Source: Polytrichum commune
Taxonomy: Eukaryota > Streptophyta > Polytrichopsida > Polytrichales > Polytrichaceae
Assembly: GCA_950295325.1 (NCBI GenBank)
Contig: OX485803.1
Span: forward strand, 28,892,001-28,956,000
Direction: 5' to 3'
DNA length: 64,000 nucleotides
Shown piece by piece: positions 1 to 64,000 of this stretch. The position numbers were made by a program, and so were the translations under genes. The first letter of the stretch is position 1. Every line of letters begins with the position of its first letter. The notes beneath the pieces are model-generated. The model worked only from the letters and a program-made list of their open reading frames with translations. It did no database searches and was not told where the DNA came from.

Positions 1-578
1 GCGAGGCATTGTCATTTGGCCCATACTGGCAGTGATACCTGAGGCAGACAACAAGTGTGGCAAGCAAGAGTCAGGTAACAGACGCAACATTCAAGTTATA
101 ATGTTGTAACATTGCAACATGCAAAATGAAAATGGAAGTGCATGTTACAAACACACCTGATGACAATAGAGTAGTTGTTCCAACGGGGGAACGCTAGTTT
201 CCCTTCTTGGTTCGATGGAGTGCCTTGGCAAACAAATTTGCAGGGAGCATCAGGGCGGCCCTCCTCACCTTTCAGGAAATCCTCGACTCTTGACCAAGGT
301 ATGTAAGCAACCGAAACTGGCACATGAGTCCTGGGGTCAGTCCTCCTCCCTTTCAGCCGGGTCTGCCTTGCCCACCATAGGTCAGTGTGCATGAAGGTTC
401 CCGCTTGGGGTCTCTGGACTAGACTGAGGAGCCGTTCAAACTCCCCTTTGTGTGCCTCCCGGTATATACACTCATAAGAGGGATCCGCGGCCAACGGACT
501 GGGAAGTGTGTGGTCAGTGGCATGGTCTCCATCTCGGGTAACATCTACTTCAGTTGGCAATTCAGGAGAGGATCCCAT
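1..578 (-). CDS. MULE transposase, N-terminal part, runs off the left edge
   Basis: Partial Mutator-like transposase, recognised by its paralogue at 59697-62489. Exon 1 is 578-157, starting at the ATG that reads MGSS. Its length of 422 nt is identical to that of the paralogue's exon 1. The donor CAG|GTGTGT gives an intron at 156-39, and exon 2 starts at 38 with the same YHCQYGP reading as the other copy, then leaves the window. An upstream in-frame ATG at 608 is possible, but the paralogue favours 578. Shared blocks include DPSYE, EAHKG and FERL early, QAGTFMH in the middle, and APCKFVC and FPRWNNY near the exon end. This copy keeps a glutamine codon where the other has a stop, so it looks less damaged. 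The catalytic domain is outside the window, so activity cannot be judged. Confidence 0.75.
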
Positions 579-608
579 TGACGTTGTCTTTTGGAGCACT
601 CTCAGCAC

Positions 609-1615
609 CTACACCTGGTCGTGCATGTAACAACGTTCTAAACCCTGGAAGCAATGAGGAGAACCCTAAACCAAACACAAGGTGGGGAGTGACCAGATAA
701 TGGATAGGTTACAGTCAAAGAGTTGCGATGTTGTACTGTAGATCTAATAACATATATGAAAAGCACAATGAGTGAGGGCGATTGTGAGCAGCATGGGCGA
801 TGAGGGCGCGTTTGTCAAAGATTTGACAAACATGCGTTCATTACATCATTGTTGGGTTGACATCAGAACATGCAAGAGAGGAGAAATTTGAGTTAGGTTC
901 ACATCAGGTAATGCAAGAGCGGAGCAGATCTACATCATTACATCATTGTTGGGTTGGGTTCACATCAGTACATGGAAGAAAGGAGCAGATCTGCATTGTT
1001 GATTGCAGATCTGATTCAAGAGAGGTCGCATCACTACATTCAAGACAAACAAGTGCTACAGAAATGCAAATTCAGGAGTTCATGGGCATGTTACGAATAA
1101 TCAAAAGTATAAAACCAAAGGAACCCTGCAAAGAAACGATGAATGAGGTGATGTTGTCCTAAACCCATCGCCGCATCATTGCTCAGCAAAAAATGCAGTC
1201 TCTAGAGAATGAGCAGATTACCCACAAGCATCAGGGGGGAGGCGTTGAGTCTGTTTTTGAAAATACGCGCTCCCCGAGGGCGGTTTCCTAAACCAGTAGG
1301 GATGGGGGTGTAGGCCATGGCGGGAGGGATGGGCGCGTCCACGTGGAGCTGCCGGCGAACAGGTTGGCGTTTAGTCCAGCGTGGCAACCGGTGCCAGCGT
1401 GGCAACCGGTGCCAGCGTGGCAACCGGTGCCAGCGTGGCGGTGGGGGCAACCGGTGCCAGCTGGAGCGAAGTCCACGGTGGCGGCAGGGGCTGCCCGACG
1501 GTGCCCACAATTGCTCTGCCCGGGGCGGGTCGAGGTCCGGAAGAAAAAAACTCTGTCGCAGCTCTGCAACGCCTCGATCTCCTCAATGGAGTTATGACCA
1601 TTGGGTTGGGTAATG
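609..1615 (+). other. MULE non-transposase half, left copy
   Basis: This block reads away from the transposase. Its parts match, in inverted orientation, 28034-29124 and the first bases after 59539. Matches include CTCCCCACCTTGTG-like sequence beside the transposase, a CATGTTACGA...CAAAGGAAC stretch near 1090-1125, a GAGAATGAGCAGATTAC-like stretch at 1205, and CTCCCCGAGGGCGG at 1269. A divergent second gene is possible, since several short ORFs exist, but reading frame is not clearly conserved between the copies. The block may instead be non-coding element end. Inside it, 807-836 holds the hairpin TTTGTCAAA/TTTGACAAA, and about 840-880 is partly duplicated at about 937-985. Confidence 0.6.
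1378..1468. repeat. 18-bp minisatellite GTGGCAACCGGTGCCAGC
   Basis: Four copies of an 18-bp unit, the last separated by a short GTGGCGGTGGGG interruption. Because 18 is divisible by three, most frames on both strands stay open, which explains the overlapping 76-121 codon ORFs here. The related block at 28270-28330 carries a different short array of similar composition at the same place. Confidence 0.9.
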
Positions 1616-1862
1616 TTAGGGCACTTTTAGGAAGTTATGGCGCCAAGAGTTCGGCCTCTCGAGCAAAGTTTGGGTCAAGCAAAATGCTCGACCCAAACTT
1701 CCGTCAAGAGGCCAAACTTTTTTTCATTAAAATATTCAAAATCTGACAGTGGATTATTTTAATATACTTTTTCAGCCCAAAGGCTTCTCCTCTTGACATA
1801 GTTTGGTCCAGAAAAGTGACGCTTCTCCTCTCGACTTGGGCATAGTGTGAACCGGCCCTTAG
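1616..1862. mobile_element. Foldback/MITE copy ending CTAAGGGCC
   Basis: The outer ends resemble GTTAGGGC on the left and the reverse complement of CTAAGGGCCGGTTCACA on the right. Positions 1620-1730 are the reverse complement of 33716-33835, including TTGGCGCCATAACTTCC. Positions 1652-1713 form a hairpin (GGCCTCTCGAGCAAAGTTTGGG against CCCAAACTTCCG...GAGGCC). It interrupts homology between the two MULE-side blocks. No coding capacity. Confidence 0.6.
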
Positions 1863-2287
1863 TGTAGATACCCACCTGAATGATATCATAAAAAGATGAT
1901 ACCAGTCCAACACTAATAGCCGCAACTTAATCAAACACCAAAGCTTAATTAAGCGTTTTCTAAGCGCACACACAAGTCTGAAATGTACACATTTGAAAGA
2001 AAGAGAAAACAATCGTTTAAGGAATTCTACGAGTAATACTTCCAAAATGAAAAGTATATAAATACTGGTTCCAAGATTGGACAGCTCACCACTTCTGCCC
2101 TTCATTTAGGGCTTATGTGCGCAGTTCACAATTTTATTTTATTTAATTATCATGCATACACATGCCACATAAATGCTAGAAGTAACTACTGTTGACTCCG
2201 CTTCGGGAAATGCTACCTAGTCCATAACCATCATTGGAGCTCGACTTGCGATCAATAAATGGGGGAGAACCGGCTCCTAAGTGACAG
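1863..2287. other. AT-rich intergenic, no gene seen
   Basis: No convincing ORF and no repeat that I could match elsewhere in the window. Confidence 0.6.
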
Positions 2288-2835
2288 GTGAACCGGTAGA
2301 GTTTCAAGAAATAACCGGTTGGAGTTCAAGACTTCATGAAAGATCACCGACCATTTTTGAGGAATTTGTAGAATATTCCAAAATCCGATAAAGAAAACCC
2401 GAAAAAACGTCAAAACATGTAACCGGTTGGACTCAGAAACACTACACTAAATATGATATTTAGTGTTTGATACACTAAATATGAACGCATACACTAAATA
2501 TCACTATCCCTACGAAAATAAGTAACATTAAATGTAAACTCAAACACTAAATATCAACTATGGTAATATGTGGAAGTTACGTGCACGAATTTAGTGTTAG
2601 TAAGGTTATGAAAAAAAAGTTAACAATGATAAAAGGAGAAGGGAGGTGACGGTAGGGAAGGTGGTGACGCATTTATGTCTAACACTAATTATCAAAGAAT
2701 TGAAAATTAGTGTTGGGCAGGATAGGGTGGTAACAACACTAAATATAATCAAACACGACATATCATTTTTAGTGTAGCTAGGACATGGGCCGATTATGCC
2801 CCAGAAATCTATTCGGGCACTGCTTGTGATCGATT
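2288..2835. repeat. Dispersed AACCGGTT repeat, copy 1 (interrupted)
   Basis: This about 200-bp repeat contains two or three AACCGGTT palindromes and ends in a GATTATGCCC...TCTCC stretch. Other copies lie at 3955-4130, 4457-4650, 5112-5320, 49088-49140, 50676-50745 and 52985-53190. This copy is split by the MITE at 2443-2776, so the MITE is younger. Confidence 0.6.
2443..2776. mobile_element. MITE family A, copy 1
   Basis: 334 bp including the flanking TA dinucleotides. Terminal inverted repeats read CACTAAATATGAT inward, and TTTAGTGT motifs recur within. An inverted copy of identical length lies at 6616-6949. The TA duplication and lack of coding capacity fit a Tc1/mariner-like or similar MITE. 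Confidence 0.8.
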
Positions 2836-2867
2836 AGCACATCGAGAGGCAACATCTGTAAGTGAGT

Positions 2868-3003
2868 CTTAGGGTTAGTTTCCATGGAGGCCACTCACCC
2901 ACCAGATTCTAGTGAGAATGTAGATTCTACCATGTGTGGAATCTACATTTTTCACTAGAATCTGGTGGGCGAGCGGCCTCCATGGAAGCTGGCCCTAAGG
3001 CTG
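2868..3003. mobile_element. Near-perfect hairpin MITE, family D
   Basis: Almost the whole element is two arms of roughly 55-60 nt (CCACTCACCCACCAGATTCT against AGAATCTGGTGGGCGAGCGG) around a short loop. Its ends, CTTAGGG...TTTCCATGG, match the ends of the larger element at 7031-7405. Confidence 0.7.
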
Positions 3004-3726
3004 AGGACCTGATAACCCATAATCAATCTGATAACCTGGTATCAGATAACCGATCAGAACTTGCCAATGTTTGACCCTAAACGGTGGGACCCATCATCCA
3101 TTCATCCATCCGTCCATCCATCTAACTCTTGGAGCATGTAATAATGCACTGTTTGCTATTACTAACAGTTTCGCATAAATATTAAAAATAGTATAGAGTG
3201 CAGCCACTCAGGCGTGCACTCACTGGTCCGTTATTTTGTTGTTGGAATGTTGAGTCTCGGAACAATTATTCCTTTGTTGTTAGGACAAGGATTTCACATT
3301 TATTTGGTACCAATAGAGTATGACTTTTCATTTTTTGATGGTTTTTTTTTTAAATTTTATTGATATCATTCAGGTCCATATACCAAGCGACAATCTTTGT
3401 ACCTAAGTAAAACCGTCTTAGTATCAATATGGTATAGAATGGCAACGACCCGAATTATAACATGGGTATATAGAGATTCTCTCATCTTGACATACCCACC
3501 AAATATGGTTATGTGATTGGTGATAATCATGATACCGCACATATAAGTTCTTCGATACCATAATTCACGTTGAATCTTCATACCCATGCACTCACCTATA
3601 CATCGGCCTGACATGGGTACATTGATAACGCACCCTCTCAACAAACAAAAAACATAAATAAATAAATAAATAAATAAAAACATAAAGTTGTACACAATAT
3701 ATCAATGAACGGGGAGAACCGACCGC
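3004..3726. other. AT-rich intergenic, no gene seen
   Basis: Contains an ATCCATCC-type short tandem at about 3097-3122 and an (AAAT)n run at 3656-3680. The minus-strand ORF at 3366-3695 begins in low-complexity sequence and has no recognisable domain. Confidence 0.6.
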
Positions 3727-3945
3727 TACACCGATTATCCCAAGTATCGGAGCTTCATAGTGCAATAACTACTTAATGAGAATGTGATATTTTACCAACC
3801 AAAGTCAATTACGCTCTACAATGTCCGAACAACCTATTGAACTTCCTTTAGTAATAAATGAACTCATGAGTCATGAGTATGAGTAAGACGTTAATGCATT
3901 GCGTAACCTGAATAGTAACATGCGCTAACTGGGATAATTGGTGTA
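3727..3945. mobile_element. MITE family B, copy 1
   Basis: TA-flanked element with ends CACCGATTATCCCA and, inverted, CACCAATTATCCCA. Internally it shares the TAATGAGAATGTGATATT...ACCAACC block with the copies at 4273-4457 and 7648-7875. The left inverted repeat has lost about 15 bp. No coding capacity. Confidence 0.7.
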
Positions 3946-3949
3946 GTTA

Positions 3950-5330
3950 CATATGAATTGGTCGAAGTACAAGACTTCAGGAAAATAAACTGATCATATT
4001 AGAGGTATCTAGAGAATATTCTCACATTTAATGAAGGGGAACTGAAAGATCACAACATGGAAACACTAGGGATTTGGACCGATTATGCCCAAAATCTCCC
4101 CGGACTCTGCAATGTATATATACAAAATATCAAAATGGATACGTATACAAAATACAAAATTGGCATATACAATAAAGATGCGGCCGCTTGGGCACGCACT
4201 TCGGCTGTTGGTTATTTTGGTGTTAGTGTGTTGAGGGAGTTAATGTTGAACCCTTGTTGACTCGCGAACGAACCGTGATTACCCCAATTAGTGTGTGCTA
4301 CTATTCGGAGCTATGCAACGCAAGAACTATATAATGAGAATGTGGTATTCGACCAACCGATTGAACGTTTGTTAGTAGAAAACGATCTCACGAGTAAGAC
4401 GTCATCGCATTGTGTAACTCCGAATAGTAACACACACGAATTGGGGCAATCACCGTAGTTACATATTCATAGCCAGTTGAAGTTGCACGATCCACGAAAC
4501 TTATCCCATCATGTTAGAGGAATCTAAGGAATCTGCCTAAAACTCACGATGAGGAAACCGAAAGATCACAACATGTAACCGGTGGGACTTGGAAACGCAA
4601 GGGATTTGGACCGACTATCCCCAAAATATCCACAAACACTGCAATGCACGTATACATACAATGGATATGTGTGTATAAGATATGTGCATACAAGATATAA
4701 AAATGGCATGTCCACACACTCGAGATGCGGCCGCTCGGGCACGCACACGCTCACGCTCTCGAGTGAGCTGTTGGGTATTTTGGTGTTAGTGGGTTGAGGG
4801 AGATGAGGATGATGTTGAGCCGTGGTTGACTCGTGAGCGAAGCATGAATTCTAGTTGGTATAATAATATAACACACGGGCCAAGCAGTAATTAAGTAGAA
4901 GGAAGGGCCACTATGGAGCCCCGCCCTGCCCCCGCCCAGCCCCAGCCCCAGGCATGACTCGGGAGTTAAGAAGGGGAAGGGGCTGGGGTGTGGGGAACCG
5001 CTCGAGACTCCGCAGCTAGTGTGGTGATCAAGGGAGGCTTCTGGCTGGGGTTGGTTGACTCGTGAACGAAGCATGAATTTTAGTTGGTATTATATAACAC
5101 ACGGGCCAAGCAGTAAGATGAACCGGTTGAGTTTGAGAAATAAGCGGTTGAAGGTCGAGACTTCAGGAAATTTACGGGTCATTTTAGAGGAATTTATAGA
5201 AGAATACACCCCAATTTAATAAAGGAAAACCGGAGGATGTCAACAACATGTAACCGGTTGCACTTGCAAACACTAGGATCTCAACCGATTATGCCCAAAC
5301 AATCTCCCCGATCACTGGTAAGAAGGAGGG
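3950..5330. repeat. Diverged tandem duplications of an AACCGGTT-bearing unit
   Basis: The sequence at about 4040-4270 (GATCACAACATG, GATTTGGACCGA, GATGCGGCCGC, TTGACTCG) is repeated at about 4565-4850, and parts recur at 5050-5320. A GC-rich block at 4915-5045 (CAGGCATGACTCGGGAGTTAA...CTCCGCAGCTAGTGTGGTG) recurs at 5367-5500. The MITE at 4273-4457 sits between two units. Confidence 0.7.
4273..4457. mobile_element. MITE family B, copy 2
   Basis: Ends CCGTGATTACCCCAATTAGT and, inverted, CGGTGATTGCCCCAATTCGT. The interior resembles copies 1 and 3. About 185 bp, non-coding. Confidence 0.7.
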
Positions 5331-5348
5331 AGGGGGGGGGGGGGGGGC
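5331..5348. repeat. Poly-G tract
   Basis: An almost pure run of G on the plus strand between two copies of the duplicated GC-rich block. Confidence 0.8.
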
Positions 5349-5772
5349 AAGGGCCATGATCGATTGAGCCCAGCCCAGCCCAGCCCCAGGCATGACTCGG
5401 GAGTTAATGAGGGGGAAGGGGCCGGGGCAGCTTACCGAGGAGGAAGGTAGGGGTGTGGGGAACCGCTTGAGACTCCGCAGCTAGTGTGGTGGGGATCCAG
5501 GGGGGCTGGGGGCTGGGGTTGGTGGGTTTCTGTCCATTGCCTGCTGTGAAGGGCCGCGGCTGTTGTCCGTTGCCCTATCTGAGGGGCATGCCACACCACC
5601 AGCCTCTTCGCACCCGGCCCACCCGACCCCATGCTCGCCCACCCGGCCGGCCACTTGGCAGTCCCTTCCCCTCGTTCACCAGCTACCTTCATTGGTTGGC
5701 CTTGCCTTTTGACCGTGGAGTGGTGATGAGCGGGCGGGCGGGTGGAGGGTAGTGGTGTAGCCTATATCATTA

Positions 5773-5781
5773 CTATATAAG
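5773..5781 (+). promoter_or_regulatory. Possible TATA box (CTATATAAG)
   Basis: A canonical plant TATA box downstream of a GC-rich segment. A pyrimidine-rich stretch and a 63-codon ORF (5786-5977) follow. The ORF begins only about 5 bp downstream of the TATA box and has no recognisable domain, so I do not call it a gene. This may be the promoter relic of a transposon gene. Confidence 0.35.
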
Positions 5782-5989
5782 CCTCTTGTATTCTCTCCCC
5801 CGACCTTGGGGATTCCTCGCCCTTTTGCTTACCAGCAGACAAAGGCTTCCAACCTTTTTGGAACGCCCTTTTAATAGCTTCCGCTCCCTCTCCGAGCCTC
5901 GTCATCATCGTCGTGAAGTGACTCGCAGTCATTTTCCGAGGGTTAACTGGTTATTAGGTTTGGGGGGTGGTTTATAAGTTTATGAGGTT

Positions 5990-6610
5990 GTCCCGTGCTC
6001 TGTAAGATTTGGGATTGGTTGTTGAGCTCATCCGGGGACGACTTCGGTGTGCGCTGAGGGGAAAAGTTGTTTAGAGTGGTTCATGGAGACCGAGGTTTCC
6101 GAAAGGCGTATTTTGAGGGGCTGTGTTATCCATTGACATGGTCCGGCGGGCTTCACGGTGGGGGAGGTAAAAGAGGTGGTCTAGTGGAAAAAGGCGGGGT
6201 CCACGACAGAGAAGTGTTGTTATAATAAAAAATTTAATGATTCTTTTGGGGGAAGAGAAGATGATGACAAGAGAATGTTCAAACTTGTTTTATTTTTCCT
6301 TTTCAAAACTGCCTTTTTTGGGCATATATTAAAAAAAAATCAGCACGTTCACTTTTTGGTGCATGGTCATTCCTCTTGGTCTACATTTGGTTTACAGCTA
6401 GTGAGGGGCCCAAAGGCTTTGTAAATTGGTTTTTTTTTTTTGAAATTGGACCATGGAAACATGCCATCTTCCATGGTCAGATTTCGTGGTCCATGGTGTA
6501 GGCCAACCCTTATAGCATGTCCATGCATATTGGTGTGAGCGACTTAGCGAACAACTCCTACCCGCAAGTGTCACTTTTAGAGTTGGTTTGGCTAGTGAGA
6601 GCCTTTGGAT
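5990..6610. other. Intergenic, no gene seen
   Basis: Contains homopolymer runs (poly-A near 6331, poly-T near 6430) and a small CCATGG-rich patch at 6450-6505. No ORF worth calling. Confidence 0.6.
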
Positions 6611-6615
6611 GTGAC

Positions 6616-6949
6616 TACACTAAATATGATATTTAGTGTTTGAGTATATTTAGTGTTGTTACCACCCTATCATGCTCAACACTAATTTTCAATTCTTTGA
6701 TAATTAGTGTTAGACATAAATGCACTGCCACCTTCCATATTGGCACCTCCATTCTCCTTGTATCAGTGTTAAATTTTTTTTCATATCCTTACTAACACTA
6801 AATTTGTGCATGTAACTTCCACATATTACCATAGTTGATATTTAGTGTTTTAGTTTACATTTGATGTTACTTACTTTCATAGGGTTAGTGATATTTAGTG
6901 TATGCATTCGTATTTAGTGTATCAAACACTAAATATCATATTTAGTGTA
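6616..6949. mobile_element. MITE family A, copy 2
   Basis: 334 bp including the flanking TAs, inverted relative to the copy at 2443-2776 and similar along its whole length, including TTCCACATATTACCATAG. Confidence 0.8.
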
Positions 6950-7030
6950 GTGCTAATAGAAACTGGTCAATGGTGGCCCACACGAGTAACTGTGGGTGGG
7001 TTAATTAACTCTATAAGTATGAGTTTTTGT

Positions 7031-7405
7031 GTAGGCCACTCGTCCACCAGATTGTAGTGGGAATAAGGACAAACCCACCTAAATGCAAATGGAATCTAGT
7101 AGGGATTGTATATATGTGCCAACTAGATACTCTCATCTTCTCAAGGTCTAGGCCCACCTACAAACCTCCTCTTCCAAGTTAAAACCTCGTTGTCCTCCTC
7201 CTAAAATTGGTCTTCAATCCTTTGACAACCGGCACTTGTAGGTTAACAAGTGCTTTAGTGGGTTCATGGAAGTCCAGCTACCCATGTCCATGGCCCTCTA
7301 CATCCTAGTAGGCCACCATAATGTGGTTGGTTGGTGCCTTGTGCTAATCTATGTGCAAACATCTCCAACCCACTATTACTAGAACCTAGTGGGCGAGTGG
7401 CCTAC
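7031..7405. mobile_element. MITE family D, larger copy
   Basis: Inverted ends GTAGGCCACTCG(T/C)CCAC at the two sides. The outer sequence on the right (CTTAGGGTGAGTTTCC, inverted) matches the hairpin element at 2868-3003. About 375 bp, no coding capacity. Confidence 0.65.
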
Positions 7406-7428
7406 TTGGAAACTCACCCTAAGTCCAT

Positions 7429-7649
7429 TACACCGTTTATGGTATTTAGTGTCACTTACTATTTTGAATTACTCAATGCAATGACTTCTTCCTCTTGACT
7501 TCAATTTTTACTCACAAAAGTTGAATAGGTTGTTCGGACATTATAAAACATAAATGACTTTGCTTGGTAAAATTTGACATTTTCAATAAATAGTTACTAC
7601 ACTATGTAACTCCAAATAGTAAGTGACACTAAATATCATAAATGGTGTA
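7429..7649. mobile_element. MITE family B-like, copy with long inverted ends
   Basis: TA-flanked. About 35-bp inverted ends read TACACCGTTTATGGTATTTAG on the left and the near reverse complement on the right. A solo remnant of this end occurs at 36613-36640 inside the hAT. Confidence 0.75.
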
Positions 7650-7875
7650 CATTGATTATCACAATTAGTGGGTGTTACTATTCAAAGTTATGGCAATGCT
7701 ATAACTATTCAATGAGAATGTAATCTTTGACCAAGCAAATTCATTTATGTTCTATAATGTCCAAAACAACCTACTGGACTTTCATTAGCAACAAAATTGA
7801 AGTCATGAGTTGGATGTCATTGCACTATGTAACTCTAAATAGTAACACGCATCAATTGGGATAATCAACGTTGTC
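7648..7875. mobile_element. MITE family B, copy 3
   Basis: Begins at the same TA where the previous element ends. Ends ATTGATTATCACAATTAGTG and, inverted, GTTGATTATCCCAATTGATG. The interior shares TGAGAATGTAATCTTTGACC with the other copies. Confidence 0.65.
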
Positions 7876-7906
7876 TAAGGAATTTTTCTGCATACATAAT
7901 CAACTT

Positions 7907-7908
<2 letters not shown>

Positions 7909-7950
<42 letters not shown>
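7909..7950. repeat. (AG)n microsatellite
   Basis: About 21 uninterrupted AG units directly abutting the MITE at 7949-8140. Confidence 0.95.
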
Positions 7951-7951
<1 letters not shown>

Positions 7952-8140
7952 ATACCTCTCATCCATCCAATGCAAAAACTTGACCCCCTATGGGTTTGTT
8001 GCCGATTCATCTCAAATGACTTTAAGTAGACTACTTCAGAGATTTTAATGTTGATTCCAATGTCAAATCAACTGAAACAAGTAATCTTCGGGTTGCACAC
8101 TATTTCATGGTTTTTATGTTGGATGAATGAGAGGTATGCT
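7949..8140. mobile_element. MITE family F
   Basis: About 31-bp inverted ends, AGCATACCTCTCAT(C/T)CATCC, on both sides of a 190-bp non-coding interior. The left end lies against the AG microsatellite. Confidence 0.7.
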
Positions 8141-9325
8141 CGTATATGATAATTCCCTTTCTCCATTTAACTCCAACTTTATGATAAGTTTTGAGTCGAC
8201 ATGGCAAGGGAAGGTTTGATTTTAAACCTCTACCTTCCCAAGCACCTCATTTTGGGTTGATTTGTGAATTCCTCCCTACTTTAGCCCTACCTAACTCATT
8301 TATCTACAATCAAAATAACTAAAAACATCGAGCCAACATGGATAATCTACCCATTGGCACATGCGCTGTGCAATTTAGAGATGATAAGAATGTGGGAAAA
8401 TTTGTCAAAGTGGGAAGTGGTCATGTTTTTGTTGTGTTGGGATCTCATGTGAGGGTGTTGACTCCAATCAATGGTTACCACTCCAACACAAACTTTACAT
8501 TAACATCAATGATGTTAATGTTGGTAAAAGTGAAATAATTTATGATGTTGATGTAAAATTGGCCTTTGTGCTCACATCAACCGTTTAGTTTAACATTTGA
8601 ACACTCTCCAATGTTTAGGAAATTCTTTGCATATACATGGCTAGAAATATGGCATATTCTTTGTACTCCAATTGCAAGGTGGCTAGCTTATTGTGGGTTG
8701 CACATTTTGGCACGGGAATTTATGTAGCTACTCAACTATTGAGTTGTTCCCATCTGATGAATCACACATGCATTCCACTTATTTCCTAGGTAAATTTGAT
8801 TGGTCAAATATCTCTTTAGGGGATTAAGCGCTCATTAGACATTTCCATTTGAGAATAGGGAATAAATAGAATAAGTTGGAACCCACCAAAGCAAGACCAT
8901 TACATGTAGGGTTGAGGATAAAATTCCTTGACTGAATGAACCATATAAAATAGTAGTATGTACAGATTCAATTATGAAGATTTAAAAAAAGCTATTCGCA
9001 ACATTTTTTGAGGGGGCACAAATTGAAAATTCAATTGCAAGAAAAGAAACCACAAGACAACAACCTTGGGAGAACCAGTGCAATATGAGGGGAAATCAAG
9101 AAATAATGTTTCTTTGAGGCCTAACCGTCCATGTGACCACTAAGTGGTATTTGCAACGTTGTACACACCTCTACAAACAGTTGTACGTGTATCAAGTAAG
9201 AAATTTACCTTGCATTTGTTGCATTAGTTGCATAGATCCACCATGGCTAGGGCGTTTTGACCTAGGCATATGTCCATCACAACCACAAGGATCATCAAGG
9301 AAGAGTACAACTTTTGTTTGACCAT
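8141..9325. other. Intergenic, no gene; dispersed repeat piece at 9005-9130
   Basis: No convincing gene. Positions 8500-8524 form a near-perfect palindrome (ACATTAACATCA/TGATGTTAATGT). Positions 9005-9130 match 34000-34120 (GGCACAAATTGAAAATTCAA and a TTTGAGGCCTA...CC stretch). On the minus strand both copies read a similar peptide (RPQ..II..FPL). Confidence 0.5.
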
Positions 9326-9537
9326 TACATTGTTTTGTCTAATTAGTGTAGGTTACCATTTGGAGTTATGCATTGCTATAACATTTTACTGAGAGTATCA
9401 ATTTTTATTTAGATGACATAAATAGTAAGTATGCACACCGAAGAATATGATATAACTCAATTGGTAAAAATTGATAGCAACACGTATCTCCGAATGGTAA
9501 CCCACACTAATTAGACAAAATAATGTACCTTCAAGAG
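9326..9537. mobile_element. MITE family B, copy 4
   Basis: TA-flanked, about 40-bp inverted ends with the shared core TTTTGTCTAATTAGTGT and GGTTACCATT(T/C)GGAG on both sides. Non-coding. Confidence 0.75.
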
Positions 9538-10439
9538 GATGTCCTCCAGCTAACATGAGAGTTTGGAGTTCCATGGATTATGCATGGGTGGTGAGCATTG
9601 TAAGGTTCTCATGCCCTGATCACACCACACTTTCTGTCCGATTTTGGCCGTGAAATTGATGCGGATTATGTTTAGAAATAGATGTTGGCCCACCACTCTT
9701 CACATTATTAAACTTGGAGATGCTCATAGATGGTGCTAGAAGTGGTTGGTGTGATCAACCTGTGAGGCCAAAGCACCCACCCTTAAGCGTCCTAGTCCGG
9801 GTGAGGGAATGTGTAGTAAGTTTTTGCTATGGCTTAAAACAACAAAACCCAGGGAACAAAGTCTCCAGGAAGACTGAGCTAGTGTCTATAAGGGTTATTG
9901 TCACATTGGATTAAGGATTTTAATAACATGTTAAGATCTTTTTTCCTTCATTACTTCTTAATTCCAGTTATTTTCCCACTCTTATGGTTCTTTTGTGCTT
10001 CCTCAGTAGTGAGTGACTCCGTCCTATCAAAAGGTAATTTTCTATCATTCTATGGTTTCGACCTATGTCAGTCGTGAAGCTCAACAGCTTGGCAAGTAGT
10101 CATTGGCAATTTGTCAGGACCGAAGTCCGGGGTAATGTCTTTTAGTAACCACATCGTCTTTGATCAATGTAAATCACAATTGCAACAATTCAACATTTTA
10201 ATTTCCTTTTAATTGAACTTACAACCATCATGCCTATCTTCACATGCTCAAGTCACCACCTTAGTCTTCGACCATCTGGTGACTCATCTCAAACAACCAT
10301 CCATTTGTCAATACGGAATCAATACATCAACAGCTAGGCGATATTCTTCCTTAAGGCTTTAGTCCTCTATAGACTAATCAATCAACATACAAAGGGTAAA
10401 GTCTTACTCCAGTAAGATATTCTTTCCTGCAGGGGAAGG
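9538..10439. other. Intergenic, no gene seen
   Basis: Only short ORFs with no recognisable domain, and no repeat matched elsewhere. Confidence 0.55.
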
Positions 10440-11560
10440 TACAGCTTTGACAACCTATAGCCTGCCTCTAGCCCTTCCATCTTTTCCGCTGACACTTTGC
10501 TTAGCTCTTCTCTTCTTTCCCTCTCTGACATACTAGCTAATGGTTGTGAATTTGGGGCGCTAGCCCAGGCGATGGCCTCACTCTAGCCTCCCTGTCTTTC
10601 TCTCTTCCTAAGACTATTGCCCTTCTCAGCTGGCTACGAAGCAGCCCCTCGGGACCTCTCAGTCCTCTCTACAGACTATGGCCATTATCTTTTCTTGACT
10701 TGGCCCATGGCCTGATCCCACTGGTCTCGGGTACTAGTCTTTAGCCAAGTCTATTGCCCTTCTTGCTTCCTATCATGCCTTTTCTTACTTGCCTTCTTCA
10801 CGACAGGCGGTATGTATCCGTCAAACTCTCTCTGACCAGTTGCCTTGCCACTCTCTGGCCTTTTATCAGACTATTGCCTATCTTAGCCTTGCTCTCGGCC
10901 ACTTCTTGATCTTTCAGACCATTGCCTCACCTCAGTCACACTCCATATCTCTCAACCTCTTTCCGTCTCATCTCTGATCACTCACTCTGAACCAATCCCT
11001 ACTCTTCCGAATGCAAATTTTCTCTCAGACTACTTGCCTGGTTTTGTCATTACAATACTATGTCAGACTACTTGCCCAACCTTACTTCCAAATATCACTC
11101 ACAACATTTCACATAACTTACTTCAACAATCCTCTTCACTCATAAGACAAACAATTTCACATAATACTTCACTCATAATCATCTCATTAACACAAAAGAG
11201 ATAAGTCCACTTCAGGGTCCAAGTTTTTCGGCCCTTTAACTTCCTAACATTGTCATTCCAAACTTCCTGCTTGTTCAAGACTATTGCCTGGCTCAATCAC
11301 TGAGCTACAGACTTCTACGCCTATTGCTAATCTGAGACTATGTAAGATCTTGCTGTTTGCAAATAGCCTGTCTTCCTACTTGCCTGGCTCCTTCTTAAGG
11401 TCGAGAGAGAAGACCAGGTGGTTAGCCGTCGTAACCACTTCTTAACGGCTATTGCCTGTTTTCATCCCTTTGGATGGCTACTGACTGCCTATAGCCGAAT
11501 GAAAGACGTTAAATTTCAAGAATTGTCCTTTTCAGACAGGCGATAGCCAAAAAATCAGTT
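10440..11560. repeat. Degenerate repeat field with a (C)AGACTATTGCC motif
   Basis: The phrase AGACTA(T/C)TTGCC or CTATTGCC recurs irregularly many times (for example about 10610, 10750, 10865, 10920, 11030, 11065, 11280, 11320, 11450), usually followed by pyrimidine-rich sequence. Spacing is roughly 40-70 bp. It reads as an old tandem array that has decayed. No coding frame spans it. Confidence 0.45.
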
Positions 11561-11887
11561 CTACAGAATGGGTATCACATTCATGTTTCCACAACTCCAT
11601 TTGACCAAACTAATGAGAACCCATGACATTTCCCATCAATTAGTGCACACCAATCCATTCCACGATAATATTACAAGCGTTGACAAACGCTCTTCTCTAC
11701 TATCACAATCATAACCTCGTGTTCTCCTATCTTGCTAATGAACTAATTATCTAAAGTCATATTGAGTACCAACCTAGGTAACTAACTCTTCCGAGTCTAA
11801 TGTAGCACCACGGGATCCCCCCTTTATATCATTACGGTTCTCCCTTAGTCATCTACCCAAATCACTCAAGGCCTAGCATTAAAGTAA

Positions 11888-12370
11888 GCCCAGTGCCTCA
11901 ACTACCGTAGCTAGAACCTCCAACTGTAAACCAGCAGCCTCGGCTGTACGCCCAATGCCTCGACTGTAACCCAACAACCTCAATTGTAAACCCAGCAGCC
12001 TCAACGGTAAACCCAACAACCTCAACTGTAACCCAACAACCTCACTTGTAAACCCAACAACCTCGGCTGTAAGCCTAGCAGCCTCAACTGTAAACCCAGC
12101 AGCCTCAACTGTAAACCCAGCAGCCTCGGCTGTACGCCCAGCAGCCTCAACTGTAAACCCAGTGCCTCCACAACAGTAGCTAGAACCTCCAACTATAAAC
12201 CAGTAGCCTCGACTGTAACCCAACAACATCAATTGTAAACCCAACAACCTCGATAGTAAACCCAACAGCCTCAACTGTAACCCAACAGCCTCAATTGTAA
12301 ACCCAGCAGCCTCGATAGTAAACCCAGCAGCCTCGGCTGTAAGCCCAACGCCTCCACAACAGTACGCGAG
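11888..12370. repeat. 21-bp minisatellite with higher-order structure
   Basis: More than 20 copies of a 21-bp unit like AACCCAGCAGCCTCAACTGT. Because 21 is divisible by three, the minus strand stays open as a seven-residue repeat (GFTVEAA and variants) for 170 codons. A distinctive sub-block (CAGTGCCTC...GTAGCTAGAACCTCCAACT) occurs at 11889 and again 270 bp later, so there is a higher-order unit. No start context, promoter or flanking domain supports a real protein. Confidence 0.85.
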
Positions 12371-12532
12371 AACCTCCAAACTAATCCCCACTAATCCTCT
12401 ACCTAATTACCCTAATTACCCAAGGCCCCCTATCTAATCTTCCTACCTAATTCCACTAATTTACCTAATACCCCCTTCCTAATTACACATCTTTTTCTAG
12501 CTCTAAGAGCTCAAAATCCTAGAGGGGAAGGG

Positions 12533-12601
12533 GGGAGAGAGAGAGAGAGAGAGAGGAAGGAGAAGAAGAAGAGAGAATGAAGAGAGGAGAGGAGGAGGAG
12601 A
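12533..12601. repeat. GA-rich purine tract
   Basis: (GA)n followed by GGA/GAA-rich sequence on the plus strand, about 70 bp. Confidence 0.9.
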
Positions 12602-13572
12602 GGGCACCCAAGACCACAAGCCCCTTAACCTTCTCCTACTTAGTAGGACCTTATCCTATCCACTAAACCTTCACCCTTTAAACCAACAAGAGCATGTTCT
12701 AATTCAAACATTTAAATCCAAGGACCTTCCTCTTGCTTCATCAACCACTACTCACTTAATCACAACACTCCCTAATATCACTAAGCTTCTACTTAACCAC
12801 ACAAAATAGGCTTAAAGCCTAAAACATAAACCACACCAAGGCTCACTCTTTTTATACTTTTGATTGTTTCAATAACACTCCAAATGCAATTCTAAATAAA
12901 TTCTAACCATAAAACAAATATGAGCACTCATTTTGGGCTCATACAACCCCACAAGGACATGGCTTGGTCTATTTCGATGCCCAAGTTCATGTCATATTTG
13001 TTGCATGTTATACCTACCAATCACATCAAACACTATCAAAACAAAGATGGTTAAGATAGGACATTGGGAGGCAAGATTGCCTATAGTAGAGGTGCCTAGT
13101 CCCAATCAACACCTCATTGGCAATCTCTAGGGTATTGGAATTTTGATCAAGCTAGGACTAAATTTGATTAGGTTGGGATTGAATTTGATTAGGCTGGAAC
13201 TGAATTTTAATTGGGCAGAAACCAATAATGCCATGACACATGTCATGGTTTGAAGTGCTAAAGTGAGGAGGAATAAGTAGTTAAAATGAGCAGTTATGGC
13301 ATATTCTAGACATTGGTAATATGTTTCTGCCAACTTTTGGCTAACAAAATTCACAATATTTTTAATTTAAGGAATAAAATTACCATTTTTTTTCAATCCT
13401 CTTTATTTCTGTCTTTCTACATGGGAAAAAATTACACCACCTTATGCTTCTCCAAATATGGCACAAAATCTGTTAAGTGGTCGGTTATGGGCACCTCTCC
13501 TCTAATATATAATTGACAACGTGATGGTGGTGGTAGTGGCTATTGCCCGTTGTTGCCCACCAATTATCAAAA
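12602..13572. other. Intergenic, no gene; short tandem at 13141-13215
   Basis: Only short ORFs. Positions 13141-13215 carry three to four copies of a roughly 22-bp unit like GATTAGGTTGGGATTGAATT. Confidence 0.6.
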
Positions 13573-13613
13573 CACTCCCCCACTCCCCCACTCCCCCACT
13601 CCCCCACTCCCCA
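13573..13613. repeat. (CACTCCCC)n tandem repeat
   Basis: About five copies of an 8-bp unit. A GGGTTAGGGTTAG patch at 13739-13752 nearby is weakly telomere-like. Confidence 0.9.
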
Positions 13614-16600
13614 ACCCTAATTCTTTTTTAAAATAATTCCAAACTAAAAACAAACAAAAAATGGCAACTTGGGTGGGATTTTGCCAGGATTTTTGGGAGA
13701 GGGGGGAGGGAAGGAGACATTAGGGAAAAGGCAATGGGGGTTAGGGTTAGAAGGTTAAGGGCTTGGGGCCCCAGGAGGGTGACTTAGAAAAAATGCGTTG
13801 GAATGGTGTGAACAAAGATATGGTGTAATTTATTATTTGAGTAAATTTTTAGAATTATTTTAGAGGTAATATATGATGCACAAAATATGTCATATTGGAT
13901 TATAACTAATATAAGGTCTTATATAGCATATCCAATTTGGTATTTCTAGATGTAATATACTGTGTGGGATAAATCATCTTCATGTTGATATTGGAGCATT
14001 TGTGTGTTGTTTGTGTCATTGTGTGTGTAATGGCAACATTTTTAAAACCTAAGATATTTGAAGTTTAGAATTTACGGTTGTCAATACAAAAGCAACTGCC
14101 ATTTGGAACTCAAATTTTCATGGTGTCATTCCTTGATAACTTAGTCTTACTTTTGGCACTCAAAGATTAGAAATATCTTTGTCTTTAGTCTCAACACATG
14201 CTCACGTATGTGGGTCTTATGTGGTGTGACCTTCTAAATTGGACATCTACAATATATGTAAGTAGTGTGAGGACTTCAAAAAGATAGATGTTGCAATGAG
14301 ATTGAATGATATGTTCAAAATATTGATGCCTTCTAGGCTCAATACTGAACACGATTGGGGAGTCACCAAGTGATCTCTCAAAAACTTAGAGAATCTTCAC
14401 TTCAACCTCTGACAAATTTTACATCTTTACTCCAATTATAAAAGCTAAAATGACAAATACTAAATAGTAGAGATCAACTCTAAGCTGATCCTATTGTTGG
14501 AAACACCCACAAATGTCTACAAAGCTAGAAATGACCACAAATGCCGTGTTCCTTTATTACACAAAAACAATACAAGAATTGTGAACTTTAAAAAAAAACT
14601 ACATTACAAAAGCTTCACAAATCGAATAACAATATTATGGTTGGTTGTAAGCTCGAACCACTTGACCATAGGAGAAAGACAAAAGACCCTCTCTCCTCCC
14701 TTGAGGAGCTTCTTATATATGAGGCACTACCTTTACTTTCTATATCCCATATAAAGAAATTCCTCTATTCATAGTCCTACCATGAAATGCTTATCTTGGT
14801 ACTTCTAGATATTTTTACCATCTTTAAGCTCAACTACATTATCCCATTTAAAATTGTCTTATCCCAACTTAATGCTACCATCCTTTGGGATTTGTCTACC
14901 TCCAATGAATAGCATCCATTCTCTGGGAGTTGTTTAGCTCCAACCACATATTCTGGTTGGAGTTTTGTAATTCCAACACTAAGACCTTTCATCGGGGGTT
15001 GTTTAGCTTTTTGTTGAAGTTGTGTAATTCCAACGCTTGCAAAGATCTTCCATCGGGACTTGTCTAACTCTCGTGTACAATACATTTATGGGTTGTCTAG
15101 CCCTTGTGCACATCATCATGGGGTTGACTCTTGTGCTAGATTTCTTCCTTTGGAGTTGTTTGACTTTCATCACCATTTGCTCACATTTTAAGTATAGCAA
15201 AGTATGGTTAGTCATCATTCTTCATTATTTAATCAACCAATTAAGGTACCACCGAGGTACACTATAACATACCGTACATATTTTATGGATTGAGCATTCT
15301 TCAAGTAATTTATGACCTTCCTACCCACCCACCTATCCATCTACATACCCAATTATCTATGTACCAGATGCGCACATGTGCATCATGCATCACCTAAGAT
15401 AAGAGATTATAAGAGGTATTGTGGAGACAACACAAGGATTACACTACAAAAATGTCACAACCAACTACACATCATATTAGTCTTCAAACCTTACCAATTC
15501 ATAAGTCTTATGCATAGCTGCAACATGCCAAGGACCACCTTGGAGAGGGGGAGGGGGAAGGACCAAGGGTGCAATGGGCTTAGGACGGCACATGTCTAAG
15601 CAAGTCTAGTCCATTATGCATGACAAGGCATTAATAGCATGTGGAACTTATATTCGAGATGTCCTCCATCCAAGGTGACATGACTCTCATATATTTAATG
15701 TTGAGCCATGTCAACAATGCACCATTTATGGGTTGTCCCATAAAGCTTCATCCACGATGATTTTCATAACACCTTTTCAGAGCCACATTGCAAAGGTGTT
15801 GGGTTCAAGGACCGTCTAGCAAAGAGATTTTAAACCATGTAAGTACATTAGTAACTTTCACCATATGCAACACTCATAATGTCCTCTTCTCTCCTCCGCA
15901 TGCATGTGTTGGATATTCATCGAGAATCACAAGGCTAGGTTTCCTCGGTCCTCTCAGGTACGTTGTGTGGATGTACTCTGTGTGCTTACGTGAAGAAAGT
16001 TTGTAATAAGTGATTGGATGATGAGTTATTTTCACCTATTTCTCCAAAGATTCAAGTCCTTCATCAAACTAGTTTGATAAGTCACCCAACTTGGTCGTCC
16101 AGTACATTGAAGCTTACAGGCTCATGCAGAATCCAAGTGCCAGAAGTCACTTCGAGACCCCAGTTCCCTGCTAGTGCAATCGACCCAAGATGGAACCCCC
16201 AAAACAATTTTCCCAGTTTTATCCATGAGCTTCAGATTCCTGCACCTCATATCTCAATTACTGTGGATTAGCATTTTGGAGTTCCATAATGCTATAATCT
16301 TCTACTAAAGGATGCAAATGCTTACACATAGTTGGTTTACAGTTTATAGAACATAACAAAGCTTTCAAGGTTAAAAGTCACATTCTTCATAAGAAGTTAC
16401 AGTACAGTGTAATGTCAAATGCTTACACACACTAATTGAAATAAGCATTCTAGTTCCAATGGACCGGTCTTAAATCTTGCAGATGTAGATTTTGAGTAAC
16501 GTGTTGTGAATTTAAGGTGGTGACACTTATAAGTGATGATTAATTTAAGTCTTGTCACCTATCTCAAAACATATTACATTTCAGTAAAGCAGTGGGGCGC

Positions 16601-16884
16601 TCCATTCCCTTCAGCACATTTGGTAAAAGCGAGGCCAACATCACACAACAAATTGAGTCTCATTTTTCAAACTCATAACAGGAAGACTATGAGGTCACTA
16701 ATGCTTCTGAAGCTCATTCGAGCACGAGGCTGGAAACAAAAATGGAACATCAGTTACACAAGGACACAACACAAAAAGAAGCAAACAGACGTCTTTCTAG
16801 GGACTACTCATGACACATACATCCATTTGGGAACGTTGAAATTGAAAAAAAATTGCATTGACATTAACTTCCTGCTCGTCCATC
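13614..16884. other. Intergenic, no gene; decayed repeat field at 14870-15175
   Basis: Short ORFs only. Between 14870 and 15175 phrases like TTGT(C/T)TA(A/G)CTC and CATCGGGAGTTGT recur every 40-60 bp, a degenerate tandem field. Positions 16265-16450 faintly resemble MITE family B in reverse (TTGGAGTT.CATAATGCTATAA and ACATTCTTCATAAGAAGTTAC). Confidence 0.5.
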
Positions 16885-19213
16885 CTACATACTGCCATCT
16901 GTTCCATCTGGAAATGTAAGACACTTGAATACTTTACATTGAGGGCAGATAAGAACACCGACCTGCCACATACAAAACAGGGCATAACACAAGTCAACTT
17001 CTAGATGACCATGTTCTATTTACTTGCTTGAACAAAAAATAAAATGGATGCAGTCAGACAACATATTCAAGCAATTTCAAACCACCGAAGGAAGATAAAT
17101 TTCTCCAACTTACAAACACATCCTTTGAGACTCGTGACTTATGTATGTAATCATTGGAAGTTCTTTTTGTGTCGATCCAAGACTAAAGTGCCTAAAGTTC
17201 ACCAAGTGCCTAAAGTTCTGTGATTCACTAGTATTGACGGAATTAATATGACTGCGAAGGGCTCAAGTAATGTGGATAAATGCCAGGACGTATTCATCCT
17301 ACTCAAATTCAATCCAAAGCCACAACTTGTACAGTAAACACAAAGAAGCAGTGAGAATACGCAAACTTTGTGCAACACCGACAAACAAGAGATCGCAAAA
17401 CCTATCATTCATGAATCTTATTATCTACATCTTGAAGAAGATCAGAAAGACGACAAGAATCCTCAGAAGCACATTGTCGAGGCTAAGGGAGGACTAGACA
17501 AATCGGTTTGGTCACATAGCCCTGAATTTGACATACACAACATCTTAACGAAGGAGTACCCACTATTTCGTCCACACAACCTCTCTCAATCCTGCGGTAG
17601 TCAATGTTTGTGTGCAACCTTGACGTACGTTGAAGAGTCTGACCAAGATTGTGCTTTTCACATGGAACTAATACATTGTGTGGATTATAGGAGATCTCAA
17701 GTACTTTTGACTGTCAGAGGAAGTGAATTCCCTATGAACTGTTTCAAGTCTTTGCATTCCTACCAGACAGCAAGGGATCTGCTCACTTGAATTTATTTTG
17801 GCTGTGAACTACTAACATGACAAGGGAGTACCTTCAGGTCTGATAATGATGACCACAAACAGTGCAGAGTTAGGAGCTTACAGCTCGACATGAAGGACAC
17901 CGTCTGTAGAATTTGTTAGCTCTCACTTGCACATTTACTTTCTGCCCCTGGCAGAAATCACATAGCAACCAGCCCTTGCTATCGCATGTGTCACATGGTA
18001 GGTTGGGGCCATCATCTTCCACCTGCCACAAATGCAGACGGCGAGTATTGAGGTGACCTGTGTGACCAAGGATGCAGATTGAGATGTATTTTTCTCTTTA
18101 GCTCCCAAGAGTTTGAGATTTTAGAAAAGGTCCCATATGATGCAGCCTCTTATCAAATCTTCCAATTAATGGTAGAGTTACACATACTGAAGAAGACGAT
18201 TCTTCACAGAAAGAATGCAGAAGGAGATTGGCGGTACTCAGAGCACATTCAAACTGCAGAAAAAGATTCTTCACAGGAAGACTTTAGTAGGACATTGGCG
18301 GGGCTCAGAGCACATTCAAACTGCAGAAAAAGATTCTTCACTGGAAGAATTTAGTAGGACATTGGCGGTGCTCAGAGCACATTCAAACTGCAGAAAACGC
18401 TTCTTCACAGGAAGAATGCAGTAGGAGCTTGGCGATCGTCAGTGAATAGACATGTTGTAGAAATAGATTTTCCACACATGGATGAATCTGCTCTTGTATG
18501 GAGACGTTAAAAGAATTATGTGTAATTATAAACTATGTGAGATCAAACATACTTTAGGCTCAGAAGCCCTACTGGAAATGTAGCAGACACTAAACCCTGA
18601 CATGGCTGATGCACATTATAATAATGAGGTCGTAGTTCTTGATTGGCATGTATGCCCCCATGGTAGCCCCATGGATGATTATAATAAGCATACAGACACT
18701 CCTTGCGCTACATCAACATGCCGAACAAGCAGTTTTTTTGTTATCCAGCGACCTACGAAGTGTTCAAATTTGGAATTAAATTATTTGGACAGATTTCCGT
18801 GGCTATGGCTCGGAGTCGCTCTATTTGCCACCTTCGGTCTGCTATGTAAGCTGCGCAGTCCTCCCTTAAATACAAAAAGCGGTGGCAGACACAACGGGTT
18901 AAATTGACGGATACAAATTGCATTAGGGAGACTAAATATTTGATTACAGATAACCTAGGGAAGCGTTTATCTGTGACATTACCGGAGTCCGCTCAGCGAC
19001 ACGGGATTCAGGCGCACACTCGACAGAGAAGCTGCTGCTTCTACTTCTGTTTGTACCGCACGGCGTCTTTCGAACCTCCCAGAAGCCAATTTCAGGGATG
19101 GAGATGTTGCGACGAGATGCAATTGGTACGCAGATGGAGGAAGACGACGAAGACGAAGATGAGTGAGCAGTGACAATGGTCGAGGGAAGGAGGGACAGAG
19201 CCGGGGTCGCCAT
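16885..19213 (-). CDS. Predicted plastid DnaJ-type (BSD2-like) zinc-finger protein, 3 exons
   Basis: Exons on the minus strand are 19213-18983 (231 nt), 18022-17882 (141 nt) and 16962-16885 (78 nt including TAG). Both introns are phase 0 with good GT-AG sites (CCG|GTAATG, GCT|GTAAGC, two CAG|G acceptors). The product is about 149 aa. Residues 1-60 look like a chloroplast transit peptide: MATPALSLLP, then a long serine run and basic residues, with few acids. The mature part has four CxxC pairs (CDTC, CDFC, CPSC, CPQC) with GWLLCDFCQGQK, YRRCPSCRA and CKVFKC. That is the pattern of the small plant DnaJ cysteine-rich family related to BSD2, which lacks a J domain. These proteins bind zinc, and some assist assembly of plastid complexes; the partner here is unknown. 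An in-frame upstream ATG at 19414 would put a poor leader before the transit peptide. A short missed exon between exons 1 and 2 is possible. Frames are clean, so the gene looks functional. Confidence 0.8.
18198..18440. repeat. 67-bp tandem repeat inside intron 1
   Basis: Unit starts are at 18198, 18265, 18332 and 18399, so about 3.6 copies of a 67-bp unit containing TCAGAGCACATTCAAACTGC. It lies wholly in the first intron of the plastid zinc-finger gene. The plus-strand ORFs across it are by-products of the repeat. Confidence 0.9.
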
Positions 19214-22200
19214 GGCTCCTCTCAAGTGTTTCTCCGAACTACAGGCGAGGAGAAACGACCCGCGCCCTATTGCCGCGCACCATATCCACCAGGAAGCCAA
19301 TCCCATTCCCACCAAGGGATAGATCCGACGTGGCATCTTCGTGATGAGGTGGCGTATGTGAAGTATGTGGGAAAGGTATGTGGGTGTTATTTGGTTATTT
19401 TTTATGTTCTCCAACTTCTACTGATCATATTTACACAAAAACAAAACTTATGTTGCATTGGCAAATCTACAATGAACATATGCAGAAATCGGATCTACCC
19501 TGATTTAGTTGTGGTTATCAGAATTGCATGTTTGTTGATTTCTTAACTACATACATAGGTCTTCCCAATTGTGTTTGCTAGTGCGTGAAGAGTAGTTATT
19601 AATATTTGTAGACATATTCTAATCTCTTTTAAACATGTGTCTTTATGATGTTTGTTCTTTGATCCTCAGTGAATCACACACCAATCAAATATAGGTGTCT
19701 GATCAAGAAAACAAGCCACTTAAAACTAGGATTTAAGTATATTTGGATTTATGTGTGAATTTTGGACAATTCCAATCGCCAATATGACATACACTAGATT
19801 GCAAAATTAAACAAATATGGTTGTTGGCAAGCATGGAACACAAATATTTGAAGTTGGGGTTGTTGTTTTTGTCCCCGCATGTGCACATCCCTTATTATTT
19901 TTGGGCAAGTGGTTTGTTATGATATATTTAAATGTCGGTTTTAAGACCCATCTACCTTAAAGGTCATAAAATTATGTAGCTCAATGAGCCTGTTCCATTC
20001 TAAAATAAAATGTCTTCACCATTGTCAAATTTTCTTAGGCTAAATTTGGAGAGTGAGGTAACTGCAAGGTATAATTCATGGACATCGTTTGACATTTTTT
20101 CCCAACCGACTGGGGCGAACCAACATATACACTCATATACACTATCAGGCACACATATACACTATCATCCATGCCTCGTCATCCAAGCCCCCTCATCCAA
20201 ATTAGGTTAACCACATGAAGTGGTTAACCGTAGTTAGGGGGGTCCCACTCTGACACCACCTCCCGCTCACACAATGCTTCAAATTTGTCAAGAATGGTGA
20301 TCATTGAGGAGTTTTTGTTCTCTTCTCCCCCAAGTCATACTTGTGATTAAACAACTTCATTTCAAAGATAACTTGTTCTGCAATGTACGACAGACAATAC
20401 ATGTAGAGCAATGTTGGATTTCTATTGCTTGTAGGGTTTTGGGTTTATAACAAATGTGAGCAGAATTCATTCGAGGTGGCCGAGAGGAATCTTGAGCAAG
20501 GGATTGAGATGAGATCGAAATGGGTAGATTAATGTCAGACTTAGAAACTCTAATACATCTTGAGATTGAGATAAAAAACCCTAGATGGAATAACACTTTA
20601 ATGCATCTTGTTCTGTTGAGTTTCTACAACACCATAAAAGCAAGCTCAAAGTTACCATTTTGGTCCTTGCTAAATTTTGAGTTATTTGGGAACCAAGGGC
20701 TACATTGAACCTTGATGATTTGGAGCTTTTATGTTCATGCAAAATTTTGGGTTATCTCCACATATGTCAAATGTTGCTCAAGTAATAGATTTGTGGGCTC
20801 AACTTGCAAATGTGCAAGTGTTGGCATTCGTACTATCTTGGGTCTCAAGAATTTGGACCTAAATATTAAATATTTGTATTCCGTCTAGTCTTTCTACACT
20901 ATTTTCCATGTACTTGCAATTTTAAGGTTATAGATGACTCCCATAGTTCACAACTCACAACTTCACAACTCCAAATCACTCCTTGAGTATGACTGGTAAG
21001 AGTCCAAGTGTAATAATAGGGAGTGCTCTAACATGAGGTTTTTATTGCTTAGAGAAAGGGCAAGCCAAGATGCAACCCAAGGCAGCCCGCAAGGCAGCAA
21101 GGACATTGGATCGGACACAATCTGAGGACAATATTGTAGAGAGTATGAAGAACACAACATTGAATGTTGAAGATGCAAGTAATAAGGTTGATGAAGATCA
21201 TGTTGTTTTTAAAGGTGCTAAGGAACATGTTCAGGAAACCTCCCCAGACCATAAACATGATTTGGTCGGGGTTGGACTAGTGGGGGTTGGGATTTGGTCG
21301 GGGTTTGGTCGGGGTTGGACTAGGCCAAGAGACCTAACTCTTGTGCCAAAACAGGTAGCAAACATTTCTATGCTTGCACACTCCTTGAATTGAGGGCACA
21401 AGATGAGTGGAAAAAGAAAAGATTAGGTATGAAAGTTGTAAGGTTTGCTGCTCTCTTTATCTATAAAAGTATAACAACTAAACCATAGAAAACATGTGGT
21501 TGTAATGGCTTTGTCTTACTCAACCCTGCAACACATGTACATTATAATCTTTTAATTCTGGAAACATGGACAATTTTATAATCCTCTAATTTGTGTGACC
21601 AATATCAACTTTACAAGTCTTCCTTCTGTATGGTTAGATCTACCATAAGAGGTGTTGATTTTTAAAAAATTAGCTTTTGAATTGGAGTGTTTTAGGTGAT
21701 TTTTGCTTCAACATTTTGGGGTTAATTCCTCAACAAGGTGTAATCATCTTCTCAAATCATAAGCTTGTGTTTGGCTTTCTCTAGTTCAAACCACCACAAC
21801 ACCTAGAAGATTCTTGTGTTTTGGGTTCAAGAGCAACTTGGTGGATTACAATCATCTCAAAGAATTTTGGACCATACATCAGCAATGGAACAATTCAATC
21901 CATTTGTAGTTCAATAATGAGATGTGTATATTCTGATATGTGTTGATTTCTACCTCTTACAGTGGTCTGACTGTTCCTCAACTAATTTCTAAAGAGCTGG
22001 GAAGACTAATTTCTAAAAATCTTATCTAGACCTGCCTAGGTTGCTTTTAGAAGCAAAAGTAAATTATGGTTATCGAAGGAAAATGGGATTACTCAAAAAA
22101 GGTGAGGAGATCTAGAAGAGAGTGTGAGAATTTTGATCCCATTATGATGTGGGTGTACAAGCCTTAAAGCCCCTCACGTCAAAGCTACGGTTTGCGCTGC

Positions 22201-23180
22201 AACGAAGGTCCCGAAGCTCCCACCTCCGAGCGCCATTCTCCTCTGGAAATCCTCACTAACTATGGCAAATTTTGGAGATTTTGGAATTTTGGCAGTGTGC
22301 TAACTGGGAAACAGTCGACAATTTCATCAAACAAACCATTGCCAATTGGCTATTCTTGTAAACTTGTTGTATGAAATAATCAGTTGTGTGAAAGAGATAA
22401 CTCTAGTTACTTTGTCCTTCTCTTTAACTTGATGCCTTTAGATTTCAAATGGTAGATGGCAAGCTTTTACACTATGGCCAAGGGCTATGACTAGGAAATT
22501 GTTAGCGCCCTTGAAACAAATCTAACGGCTGTCCTATGAAAATTTGAAAATGAATTGTCTTCAATTATAGTTTATAGACATATGCGACCGGACTCACAAC
22601 TGAATTCGATTTCATTGCCATCGTGTTCATCCTTTTTATACAATAAGTTCTAATAATAAAATGTTGTAAGATTTTTATTTCTAAAGGTTTTTTGGTTTTG
22701 TGTGAGGCCGGTTGTTGAGAATTAGAATTGCTCATTAGGCGCAATTGCATATTGTAGGCACATTCAGTAAAAGATCGGTCATGTTGTACAACCAAGGTTT
22801 TTGCACTATAATCACAGTATAAGTGGGCGTAAAGTGGGACTCCTCTACAAAATTGTGCTGGCCAATCGTACTCCCTAGTTGGTCATATTTTTTACATAGA
22901 TTCAATTTTATGGGTTGATGTATCTAGTTTTTTTAGTCATGTTTTGAGGTATATTTTGAGGTATGTGTACATGATGAAGTGAAATTCAATCACCAGTTGT
23001 AAGAATGACTAGTTTTATGTTATATATGTATAAACTTGTATGGATACACCTCTTCAAAGTCAAGTATCTACATATGCATCTTTTACTTTTGACATGTTCG
23101 GTTTTTAGAGATTTATCATTATTCATACTAATTCTGCAGAGTCTGTAAATGCAAATCACTTGATTATCGGTAATCATTGG
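19214..23180. other. 5' flank of the zinc-finger gene, then intergenic
   Basis: The promoter should lie just above 19213, but I see no clear TATA box. Minor features: ATACACT repeats at 20121-20166; a perfect GGTTAACCAC/GTGGTTAACC hairpin at 20205-20229; a GGTCGGGGTTGGACTAG minisatellite at about 21262-21322. The plus ORF at 21070-21393 (107 codons) has lysine- and acid-rich content but runs into that minisatellite and has no recognisable domain. Confidence 0.55.
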
Positions 23181-25098
23181 AGTTTTTTTTTAATATTTTT
23201 TTAAAGATCTTTGTTCAATCATCTTCATTAAAAAAAACACTTAAATAACAAACTAGAAATAATATACAATTAATGCAAGATGATTAGCAAAGTTTAAATA
23301 TATCCATATTTATTTTTTTCATAAATTTTAGAATTTATGTAAACATCTTATTATTTATTAAAATGAAGATTTTGTGCTCATTAAGCAATCAATCTTGTTG
23401 ATTGTTGGATTTAGAATAGTGAGTGTATTTTAAGCATACAATCTCATATTTTTAGTGTTTTTGATGTCCATTTAAAAAAATATATCAACCACATATCATT
23501 CATAATAGATCTTTATATTATTGTTGTGTTGGAAGTAAGCACATTTTTTTATCTGTTATTAGTATAGAGATCCGTTTGAGATTCAACTTAAAATGAATTT
23601 TTCATATAATCATTACATGTTTGTAATTCATACCATGTATATAGAGGTTTCTGTATTTATAATATTTGATATATCAAATTCAAACTTTACATAAGTAATT
23701 TTTTTCATTGGTATTTTAGGTTATTTAGCCATGGTGGGAGATTCATGTGATGGCGAAGAGGTAACACTACTAGAAGTAACCTTGCAGGAGGCCATTGAGA
23801 GCCTATAATAGATACATCTCATCAATGCACAAGTGTCTTTCTATTGTCTTGTGAAGGTAAGAGGAAAGAAATGTCCATATAAGCCATTCAAATATATATT
23901 TCATTTGAATGACCATATAAAGAAAGTCCATCATATATTCATTCCTAAAACCAAGCCATGGCCAAAGGTAGCACATATTATCAAGAAAAGTGGACAAAAA
24001 GTACAAGGGTGGTGAATTCAAAAGCTATGAATATCAAAATTATGACAAATTCATTGAAGAGGGCAATAAAAGAATTTTAGAAGAAATCAAATTAATGAAA
24101 GGCAAGACCAAATATTGTATTGGAGAAGTTAGAGGATAAAAATAAGGATGATTAACATGCGGGTTCATGTCCTACACTTTTATCTATTGTAAATTTTTTT
24201 CAAAAGTTTGAAGAGTTTTCACAAATAAAATCTTTGGGCAAGTATATAATTAATGTAAGTAAATTTGGAAAATTGCATTATTCTTAAGTTTGGCTTCCTT
24301 GATTCTTAAATATCTAACTTCTAACAAAATTATCACTAAGCTTATAAAAAATTATCCAAATATTGGGAAGAAAATGAAAATACAAGAAAACAAATGGTGG
24401 TTTCAATTTTGAAATGGCATTGTAAAAAAACTTTTAAAAATTTGTAAATATTTTTATACGTTTTTATTTATTTATTTATTTTTTACTTCTTAAATTATTA
24501 ATTCTTGTTTATCAATTTTTTTCTTCTTCTTAATAGAGTTATGTTTGGGAAGAATAAGTGGATTTTCAGTTACATAAATCTTAACAACAAGATTTATGAT
24601 GTGAATAACAAAAAAAACTAAAAAAAACTTTTATAAAATTCAATTAGATAATTAGTTCATCATGATTACATTTTATGATGCAATTTTGTAATTACACTAT
24701 CTTTTTTGATAATGTTTTATTATTTGCAAGTGTATTTGGATGTGTAAGTTTTTTTTAATTCTTAAACAAAAAATTGATGAATTGGTTCACGGAATTATAT
24801 AGAGCAAAGATGATGAGGTTTTTTTGAAAGGACATTATGGATGTTGTAATACTTCTAATAAGAACTACATAATCCAATGTCTATCATGAAAGAAACATAA
24901 ATATAATTACAATATATCTTCAGGTAGATAATGTTATGGTATACAATCCCTATTTCGTTTTTTATTTTTTAGGACATCCATTTTTTTAGTGGTATGTGGT
25001 TTGGTGCGACTCCAAGATTGGATACCCAAAAGACATGTGTTTAAAAGAGATTGGATTGTGTGTCAAAAATATAAGCAAAGGTTTTAAGTTATAGGTAA
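23181..25098. other. Very AT-rich intergenic; faint zinc-finger-like remnant
   Basis: No intact gene. At about 23833-24015 the plus strand reads KKCPYKPF...FHLNDHIKKVHH, which faintly resembles a C2H2 finger that has lost one cysteine, within sequence full of stops. It could be chance. Confidence 0.4.
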
Positions 25099-25202
25099 AT
25101 GCATGAGGGGGGGTGCATTATGGGAAATAAGGACACTATGCGAGGCGGTTAGATGAGCATAGGTGTTCGTATTTCCCATAATGCACTCCCCCTCATGCAT
25201 TA
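25099..25202. mobile_element. Short hairpin MITE
   Basis: Arms of about 40 nt (ATGCATGAGGGGG..TGCATTATGGGAAATA against TATTTCCCATAATGCA..CCCCCTCATGCAT) around a 25-30-nt loop. Non-coding. Confidence 0.7.
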
Positions 25203-25510
25203 TCAAACAATTGGGCCCAATGATGGATTTTTAACGATTCTAATTGATTGGAGAAATAAAATTCCCTTGCCAAGAACATAATGCACTCTGCAATAAGTAA
25301 TGTGCATTACACAAAGAAAAGGTACATCAGATCACAAAGGAAAATTTACTCATGGGTCTTTACTATAAAGTAAGGAGGCCTTTCATGGTCACTTCTTTTA
25401 AGGTAAGGTACATTTGGAGCTCTCCACCCACTTCTTGTAAGCTATGAAACACGAAATAAATGATGATTAGAAAATTCAACCTATATTTATAGCCATTTTT
25501 CTCATCATTT
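25203..25510. other. Intergenic, no gene seen
   Basis: No ORF or repeat recognised. Confidence 0.6.
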
Positions 25511-27302
25511 TCAAAGCTCATATGGCATTGAAGTGGTTGCTATAGAAGGGTGTGTAAGGATGTTATTTTTTGTGTCTTTGAGGCAATCTAGAGGTGCGTT
25601 GGTGGTGGGTTTAAAAATTCTTTTGTGTATTGTTTTGAGTTTGTTTGTTTTGATATGATTATGTATTTGGTGAAGATTTTTTTTACAATTTATGGCCATT
25701 TGTTTAGAAGTGATTTTATGGGTTTCTATCTTGGTAGTCTGTCCTATGTTGGCAAATTCACTGACCCATTGTTGTATTGTTAAGTTATCTTGTGGATAGG
25801 TGGTAGGGTGATATTTGTAAGGGTTTATAGTTGTGGTATGTTGCTTTTAAGCTTATGTTGTTTGTAGGGAAGGAAACCTCCATGGTGACGGGTGTGGTGC
25901 AGCAAGGAGAGGGTGTCTTGTTTGTTTATACATGTTTCATCGATGCAAGTACTGAATGTGTTTATGATGTCTTGGAATATGTCTCGGGAAGACTCCCATT
26001 TGATGGAGGTCATTGATGGGTATTAGTAGTTGTAATTCTAAATTGGTGGCTTCTTGGAACTTAATGAGGAATGTTTGTATGTTTCTTGGGTGATTGGATA
26101 GGAAATTTTTGGTTGGTATTCTGGTGACTGATGTGATTTTTTCGGGCTAGTTGTACAAAGTTGAGTGTGAGGTTGAGTGGATAATGTCCGAGTTTCAATT
26201 TTGGTTAGTTAAGGTTTGGCATTTTGGTAGGGTATGAAGTGGGATGTTAGTGAAGAAGCCATCATATGGCTAGTGGAGGTGTAGTCTTGGCCACCTTGTC
26301 GTGAGAAGGTTTCATTGTTATGAATGGGATGAAGGGCTAGGCCTTGCATAAATTGTGCCTAGTCTTTGTCCTCTCATTAAGGGGTTTGGGGAATGCCGTC
26401 GTGTAGGTGGCCAACTAGGAGGATGACTCCATTGAAGTCCCTTGCTAATATCACTTTGTGTATAGGGTAGTTTTGGTAATGATTTTGATTTGGTCTTTGA
26501 TTATTGGGATGTGAGGGCATGCATAGGTTCATCATGAGTAGTGGTGTGAGTGGTTTGTTAGATATTTAAAGAGTAGTACATACAGTGATATGTTACTTGG
26601 TGTGATGTCCTTTGTGTTGCAATTGGCATGTGTGGGTGGGAGGACTTCAAGTCATCTAAGGATGGTAAGGCACCTTAGGTCTAGTTGCCTAGCAAGTTGT
26701 TGGTCACATTGGTGAGGGATGGGGCTAATAGCTATTATGAAGGCATAGAGTTGGCAGTGGGGAAGGTATTTCAATAGGAGGGAATTATGTCTTCTAAGGT
26801 TCGGGAGGTGATTATGATTGTTAATATGTGTGTTGGGGGAGAGGTATGGGATAAAAATGTCTTCAGGGTGCAAGTGGTGTGGTTTTAATCTTAGGGTGTT
26901 GTTCATGAAGTATTGCTTTTGTCTTTATGTATATTCTTTTGGAAGGTTTTTTAATACATGTTTGAGTGGTCTGGGATTTGGTTGAAGGTCGCCTCCAATT
27001 AGTATAAGCGTGCTTAGGTCTAAGATTTGATTCATGATTGTGATTGTTTTGGGTTTTCGGAAGTGTAAATTTGCATTCAAGTAGTATTTGATGTAGGTTA
27101 TGTTATTTTGTATTATTTGGTTATTGGTTTGGTAGGGGTTGTGCTTTGTAGGTGAGGTTATGATTTGTGAGGGATGGATGTGCGAGATAAACGTATGCGG
27201 GGAGGTATGAAGAGTGTTGGTACGTATGATATGTGTTGTGTGGGGTGTGATATGGCAATGTGGATTGAAATTGATGGGTGCTATGTTGCTTATGAGGGGC
27301 AT
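25511..27302 (-). pseudogene. Decayed LINE-like element with 2A-like motif
   Basis: The minus strand is unusually A/C-rich with a chain of broken ORFs (27302-26925, 26906-26652, 26013-25825, 25699-25511). At 26990-26967 it reads DLQPNPRP after a hydrophobic stretch (LSTLILIGG). This closely resembles the 2A-like D(V/I)ExNPGP motif found near the start of many LINE proteins, with Gly changed to Arg. Further on, at 26445-26431 in another frame, it reads ARDFN, reminiscent of the GDFN motif of LINE endonucleases. I found no reverse transcriptase YxDD motif. The G/T bias on the plus strand (C-to-T on the minus strand) fits heavy deamination. This is a tentative call; a non-LTR element fits best but is unproven. 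Confidence 0.35.
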
Positions 27303-28033
27303 GCTATGGGTATTATTTATGTGGGAGAGATGTAGGAGTGCAAGGATATATATATGAGATTCTTGATTAGTGTGGGTTTGTGGTTGGTTGTGTGATGTGT
27401 GTTATGTGAGGTTTTGGATATTTTTGTGATTGTGGATACTTTTGTGGCAATGGTGTAGAGTATTTTGAGGATGAAGAGGCTAATGAGAGTGAGAAAAATA
27501 TAGACATGTTGGATTCTTTGAGGATGTTGTGTTTGGTTATATGATGAGTGATGCAAGTGTGTAAGTCATTGTGAAATGCTTTTTTTTAATTCAAGATTAA
27601 TTTTTTTGTTAGGAGGGTTAGGATAGATAGTATCAACAACCAATGGAGGAATCACATCCAGTTCTAAAAGAGGATGACAACAATATATACGCACAACACA
27701 GGTATCCTGTAGCGTATGCATTTTACACCAGGATAGCCAAATTCTTAGAGGACAGGACTGTAGCACAAAAATGATGAGCCTGAACACGGGAGATCTTGGT
27801 GCCCGATGAAGCTTGTTTCTGGGCATCAATTTGTTTCCTCGCACTGTGATCTGCATGTATCTGCCATGTTGTTGGCCTTCCTAATTCAAAAACTAGAGTG
27901 TCTGGATTGACCAGCTCTCTTAGTTAGCCCGGCCATGACTTGTTTGAAGGATCGATACACCTCTGTGTTGATGTCACAAATCGAATGCGGCCTACATTCA
28001 CTTCTCCATAGCTCACGATTTCTCTTGCCTGCC
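27303..28033. other. Intergenic, no gene recognised
   Basis: The minus ORFs at 27556-27317 and 27856-27566 have no recognisable domain. The second could be outer sequence of the interrupted MULE, but I could not find its terminal inverted repeat. Confidence 0.5.
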
Positions 28034-29124
28034 TCAGCTCCCTTCTTGGCTATCATCAGCAAATTCTAAGAGTATGCCCCGATGCAGAAAGCCAACCCCT
28101 AACATTACGAAACCCAAATGTCTTAATTTCAGCCCGAACTCCGAGGCGCAGCAGACCCGTGTCAGTCCTCGAAACCTGCACAGCGCGGCCCGCCCGGTTC
28201 TGCTTGCGATCCCGGTGCTCCCAGCATCCACGCTGTCATCTCTCCCTGCCAGCTTGTCGCGTTCTCCACCGTGGCGCCGGCCACGCTGTACCAGCGGCCA
28301 CGCTGTACCAGCGGCCACCTTGTCGCCGGAAGTCCACAATGTCCCCGCCCATGCCGCCACGGTGCCATGACCATGGCCTTCACTCACCCATGGCCATGGC
28401 CTTCACTCACCCATGGCCATGGCCCTCACTCACCCATCCATGGCCTTCACTCACCCATCCATGCGGGGAAGAATGCCGCCCTCGGGGAGTGTGTATTTTC
28501 AAACGTGCACCTACCCACCCTTGATGATTGTCTGTAACCTGCTCATTCAGTAGAGGCTCCAACTTTCGGTTGCACTAGAGTGAGTTCAAGGTGTGATGCG
28601 ATTTCAACAATGATTTGGTCAGCATACACGGACAAGACCTCCTCATTGAGCGTGAGTATCAGTGTTCCTTTGCTTTTGTGATTCTGATTGATCGTAACAT
28701 GTGCATTTCCTAAACAATCTGGTTTAGGGCGCCACTTGGGTGTCTTCCATGTAGTGATGCCAAGCCAAGAATGATGTTGTGAAGGTATTTGGTTAGGTGT
28801 TTGGAATGACAATACAAGTTTCATCCAAAACGACGTCAGATTTGACTTGCTTCCCACATTGCTCATCAGATTTGACTTGCTTCCCATACTCCTCATCACA
28901 TTTCACTTGCTTCCCATATTCCTCATCAGATCTGCAGTCAAACATTGCTTCTGCCTCATTGAAATCTGTTCATTTACTGCTTAGTCCTCTCTGCAGCCAC
29001 ATTCCACTCTCTCTTGTCAAACTCATGCGACCGTAACAATGATGTCTTCACAGCACGCGGTCTTTATCTGCTCAAAGCGATTGGCGTCCTCTCAATGTGC
29101 TTTGGCAGTCACGTTACACCTATG
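28034..29124 (-). other. MULE non-transposase half, right copy (cut off by the hAT)
   Basis: Reads away from the hAT junction and matches 609-1615 in inverted orientation in several blocks, for example 28478-28545 against 1204-1290 and the CATGTTACGA block near 28690. Two stretches look partly coding on the minus strand: 28730-28543, reading KPDCLGNAHVTINQNHKSKG and continuing to a TGA, and 28936-28800 with a ten-residue repeat. Frames are not continuous and no domain is recognised. It ends exactly at the hAT target duplication CACCTATG. Confidence 0.55.
28848..28937. repeat. 30-bp tandem repeat
   Basis: Three to four copies of a 30-bp unit like TCAGATTTGACTTGCTTCCC plus ATATTCCTCA. On the minus strand in one frame this is a ten-residue repeat, DEEYGKQVKS. 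Confidence 0.85.
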
Positions 29125-29220
29125 CAGGGTTGTCTATCGCGACGTCATGACGGTGTCGTGCCGTCATGTCGTGTCGTGTCGTGACGGACCCCTCCGTCAC
29201 GACACAATAGGGTCCACGTA
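29125..29220. repeat. hAT left terminal and subterminal repeats
   Basis: CAGGGTTGTCTAT, then a dense run of GTCATGACGG, GTCGTG and CGTCACGACAC motifs that can fold on itself (GTCGTGACGG against CCGTCACGAC). The counterpart at 59430-59538 has the same layout in reverse. Confidence 0.85.
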
Positions 29221-29395
29221 GGGTCAACATAGGGTGAATGGACTAGGGTGGGTAAAATACTTACCTTCTTGCCAAGGTGGCGTCCTATGTGGCAGAAAAC
29301 GCCGACGTGGATGTGCATATTTCCCTTGCCAAGTAAACCATTTTGCCATTGTGTTTATCATTCTGTTAAAATCAAAGTAGAAAAATATGACTAAG
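29221..29395. other. hAT subterminal spacer
   Basis: No gene. Lies between the terminal repeats and G-rich array 1. Confidence 0.6.
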
Positions 29396-29700
29396 GAGGG
29401 TGTGGGGCGGACAGGTGGGGCGGACGGGGGAGGGGGGTGGTGCGGACGGCGGAGGGGGGTGGAGCGGACGGACGGGGGGGTGGTGCGGATGGGGGAGGGG
29501 GGTGGAGCGGACGGGGGAAGGGGTGTGGAGCGGACGGGGGCGGGGGGGGGGGTGGAGCGGACGGAGGGGGTGGGGGGTGGAGCGGACGGGGGAGGGGGTG
29601 GAGCGGACGGAGGGGGGTCGAGCGGATGGGGGTTGGGAACGGGGGGGAACGTTGGAGCGGACGGGGGAACGCGGAGGGGAGCGGGGGGGAGGGGAACAGC
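29396..29700. repeat. G-rich minisatellite array 1
   Basis: Irregular units of about 22 bp built on GGAGCGGACGGGGG. G-rich on the plus strand. The many proline-rich (minus) and glycine-rich (plus) ORFs across it are artefacts. Unlike arrays 2-4, no gene start lies next to it. Confidence 0.95.
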
Positions 29701-29880
29701 GTGCAATTGCGGCCATATATTTTCTGGCAGTAGAAATAATATTGCATATTCATGTAGAGGACTTCATTACCTATCCATGGATACCAAGAACTCATTTTTT
29801 GAACTTCATATGAATTTTTGAGAGCCAAAAAACCGAGACTATGTCCAAACTTCCAAAAAAAAATGTTTCTGAATTATATA
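29701..29880. repeat. Array-associated flank, copy 1
   Basis: About 165 bp (TTTTCTGGCAGTAGAAAT ... GAGAGCCAAAAAAC) almost identical to 33217-33365 and 36704-36845. It always lies beside a G-rich array, in the same orientation. Unknown function, non-coding. Confidence 0.9.
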
Positions 29881-30579
29881 AATATAAATATAAGCAATTG
29901 TGAAGAATCCTTGTGAGAGAATACCATTCATAAAATTGCACACCCAATCAAAACTTTATTCAATATCAAGTTTACAAATCACGAGTGAATATGAATCAAT
30001 GTAACTGGATGTGTAGTTTTTATCATCCATATTATGGTTGTATTTCATCCGTTAACGTTTATAAAGTCAGATTTACAAAGAAGGGAGTACCATTTTGTTA
30101 ACATTTAACACGTTTAACATTTATAGTGTGCAATATGTGGGGAGTAGAAGAAAGTTAACATTTAGAGATGTTGAGGATCACGTGTACAACCGATATAACT
30201 ATTGCAATATTGTGCTCAACTTTAGTTAACTAGATATAACTATAGTTGACTACATTTTGTGGCATACCAAAATTAGAATAAATATAGGTAACTGTATTTT
30301 GGCAAGACATATCACAAACAACTATAGTTAACTTGAACTTAGCACATGGATGTGATAACAACGATGTGGCCTCACGAGAGGCGAGAACCTTGGTTAGCCT
30401 CCCATAGACTTCTTCTCGATTATGGAGCAAAAGCCTCATGGAGTATGAACATTGCACTAAGATCCATAAACCTCATACAATATACAAGTTTTGTATGAAA
30501 AAATGATGGCTTTATTTACATCTCCAACGGTTACAAAATTGGTATGATTCAAAATTGCTGCAAAAAAAACAAAAAAAAT
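29881..30579. other. hAT interior, no intact gene
   Basis: AT-rich. The minus strand at 30457-30360 reads VYGRLTKVLASREATSLLSH, which faintly resembles AKKIYARDATSPLFQL in the kinase cargo just upstream. A duplicated fragment of the kinase tail is possible but weak. Confidence 0.4.
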
Positions 30580-32495
30580 CTATTTTGCAGTGTCACGGAA
30601 GCACATTGTCGGGTTAACCATGTTGTATGGAGGGGACTTCAAAATGTTCACTACGTGTGTGATGGTTGACCTTTCCGCTGGATTGGTCTTCGTCAATGAA
30701 TCCAATGTTAACTCAAACCGCATATTCAAGCCATTTGGATCACTGTTTAGCTGAAACAAGGGGGAAGTCGCATCCCTGGCATAAATCTTCTTTGCCAAAG
30801 CACCCACTGAGAAGGACTCCGAGAGAAACATGTGCCTATGTTTCTGAGCCATCCTCACCGGAGAGGTGGATGTTCCACGCTACCCTCGTACATGGAATAA
30901 TTTTGGACCAGCACAGTTGTATTTTGCTTTGTGCTTGTTCATCTCATCCACTGAATCTCTTCCATAGTTGGAGGGTGCGTCTTCACCTCCCCAGGATGCC
31001 ATGCCCCAATCACACACACCAATGTAAACCGTGTTATCACGGTCTTGTGGGAAATGCAGCATGACATTGTTGGGATTAAGGTCATTGTGCAACACGTCAT
31101 GCTTGTGCACTACATCCACAATGCACATTAGAGCCCATGCCAAATAAGCTCGATGCCTTCGATATACAACCAACCGTTTCCGTGCTTCAAAGTTTGTCCC
31201 AGGCATTTGAAGGATTGTGCGCTCGTGGGTTTCCGGAACGCTGAAGTCATAGACCCTCATGTTCTTCAAGGAGCCTCCATTCCACCACATCGAATAGGAT
31301 TCGTATGTTTTCATATTGAGGTATTGTAGCTTGATTACCCCAGGATGATCTACTGGACACGCCAATGCTTCAATTGAACGCTCCTTTCGGTTCTCCAGAC
31401 TATTCGTGGCCTTCATGGTCTTCCCAGCCCACTCTATCCAGCTAGGGATGAATGATGCTCCATGAATTGTGACTCTCCGCACCACTCCGAAGGTCCCTTG
31501 GAAGATTTCCTTATCCAAGGCTTTGATCTCCGCATTCCTAGGCAACCATATGACACCCTGCCGGCCCTGAGTGGCAATGTTGTCTGCCATCTGCCTGTCA
31601 ATAAAAATGGGAAGGTTGCAGGCGGATGTTCCTTTTGCTGCTATTACGCCTCTTTTCCAATTCTCTAGTTTCATGTACAGCTCGGACTTCCTGCCACTAC
31701 TATTTCCCTCGCTAGGATGCAGAGCATCATATGCCATTGTTGGATTGTAGATTGCTTCCCTGGCTTGTTGTTCAATCCAGGTGTCCCAATTGTTCATGCC
31801 CCTAGCTTCTTCAAACTCCGGTCCAGCCGTGGCTTCCGTGAGAATAAGCATCAATTCGTTCCTCACCAACTCTAAACCCTTTGTACCATCATTGAGGTAT
31901 TTTTTTCCAAATAAACCATGCTGTTATTTCTAAACCACTCCAACAGCACGACCCTACAATGGTTTCGAGCCTCATCGATCCGCGGGTCGCGTTTGCCTCT
32001 ATTTTTCTTTTTCCTTGATTGCGAACCTAATACCGCGGACCCCTCCTCCGTCCCTTCCGAAATTGCTGGGCGTTTCTGTCCCCGTCTTTCACCATGCTCC
32101 GAACCCTGAGGTACATCACGTGCAGGGCTTTCCGGTCTTGATGTCTGCCGTGTCGGAGATCGTGGTGGCACGGACTCACCACGAGTGGCTGCATTTATAT
32201 CTGTGGAACTACCTGAGCTTGGTCCCCTTCCTGTTCTCCCTCTAAGGCCACTGTTTCCCCGACTCCCACGTGTTCCACGGCTTCCACGTGTTTGGTTGCC
32301 TCCTGAATGACCAACAACAAAGAACTCTTCGCCAAACCGAAAAGGATCTGGACGTGGGGGACGGGCTGCAGTACTTCCACTTCCGGCATCGCTTCCCGTA
32401 CCCTCTCCAGTATACGCAGATGGAGTGCGTTGGAGCCAAGCACGGTGCACCCTCGTATCCTCGTCTTGGTAAGGAGCAATGTCCTCCCCCTCCAT
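30580..32495 (-). pseudogene. Cargo protein-kinase-like gene, one frameshift and one stop
   Basis: Start ATG at 32495 (reads MEGEDIAPYQ), 225 bp below a TATA box. The first segment to 31872 (about 207 aa) is Gly/Arg/Ser-rich and ends with a basic nuclear-type signal (SRKKKNRGKR) and a helix. A 1-nt loss in a G-run near 31876 shifts the frame. Segment 2 (about 31880-30883) is a kinase fold: glycine loop QGTFGVV, a lysine in AGKTMK, catalytic loop HNDLNPNN and DWG in place of DFG. An in-frame TAG (30882-30880, probably once TGG or CAG) precedes segment 3, which holds subdomain XI (NPAERSTI) and ends at 30580. The catalytic Asp, Asn and metal-binding Asp are present, so the ancestor was probably an active Ser/Thr-type kinase. 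The subfamily is not recognised. Lying inside the hAT with the array promoter, it is cargo rather than a resident gene. Confidence 0.75.
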
Positions 32496-32719
32496 CGTGA
32501 AAAAAACCGTGTGAGTGAGTGAATGTAGAAATGAGTGAGTGAATGTAGAAATCAGCAAGTGAATCTGGAAAAAAAATTGCGAGGGTTCCCCCACAATTTG
32601 CCCTGCCCTCCCAAACCCCCTGAGACCCGCGCGGTGCCGCTGTCCTTGGGACGGCAACAAGGTCTTGGGTCCCTTTGTGGTGGGAGGAGAGGAAAGTGAG
32701 GGGAACTAAAGCCCCACGG

Positions 32720-32729
32720 CTTTATATAG
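32720..32729 (-). promoter_or_regulatory. TATA box of the kinase cargo gene
   Basis: TATATAAAG on the minus strand, about 225 bp upstream of the ATG and about 60 bp below G-rich array 2. The leader between has a duplicated CACTCACTCATTTCTACATT stretch. Confidence 0.7.
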
Positions 32730-32789
32730 GCAAAGCGGTGCACAATCATTATGGGATCCCGGTCGGATTTGACATGGGGCACGAAAAAG

Positions 32790-33205
32790 ACGTATGGGGA
32801 ACGTGGGAACGCGGGGGCGGACGGAGGGAACGAGTGGGCGGACGTAGGGGAACTCGGGCGGACGGGAGGGAACGTGGGGCGGACGGTAGGGGAACGTGGG
32901 GCGGATGGGTGGGGAACGTGGGGCGGACGGTAGGGGAACGTGGGGCGGACGGGTGGGGAACGTGGGGCGGACGGGTGGGGAACGTGGGGCGGACGGGTGG
33001 GGAACGTGGGGCGGACGGGTGGGGAACGTGGGGCGGACGGGTGGGGAACGTGGGGCGGACGGGAGGGGAACGCGGGGCGGATGGGAGGGGAACGTGGGGC
33101 GGACGAGAGGGAACGGGAGGGAACATGAACGCACGGAGGGGAACGTGGAGCGGACGGGTGGGGAACGTGAGGCGGACGGGAGGGAACGGGTTGAAGGGGG
33201 CAAGG
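32790..33205. repeat. G-rich minisatellite array 2
   Basis: Very regular 22-bp unit GGAACGTGGGGCGGACGGGTGG, roughly 18 copies. It lies immediately upstream of the kinase TATA box, with the C-rich strand as the sense strand. The long ORFs on both strands here are repeat artefacts. Confidence 0.95.
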
Positions 33206-33216
33206 GGAACAACGTG

Positions 33217-33365
33217 GAATTGCGGCCATGTATTTTCTGGCAGTAGAAATATTATTGCATATTCATGTAGAGGACTTCATTACCTATCCATGGATACCAA
33301 GAACTCATTTTTTGGACTTCATATGAATTTTTGAGAGCCAAAAAACGGACACTATGTCTAAACTT
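33217..33365. repeat. Array-associated flank, copy 2
   Basis: Same sequence and orientation as 29701-29880. Array plus flank therefore forms direct repeats on both sides of the kinase gene. Confidence 0.9.
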
Positions 33366-33385
33366 TTAAAAAAAAGTGTAAATGA

Positions 33386-33975
33386 CCGAGTTCACACTAT
33401 GGCCGTCCAAGTCGAGAGGCCGTGCGATTGAGTGGCCCAACTTTGTTGAGAGTCCAAAGAAATGAACTGAAAATAGCCAATAAAATATAGTAAGGGTAGC
33501 CTTAGTTGGGCATAGTGTGAAGCCTCCAAAGGCCAAGCGCAAAGTCCAAACCTTTGGCAATGAACTCCCACGGCCTCTCGGCTTGGATGGCCAAAGTGTG
33601 AAGCCTCCAAAGGCCAAGCCCAAAGTCCAAACTCAAAGGAGCATGCCACTTTATTCCTTGCTCAAAATAACCCCTCCAATCTAACGGCCAAGATCTTGTC
33701 AATGATTGATTATTTTAATGAAAAAAAAGTTCGGCCTCTCGACGGAAGTTTGGGTTGAGCATTTTGCTATACCCAAACTTTGCTCGAGAGGCCGAACTCT
33801 TGGCGCCATAACTTCCTAAAAGTGTTGCCACCTAGGCTCTTTTGGAGGCGACGTCCTTTGGACTTCGGCCTCTAGTGTGAAGGCCGAAAGGACGGACTTT
33901 GGGCATTTCAGCATTTTCATTGGTCCAAATGTTGAACCTCTCAAAGTTTGGCCATATTGTGAACCGGCCCTTAGA
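33386..33975. mobile_element. Foldback element with GGTTCACA ends
   Basis: Inverted ends (A/G)GTTCACA(C/A)TATGGCC. Inside are two direct about 73-bp copies (GTGTGAAGCCTCCAAAGGCC at 33516 and 33588) and a hairpin block at 33716-33835 that is the inverse of 1620-1730. Non-coding. It resembles a non-autonomous MULE/foldback. No target duplication was settled. Confidence 0.6.
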
Positions 33976-35033
33976 TTTGCAATACATGTCTTATTCTTTT
34001 TTTGGCACAAATTGAAAATTCAAATTCAAAATACAACCAACCCAGCCAAAACAGCGCAGCCTAAGTGGAAATCTATAAATAATGCTCATTTGAGGCCTAT
34101 CCTTCCAAGTAGGGAGTAAGTTGCTACGGGTCACAATAAGACCTTTGACCCCCCAAATCAAATCAAATTTGTTAAGAATGTCATGGTAGGCCACGTCCGA
34201 CCCTTTTTCCAAGTCCCTAAGCATATATTTCCATTCAATCCTCCCATAATCTGATTTGTAATACATATCATAAAAGCTAATGCAATTATTGTTTTGAAGT
34301 CTACCATCAAATGATATGTAAGATCGTATGTTCACATGTGGTTGGTTTTTTTTATGTACCAGTTTAAGCCAATACTAAAATAAAATAAACCTTATTCTAT
34401 AAAATCTAGTGACACTACCATACAAGTTAGTAGAGATGTTGTATATTTTTTTAAATTATTCTATATATTTACATAACTACAACTTATAATTCTGTGAAGA
34501 ATATGTATACATAATACAATAAAGTTCAAATCAATACCTCTTTTGTGCACTCACATATACTCATACGGATTTAGTATAGTGCACCCCCCCAATTGATCAC
34601 TAATGTGGGCCACATTAAATTTAAGCCCACACCAATTCCCTAGTTTAATATCAATGTGGACCAGATTAATTTGCTTTTCTATAATGTTCTAATTTGTGTA
34701 AGGTGTTGGTAAGATATCTTTATGAAGCCTATGGGAACTCGGGGGATGCACTCTACATTATGTTTGAGAATCACGTGCGTTCATGACCCCTTCTAAAAAC
34801 CCCAATGTATACCATAAGTTATATGTCTAAGTAGAGATTGTGCCAACTTGAAATAGTCCTCGCGATTTGCGAACGTTTAACTTTCGCTGTAGGCATCGTA
34901 AAAAAAAGCGGGTGGGTTCGTTGGAAAGCTAGGAACCAAAACCCTCAAACCATGTATGGAAACACTTCTACATGAGTGTGAGAACAAAACAATGGCACAT
35001 ATGTGGTAGCAATTTGGAATGACGTAGACGTAG
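33976..35033. other. hAT interior, no gene recognised
   Basis: The minus ORF at 34335-33991 (114 codons) has ordinary protein-like composition (DVAYHDILNKFDLIWGVKGL) but no domain that I know. Its 3' part matches the repeat at 9005-9130, so it may be an exon of an unrecognised repeat family. Confidence 0.45.
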
Positions 35034-35068
35034 GGTTTAGGGTTTAGGGGGTTTAGGGTTTAGGGTTT
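35034..35068. repeat. Interstitial TTTAGGG telomeric repeat
   Basis: Five GGGTTTA-type units with one G-run slip. This is the telomere unit of most land plants and streptophyte algae. A degenerate GGGTTAGG run also occurs at 51368-51410. Confidence 0.9.
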
Positions 35069-35527
35069 ATGAACCACAAAGGTTGAAGCACAAATATGTG
35101 AATTGTTGAATGAAAGGGCAAGGGGATGCGTGTGGGTTGTGAAACCATACGAACCAGTAAGGTTGAAGCACAAATATGTGATTTGTTGAATGAAAATGGC
35201 ATTCGGATGCCTGAAATGCGTTGTGAAACCATATAAACCACAAAGGTTGAAGCATAAATATGTGAATTGTTGAATGAAAGGGCAAGGGGATGCGTGTGGG
35301 TTGTGAAACCATACGAACCAGTAAGGTTGAAGCACAAATATGTGATTTGTTGAATGAAAATGGCATTCGGATGCCTGAAATGCGTTGTGAAACCATATGA
35401 ATCACAAAGGTTGAAATACAAATATGTACTTTGTTGAATTAAAATGACATTCGAATGCGTGTGGGTTGTGAAACCATACGAACCACTAAGGTTGAAGCAC
35501 AAATATGTGATTTGTTGAATGAAAGGA
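35069..35527. repeat. About 81-bp tandem repeat with two alternating subtypes
   Basis: About 5.6 units starting GAACCACAAAGGTTGAAGCA, alternating between an about 80-bp form (AAGGGCAAGGGGATGCGTGT) and an about 84-bp form (GGCATTCGGATGCCTGAAAT), giving a 164-bp higher-order unit. The minus-strand ORFs (185 codons) arise from the repeat. It abuts the telomeric tract. Confidence 0.9.
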
Positions 35528-35741
35528 CAACCCATCAAATATAGAAGCTTCAAAGAGGTATCAAAGAGGTTTCCAATGTGGGTGTCGGGGGACTTTTTCA
35601 AAAAGTGCAACTAACTTTTTGACTTCACCAACTTTCTTTTTATTCCTATTGTGTTGTCTTTATCTTACCAACGAAAATTAGATCCTCTACATCTTGGATT
35701 ACATCAAATATTATAAATTTCATAAAGTCCTTTGAGCTCAG

Positions 35742-35749
35742 TATATAAG
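35742..35749 (+). promoter_or_regulatory. TATA box of the 154-aa cargo gene
   Basis: TATATAAG, 42 bp above the ATG at 35791. This promoter lacks a G-rich array; the 81-bp repeats lie further upstream. Confidence 0.6.
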
Positions 35750-35790
35750 TAGAGCATTTAGACTCATACATATAACGAGGGTAGAGTATC

Positions 35791-36255
35791 ATGGATAGGA
35801 TGGGAGAGAAGAGAGACATGTTTGAGGGTCTAGGATGTGATGAGGAGATAGCAAATTTAGGTGAACCCGATATTCCATTCAATCCATCACCCGAGCGTGA
35901 GAGAAATGAGAGAAGTGCTAGAGATCGATTTCGTGATGACTATGTCATGACCCCCTTCTCACAATCTATACAAGCATGGAAGTTGAGGGCGGAGGAGGAC
36001 CAACGACGATATGCGGCGAAATTCGAGATCAATGCAGTGGAGAAAGACCTAACAAAAAGCGTGGGTGGAGATCCAAATGATGTGGTTGATTTGAGCGTGG
36101 ATATTTGGGTGAAGCCCGGGGATGTGGATGACAATTCAATCGACATTGAAGATGTCAAGGTAGCGGGAGAATCTTCAAGATCTTTGTCTTTTCGTCAGAA
36201 GAGGATAGGATTATCGCCTCATCGGCTACCATTGAAGGAACGGATGAAAAACTGA
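35791..36255 (+). CDS. Unrecognised 154-aa protein, hAT cargo
   Basis: Intact ORF with a TATA box at a plausible distance. The protein is acidic in its middle (DDVVDLSVDIWVKPGDVDD-like) and basic at both ends (ERERNERSARDR early, FRQKRIGLSPHR late). There is no signal peptide, membrane segment or domain that I recognise. It ends with KERMKN. It lies between the tandem-repeat block and array 3, transcribed toward the coiled-coil gene. It could be an intact small cargo gene or the 5' exon of a longer one; no good donor was chosen. Confidence 0.5.
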   Translation: MDRMGEKRDMFEGLGCDEEIANLGEPDIPFNPSPERERNERSARDRFRDDYVMTPFSQSIQAWKLRAEEDQRRYAAKFEINAVEKDLTKSVGGDPNDVVDLSVDIWVKPGDVDDNSIDIEDVKVAGESSRSLSFRQKRIGLSPHRLPLKERMKN

Positions 36256-36675
36256 ACGATTAGCTATGTTGATTTACTTCGACCAAATCCTCTCCCAAAA
36301 ATGGACCCTCGACGGAAGCCACAAGCATCTACGAGGTTGCCATGACGGAAGTCAAGTTGACGGAATGAAGTGGAATATTAAATCGTGCATGGTTTGTTCA
36401 TGTATGTGATTTATAAAGGGCATTTGTACCGTCGTCGCAATAATAAAGTTATTACTTGTACAATATGTTGTACCACTTCTATGATATATATTTTTTATAA
36501 AATTTCAACCAACCGCTTATTATTGCATACTTCTATGGGATGATAATTTGTTGGTCATCATACTACATTGGTTACTTTGTTGCTTGAGGGATCCTTCATT
36601 AGTTTTGTGTAAATAAGTACACCGGTTATGATATTTAGTGTCACATATATTATTTGCAAAGGGCCTAAATTAGAT

Positions 36676-36845
36676 GGGGTGCGGATGGGGGGACGCGGGA
36701 ATGTGCAGTAGAAATGTTATTGCATATTTATGTAGAGGACTTCATTACCTATCCATGGATACCAAGAACTTATTTTTTGGACTTCATATGAATTTTTGAG
36801 AGCCAAAAAACCGAGACTATGTCCAAACTTCCAAAAAAAGTTAAA
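36676..36845. repeat. Array-associated flank, copy 3, with array remnant
   Basis: A short G-rich remnant (36676-36703) and then the same 140-bp flank as at 29701 and 33217, followed by array 3. So the ancestral order was array-flank-array. A solo MITE end lies just before it (36613-36640). Confidence 0.85.
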
Positions 36846-36859
36846 AAGTGCAGATTCAA

Positions 36860-37650
36860 GGGGAACGCGGGAGCGGACGGATGGGAACTCTAAAGCGGAC
36901 GTAGGGGAACATGGAGCGGACGAGAATGAACGTTGGAGCGGACGTAAGGGAACATAGGGCGGACGGAGGGGAACATGGGAGCGGACGGAGGGGAGCGGAC
37001 GGGGGAGCGGACGGGGAGTGGACGGGGGGAACGCGGGAGCGGACTGAGGGGAACGGACGGAGGGGTACATGGGTGCAGACGGAGGAGAGCGAGGGGGCGG
37101 ACGTACGGGAACGGGTGCGGACGTAGGGAACGAGGGGGCGGACGTAAGGGAACGAGGGGGCAGACGTAAGGGAACGGGTGCGGACGGGGGCGGGAACGGG
37201 TGTGGGTGCGGACTGGGGGGGGGGAACGGGTGCGTACGGGGTCGGGAACGGGTGCGGACTGGGGGGGGGAACGGGTGCGTACGGGGTCGGGAACGGGTGC
37301 GGACTGGGGGGGGGAACGGGTGCGTACGGGGTCGGGAACGGGTGCGGACTGGGGGGGGGGAACGGGCGCGGACGGTAGGGAACGGGTGCGGACTGGGAGG
37401 AGAATGGCGCGGACGGGAGGGAACTGGTGCGAACTGGAGGGGAACGCGGGGGGCGGACGTAAGGGAACGGGTGCGGACTGGGAGGGGAACGGGTGCGGAC
37501 TGGGGGGGAACGGGCGCGGACGGGAGGGAACGGGTGCGGACTGGGGGGGAACGGGCGCGGACGGGAGGGAACGGGTGCGGACTGGGAGGGGAACGGGCGC
37601 GGACGGTAGGGAACGGGTGCGGACTGGGTGGGGAACGGGGAGCGGATGGA
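36860..37650. repeat. G-rich minisatellite array 3
   Basis: The longest of the four. Units are about 22-24 bp (GGGAACGGGTGCGGACTGGG), with a higher-order about 45-bp form containing GTGCGTACGGGGTCGGG at 37225-37370. It lies directly upstream of a TATA box, here with the G-rich strand as sense. ORFs on both strands are artefacts. Confidence 0.95.
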
Positions 37651-37654
37651 GGGG

Positions 37655-37662
37655 TATATAAG
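37655..37662 (+). promoter_or_regulatory. TATA box of the coiled-coil cargo gene
   Basis: TATATAAG immediately after array 3. The next gene's ATG is at 38098, leaving an about 400-bp leader that could hold an intron. Confidence 0.65.
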
Positions 37663-38097
37663 TGGAGGGGACCACTTACATACCCCACTCCACTGCTTGT
37701 GGGCGCCCGGACGACCCTCCTCTACTACAAAGTGCGGGGTAGCGGGGTGCTCGGAGGAGTTAAGGATCCTTTTTTTGGGATCCTTTTATATTTTTTTTAC
37801 TGACCTGTTTGTGGGTGTGATCCACGTGGACCCGTTCCCTTGTGACGTGGCATATTGCCTTTTTGGCATATTCCTTGTGATGCGCCCAGTCAACTGGCCT
37901 CTGCGTGAGCGCTGGTAGGGGGGTGCTCGAAGGGTGTGCTGAATTTTTTAACTTTAATTTTTAACGACATTTTTGAACTAATTCCATAGCAACACTATTT
38001 TGAAGTGTATGCTTGGATGTTTTGTAGTACTATTATGAAGTGCAATTAGTAATTTAAAAATTAGAGTTCTAGATTAGAATTAGAAACTACAATTTGG

Positions 38098-39825
38098 ATG
38101 GATACGGCAAGTGAAGGATTTCCAGACATGACAAGTGGAGGATCTGGAGACATGGCAAGTGCAAGTGGAGGATTTGGAGGCATGGCAAGTGGAGGATCAG
38201 GTTGTCACAGATCACATGTACGCAAGGCCGCTGGGTTGGAGTGGGATGTTTATGATGACGACACCCAAAAAGCCAGGGCATGTTGGGAGAATGTACCACA
38301 ACCGTGGTCAGCGAAGACTGCAATGCAGTACGTGGATTTCCCTCACTTTGATCGGTTGTGGCCAAGACCTTGTCACGAGCGACACTGCAAGGCCATCAGT
38401 GCGAGTTATATGCAGCTTGATGACGTGGAGGCAAAATGGAGATTCCTAACGATACTTAGAAGTATCTCCAATTTGGATAGATGGCCCAAGAGTGCAATTC
38501 CAAAGTCGGTGGCGTGTATGATGTATGCGGAGCACGTGTTGCGAGTTAGGGTGGATTGGTCAAGTTTGGCAGCTCTGCATAATCAGAAATTTGGGGTATT
38601 GGAATTGCATTCACTAAATGCACAGTTCCAGATATTCCATACACTCCCGTTCCGGAGTGGTTCAGGAGGAATCCTCGACTAGTGGATGAGCCTGGGGCCC
38701 CAATTCCAGAGGGTCGGGAACCAAAAAAACCACGTAATCGTAAACGACCAGCCAATGACGTGGAGATGGCCATCGAGGAGGCGTTTGAGCATATGGATGA
38801 GGGCATGGAGGCAAATGTCGAGGTCAACAACCTGATCAACGACGTGGTTAACGAGATCCTAGACGAGGTAAACCTTAGTGAACTTGGAGCGGACCCGATG
38901 GAGAGCAGAATGGAGGAATTACGTAAGCAACATGCGTTGGAAATTCGTGAGTATAAAACGATGATTTTCGAGTTGGAAAATCGAGTTGCAACACTTACGA
39001 TGGGGGAGGCTGGCAATTCAAGTAGTACACCAATTAACCTTCAGTCTTTAGAAGCAGAGAGGGATGCAGCTTTACAGGAGGCCAAGATTGCAAAGTCACA
39101 AGCTCTGGAAGTATGTATGAGGAATGAAGTAATGCGAGGAAAGATAGAGGCTTTGCAAAAGGAGGTGGTGGACATGCAACAACAACTTCAAGTGGTCAAT
39201 GAAATGGTTGTTGATCACGAAGCCAAGATTGGCGGACTAGAGGAGCAGAATGCAAGGTTGAAGAAATTCCTGTTGGATGCGATTGTGAAGCGCAAGAATA
39301 TGAGGACAAGCACATTGCTTGCTATGACTAAGGCTCGTCAATTTGAAGCTGAGTTTGAGAGCATCCAGAAAGAATGGAACCGCAATCAGAGAATGCGGAA
39401 CATGATGCTCACGTCATGGCCAGAAGATGAGCATATGTACCCTAGTAGGTGGGATATAACTAATGAGTGGACATTGCCAAACGGGAGCATCGATTGGCGT
39501 CAAGTGACCGACCCAGATCACCATTGGGATGTGACCCAAGTGCATGAATATCCATTCCGCATGAGGGGTGAGTTGTTATGGCCAAATCCACAAGAACAGG
39601 CTGTAGTTGGCTGCAATTGATGCACTTTTGCATAGAGTTGCGGATGATGCGGTATTGAGATGGTTAAATGGTGGGCCTAGACCACGTAATGTTGTTCCAT
39701 TGTCTCCTGGTAGTCGTCCATACCTCACCCGTGGAACAACGCGAAGCATGGAAGCGGGGGAATCATCTCGAGCACGACGAGGATCTATTTCAGCTAGAAT
39801 AGATCTCGATTCAGATTCGGATTAG
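38098..39825 (+). pseudogene. Cargo coiled-coil protein gene with two frameshifts
   Basis: Three overlapping frames read as one protein of about 575 aa. Segment 1 (38098 to about 38620) opens with a Gly/Ser-rich repeat (GGSGDMAS) and a Trp/His-rich globular part (VDFPHFDRLWPRPCHERHC). A slip near 38625 leads to segment 2 (about 38630-39605): IPYTPVPEWFRRNPR, a basic nuclear-type signal (REPKKPRNRKRP), then a long heptad-rich coiled coil (QSLEAERDAALQEAKIAKSQ to EEQNARLKKFLL) and a Trp-rich tail. A second slip near 39605 leads to segment 3 (to 39825), Ser/Arg/Asp-rich, ending DLDSDSD. No domain family is recognised; it might be a DNA-binding or dimerising accessory. A 31-nt intron at the first slip is too short to be likely. 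Confidence 0.6.
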
Positions 39826-39829
39826 GCAT

Positions 39830-40524
39830 TTTTGTACCATGTTTAGAAAGTTGTATAGGAACAGAGGAAGACTTTGGACACAATGAACATATTTCATGTT
39901 CAAAGAATATGTAATATAAAGAGGATTTACCGACAAGTTGTCATTTCTAAGATCGTGTAAAAGATAGCATATGGATGCCACATGTTTTAATGTTATTCGA
40001 AACTTTTAAAAACTTACTTGAATATTAGTAATTCATATGATAGTCTAACCAAAAGTACTATTGATTACATAGTCAATATTGAATACCACATAAAGATATA
40101 ATTATATAAAACGGATAAAAAGGTCCTTAAAAAGAAGATGTCACCAACAAAGCATGTACAATCGAGCAATAGGGGATTGCAATATTTATAAAAGCATTTT
40201 CTTTAAGAAGCTCAATAAATAAACATAAAACTCCATTCACAGTAAGAATAATACAAAATAGTAATTAATAAAGGCATAACATGTTGTTGGAGATTAATTG
40301 CAATGCTAAGTTGACAACCATATTGTATTTTTAAGATTTAAAAAAACATGCAATAAATAATTTTATTCCTATAATAAAATGATACAACTTCGAAGGTAAC
40401 GTTCGCTTTGTGGTCTAAATATCTTACTGAAGGCCCTAAGGTTGTAACTTGTATCAATTTTGACGTAAGTAATAAATTATGGGAGTACGTGGGAACACCA
40501 AAATACCGCATTTGTGCAAAACCA
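39830..40524. other. AT-rich 3' region between convergent genes
   Basis: Shared 3' flank of the coiled-coil gene and the hAT transposase. No ORF of note. Confidence 0.6.
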
Positions 40525-43088
40525 TTACGTTTGAATCCGTACTGTGGGATCATTTGCTTCGACACATCTTGGGTCCTCTTCAGACTCGTCTGTGCTGCAA
40601 TCATCATCCGTTTGGGTAGTCGCGCTCCGAAGATGCAACTCTCGGTCACGTTGTGAGAAAATTATCTTCTTGGTCGGCCAGGAGCCCTTTGCATCCTGTA
40701 TGCCATTTTCATCTAGATGTGGTCTACTCTCATCTTCATTGTAGTCTTCAGCAGTAAACGGAAGCGATCTTTCCTGATACCTCTTCCTAGTACGTTTGAC
40801 ACCTCTCGTAGTTCTCTGACGCCCTCCACCCGTACCACGACTTGAGTGCACTTCATCTCTACTTCCATCTATAAAAACATCCCCCGTTGTACTTCCGCCT
40901 CCAATTCCAAGGCCACCTGTTCCATTGGATTGACTGTGTGGAAGTGAAACTGATGTGGACGGAATTGCAATTGGTATGTTCTCAACAACATGTCGACGAA
41001 CAGATTGACGACGTGGCGCCTCAGTAGTAACATTTCTTGAAACATTGTGTATAGCAACCAAAGTAGCACCCACCGTAGTTGCACGTGAAACACCCAATCT
41101 AGAAATATTGGCAATACTTCGAGTGAGAGGACGACGTTGACCTTGTGCATGTACTTGCACCGTAGAGGTGGATGCAGTTCTTTGAAGAGCACGGAATCGA
41201 GTTGTAGGTATTTCAGGAACATTGGGCGTTTGATCTTCTACACGATGGTTGGATATGAGGGAGGCGTCTATGGATTCAGAATGTACTCGGGCTGGAAGTG
41301 GATCCTTTTGAACGTGCGTTGGCTCATTTGCGGGTAGTACATTGTTACCTTCACCAAAAGAAAGAGAATCGCTCCGAGGTTGCAAGGAATCTACTTCAAT
41401 TCCTACATTCTCACTTGCCCCCATAGCAACATTATGGTCAGGGCGAAACCCTTGTCCAGTGTGGAGAGTTTCAAAAGGCGAGCCTCCAATAGACCCCTCA
41501 TGATCATCATGCATTCCGTCGTTATGTTGGGGGATATCCGGTTCATCAAAATCAAACACCCCAAGGTTTCCATCACCACCATTGCCATCCTCATCTTCTG
41601 AATCATGATTCTCGGAATCGAGGTCATCCAAATCAAAGTCGATGTCATCAACATTGTTGTTATCATCATTTCCGGCCCTATCATTTGGATCCACGTCATC
41701 TTCGTTGTCATCTTCTTCCTCAAGGTCATCGTCAGAATGGACCTCATTCAATTCGTACCATTGCGCAGGTCTTGGGCCCCTCCGATATCGAATAAGCCTA
41801 CTATTGGTATATATGTAGACGAGGTCCTCAGCACGACTATGCTTCAAGCGATTGCGACTCTTGTTGTGAACATATGAATACATGCTCCAATTGCGTTCAC
41901 ATGCGGATGTGGAACATACTTGTGCAAGGATACGTCTTGCTATTGTTTGGAGGGCTTTAGCTCCACCTCCCATTGCATCCCACCATTCATGGAGAGGTGC
42001 GGCATGCATGCTCGGGTCAGTAGAATCAGCAAAAGGCCCTCGATTTTCAAGGAAATCTTGGTACTGGTGGAGGATTTGGACATAAGTGTCCTCATCTTGA
42101 GCAAGCCTGCGAAGAACTCGATTTAGGATTGTCCTCGAATTGTCATCCTCATGGAGTGGGGCCCAACCACGTAGAAGCGGATTTAACATCGCTCCAGCCC
42201 AATATAGATCATTCAACATCAACCTCCATCTATTTTGAAACGTTAGCATAGCATTTGCAGCAAGCTCAGGGCTTAAGCGAAATGGAGGTTTACTGAATCC
42301 ACGAATATGGGTTTGTAAATCATGCATGACCCTCCAAGCCATTCCCATTGCAGGCGCCTTGCCATCAAATACACGAAGAGCTTTAACAACCGGGATCACC
42401 ATATACAAAAAAATTTCGCACGTGTTCCAGAATCCATCAGAACGTATAAAGCTTCGCACAGCAGAGCCCTTCATGTAAGAGGTGCGAGATCTCCTCCTCA
42501 TATCACGCATTAGAGTAGGCCAATCCTCATCAACCACCATTCTTTCCAAAACATTGCGTACTTGGAGAAAACGTTCTATCATGATGAAGTTCGTTGCAAA
42601 ACGGGTCTCTACAGGTAGGCGGAGTGAGAGATTTGGTGACAACCTCCGGAATATAGCTTGAGAAGCATGATGGTTTTTAACAAATACACAAATATGGCGC
42701 GCTTTTTTCACCAATTTTTTCACCCATTCCTCCTTCCCCCAATCTTCTAAGAGGAGATCTAGGCAATGTGCAGCACATCCTTGAAAATATAGATCGGGAT
42801 TTGCTCGAATCAAGTCGCGAGCAGCGGAGGCCATAACTGGGGCATTGTCAGTGCAAACTTGGACCACATTATGTCGACCAACCTTTTCCACAAATGGTTG
42901 AATTTGAGCAGCAACGTAGACATGATCCTTGTGATTTCCCGTGGTGTCAATGGTACCCAAGAAAACGTCTCCCTTTGTGCCACATTGAAGAACGTTTAGG
43001 AGAGGTCGGTTTTGCAAGTTGTCCCATCCATCGCAACATAGTGTAACGCCATATTTGTCAACGGAATTCCCCAACTTCTCCTTCACTT
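40525..43088 (-). CDS. hAT transposase, C-terminal four-fifths (split by CACTA)
   Basis: Open for 853 codons on the minus strand. Near the start is the DUF659-type RNase-H fold with the first catalytic Asp in LCCDGWDN (residue 19) and the second in CTDNAP (residue 80), then CAAHCLDLLLEDW. The hATC dimerisation region has the third acidic residue in SACERNWS (Glu 397), followed by SRNRLKHSRAEDLVYI. The last 400 residues are a very acidic stretch (about 450-530) and a Ser/Thr/Arg-rich tail, longer than usual for the family. No stop or frameshift is seen. The first codons (KEKLGNSVDKYG) continue directly from the N-terminal half at 58225. This half has no promoter of its own now. Confidence 0.9.
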
Positions 43089-43124
43089 CACTATGCCAAA
43101 TACATGCTTTTTTGACTGGGGTTT

Positions 43125-44028
43125 TTGACTAAAAATGGTATAAAACCAGGTACTTGACTAGGACTACAGTAGTGGCAAAGTGAGTCAACTGCTTGTCAGG
43201 TCGGACCAGTCGCTTGCAACAAGTTGACTATGGTTTATTCTGTGGGCATTTCGTTCCCTATGCACGTTCCCAATGACCTTTTGGGACCTCGATTGGCACC
43301 GCCCTTGGGACCTTGTGTGACTTGACTACATATAGTCAAGTATTGTTAACTAACAGTAGTAAACATGTAGTGCCTACTCTAGTAAAGATAGTTAGGAAAT
43401 CTTGACTATACCTAGTAAAAGCTTAGTCATGTCAATAACTATGTCGCTTCACTAAGTCTAGTCATTATGATTTGTGTATAATCCAAAAAAAACATAGTCA
43501 AGTTTGCTCCAACGTTCCACCATATTTAGTCACATTGTTGTGACTAGGATTAGTCAAGGGATTGTTCATGGTGGATAATCTAGGGTTTACCTTGACTAAA
43601 ACTAGTCACACAATTGGCATTCAGCTGGTTTTAGGGTTTTTTTTTTCACTACTTGGAATCGTTTTAGTAATTGTTGTCAATTGCAAACTACTACGCATAG
43701 TCAACTCCTCATTCATTTTAGTCTTGCATTCCAGATTCTTGACTGACTCTAGTCAGCCCATGTGAATTGTTTTAGTCTTCATTTTTAATATTGCTATCAC
43801 AAGTAGTCAAGTTAATACGACTAGTGATAGAGATAGATGCATATCCATGAATGTGCAATCTGTACTACTTCTGGTAACAAGCTCAGTTGCGCATATTCAA
43901 ACATTGCATAGAAACAGTCACTGGTGGCAATCCATACACTGGTTAAAAGAGCTTTTTATATTGAAAATAGTTGTTATTGCAAATAGTCCTCCCATAACCA
44001 CATGCGGGTTCCTAGAACTAGTCAAAAA
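43125..44028. repeat. CACTA left subterminal TTGACTA repeats
   Basis: Dense TTGACTA, TAGTCAA and CTAGTCA motifs in both orientations, non-coding. In well-studied CACTA elements such subterminal motifs are bound by the TNPA-type protein; here that is inference. Confidence 0.75.
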
Positions 44029-44419
44029 CTAAACTGCCGGAGGCCGGCGCAAACATTCTGTGGGCCACAAAATAAATTGCCCAACGGCATCACCAATTTT
44101 GGACACCGGTGGATCATCTAGCATTAAGGGTTTATATAGCACATATTTGTCATCGTGGCTCTGCAGCACTGCCAAGGACACAGTTCCTTCAGCGATTACT
44201 ACTCCGTGCAATGTCCCCCCCGGAAGAGTCGTGACCCGCCCTTCCCCTACTAGAAGGGATTCCTCGTCGACTCCTATTCCCATGATCTGTACGACGTCTC
44301 CTGCTACAAAGGGTAGCGGTGCTTCAACCTCCTTCAATATTTCTTTCTCCTACAAAGAAATTGACATGCTCAAAAAGTTAGCAAGTGCCCACTCTGAAAC
44401 TGATATTTAGGGTATGTTG

Positions 44420-44690
44420 ACTAGACCTAGTCAACTATTAGTCTAGACTTAGTCACGGGTTAGTCCAGCATTAGTCATGGGGTAGTCTAGCATTAGTCAA
44501 TGGTTAGTCAAACATTAGTCATGTGTAACTAGACTGTAACTAGACTACAACTTGACTATAACTAGACTGCAATTTGACTATCTCTGCACTTTGACTGTAA
44601 CTACACTGCAAGTTGACTATAAATATGAGTTAGTCACAACTTCAAGGATCACATTGACTATATCAAATTTGTCAAGTACATTATAAACTT
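44420..44690. repeat. Internal GACTA/TAGTC repeat block in an intron
   Basis: Runs of TTAGTCA and AACTAGACT. Similar blocks lie at 45105-45290, 45545-45775, 46440-46720 and 52130-52275, all between exons or genes of the CACTA. They are not limited to the ends. Confidence 0.75.
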
Positions 44691-46720
44691 TTTACCTTTG
44701 GACATTTTGCTGCACCTTTCTTGGGTTTAGGCTTTCCTATGTCATCCCCTTTCTTGGGTTTAGGCTTTCCTCCGTCATCCACATGCTGTTTAGTACGTAA
44801 TTTTCTAGGCCCTTGAGGTGACTGAGTTCCAATTTGCAGCTTCTGTAACTCCGTGGCCCTCGGCCTCTTCTTCGGAGTGCCTATGCCAACTCCTTTGTCA
44901 CCTGCAACATCTTGGGTTGCCGTTTCCCTTGAGCCCAAGCTTACCTCCTCGTCATCTTCTTTCTCCAAACCGTCAACCTTCATTTCTGATGGGCTTAGGT
45001 CAGAGGACTTCCGCTTTTTCCCCTGCACAGAGTACCCAGCTGTCCTATTCAGTCAATAAACTCAACTTGAATGGTCTGCAAGAAGTCACCTTCTGCGCTA
45101 ACTAGATTTCACTTTGACTATAACCAGACTGTGACTGTAACTAGACCATACTTTGACTGTAACTAGACCATACTTTAACTGTAACTAGACTACACTTAGA
45201 CTAACTAGACTATAGGCCGACTATAACTAGATTATAATGTGACTATAACTACAAGTTGATTATAACTACACTACAATTTGACTACATATCACCTTCTGCG
45301 CATCAAGTGTGTGTGCAGCTCCTGCAGGGGCTGTGTCATTTTTGGGAGAACCTCCTCTTGAGTCTCCTCTTGATTTTGAGGAGGCCATTTCTGATGGACT
45401 TCCGTCAGAGGCCTTCCGCTTTTTCCCCTGCACAGAGTACCCAACTATCTTATTTAGTCATCCATCCAAAAGGGTTCCACTAAAAACCCAAGTTTACGAG
45501 AATTTAGTCACCAACTCAACTTGAATGGGCTGCAAGAAGTCACCATCTGCACTAACTAGAGTAAGTGTTTGACTGTAAGCAGACTACAATGTGACTGTAA
45601 CTAGCTTACACTTTGACTGTAACTAAACTATACTTTGACTGTAAGTAGACTACACTTTGACTAACTAAACTATGGCGCGACTATAACTAGATTATAATTT
45701 GACTATAACTACAAGTTGATTATAACTACACTACAAGCTGATTATACCTACACTACAAGTTGACTACATATCACCTTCTCCGCATCAAGTGTGTGTGCAG
45801 CTCCTGCAGGGGCTGTGTCATTTTTGGGAAAACCTCCTCTCGAGTCTCCTCCTGATTTTGAAGAGGCCACTTTCTGGATTGGAACCTGCAAAATGTAGGC
45901 AACGACACGTAGTTAAGGTTGAGGGTTGCAACAATGAACAAGTTAAATTCACCAATTCAAATTCGGAACACCTATATAGAGTTAGTACCGATTTCAGCAA
46001 GCACTCTGATGTGCTCTGCTGAAGTCCGCTGAAATCCATGTTTGGAGTTGAATGCTTCTGCGGGATGGATGACTGCGGCTGCACATTGCAAATATTGGTA
46101 TCTACTGGAACGGGGACGTTCAGATGTTGCATGATAGCCTTCACATGTGCCTCCATTGCACTCATGCGGGTGTAAAAGTCGCGCTTGAGGAATTTTACTT
46201 CCATTGCCAGGGATGGTGATGGCATCTCGGCTTGGCTTGCACCTGCAGATATGTGAGACACGTTGGAGCATCCCACAGGTTGCTTCTTGCGAGCTTTTTG
46301 TCGTTGCATCTTGGACTCAATCTCCTCACGGCTTGGATCCCGTTGCAGCTCTACTGCCTGCAGAAGCACCGTCTTGCAGTTCAATTGCATTAATCAGACA
46401 TTAACCCATTACATTTTGAAACATGCTGTCAAATAAGCATGAACTGAAATACAAGGTGACTACAGATAGACTACAAGGTGACTGAAACTAGACTACAAAC
46501 GTGACTGCAACTAGACTATAAGGTGACTGCAACTAGACTACAACTAAACTGTATGTTGACTACAATTAAACTACATGTTAACTACAACTAAACTACATAT
46601 TGACTACAACTAGATTAAATGCTGATTATAACTAGACTAACTTTTAACTACAACTAGACCACAACGTGACTAGAGGTTGACCACAACCGGCCTACAACCT
46701 GAGTACATGTTCTCTAACAT

Positions 46721-47161
46721 GTTACTACAACCTCCTTGGATGTTTACTAAGCCATAATTGAAGAACTATATCCTTAGGTTGGATCACATAACATTGCATT
46801 GATCGTCACCAAATCATCTTGTCAGCAGTTGTTTAGAAGGAATTTAAACATAGCTTCAACAAGGATTGAAAATCACTCAAACTTTGATTTGATTGCCTAA
46901 TATTACACCCTGCATAACATCATCTCAAGACCCTTATTCCATTCCCCACATAGTACATTTTGTAATACTAGGAAACTCTAAGGGACATTTAGAGAGATAG
47001 CTTTTATAAAAATGTTCATGAGTTCAGATACTAATCTTGTAGATAACATTAGTACATGTGTAAGGGGAGGAAAACACTTCAAGCTACGAGGTGGTTATCA
47101 AATTCAAGACTGCAGGGTGACTAGAACATGATTAGAGGTTGACTAGAGGCAAATTACTTAC
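46721..47161. other. CACTA intron sequence
   Basis: No repeat or ORF of note, between the 48154-47162 and 46357 exons. Confidence 0.5.
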
Positions 47162-49593
47162 CAGATATGCGGTGACCTCCCCCTCGGACCGACCAGCATG
47201 AGAAAGCCGCTTCAGTTAAGCTCGGTTCTGAGTCAGAGTCTCTGCTTGCTTCACCTTCTTCTCATCTGCGATTAGTGCCGACAGGTTGACCCAATGGTCT
47301 TGGCGGATGTGCTTGGGTTGCTCCTTGCCAGCGATCATTAATTTCTTCATGGCATACCTCTTCATCTTTAACTGTGTTTTCAAATTGGAATGAAAATACC
47401 ACTCTGTAACGTGCCCAATGCCACCTTCGTACTCAAAGGTGTTATCCACCCTCTTCTTGATATTTAGCAGTGTCATTGGATTGTGGTCGTTGAAATTATC
47501 GACGCTGAAGTCCAGGTCCACTGCATGGCCACGTAGGCATTTCAACCATAGGTGTCGGTTTACCCCGCATGGACTCCCCTTCATGTCAACTTCTACGGTG
47601 TACCGTTTTTTTCCCTGTTGCTCTCGGACCGGTGCTTCCTGCTGCTGTTGCCGTGAATGCAGCCGCCTCCGATGGCGCTTATCAGCATCCAAATTCCGTG
47701 ATAATCCATCGAAGTCTTCTCCTCCACCTACATCCGGTGTGAGCTTTGCCGCTTGACGTTGCGCATGAGCCCTTTGTACCTTCAACATCTCCAACTCTTT
47801 GCTCAAAATCTTGAGGTCCATACTTGCATAGTCTTCCGAACCAACTTCAGAGGTCTTAGCAGAATAACGTGAACCTTCGTACCTCCGAGCATTAGGTGGT
47901 GCAAAGTCTGGGTATAGGCTCTCCTCGTCCAAGAAGTCGTGGGCGTCCTCATCGTTCGATGACCACGTCACACTCGTCAACATGGTGCGTTTTGGCTTCA
48001 CTGCTGTCGATGAAGGTTGTTGCACTGTTTGTGGCACCGCAAATTTCGTGGCAGAGGGTGTTGGTGGCCGTGAACGTCCTTCCTCGGTTGTGGTCTTGGC
48101 ACTGCAACGCCTTCTAACTTCCCACTTCGTAGGTTCTGACAATACAAGTTTGGACTGCACATTTGGTACACAATGACTTAGTTCACTATCACCGCACGTA
48201 TTAGGGACTATTGCCTTAACAAGTATGAAGTCATGTCAAAGCTTTAGAGAGGCCAACCTGCAATTGACTGTGATTTGACTAGACTTAGTCATACTAGTGT
48301 TAGTCAAACGAGTACAACCTATAACTACGAGTTGACAAGTTCTCCTGTAGACTGACTGGCACTAGTCAAGACGAACACTTAATTAGTCAAGTATCTCTAC
48401 ATTAGTCAAGTTTGTCTAGTTCATTGGTCATGTATGCAAGATATGTGCATCAAGAAGTGTGGTCAATCAGCACTCCATATTCATTATGTAGTGCAACAAA
48501 GTGGCTTATGAGGTCATGTACTTGTTCTTTGTGGCAGGTTCTAAATTACTTGTAGGTTCATTAGCCAACAGTTTTGTAACCAAGGGATGAGTGCGCATAG
48601 TAGATGCATAATCACTTGTAGGTTCAAATTTCAAGCCTTATATCCTAATTACGTGCCGCCAAGTTCACAACACGTATGGGGGACTATTAACTTAACAAGT
48701 ATGAAGTAATGTCAGAGCTTGCGAAAGGCCCACCTGCAAAGGAGTCTGACGTGCTGGGGATGGTGGCAACAATGCTTCCACTGACCTTCTGGTCCTCGTC
48801 CCCGCTTCTTCCAATGCCTGCAGTGCCTGCGCAGTAATTAGTCTGCATGTGTACTGGTACTACACGGCTCTTTAGGTCAATACATATAGTTAGAGACACT
48901 GGTTAATCAAGCAATTGGTCATTGTAAACAACTGGCACCACAGTGGTGAAATACCTACCAAAGGGTACTACACACAGTCACCCTATTTGCATACTTCACT
49001 AGTACCAATACAGGGTTTACTAGATTTGACTAGTGTTAGTCATACTGGAGTTAGGACTGCAGAGACAGTCATACTAGTGTTAGTCATACTAGTTTGAGAA
49101 ATAACCGGTTGAAAGTTCAAGAGTGCAGGAAAATCACCGTAAAGCTATGAGGCAATGGTTTTACTGGATCTGCTTTACCTTGTAGAGGTTAGCAGGCTAG
49201 CTCAAACACCAATCTATATAGCTATGGAGGAGAACTTGTACCACTATTTAGATGAAAAAATTACTAGTAGTGCCGTATCAAGATGTATCCAGTGCCAACA
49301 TTAGATGAATAAAGTGCCATCATAGCCAGCTGTAAGGGCAGGGCCAATCAGAGTGAATAAGGAATGATGGAAACAAACTGCGAAATTACAACTATGCATA
49401 AATTTGAAGCTTGCGGTGAGTGATCGCCGTCTTGAACACCTTGTTTCTTCTTATTGATTTTCACAATGAGTGACTATAGTGATTCTATATTGTCACACAT
49501 GCATGGCCAGCTAACATACTAATAGGATAAAAGTGCAACAACCTCAAGTTCAGCTGGTCGTAAGGCGGCCTTTAACTGCTCAGTTTCCTCCAA

Positions 49594-50675
49594 CTGCAAG
49601 ACTTGCATAAAATCATCAATGTTAGTGTGCAGACAAAATGCACGGTAATTTTCAAAATAAAGCAGACACAAGTTGTGATTCCAAACTTAACTAGTGAAAA
49701 TGGATATGTGAAAATGCATTAACCTCACATTGTAACCGTGAAGTACAGAAATTGCCGGGTTTACAACTACACTACAAGGTTCACAACTCGTTGATACTCC
49801 CTCATTGCTCCATGAATTCTCACCTGCAGTTATCTGTAACATATTATAAGAATTACCACAAGAATTGCCACAAAATTGGACAACAAAAAATTGGAGTGAA
49901 AGACAGAAAATTTGAGTGAAATTAAAATGGTTATTCATCATCCTGATTGGCCCAGTTTCTCCTAAAGGATGTGAAACACGTGATTAGTTAGTACGAGAGA
50001 CACCACAAAACTAAATGATTCTTTCTTTTTTCTCATCAGAACATAGGAATTTTGAAGATGGCTTATCCATGTGTATACAAAAAGGTTTCAGAAATTGCAT
50101 TAAGCTACAATGTGCAGCCATTGAAATGCAAAATTTCACCACATCCACAGTGCACCCTCCACTAATTGACAACATTCTAATCAACTTAGACAAACCCCAC
50201 CATTTATAATCAATTATTTTTAAGTCTAATGTTCACATAAAATCTCAGGAGTCTTGAGTTGCAAAGTTCAGCACCTTCCCTATCTGTAAGACACCATGGT
50301 ACACAAAATGAAACCCAACTTATATATGGTACAAAAAGCCTTGTCTTTGGTTAGCAGTTCTTCGATGTCCAGGATTCACGTAGATTGTTACTATGAGATC
50401 TCAAGTACCAAATTCTCAGACTCAGCGATTCCAGTGGCGATAAATTTGAGGCTCCTTCGTTTTCTCACATCTTCAAAAAGACACTTATCTTTCAATCTAT
50501 GGGGAACTACATGCATAAGATTCCGACCCTAAACTTAAACCTAACCCCCCTCTGTGCAACCACCAAATCACGGAAAACACATCTTTCAACCCATCAGATT
50601 AGATTTACATTGCGAGTTACAGCACACCCCTAGGGTCATCACACACATCAACCATTTAAAGAGCATTTCACTGGA
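49594..50675. other. CACTA intron region, possible small exon near 49810
   Basis: At about 49816 the minus strand has an acceptor-like CTGCAG|GTGAGAATTC and a short open stretch, which could be a further exon of the companion gene. No domain is visible. Confidence 0.35.
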
Positions 50676-51410
50676 AGGATCGACTGGTTGAGTTTGAGAG
50701 ACCAGACCGGTTGAGGATCAAGACTTAAGGAGAATCACCGATCCCAGCAAATGTGGTGGCAAAACGCACCTCTCTCCCAGGCAGGTGACCACTCGGCGTC
50801 GGGGATGCTGCTCTCGTGGACCGCGTCACCCTCCTCGGCAGGACCTCCCGTTCCTTGATCGAAAAAAGACTTGGGACTGCCTCTGATTCTAAAAGTTCTT
50901 TCCCCGCCTTCTCTGCTCCGCCGACTTGAGATACAAGTGCAGGCAACCCTAAGTCGCGCAACTTCCTGTTGTTCCTCTCAATGTTCTGCAACCGAGAGGC
51001 CTCGTATGGAGTTAGAACTACTCCTTCCTCCGCTGTGGGGGACGCGGTTGGCTCATTGTTGCTGCTCCTTGGGGAATCGCCGCTCCTTGGTGAATCGCTG
51101 CTGCTTGTGGTGGCCGAACTATCGCTCCATGGTCCACCTTCACTCTCGCTACCTGTGTCCATGTCGAGACAGCATGGACAAAGTGGTGGCGGCAGCCCTC
51201 CAAAGCGACGCCATTGTGAAGGAGATGGTTTTGTACACCATACTAGCGAGCCGTTCACCAACAATTCGTGCACAATCGATGGTTCACTTTGGTGGCAACA
51301 ATCGAGGAGTGTAGCTGCCGGCGTTGAAGCTTGCTGGGACGGAGGGTTAGAGTGCTCCACATGGCGGGGAGGGTTAGGAGGGTTAGGGTTAGGTTAGGGT
51401 TTAGGGACCG

Positions 51411-52984
51411 TTATGGGAGGTACCGACACTTATAACTTTGAGGACCGACTCAACGTCACACTAACTTTAGTTTAAACAAACTTATTCAACTGACAAATTA
51501 ACACCAGTGGCCATGCCTACGAATGTATAAACCAACAGAGTTTACCATTTCAGAGCTCTTTAATTTGCTTATAACCGAAATGTATAAACCAACAGTATCC
51601 ATTATTTTACTGTTCTTTCACGTCCATACTGGCATAACAAACGTGTACACGAGGACAGGGAAAGCTCCATCCATTCTCGAGGGTGATCTGGTGGACTCAT
51701 TGTTAGAGTTGACGAGTGAGCAAGTTAGAATTAGTGTCATTGAGTAACTTGAGAGGATTCTTCTTGTATGCTATCAAGCTTCTCTGATGGTGTTTTATTG
51801 CAACTCATTTCAACTCGTTGCAACTCTGTTCAAGTTTTTTCTATTGCATGTAAATGAACTGCAGAGATATTTTGGGATGGCATGGGGCATCAAATCTCTC
51901 TCTTTCTCTCATCCATGGGCATTCACGATTTGAAAAACATATAGGCCTGGTGGATGAGTGTGAATTTGCTGCGAAAAAAGACCTGGAAAGCCAGTTGATA
52001 AGAGACTAATTTCATAGCGATGTTTAACGATGCTTTGAACAAACTTATGCATAAGATTTCAAGTGATTTTTAGGAGATGTTGTTTGAGAAGGATTTAGTG
52101 TTCTCATGATACGAACTGATCTAGTGACTAAATGTTGACTACAACTAGATTAAATGATGACTAAAACTAGACTAAATATTGACTAAATGTTGACTACAAC
52201 TAGATTAAATGTTGATTAAAACTAGACTACATGTTGACTACAACTAGATTAAAAGTTGACTACAACTAGACCACAAAATTTGGAAGCTTGCTATTACAAT
52301 TTGCGGCGTTGAATTGTTCCAGTCTTCATCCTATATCTCTAATTTCCTCAAAAAATTTGGGTTGAATCTGCAGAGGGTTTACAACGGTGAACAAAGGTTG
52401 CTGTGGGTTGGGGCCTTACAACGGTAAAATTCCATGCATCCCTACAATTATAGATGAATTAGAGTTGAAGGAATGTAATAGGATATAATTTGTGTACACT
52501 GCAGCTAGGGTCATTACTCTTCAGTCACTAATTTTTTGTGCCTTCATTTCTAGTTTCAAAAAGGAGCAGAGTGCCCGTATTCTCACATTTGCTTTGAATC
52601 TGCCTCTCATATGACTGTAACTAAAGGGTCAATTCTTCCGCAAATCTCTGCAACCTTAAGGTTGCCCAAGTATTAGGACAATTTACAAACACCCAGATTT
52701 CACAATATCTTAGAAATTTGGATTGAAGAACAAAGTACATGAAGTTCACCAAACATTATAAACTCCTGGACATGACTTGTTGTTTCAACTTTTGTACATA
52801 AACTGTAATACAACATATTGAAATGAGAATTGGAATGATTCCTTCCAAAAATTGGTTCTTGTTTGTGCAAATTTATCATTTAATTTGGCATGAGTTTGCT
52901 TAGGTCGCAATATTGCAATCTCTCAATGTTTGGCATCTCTTCCCAAAGGTAGGTGCTATGAGTGGGGAGAATTGGCAGTTGGTT
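51411..52984. other. CACTA divergent intergenic region
   Basis: Lies between the 5' ends of the companion gene and the Tnp2 gene and should hold both promoters. A degenerate GGGTTAGG run (51368-51410) lies just above the companion gene. A GACTAAA/CTAGATTAAATG block is at 52130-52275. No clear TATA box. Confidence 0.45.
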
Positions 52985-53190
52985 AAAAAATAACCGGTTG
53001 ATTTTGAGAAATAACCGGTTGAAGCTGAAGACTGCAGGAAAATTACTTATCATTTTAAAAGAATTTGTAGAATATACCCCCGATTAATAAAAGAAAACCG
53101 GAGGATGTCAACATGTAACCAGTTGGACTTGCAAACACTTGGATCTCAACCGGTCATGCCCAAAAATCTCCCTGATCACTGGGTAGGTGA
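52985..53190. repeat. AACCGGTT dispersed repeat inside the CACTA
   Basis: A nearly complete copy of the family seen at 5112-5320 (AACCGGTTGA, GAAAACCGGAGGATGTCAAC, ATGCCCAAAAATCTCCCTGA). Partial copies are at 49088-49140 and 50676-50745. Confidence 0.75.
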
Positions 53191-53511
53191 TGAAGGTCCT
53201 TGTACCGTACCTAGCTCAAACTTTGACTATTGCTTAATTATTATCAGGAGCTTATTGTGATACAAATATAGAATTTGAAACCAAGAGTCCTCTGGTCCTC
53301 TATGATGCATGTATAGAATTTGAAACCCAAGCAACAGGGTTGATGACACTGGTCATGTAAGATGTTGACTAGCCATAGTCACATATGTTAATGTTGACTG
53401 CCTTGCATAGTGAAGCCATCATAGCAAAGCTCCATTGACACAAATATATGCTCCAGCAAGACGTAGCTCTTCGACTGAGGAGTTGCAGTCCACCAGATTG
53501 AAGTGTCCTAG

Positions 53512-56500
53512 ATGGACCAGAATTCAAGAGATGAACTCTTGCACCTACAACTCTGGGACTTAGAGGAGAAGGAGGCAAATGGATTGCACCTCTCATCATA
53601 TCCATGTCCGTGTAAAAACTGCATGGGAGGGAGGGTTCTATCAAGAGAAACCATTCGCAAGCATTTGAGGCATTACAAGCGCGATCCACAGGTCCAAACA
53701 TCTATATTGGTACGAGTTTGTAATCCTAAAACTTGTTGAATAACCATAGGCACATAGGTATATGTTGTGACTACGGGTAGTCATAGGTGTAGATATGTGG
53801 GAGTAGAAGCACTGAAAGACATTGGCCGCATATTGTGTGGCACTCATTGCGGGACAGTTGTTTATCGTGAATTATTGTTTCCTCATGATTGTCCAGTTCA
53901 AAGGGGTTTGGTGGCCTTTCAAACAAGGAGATTTTCATGCTCAATTGAAAGTTGTCACTGAATACCTCTTATAAGTGATAACGTTCACACTTCAAGCTAC
54001 GAGGTGGTTATCAAACTATCTCTTTGAGTATGAAGTATGTGCACCTTTAACCACATACCGTGACTACATATAGTAAACAAATAGTAAACATATAGTAAAC
54101 ATATAGTAAATATGTGACTACATATAGTAAACATATAGTATTTGACTACATGTAGTAAACATTCAGCAAATATGTGACAGAAGAGTTGTTAACAGGTGTA
54201 GCTTAGCCTAGAAGTCGCTTCTGACATCACCGCTACTGTGGGATTATTTTGGCACGTGCATATGCAGTCTGGTCTTAGTGGCAAAGAAAGCACACTAAAT
54301 ACTGACGTTCCCCTTCCAAGCACAATGGATGCCGAAGACGAGGAACGCAACAATGTAAATGAGCATGCGAATGATGAAGGCGACTTTGAAGTGCAGCGGA
54401 TGATAACAGAGTGTTTTGGCCGGTTTGAGAACGACATTGCTGATAGTCAGGAGGAGGAAATACTTGAAGATGAACGAGAGTTTATGGCCGATGAAGGAAT
54501 GGATCTACTGGAAGAATCTTCCATCCCACTATACGAGGGAAGCAAAACAAGCCGAGTAGTTGCCGTCATTCTCCTTCTCAATTGCTTTGCAGTTTTTGGA
54601 GTCTCCAATGCATGCGCCACGGAATTGCTGAAGTTGCTATCGGAGCTACTACCTGGCAAAAATACTCTTCCGAAATCATACTATAAAGCTCGCAGGTATC
54701 TAAGACAACTTGGATTATCATTTGTCTCGATACATGCTTGTGTAAATGGGTGTTGTTTATTCTGAAAGGAGTTAGAAGACGCAATGAATTGTCCAAAGTG
54801 TGGACAGTTGAGGTATAAATCGGAGTCAAGTAGGACACCAATGAAAGTTTTGCGGCATTTTCCACTCGTACCACGCCTGTGCAGGATGTATCGGTGTACA
54901 TCTCTTGCAAAATTGAATAAGTGGCATACTGAACGGAAGGATTGGGTTGGCAATGTGGAGTGCGTTCCGGACTCGAAGGCATGGAAACACATTGACTCCG
55001 TATATCCAGGGTTTGCGCTGGAAGAAAGGAACATACGACTAGGACTTGCTCTAGACGGTGTGAATCCGTTCTCAAACCAATCCCTAAGTCATTCCACTTG
55101 GCCAGTTGTACTTCTAAACTACAATCTACCACCATGGTTGGTGACAAAGCGTTTTTTCTTAATGTTGGCCCTCATCATTCCTGGGAAAGAGAGCGTCACA
55201 TCCGAAAACGTGGACGTGTACCTTGCTCCTTTGATTGAGGAGTTGCAGGAACTTTGGGAAGGTGTTGATGCAGTAGATGCATCTGCGGAGAGTGTGAATA
55301 GGAATTTCAGGTTAAAGGCCATCCTCATGTGGTGCATTCATGATTTCCCGGCATATGGATTAGTGTCGGGGCAAGTTACAAAGGGGTACAGAGGGTGCAC
55401 CGAATGCGGTCCTAGTGTAACAACCCGACGTTCTGCAGCGTTAACGAAGAATGTATATTTAGGACATCGTCGTTTTCTGAACCGAACCCATCCATATCGA
55501 AGATTGCAGAGAGCGTTTGATGGATCACAAGAGACCCGTCCACCACCAAGACAACTAAGTGGCAGTGACATAGTCCGTTATGCGATGAGGAGAGAAGATT
55601 GGTTGGCTAACTCCCCACGAAACAGAGCAGGAGGGTTAAACGATCCAGTACATGACACGGGCGTGAAGAGACTGTCTGCATTATTTGCACTTCCATATTG
55701 GCAGGTGAGTGTATAGATCTAAACCCTTTGTCATACGCTCACGACTTAAAATAAGACTAACATTAGTCAAAGGATAACTCAGAGCTTTAGAAATTGGTTT
55801 GGAGGACTGCCGACAGTCACCTTCTAGTCACATCCACGCAAAGTTGACTGAGGTCCAATATGATTGACTACTCATAGTCAAAGCTAGTATAATAGTGTAC
55901 AGTACATGATGACGAAGAGCACAGAGAGCATTCCACTAATGAGAGCCACTGTGTGAATGCAGTCTCTTACAATACGGCATGTGCTGGATGCAATGCACTG
56001 TGAAAAGAACATATGTGAGAACATCATGAAGACAATTTGGGGTTTAAAGGATAACCTCAAAGTACGGTTGGATCTAGCGGAAGCAAACATTAGGCCGGAA
56101 TTGCACGCAGTTGCTGGTGGTGCAGGGGGGACATTGTGGATACCAAGAGCTCCGTATATTCTATCAAGAGCAGAGAAGGTTGTGTTCACAAATATCATTC
56201 GTGGATTGAAGACTCCTAGCAACTACGTGGGCCAATTGTCTAAAAGAATTACAACCGATGGAGAGTTACGGGGTATGAAGAGTCATGACTACCACATTCT
56301 AATGCAACAAGTCTTGCCGTTGTGCTTACGAACGCTCTTACCAAAGGATGTCCGAATTGCCATTATACGGATATGTAGAGTTTTTGCACGTTTGTGCGTG
56401 AAGTCGGTGGACCCTTCAAGCATGACTGATTTGTTCAATGAGACAGCCGTTACTATGTGTATGTTGGAAAGGGTCTTCCCACCAGCATTCTTCGATGTCA

Positions 56501-57954
56501 TGTCCCACTTGCCTATTCATTTGGTACAACAGTTAGACCTTTGCGGTCCAGTGCACACCCGGTGGATGTACCCAATGGAACGGTACATGAAAACTCTGAA
56601 AGGGTACGTGCGTCTTCGAAGCAATCCTGAAGGCTCTATGGCACAAGGCTACATCATGGATGAAGCAGTGGGGTTTTGTACTGAATATATGCAACATTGT
56701 TGTAAAAGTGAGCGTCGTGTGTGGGACGACAAAGAAGAACCTGCAATGAATGGCGAGGTCATAGAGGGAAATGGGCGGCTACGGTTGTTGCCAGACGAAC
56801 TACGTTTTTGGATACATGAATTTGTGCTCAACAATGCAGAGCCATTGCAAGTTTACAGAGAGTATGTCCACGAACTCTGTTGTTGCTCCATTGTTGACTA
56901 CATTGTTGACTAGTCATGATAGTCATAAACGTTCATAATGTGACTAAATGCAGTAGTAGATATCCACAAAGTTGACTATATATAGTCATCATTGCTATTT
57001 GGATGACTATTTTCAGTCATTGCACTTTTTAAGTTGTGACTATTACAGTGTCGTGGTAATTGAAGTAATTAATGTCACCAAAATGTGAGTGTGTGGTGTA
57101 GACGGCACGCTGCAGAAATGACCCGAAGGAAGAGGTCAAGGGAAGACATGCGACGTCAACACCGGGGTAGGAGATTGCAGTACCCAAGCAACATGGAAGA
57201 GGAGGCCTTCACGGCCTGGTTTCCTGTTGTAGTGCAAGATGACATCAATCAAGGGGTTGTTGTATCCATGGATGTTCAAGCATTGCTAATGCCACCCTCT
57301 CGGAACGCCAAGTCCTACAAGTCAATGTATGCGTACGGCAACCACATACGGGTTCGTAGCGTGGAATAAAACATGAATACGTGTGATAGTGGTGTGGCAG
57401 CTACCTTTTTGCAAGCATGTCGAGCGAGCAACAGTTCTAGAAATGTACGGACAACAAATTTAGAATACATAGGATGGGTGGAAGAAATAATAGGGGTAGA
57501 CTATGGAGAGTTTGAGCTGATAGTTTTGTATTGCATGTGGGTGAGAGCGAACCTTCGGGGTGCTGAAGCAACAATGAAACGTGACGACTACGGTTTCACA
57601 TTAATCAAATACGACCGTGTCATCCCATATTCGGCAGACTCCTTTGCATTTCCCCTCCATGTGCAACAAGTATTTTTTGTGGACGATGTGGAGAATCCCG
57701 AATGGAAAGTTGTGCTGAGGAAAGAAGCTCGAGGTGCAAGAGTGGCGTCTACATCTGAGAGGAGACCTGAAACCCTCAGTTTAGTTCTAGGCAGAGATGA
57801 AGACTACCGTGGATTGAGATCTAATATTTTAAACAAAGATGTGCAACCTGGCACACCGGTGCTAGAAGGCTACACAGTACTAGAAGCTGAGGACGTTCAT
57901 GTAGCACTGCAAGAAAGAGAGGAAGAGCCAGATTACAATGAAGAGGAATTATAG
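53512..57954 (+). pseudogene. CACTA Tnp2-type transposase, two in-frame stops
   Basis: Exon 1, 53512-53709, is the transposase-associated domain (CPCKNCMGG ... IRKHLRHY). The next exon begins near 54264 and runs to 55704 (perfect CAG|GTGAGT donor) with an acidic region, then the Tnp2 core: MNCPKCGQLRYK, RLGLALDGVNPFS, YNLPPWLVTK, DFPAYGLVSG. Exon 55963-56861 continues LPYWQ|SLTIRHVLDAMHCEKN and a DUF4218-type part (HRxxYPMERYMKTLKGYVR-like). The last exon, 57102-57954, holds EEEAFTAWFP, the SGV motif and a DUF4216-type domain (VDYGEFELIVLYCMWVR). Splice phases agree throughout from 54784 onward. In-frame stops: TGA at 54763-54765 (probably CGA) and TAA at 57367-57369 (probably CAA or similar). 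Role: the catalytic transposase of En/Spm-type elements. Confidence 0.85.
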
Positions 57955-57957
57955 TGT

Positions 57958-58224
57958 GATCTTTTGAGACGTCGACTGATGTAGTCAACATTGACTAAAA
58001 CTTGTCAACATTGACTAAAACTAGTCAAATTGGTCACCATGATCGTACCCAATGAGTAAAATTTTGTTCCCTAAGCTGCTCCCCTCGAGGTCCTCAAATT
58101 TTTTACTACAACTTGACTGGGAATCTTCTGGGAATCTATTTTTACTAGTTGTAGTCCTCATGTGACTAGTTAGTCTAGTTCGGTCAACTTGCTGTAGTCA
58201 AAAAAACCTGCTTTTGGCATAGTG
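57958..58224. repeat. CACTA right subterminal repeats and end
   Basis: GACTAAAACT(A/T)GTCAA copies and other GACTA motifs leading to the terminal TTTGGCATAGTG. Confidence 0.75.
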
Positions 58225-58861
58225 CTTGCCTATCTAAGTCAACCTTTTTATCAGTTAACAACTTCGTACGGATGGCATTGTACGATGGTGGTGTGTAGGC
58301 TGGCATTCGATGACGGGCAGTTTCACGCACAACATGAACAAATGCAGGATGTCTCACAATATTGAAAGGAATGTTAGCTTCATAAAAAGCCGTTGCCCAT
58401 GCTTTATCAAGGAGTTGTTTTGTTGACACATTGAACCCCTCCGTTATGTTGAGTTGACGTAGTTCACGAGGAGGTGTGCCATATATCACAACATCAGAAT
58501 GTTGAGTGGATTGGGACATAAGCAAAGGCTCTGTTTCACTAATTACGGAGTCCGCTATAATAGGCTCCAGAGGTACAATATCTGGCACCGGAGAGTCCTC
58601 ATTTACAATGCCTACATGTAAGGGCACAATGCCTCCGCAATGTTCAAACAAGACCCTAATATGCGGGGGAACCATCCTACATGTGGAAACATCACAAGCA
58701 CCCCCTACAGGAGGTCTATAACCAAGGTGGGCCAACATTCTATTTCCTCGGTAAGATATGACGAACGGGCAAAACCTACATTTAACCTGCCTTTGTGATT
58801 TACCGGGAACCATCCCCTTATCCTCGTACCAATGATCCCATGCATCATTTCGGCGTGGCAT
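58225..58861 (-). CDS. hAT transposase, N-terminal 213 residues (split by CACTA)
   Basis: ATG at 58861 (MPRRNDAWDHW). It follows a 3' splice site (TTTGCAG|G at 58877), so a 5' UTR intron is likely. A BED-type zinc finger comes first: CRFCPF, then RMLAHLGY and the conserved VSTCRMVPPHI tail. A linker follows, then the start of the DUF659 region (HPAFVHVVRETARHRMPAYT and PSYNAIRTKLL). The reading frame reaches VDLDRQ and the first base of the next codon, where the CACTA begins. Joining to 43085 after removal of the CACTA and one CTT gives VDLDRQ|VKEKLGNSVDKYG without a shift. In the present state the ORF runs 13 codons into CACTA sequence and stops. Confidence 0.9.
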
Positions 58862-59090
58862 GACTTCAACAAAACCTGCAAATACAAACAAGTTAGAGCA
58901 AGTAACTTTGATCGCATACTAGGTCCTGTTCAAGAGTGCCACAAGGGCAACCCTAATTCACAGTCACTAGATTGGACAAAGTATCCTCTGCATTCGGGTC
59001 TCACGCATTCAACCCTCACTCCTCAAAGGAGAATCAAAAGACTTGAGACACACTATGTCAGTGGAGGCAAAAATGGCACCTTGAACCCTC

Positions 59091-59099
59091 AATTTATAG
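59091..59099 (-). promoter_or_regulatory. TATA box of the hAT transposase
   Basis: CTATAAATT on the minus strand, just below G-rich array 4 and about 235 bp above the ATG. The 5' UTR intron would lie between. Confidence 0.65.
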
Positions 59100-59113
59100 T
59101 ATTCGAATCGGAT

Positions 59114-59308
59114 GGGGGAGCGGACGGAGGGGGGGGGGGGGGGGCGGACGGGGGAGTGGGGGGGGGGGGGAGCGGACGGACGGGGGGGGAGCGGACGGGG
59201 GGGGAGCGGACGGGGGAGCGGACGGAGGGGGGGAGCGGACAAGGGAGCGGACGGACGGGTGGGGAGCGGACGGGGGGGGGGGGGGCGGACGGGGGGGCGG
59301 ACGGGCTC
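59114..59308. repeat. G-rich minisatellite array 4
   Basis: Units of AGCGGACGGGGG separated by G-runs. It sits between the right end of the hAT and the transposase TATA box. The ORFs across it are artefacts. Confidence 0.95.
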
Positions 59309-59429
59309 TAGTAAAATTTTCCCCACTTTACCTTTACTTTGCTGACATGTCATCACACGTGGACATTGTAAATCCTACGTGTCCAAATTGGGTTAATGTA
59401 ATTACACAAAAAAATCGGTAAAATTCAAG

Positions 59430-59538
59430 TCCGTCAGGATAAAGACAGCATCCGGCATAATGTCGTGACGGATACGTGTCGTGACGGCACGACATTATGC
59501 CGGGATTACCCTCCGTCACGACACAATAGACAACCCTG
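59430..59538. repeat. hAT right terminal and subterminal repeats
   Basis: GTCGTGACGG, CGTCACGACAC and CGGCATAATGTCGTG/CACGACATTATGCCG hairpin-forming motifs, ending in ATAGACAACCCTG, followed by the CACCTATG duplication. Confidence 0.85.
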
Positions 59539-59696
59539 CACCTATGTGCACTCCCCTACCTTGTGCTTGGCGCTTTATGTTCATCACGCTACTCATTGCT
59601 TCCATGTATATTATCTCATTGCATGCTGAACCAATGCTGCCCGGGAAATGAGCGGAAGGGAAATGAGCGGAAAACTTTGACCATGACTAAACTTTA

Positions 59697-62489
59697 ATGG
59701 GATCCTCTGTGGCTGGCGTCGTCTTTCACTCCGAAAACGAATTGCATAGTGGCGGACACGTTACAAGTCATCGCATGCCATTGGGTGTGGATCCTTCATA
59801 CGAGTCCACATACCAGGAGGCACACAAAGGGGATTTTGAGCGCCTGCGCAGTTTGGTTCAGATACCTCAAGCAGGAACCTTCATGCATAGCGATTTGACA
59901 TGGACACCGCAGATCCGGCTGAAAGGGAGGGGGTCTGGTTCCAGGACTCAAGCGCCAGTCTCGGTTGCATACATACCATGGGCAAGAGTCCAAGATTTTG
60001 TGAAGGGTGAGGAGGCTCGCACAGATGCTCCCTGCAAATTTGTTTGCTAGGGCATTTCATCAAACGAACAGGGGAAATTAATGTTCCCCCGTTGGAACAA
60101 CTACTTTGCCATCCTCAGGTGTGCTTGTAACATGAGATCTCAATTCCATTTTGCATCTTCCAATGTTACAACACATAGACATGTTTGTGGTGTAACATGT
60201 TAATGACTAACCTGTCAACCACTTGTATTCCTTCCTAGGTATCACTGCCAGTATGGACCAAATGACAATGCCTCGCACATACCAGTGGTTACAAAGGATA
60301 TGTACCAGAAGAAACGAAAACTTGACTCAAAAGGAAAATACGTTCCAAATGGTAAGGGTCACTCAGGTCCTCGCACATCCACGAGGATGCGGGGATTTGG
60401 CCAACGAAGGGGGTGCCAATATGGTTTTCTTGTGAAGCTATTATACCTTGAGCCCTCGGTTGCTGAGGTAACATACCACCAGATGCAGCATATCAACTTG
60501 AAAGGGTGTTTCTGCCATGGTGCCACAAAGACTGGCCATAAGAGTAGATTCTCGAGTCATCTCTCACCGCATGTTCGGGAATTCATCATGGAACATTTGC
60601 GGCTGGGTTTGTCTATCCCGCAAATAATGGCAAAACATAGGAAAAGGTTTCTGGAAGTATGTGAAAGAGGTGAGGACCTCACTCGGGATCTCTTCATTTG
60701 CGACCAAGACATCCGTAACGTCGTTGGCCGCCTTGCAACAGAGACCTACAAACGTGACAACAATGATGCCAAGTCTGTGCGCACGTGGGTGCAAAAACAT
60801 CCCCATTTCGTTTTCTACTACAAAGAGTCTGGTGTACATGTTCGGGGAGCTATTACACGTGACAACATGCCATTCACGATAGGCATCCAAACGTCTTGGC
60901 AACAAAATATGATGCTCAAGCACGGGCATAAAAAGCTGTCTCCATTGATACCACGTTTGCAACTAATGAGAACAAGGTTTGTTCCATATATTCTCCATGG
61001 ACTGTCAAGTTCTAGCCTGTCACAGCTAAGTACTTTGCTGAGACACATGTTACACCAGTGTTCACTATAACATGTATGATCTGTAACATGTATGATCACC
61101 TAAGCTCTAATGTTTTCATTTTTCTTTGTGGTTGCAGTTTCCGCTGTACACCTTGATGGTCTTTGATGATTGGCTAAACGGAGTGCCTGTGGCATACATT
61201 ATCACTTCTAGTTCCAAGCAACCTGATCTTGAACCATGGATGAGGGCGCTCACCATGAAATTGGCATCAGCGCAAGAAGGTTGGATGCCGAATGCTTTCA
61301 TTACAGATTGTGCGTAGGCGGAGATTGGAGGGTTGCAATCTGTGTGGCCAGGAGTTAAAGTATTCTTGTATTTGTGGCATGTTCGTCGTGCATGGTTGAA
61401 ACAAACGGTGGCTAAAATTAAAGACCATGCTATCCGGGCTGGTGTGCTAAAGGAATTGGGGCGTATTATGTACAATACAAAGTGCCCCCAGGGAGATGAA
61501 ATGGGGCCTTGGGCTCTTCGACAATTGAATGCTCTTATGGATAACTTCCCCATTGTCAGTAATTTCTGGGCGTACTTCAACAAACAATGGGCAGACAAAA
61601 TCCATATGTAGGTTGTGGGGCATCGTAACCTGTCATATGCTGGGTAGGCACTAATGCGGCAATTGAAAGCTACCACTCCAACCTGAAGGCCACCTTGCGA
61701 GCCTCAAAAGGAAGAGCACACGGACGTCGATTGGATTGGGTCATATACGAGTTGACAGAGGAAATCCTCTCTCACTATTGGTACCAGGCGATGAGGAAGC
61801 AACACGGCTTCGTCCCCAACTTGAAACATGAGCAATTCGTTATCAATGCAGTGCTCAAAGCGAGAGAAATCCCTGATAGTTGTGTCACTCTACCCATTGC
61901 GTGTGATGGACCAGCATTGGTAACCTCGAAGAGCAATGCTGCTAAATCGTACTCTGTGTACAACCCAGACTGTGAGTGGGGTTGTTGTGACTGCGCATGG
62001 GAAATGAAGGGAAACATCTGCAAACATCAGATTAAAGTGCTCATGACACTCCACCCTAGCCTTGCAGAGGGAACCATTACACGTTACTGTGGGTCCCTTG
62101 CAGGCACAACCGAGGGCGGCCGTGGTAACATGTTGGATCCGATTGTTCATTTCCCAGATGATTGTTACGATACCGGACCAAGTTTGATCACACCCACACC
62201 AAATGCAGCTCAAGGCAGCCAATGTGTGACACCATCTGAGGAGGACATGGAAAAAAAAGTGCGGAACCTTGCAACAGAGTTCATGGACGCGGCCACAGGT
62301 GACACTTTCCTGCTGCGACACCTCCTCGCTAACTTTCACGTCGTCCGGGGAAAACAACAGACATTGCTAGCTCAACTCAAACATGGGTTGGTGGAGCCAT
62401 CCCAACCAGACTTGCATTTGTTGCCCAATGATGACGGCAGTAACATGTCCTTGAAGCACAGGAAGGACTTTTTGGAACGACGTCCCTAA
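59697..62489 (+). pseudogene. MULE transposase with SWIM finger, right copy, dead
   Basis: Exons 59697-60118, 60239-60976 and 61138-62489. The first intron phase matches the left-edge copy. Exon 2 contains the pre-catalytic part (FSSHLSPHVREFIMEHLRLG). The first catalytic Asp is in SIDTTFATN (codon 60947-60949), readable only after a 1-nt shift near 60930. Exon 3 starts FPLYTLMVFDDWLNG, the typical MULE continuation. The second Asp is in FITD and the third acidic residue in NAAIESYHS. A SWIM zinc finger CCDC-x8-CKH lies at 61986-62027. Damage: TAG at 60048 (Gln in the other copy), the 1-nt loss near 60930, TAG at 61315, TAG at 61609, TAG at 61645 and a 1-nt loss just after it. The product would cut and paste MULE DNA; this copy cannot. 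Confidence 0.88.
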
Positions 62490-62573
62490 ATAAACAATGA
62501 CAGTCTGTATGTTACACGGTGCCCACATGTTACGGCACGCCCCACATGTGGGATGACGTCGTCAGGTTTAGGG
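62490..62573. promoter_or_regulatory. GC-box/ACGT-type upstream region
   Basis: Contains the duplicated CCCACATGT motif and TGACGTCGTCA, an ACGT-core bZIP-type site, just above the TATA box of the next ORF. Confidence 0.4.
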
Positions 62574-62582
62574 TATATAAGG
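62574..62582 (+). promoter_or_regulatory. TATA box of the 108-aa ORF
   Basis: TATATAAGG, about 130 bp above the ATG at 62706. Confidence 0.6.
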
Positions 62583-62705
62583 TTCCCACTTGCCTTTTTC
62601 TTTCATGTTTCCAGCGAGACGTCTTTCCTTCTTCTCCAATGTCTGCATAGGTTTTAGGGAACGGAACGCCATAGCAGTCTCTCGCAAGTTTTTATTCCCT
62701 TTAGC

Positions 62706-63032
62706 ATGGCTCCTTTTGATGTGATACGGGTTAGCGCGGCTGTCTGGAAGTGGCTTTCTAGATGTCCAAATGCCATTGGACCCGTTGAAGACAGTTCGAG
62801 CGACAACGAATTCTTCACTCCTCCAACAACTCCTGGGCGATGCAGCGAGGACCAGCATGTGTCCAACAATCCAGATTCCCCTTCGGCTGTCATATCCATA
62901 GCAAGTGATGTTCCGCGGTTGCTATCGCCGGCGCAGACTGCCCGACTAAGGCGGCGACATGCAGAGGTTGTGCGGCAGCTCACAACCCCACCTCCAGTCG
63001 TGAGGCCCCCCCCTTCAAACGCGCCGCTGTAG
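62706..63032 (+). CDS. Unrecognised 108-aa protein downstream of the MULE transposase
   Basis: Intact ORF with its own TATA box and ACGT-type element. The N-terminus (MAPFDVIRVSAAVWKWLSRC) looks like an amphipathic helix. The middle is acidic/Ser/Pro-rich (DSSSDNEFFTPPTTPG), and the end has an Arg-rich helix (QTARLRRRHAEVVRQL) and proline tail. No known domain. It may be a second MULE gene or a host gene beside the element; I could not find the MULE's outer terminal repeat to decide. Confidence 0.5.
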   Translation: MAPFDVIRVSAAVWKWLSRCPNAIGPVEDSSSDNEFFTPPTTPGRCSEDQHVSNNPDSPSAVISIASDVPRLLSPAQTARLRRRHAEVVRQLTTPPPVVRPPPSNAPL

Positions 63033-63102
63033 GCATACCAGAAACCGATTAAAGTTTTCAGGCCAAGTTGGGCGCCGTAGGGTTCCATTGCGTGTTACAT
63101 AG

Positions 63103-63825
63103 TAAGGTAGAGGGTGCTAAAACCAACACCCCATCCAAAACCAACACCTATAAACGCCTCCCAATTGCCAACACTCTACAACCTTGAACCGTACCCGGCG
63201 GTGTAGGAGTGTTTGGGCCCACGAAGTGACGGTTTTAGGTGCCATAAGTGGTGCCACCTCATAGCGGCCTCAATGACCTTCATGTAGGGTATGTAACGGG
63301 CTCCACTCTATCTCGGGTTGGTTCAAGATGGGATTAGGGTGGCTTGTCAATGCCTATTCTAGTCATTCTATTCACAACGCCAAGGAGGTAGGCCCACAAA
63401 GCACAAAAGGGTCATTTCCCGGGATGCAAAGGGGATCGGTTCCCGGGATGCAAGGTGATGGTTTTGCAAGCGAACCAAGAGGGATCATGGAGGTAGCCGT
63501 GTGGCTTTGCATACCATTACTACTTGGGCTTTGATGTAGTTTGGGTCTAGTACCTAGCTATGTTGTGTTGGTTCTAGGCAATGAAGGTGGGGTCCTCATC
63601 ATATGCGAGGTTGCCATACACAGGGCCTATGGATTGGTATAAGGAAGCTAGTAGTTTTGACTTTGAATATTCATCAAATATTCAATTGAGACTAAAAATA
63701 TTTTTTCTTTCTTGATACCTATTTTTAGCCCAAAGGCTAATATGAATATATATTTTATATATCAACTACATAGCCATATGTATGTGCAATAGCTTAAAGT
63801 GTTGGTTTAAGCACCCTCTACCTTA
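63103..63825. mobile_element. MITE-like element with 26-bp inverted ends
   Basis: TAAGGTAGAGGGTGCT(A)AAACCAACAC-type ends at 63103-63129 and inverted at 63799-63825, one mismatch, with TA at both borders. The interior of 723 bp has a tandem ACCAACACC patch near the left end and no recognisable coding region; the 68-codon ORF at 63328 is not supported. Confidence 0.75.
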
Positions 63826-64000
63826 GCATACTTACAGAGTCGCGTGTGCTCTGTATGACTGTAAGCATGTGAAGACTCCTCAAATGATGGCTAAGTAAAC
63901 ACCAAATATGGGTTATTTTCTCACTTGTATGTGCAGTAACATGTGTTGATCTGAATGCATGTTTGGTTATGCGAGTTGGCCGTTCTTACATGTCTCAAGT
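63826..64000. other. Right edge, nothing recognised
   Basis: No ORF or repeat matched elsewhere in the window. Confidence 0.5.

Follow-up and report, generated by a model that had tools for sequence, protein, structure and literature searches.

A multi-gene hAT transposon of the moss Polytrichum commune and its copies elsewhere in the genome

A single hAT insertion spans positions 29125-59538 of the window, the 64,000-nucleotide stretch of Polytrichum commune DNA analysed here. It very probably represents a family of 15-16-kb hAT transposons whose gene set comprises a transposase, a divergent kinase, a coiled-coil/RING-H2-like protein and a protein of 154-184 amino acids, and this judgement takes in the mechanism set out below. 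The unit has spread as a whole, because one gene set recurs elsewhere in the genome, bounded by the same ends and by 8-bp duplications. The copy in the window is itself decayed.

Structure of the window copy

Exact matches to CAGGGTTGTCTAT lie at 29125-29137 on the forward strand and 59526-59538 on the reverse strand, and are flanked by the 8-bp duplication CACCTATG in the layout CACCTATG-CAGGG...CCCTG-CACCTATG; the flanks are identical at a length of 8 bases but not at 7 or 9. The terminal inverted repeat (TIR) by itself proves little, because a search allowing up to two mismatches gives two matches in the window against a chance mean of 1.91. The subterminal motif TGTCGTGACGGA, with at most one mismatch, occurs five times in the window against 0.17 expected, and is confined to both hAT ends. 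The firm boundaries proposed in the initial annotation are thus borne out by the exact ends, the perfect duplication and the hAT transposase inside. Its estimate of about 15.3 kb likewise agrees with the 15,275 bp computed without the nested CACTA element and without one copy of that element's target-site duplication (TSD). The description "giant" stands for an element of some 15-16 kb, but half of the 30-kb insertion is the CACTA (15,136 bp; TIR 14/16, TSD CTT). The features are listed below.

29117-29124, no strand: TSD, left copy CACCTATG (flank comparison)
29125-29404, forward: hAT left end, TIR CAGGGTTGTCTAT and subterminal TGTCGTGACGGA motifs (motif search)
29407-29690, forward: left GCGGAC array, G-rich, unit of about 22 bp (motif search)
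29727-29852, forward: 126-bp internal repeat, copy 1 (repeat comparison)
30580-32495, reverse: protein-kinase-like gene, frameshifted near 31905 and with a stop codon in frame at 30880-30882 (open reading frame (ORF) and relative comparison)
32805-33188, forward: GCGGAC array upstream of the kinase gene (motif search)
33240-33365, forward: 126-bp internal repeat, copy 2 (repeat comparison)
35791-36255, forward: 154-aa ORF, no Pfam match, without a GCGGAC array of its own (ORF list)
36705-36830, forward: 126-bp internal repeat, copy 3 (repeat comparison)
36859-37654, forward: GCGGAC array upstream of the RING/coiled-coil gene (motif search)
38098-39825, forward: coiled-coil gene, RING-H2-like finger lost by internal deletion, frames disrupted (relative comparison)
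40525-43088, reverse: hAT transposase, C-terminal part with DUF659 and Dimer_Tnp_hAT (Pfam domains)
43089-58224, forward: nested CACTA (Transposase_21, DUF4218, DUF4216) lying within the transposase gene and foreign to the hAT family (domains, TIR, TSD)
58228-58861, reverse: hAT transposase, N-terminal part with a weak BED-like zinc finger (E 0.094, under the Pfam cut-off)
59114-59305, forward: right GCGGAC array, which also immediately precedes the transposase start (motif search)
59311-59538, reverse: hAT right end, subterminal motifs and TIR (motif search)
59539-59546, no strand: TSD, right copy CACCTATG (flank comparison)

Assignment to the hAT superfamily follows from the 8-bp duplication, the short CAGGG-type TIRs, and a hAT dimerisation domain accompanied by conserved residues. 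The transposase matches DUF659 (1.2e-30) and Dimer_Tnp_hAT (4.3e-11) in Pfam, its profile match to Hermes chains is weak (E 0.0015), and the alignment of 13 relatives contains invariant D, D, CxxH and ERNW columns, which we take to be the conserved catalytic residues. Similarly, invariant K, HxD, N, DWG and PE columns run through 19 aligned kinases and are presumably residues of catalytic type. The kinase-like gene, 154-aa ORF and coiled-coil gene named in the initial annotation are all present, although the window copy has a broken kinase gene, a broken RING gene and an interrupted transposase. Against the uninterrupted relatives P0001 and P0126, a frameshift and a stop disrupt the kinase, while the coiled-coil gene shows frame changes and has lost the part encoding the RING-H2-like finger that its relatives carry. 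The small ORF, 154 aa long in the window, reaches 184 aa in four of the six other copies examined.

Four GCGGAC arrays of one orientation, in matching places, together with three 126-bp repeats, are found in all seven copies examined. An array stands upstream of three of the four genes (kinase, RING and transposase); in the copies compared, 283 bases separate the left end from the start of the left array, and about 225-242 bases separate the right array from the right end. All 42 matches to GCGGACGG in the window fall inside these arrays, every one on the forward strand, and GCGGAC on either strand is otherwise rare, occurring twice in about 33.6 kb of the window outside the element and five times in about 23.2 kb of flanks from six copies. 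The 126-bp repeat was unconvincing as a structured RNA (z -1.71 and -0.81), and Rfam at gathering thresholds gave no match in window positions 29000-60000. TAGGGTT repeats are also present.

Copies elsewhere in the genome

From the 408-Mb assembly, in which seven large contigs hold 406.07 of 407.81 Mb, 12 other loci (10 plus 2) were taken. Both ends are present at 10 of these, the right end of k04 having been established by a separate right-end search; k06 and k10 showed no ends within 20 kb and are not counted as whole copies. Eight of the ten have the full set of four recognisable genes (k01-k05, k08, k09 and m1), seven of them with perfect 8-bp duplications and one (k08) with none. Another copy, m2, has lost most of its transposase and kept the other three genes beside a transposase remnant, which brings the gene-bearing, two-ended copies to ten with the window included. 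The gene-less k07 is an 807-bp remnant in which a GCGGAC array links the two ends; nested in k01 is a 1,457-bp derivative that also has both ends, and both derivatives retain GCGGAC arrays. Duplications are perfect over 8 bp in 10 of 12 two-ended elements (the window copy, the ten loci and the derivative within k01), that of k07 matching at 7 of 8 bases and k08 again being the other exception. Every full copy examined has an interruption in at least one of its four genes.

Two subfamilies differ by an inversion of the kinase module, and each occurs as whole insertions. The search for further copies suggested by the initial annotation shows two ends that bound one unit, with perfect 8-bp duplications and a conserved gene order, and the genes recur with the ends; on both of the findings that it named as refuting, the outcome favours its reading. 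Since the genes that it termed "cargo" occupy eight other two-ended loci, they are better seen as the family's own gene set than as an acquisition at this locus.

The association between ends and kinase genes was also scored. First-look searches gave 603 left-end and 595 right-end candidates genome-wide, of which 40 each were scored, and loose counts of 111 (DNA) and 254 (protein) kinase candidates. A kinase gene lies 1.2-4.3 kb inside 33 of the 40 listed left ends against 0.05 expected, these being the most window-like ends and not a random sample; with DNA kinase matches alone, 20 of 40 are paired against 0.012 expected. Conversely, a left end was found at the predicted place in all five kinase loci without a listed end, while for the kinase match at L033 none was found within its 1.5-kb flanks, which are perhaps too short to reach it. 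There is no in-frame stop in 42 of 68 scored kinase matches. The loose first-look counts suggest that many ends are without genes.

Constraint on the genes and their relatives

Between subfamilies (nine window-type copies against m1), dN/dS is 0.48 for the transposase, 0.50 for the RING/coiled-coil gene and 0.53 for the kinase, and 0.83 for the small ORF; two uninterrupted kinases compared with m1 give 0.63 and 0.58, and another 0.47. Within the window-type subfamily, the values are 0.88 for the transposase (near neutral), 0.63 for the kinase, 0.55 for the small ORF and 0.48 for the RING gene. All are point values without confidence limits, from few substitutions and non-independent pairs. By this measure, the kinase and RING genes seem to be under much the same constraint as the transposase between subfamilies.

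Uninterrupted relatives at 50-60% identity retain the catalytic-type residues. A Ceratodon purpureus protein, P0071, is 58% identical over 74% of the query. Contigs of the same size are recorded for kinase P0022 and hAT P0059 (15,563 bp), for P0037 and P0094 (6,480 bp), and for kinase P0023 and RING P0139 (476,656 bp). These equal sizes, taken as a proxy for shared contigs, suggest that kinase and hAT are paired in diverged relatives (37-62% identity). Scans of IMG/VR and GTDB contigs found no relatives.

Possible mechanism, alternatives and known systems

In the proposed mechanism, the transposase would cut and paste full and deleted copies alike through the TIRs and subterminal motifs, while the direct GCGGAC arrays at both ends would let the interior collapse, which would explain why ends outnumber kinase genes. 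In its most speculative step, the kinase and RING protein would serve the element and not the plant, by tuning transposition or countering host silencing; this is proposed because their constraint is close to that of the transposase and because they seem to travel with hAT transposases in relatives. These accessory functions are predictions from sequence.

The possibility that the structure is a mosaic, with ends from different short hATs and genes from other insertions, might be suggested by the nested CACTA and other repeats of the window copy, but it is refuted by the other genome copies: the same structure recurs with 8-bp duplications at its outer ends, and end-kinase pairs number 20 and 33 where 0.012 and 0.05 are expected, leaving this reading extremely improbable. 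It is also unlikely, though far less so, that the kinase, the RING gene and the small ORF came from the host in a single capture and are passive passengers, not maintained in the element by selection. Fairly high dN/dS within the window-type subfamily (kinase 0.63, small ORF 0.55, RING 0.48), the small ORF's 0.83 between subfamilies, the many broken copies, and gene-less derivatives that by loose first-look counts may outnumber gene carriers would all be consistent with such capture. Against it are the transposase-like constraint on kinase and RING between subfamilies, the GCGGAC array before these two genes and the transposase (three of four), the catalytic-type residues kept in uninterrupted relatives at 50-60% identity, and the same-sized contigs that pair kinase with hAT at 37-62% identity.

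The AAACGG repeats of maize Ac are subterminal repeats bound by its transposase. The GCGGAC arrays may tentatively be read in the same way, with the kinase and RING protein regulating the transposase through phosphorylation or turnover, as two of the four arrays adjoin the ends and arrays persist in the 807-bp and 1,457-bp derivatives; the other two, however, lie in the interior, ahead of the kinase and RING genes, and the subterminal TGTCGTGACGG motifs seem the likelier end-recognition site. A rather unlikely idea is that of a long-held regulatory kit of one plant hAT lineage, convergent with the VANC system of VANDAL elements, in which a kinase and a RING ubiquitin-ligase-like protein would act with the element-specific GCGGAC arrays, found at each end and ahead of three of the four genes, to let the element escape silencing or control its own activity.

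With the hAT superfamily (Ac, Tol2, Hermes), the element of 15-16 kb and four genes shares its CAGGG-start TIR, 8-bp duplication, and DUF659 and dimerisation domains, but not its size and gene number; Tol1 (4.4 kb) and Tol2 (4.7 kb) encode transposase, according to the available part of the source (PMC10175614). The initial annotation did not know multi-gene hATs of this design as a described class, yet a precedent exists in ToxhAT of wheat-pathogenic fungi, described in the accessible portion of its paper as a 14-kb element with eight ORFs, a hAT-like transposase gene and several genes between TIRs (PMC6737239). ToxhAT is thus comparable in size, transposase and multi-gene layout, but is fungal and carries ToxA, patatin-like and MFS genes, and in the same portion its annotated instances are mostly fragments, as against the ten two-ended gene-bearing copies here (PMC6737239). 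"Kinase" has no match in the main text of that paper, and the ORFs scanned here gave no match to the patatin-like or MFS companions. What stands of the claim is that no plant hAT with kinase or RING genes was found in the literature searched, mostly outside subscription journals; the available part of a giant-transposon review has no matches for hAT, DNA transposon, kinase or TIR, which is weak evidence (PMC6431247).

Fungal Starships are also large multi-gene elements, but in the accessible part of the source they are tyrosine-recombinase based, reach about 700 kb and hold hundreds of accessory genes (PMC12134995). No tyrosine-recombinase domain was found in the ORFs scanned, a subset of all ORFs. 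VANDALs are Mutator-like, whereas the transposase here is of the hAT type. The Arabidopsis VANDALs carry accessory genes, including the anti-silencing VANC, and a short element-specific motif in dense same-orientation non-coding arrays, in the portion of the source available (PMC5735166). The moss element resembles them as a DNA transposon with accessory genes and with dense, one-orientation arrays in several non-coding regions, rare outside the element.

Cut-and-paste elements are commonly pictured as carrying hardly more than a transposase. A multicopy plant hAT family with a kinase and a RING-finger gene under constraint similar to that on its transposase would broaden the coding repertoire of DNA transposons, and would caution that the plant kinases or ubiquitin ligases of an annotation may include genes of such elements. 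It would also offer a second system in which to test element-encoded anti-silencing or self-regulation.

Boundaries and surroundings of the window copy

The matching ends, the 8-bp duplication and the internal transposase that the initial annotation had assigned to the hAT element at 29125-59538 are all present as described. Allowing two or fewer mismatches, the TIR match is not beyond chance by itself; a subterminal motif common to both ends, however, gives five matches against 0.17 expected. The boundaries are therefore settled by the exact 8-bp duplication, taken together with the subterminal motif and the other copies. This copy is decayed, and its transposase gene harbours a second element:

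43089-58224, nested CACTA inside the hAT transposase gene (TIR 14/16, duplication CTT)

With the CACTA and one copy of its duplication removed, the hAT transposase is a single 1,065-aa frame. The CACTA is 15.1 kb long, contains parts of Transposase_21, DUF4218 and DUF4216, and is interspersed with 11/22-bp tandem arrays. Three of its ORFs (47216-48235, 50725-51393 and 45818-46393) had no Pfam match.

Two further features lie within the hAT. Positions 33388-33975 appear by eye to be MITE-like, with imperfect inverted ends, and 33706-33824 within them matches 1622-1739, a stretch beyond the element, at 94%. At 35031-35560, a few TAGGGTT repeats resembling plant telomeres precede an 84/164-bp tandem array. 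Around the element, a 403-nt inverted repeat (102-504 and 59771-60173, 79%) and a 57-nt one (1-57 and 60220-60276) enclose almost the entire window, with 59-60 kb between their arms, and perhaps represent two copies of another mobile element. Immediately to the right of the hAT, ORFs at 60207-62489 contain a SWIM-like motif (CxC...CxH) and resemble, by eye, a transposase of Mutator type; they had no match in Pfam.

Copies elsewhere in the genome

The window occupies C1:28892001-28956000 of a 407.8-Mb genome. A 236-bp left-end query returned 603 first-look candidates and a 228-bp right-end query 595, with 40 scored for each, at 99-100% identity. Ten other loci of 20 kb each, and later two more, were taken from the left-end list, and both ends were found for 10 of the 12:

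Loci with both ends (length, genes, 8-bp duplication)
k01, 17,103 bp, four genes, perfect
k02, 15,974 bp, four genes, perfect
k03, 16,237 bp, four genes, perfect
k04, 23,070 bp, four genes, perfect
k05, 15,675 bp, four genes, perfect
k07, 807 bp, none of the four genes, 7/8
k08, 16,020 bp, four genes, without duplication
k09, 15,879 bp, four genes, perfect
m1, 15,702 bp, four genes, perfect
m2, 12,604 bp, kinase, small ORF, RING gene and transposase remnant, perfect

The right end was sought in k06 and k10 and was absent within 20 kb. All four genes are recognisable in eight of the ten two-ended loci (k01-k05, k08, k09, m1), so that the cargo first noted at one locus indeed recurs between the same ends at others. 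Gene-bearing copies share the order kinase, small ORF, RING/coiled-coil gene, transposase. The window copy likewise has a perfect duplication, as does a 1,457-bp derivative that lies inside k01. No full copy with all four genes uninterrupted was present among those examined; for every one of the genes, an uninterrupted version exists at some locus or in a database relative.

The copies form two subfamilies: m1 and m2 differ from the window type by an inversion of the kinase segment (element positions ~709-4067). Among the 40 listed left ends, which are the best matches to the window's end and not a random sample, 22 are paired with a kinase oriented as in the window, 11 are paired with an inverted one, and seven have no listed kinase within 6.5 kb; about 0.05 such pairs are expected by chance. 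The kinase matches, pooled from 40 DNA and 68 protein matches, represent 82 distinct loci. A forward test took, from the protein matches, five kinase loci that lacked a listed end, and was confined to the left-end site predicted for the inverted type: a left end was there in all five (89.7-97.9% over 233-281 bp), with the exact 13-bp TIR word in four. Three kinase loci were fetched with 1.5-kb flanks (L033-L035), of which L034 was also a forward-test locus; two have a partial left end, and the flanks of L033 contain none.

Two observations concern individual loci. In m2 (stretches L038-L039), a 12.6-kb copy with a perfect duplication, the accessory genes are kept and most of the transposase is gone, suggesting that accessory genes may travel as passengers of other copies. 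At C1 21.87, 21.92 and 21.95 Mb, spaced 34-51 kb, left end and kinase lie at an equal offset (1,282 bases) with equal stop numbers; these are probably a single copy multiplied by local duplication.

Gene products, constraint and repeat arrays

For both the window ORF and protein cluster P0001, which also narrowly passes APH, the Pkinase score falls under the cut-off; for cluster P0022 it lies above. A profile search matched the kinase to FUS3 and B-Raf chains, and its K, HxD, N, DWG and PE columns are invariant across 19 members. In the RING protein, zf-RING_2 falls under the cut-off in P0126 (1.5e-05) and zf-RING_11 over it in P0136, while RNF38 RING chains were matched in the PDB (1.5e-06); the RING part has been lost from the window copy. 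The transposase profile matched Hermes chains (0.0015), and the small ORF product had no match in Pfam. Protein searches yielded 53 kinase clusters, 72 transposase clusters (best 7,999 candidates scored) and 15 RING-protein clusters (best 8,000 candidates scored). The nearest species-named relative, among those 7,999 transposase candidates, comes from Ceratodon purpureus (58%), and a lichen MAG is the named source of one kinase relative. Contig sizes of 15,563, 6,480 (the longer of cluster P0037's two contigs) and 476,656 are common to more than one of these protein lists; judged by equal size, the gene families would appear to be co-located.

Across nine window-type copies (window, k01-k06, k08, k09; codons in misaligned stretches masked), dN/dS was 0.88 for the transposase, 0.63 for the kinase, 0.55 for the small ORF and 0.48 for the RING gene, and against m1 it was 0.48, 0.53, 0.83 and 0.50, respectively, the pairs being non-independent and the values without confidence limits. 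Pooled, unmasked pN/pS over seven copies was 0.91, 0.70, 0.61 and 0.64 in the same order. Single kinase pairs against m1 gave 0.63 (k08), 0.58 (k02) and 0.47 (k06); single transposase pairs gave 0.51 and 0.42, and 0.82 within the window type. In-frame stops are absent from 42 of the 68 scored kinase matches. We read the dN/dS pattern, from sequence comparison, as decay of individual copies combined with constraint on the lineages founding the subfamilies; this constraint would act to a similar degree on transposase, kinase and RING gene, while the small ORF would scarcely be affected.

The word GCGGACGG has 42 matches in the window, all on the + strand and all within four arrays, located as follows:

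at the left end
upstream of the kinase gene
upstream of the RING/coiled-coil gene
at the right end, upstream of the transposase

The small ORF is without an array of its own. Of the looser array words, GGAGCGGAC occurs outside the arrays once, at 38886, and GGGAACG seven times. Four arrays of varying length, together with three 126-bp repeats of 94-100% identity, are found in 7/7 copies (window, k01, k02, k03, k05, k08, k09). On either strand, GCGGAC occurs five times in ~23.2 kb flanking six copies and twice in ~33.6 kb of the window outside the element. In k07, left and right ends are connected via one array, which suggests that short derivatives arise by collapse between direct arrays.

Precedent and proposed mechanism

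The suggestion that multi-gene hATs form an undescribed class does not hold in general, as ToxhAT is an earlier example (excerpt of PMC6737239); it may stand for the plant kinase/RING version, as the literature search turned up no multicopy hAT from plants that carries kinase and RING genes.

The GCGGAC arrays resemble the dense, same-orientation VANC target arrays of VANDAL elements (excerpt of PMC5735166). By analogy, the boldest testable reading is that an element protein would bind these arrays in a VANC-like manner. More plainly, the arrays might bind the transposase, with the kinase and RING protein tuning it. For the element as a whole, cut-and-paste is most likely: the hAT transposase would act at the TIR and subterminal motifs, and the accessory genes would be carried along and retained for their benefit to the element.
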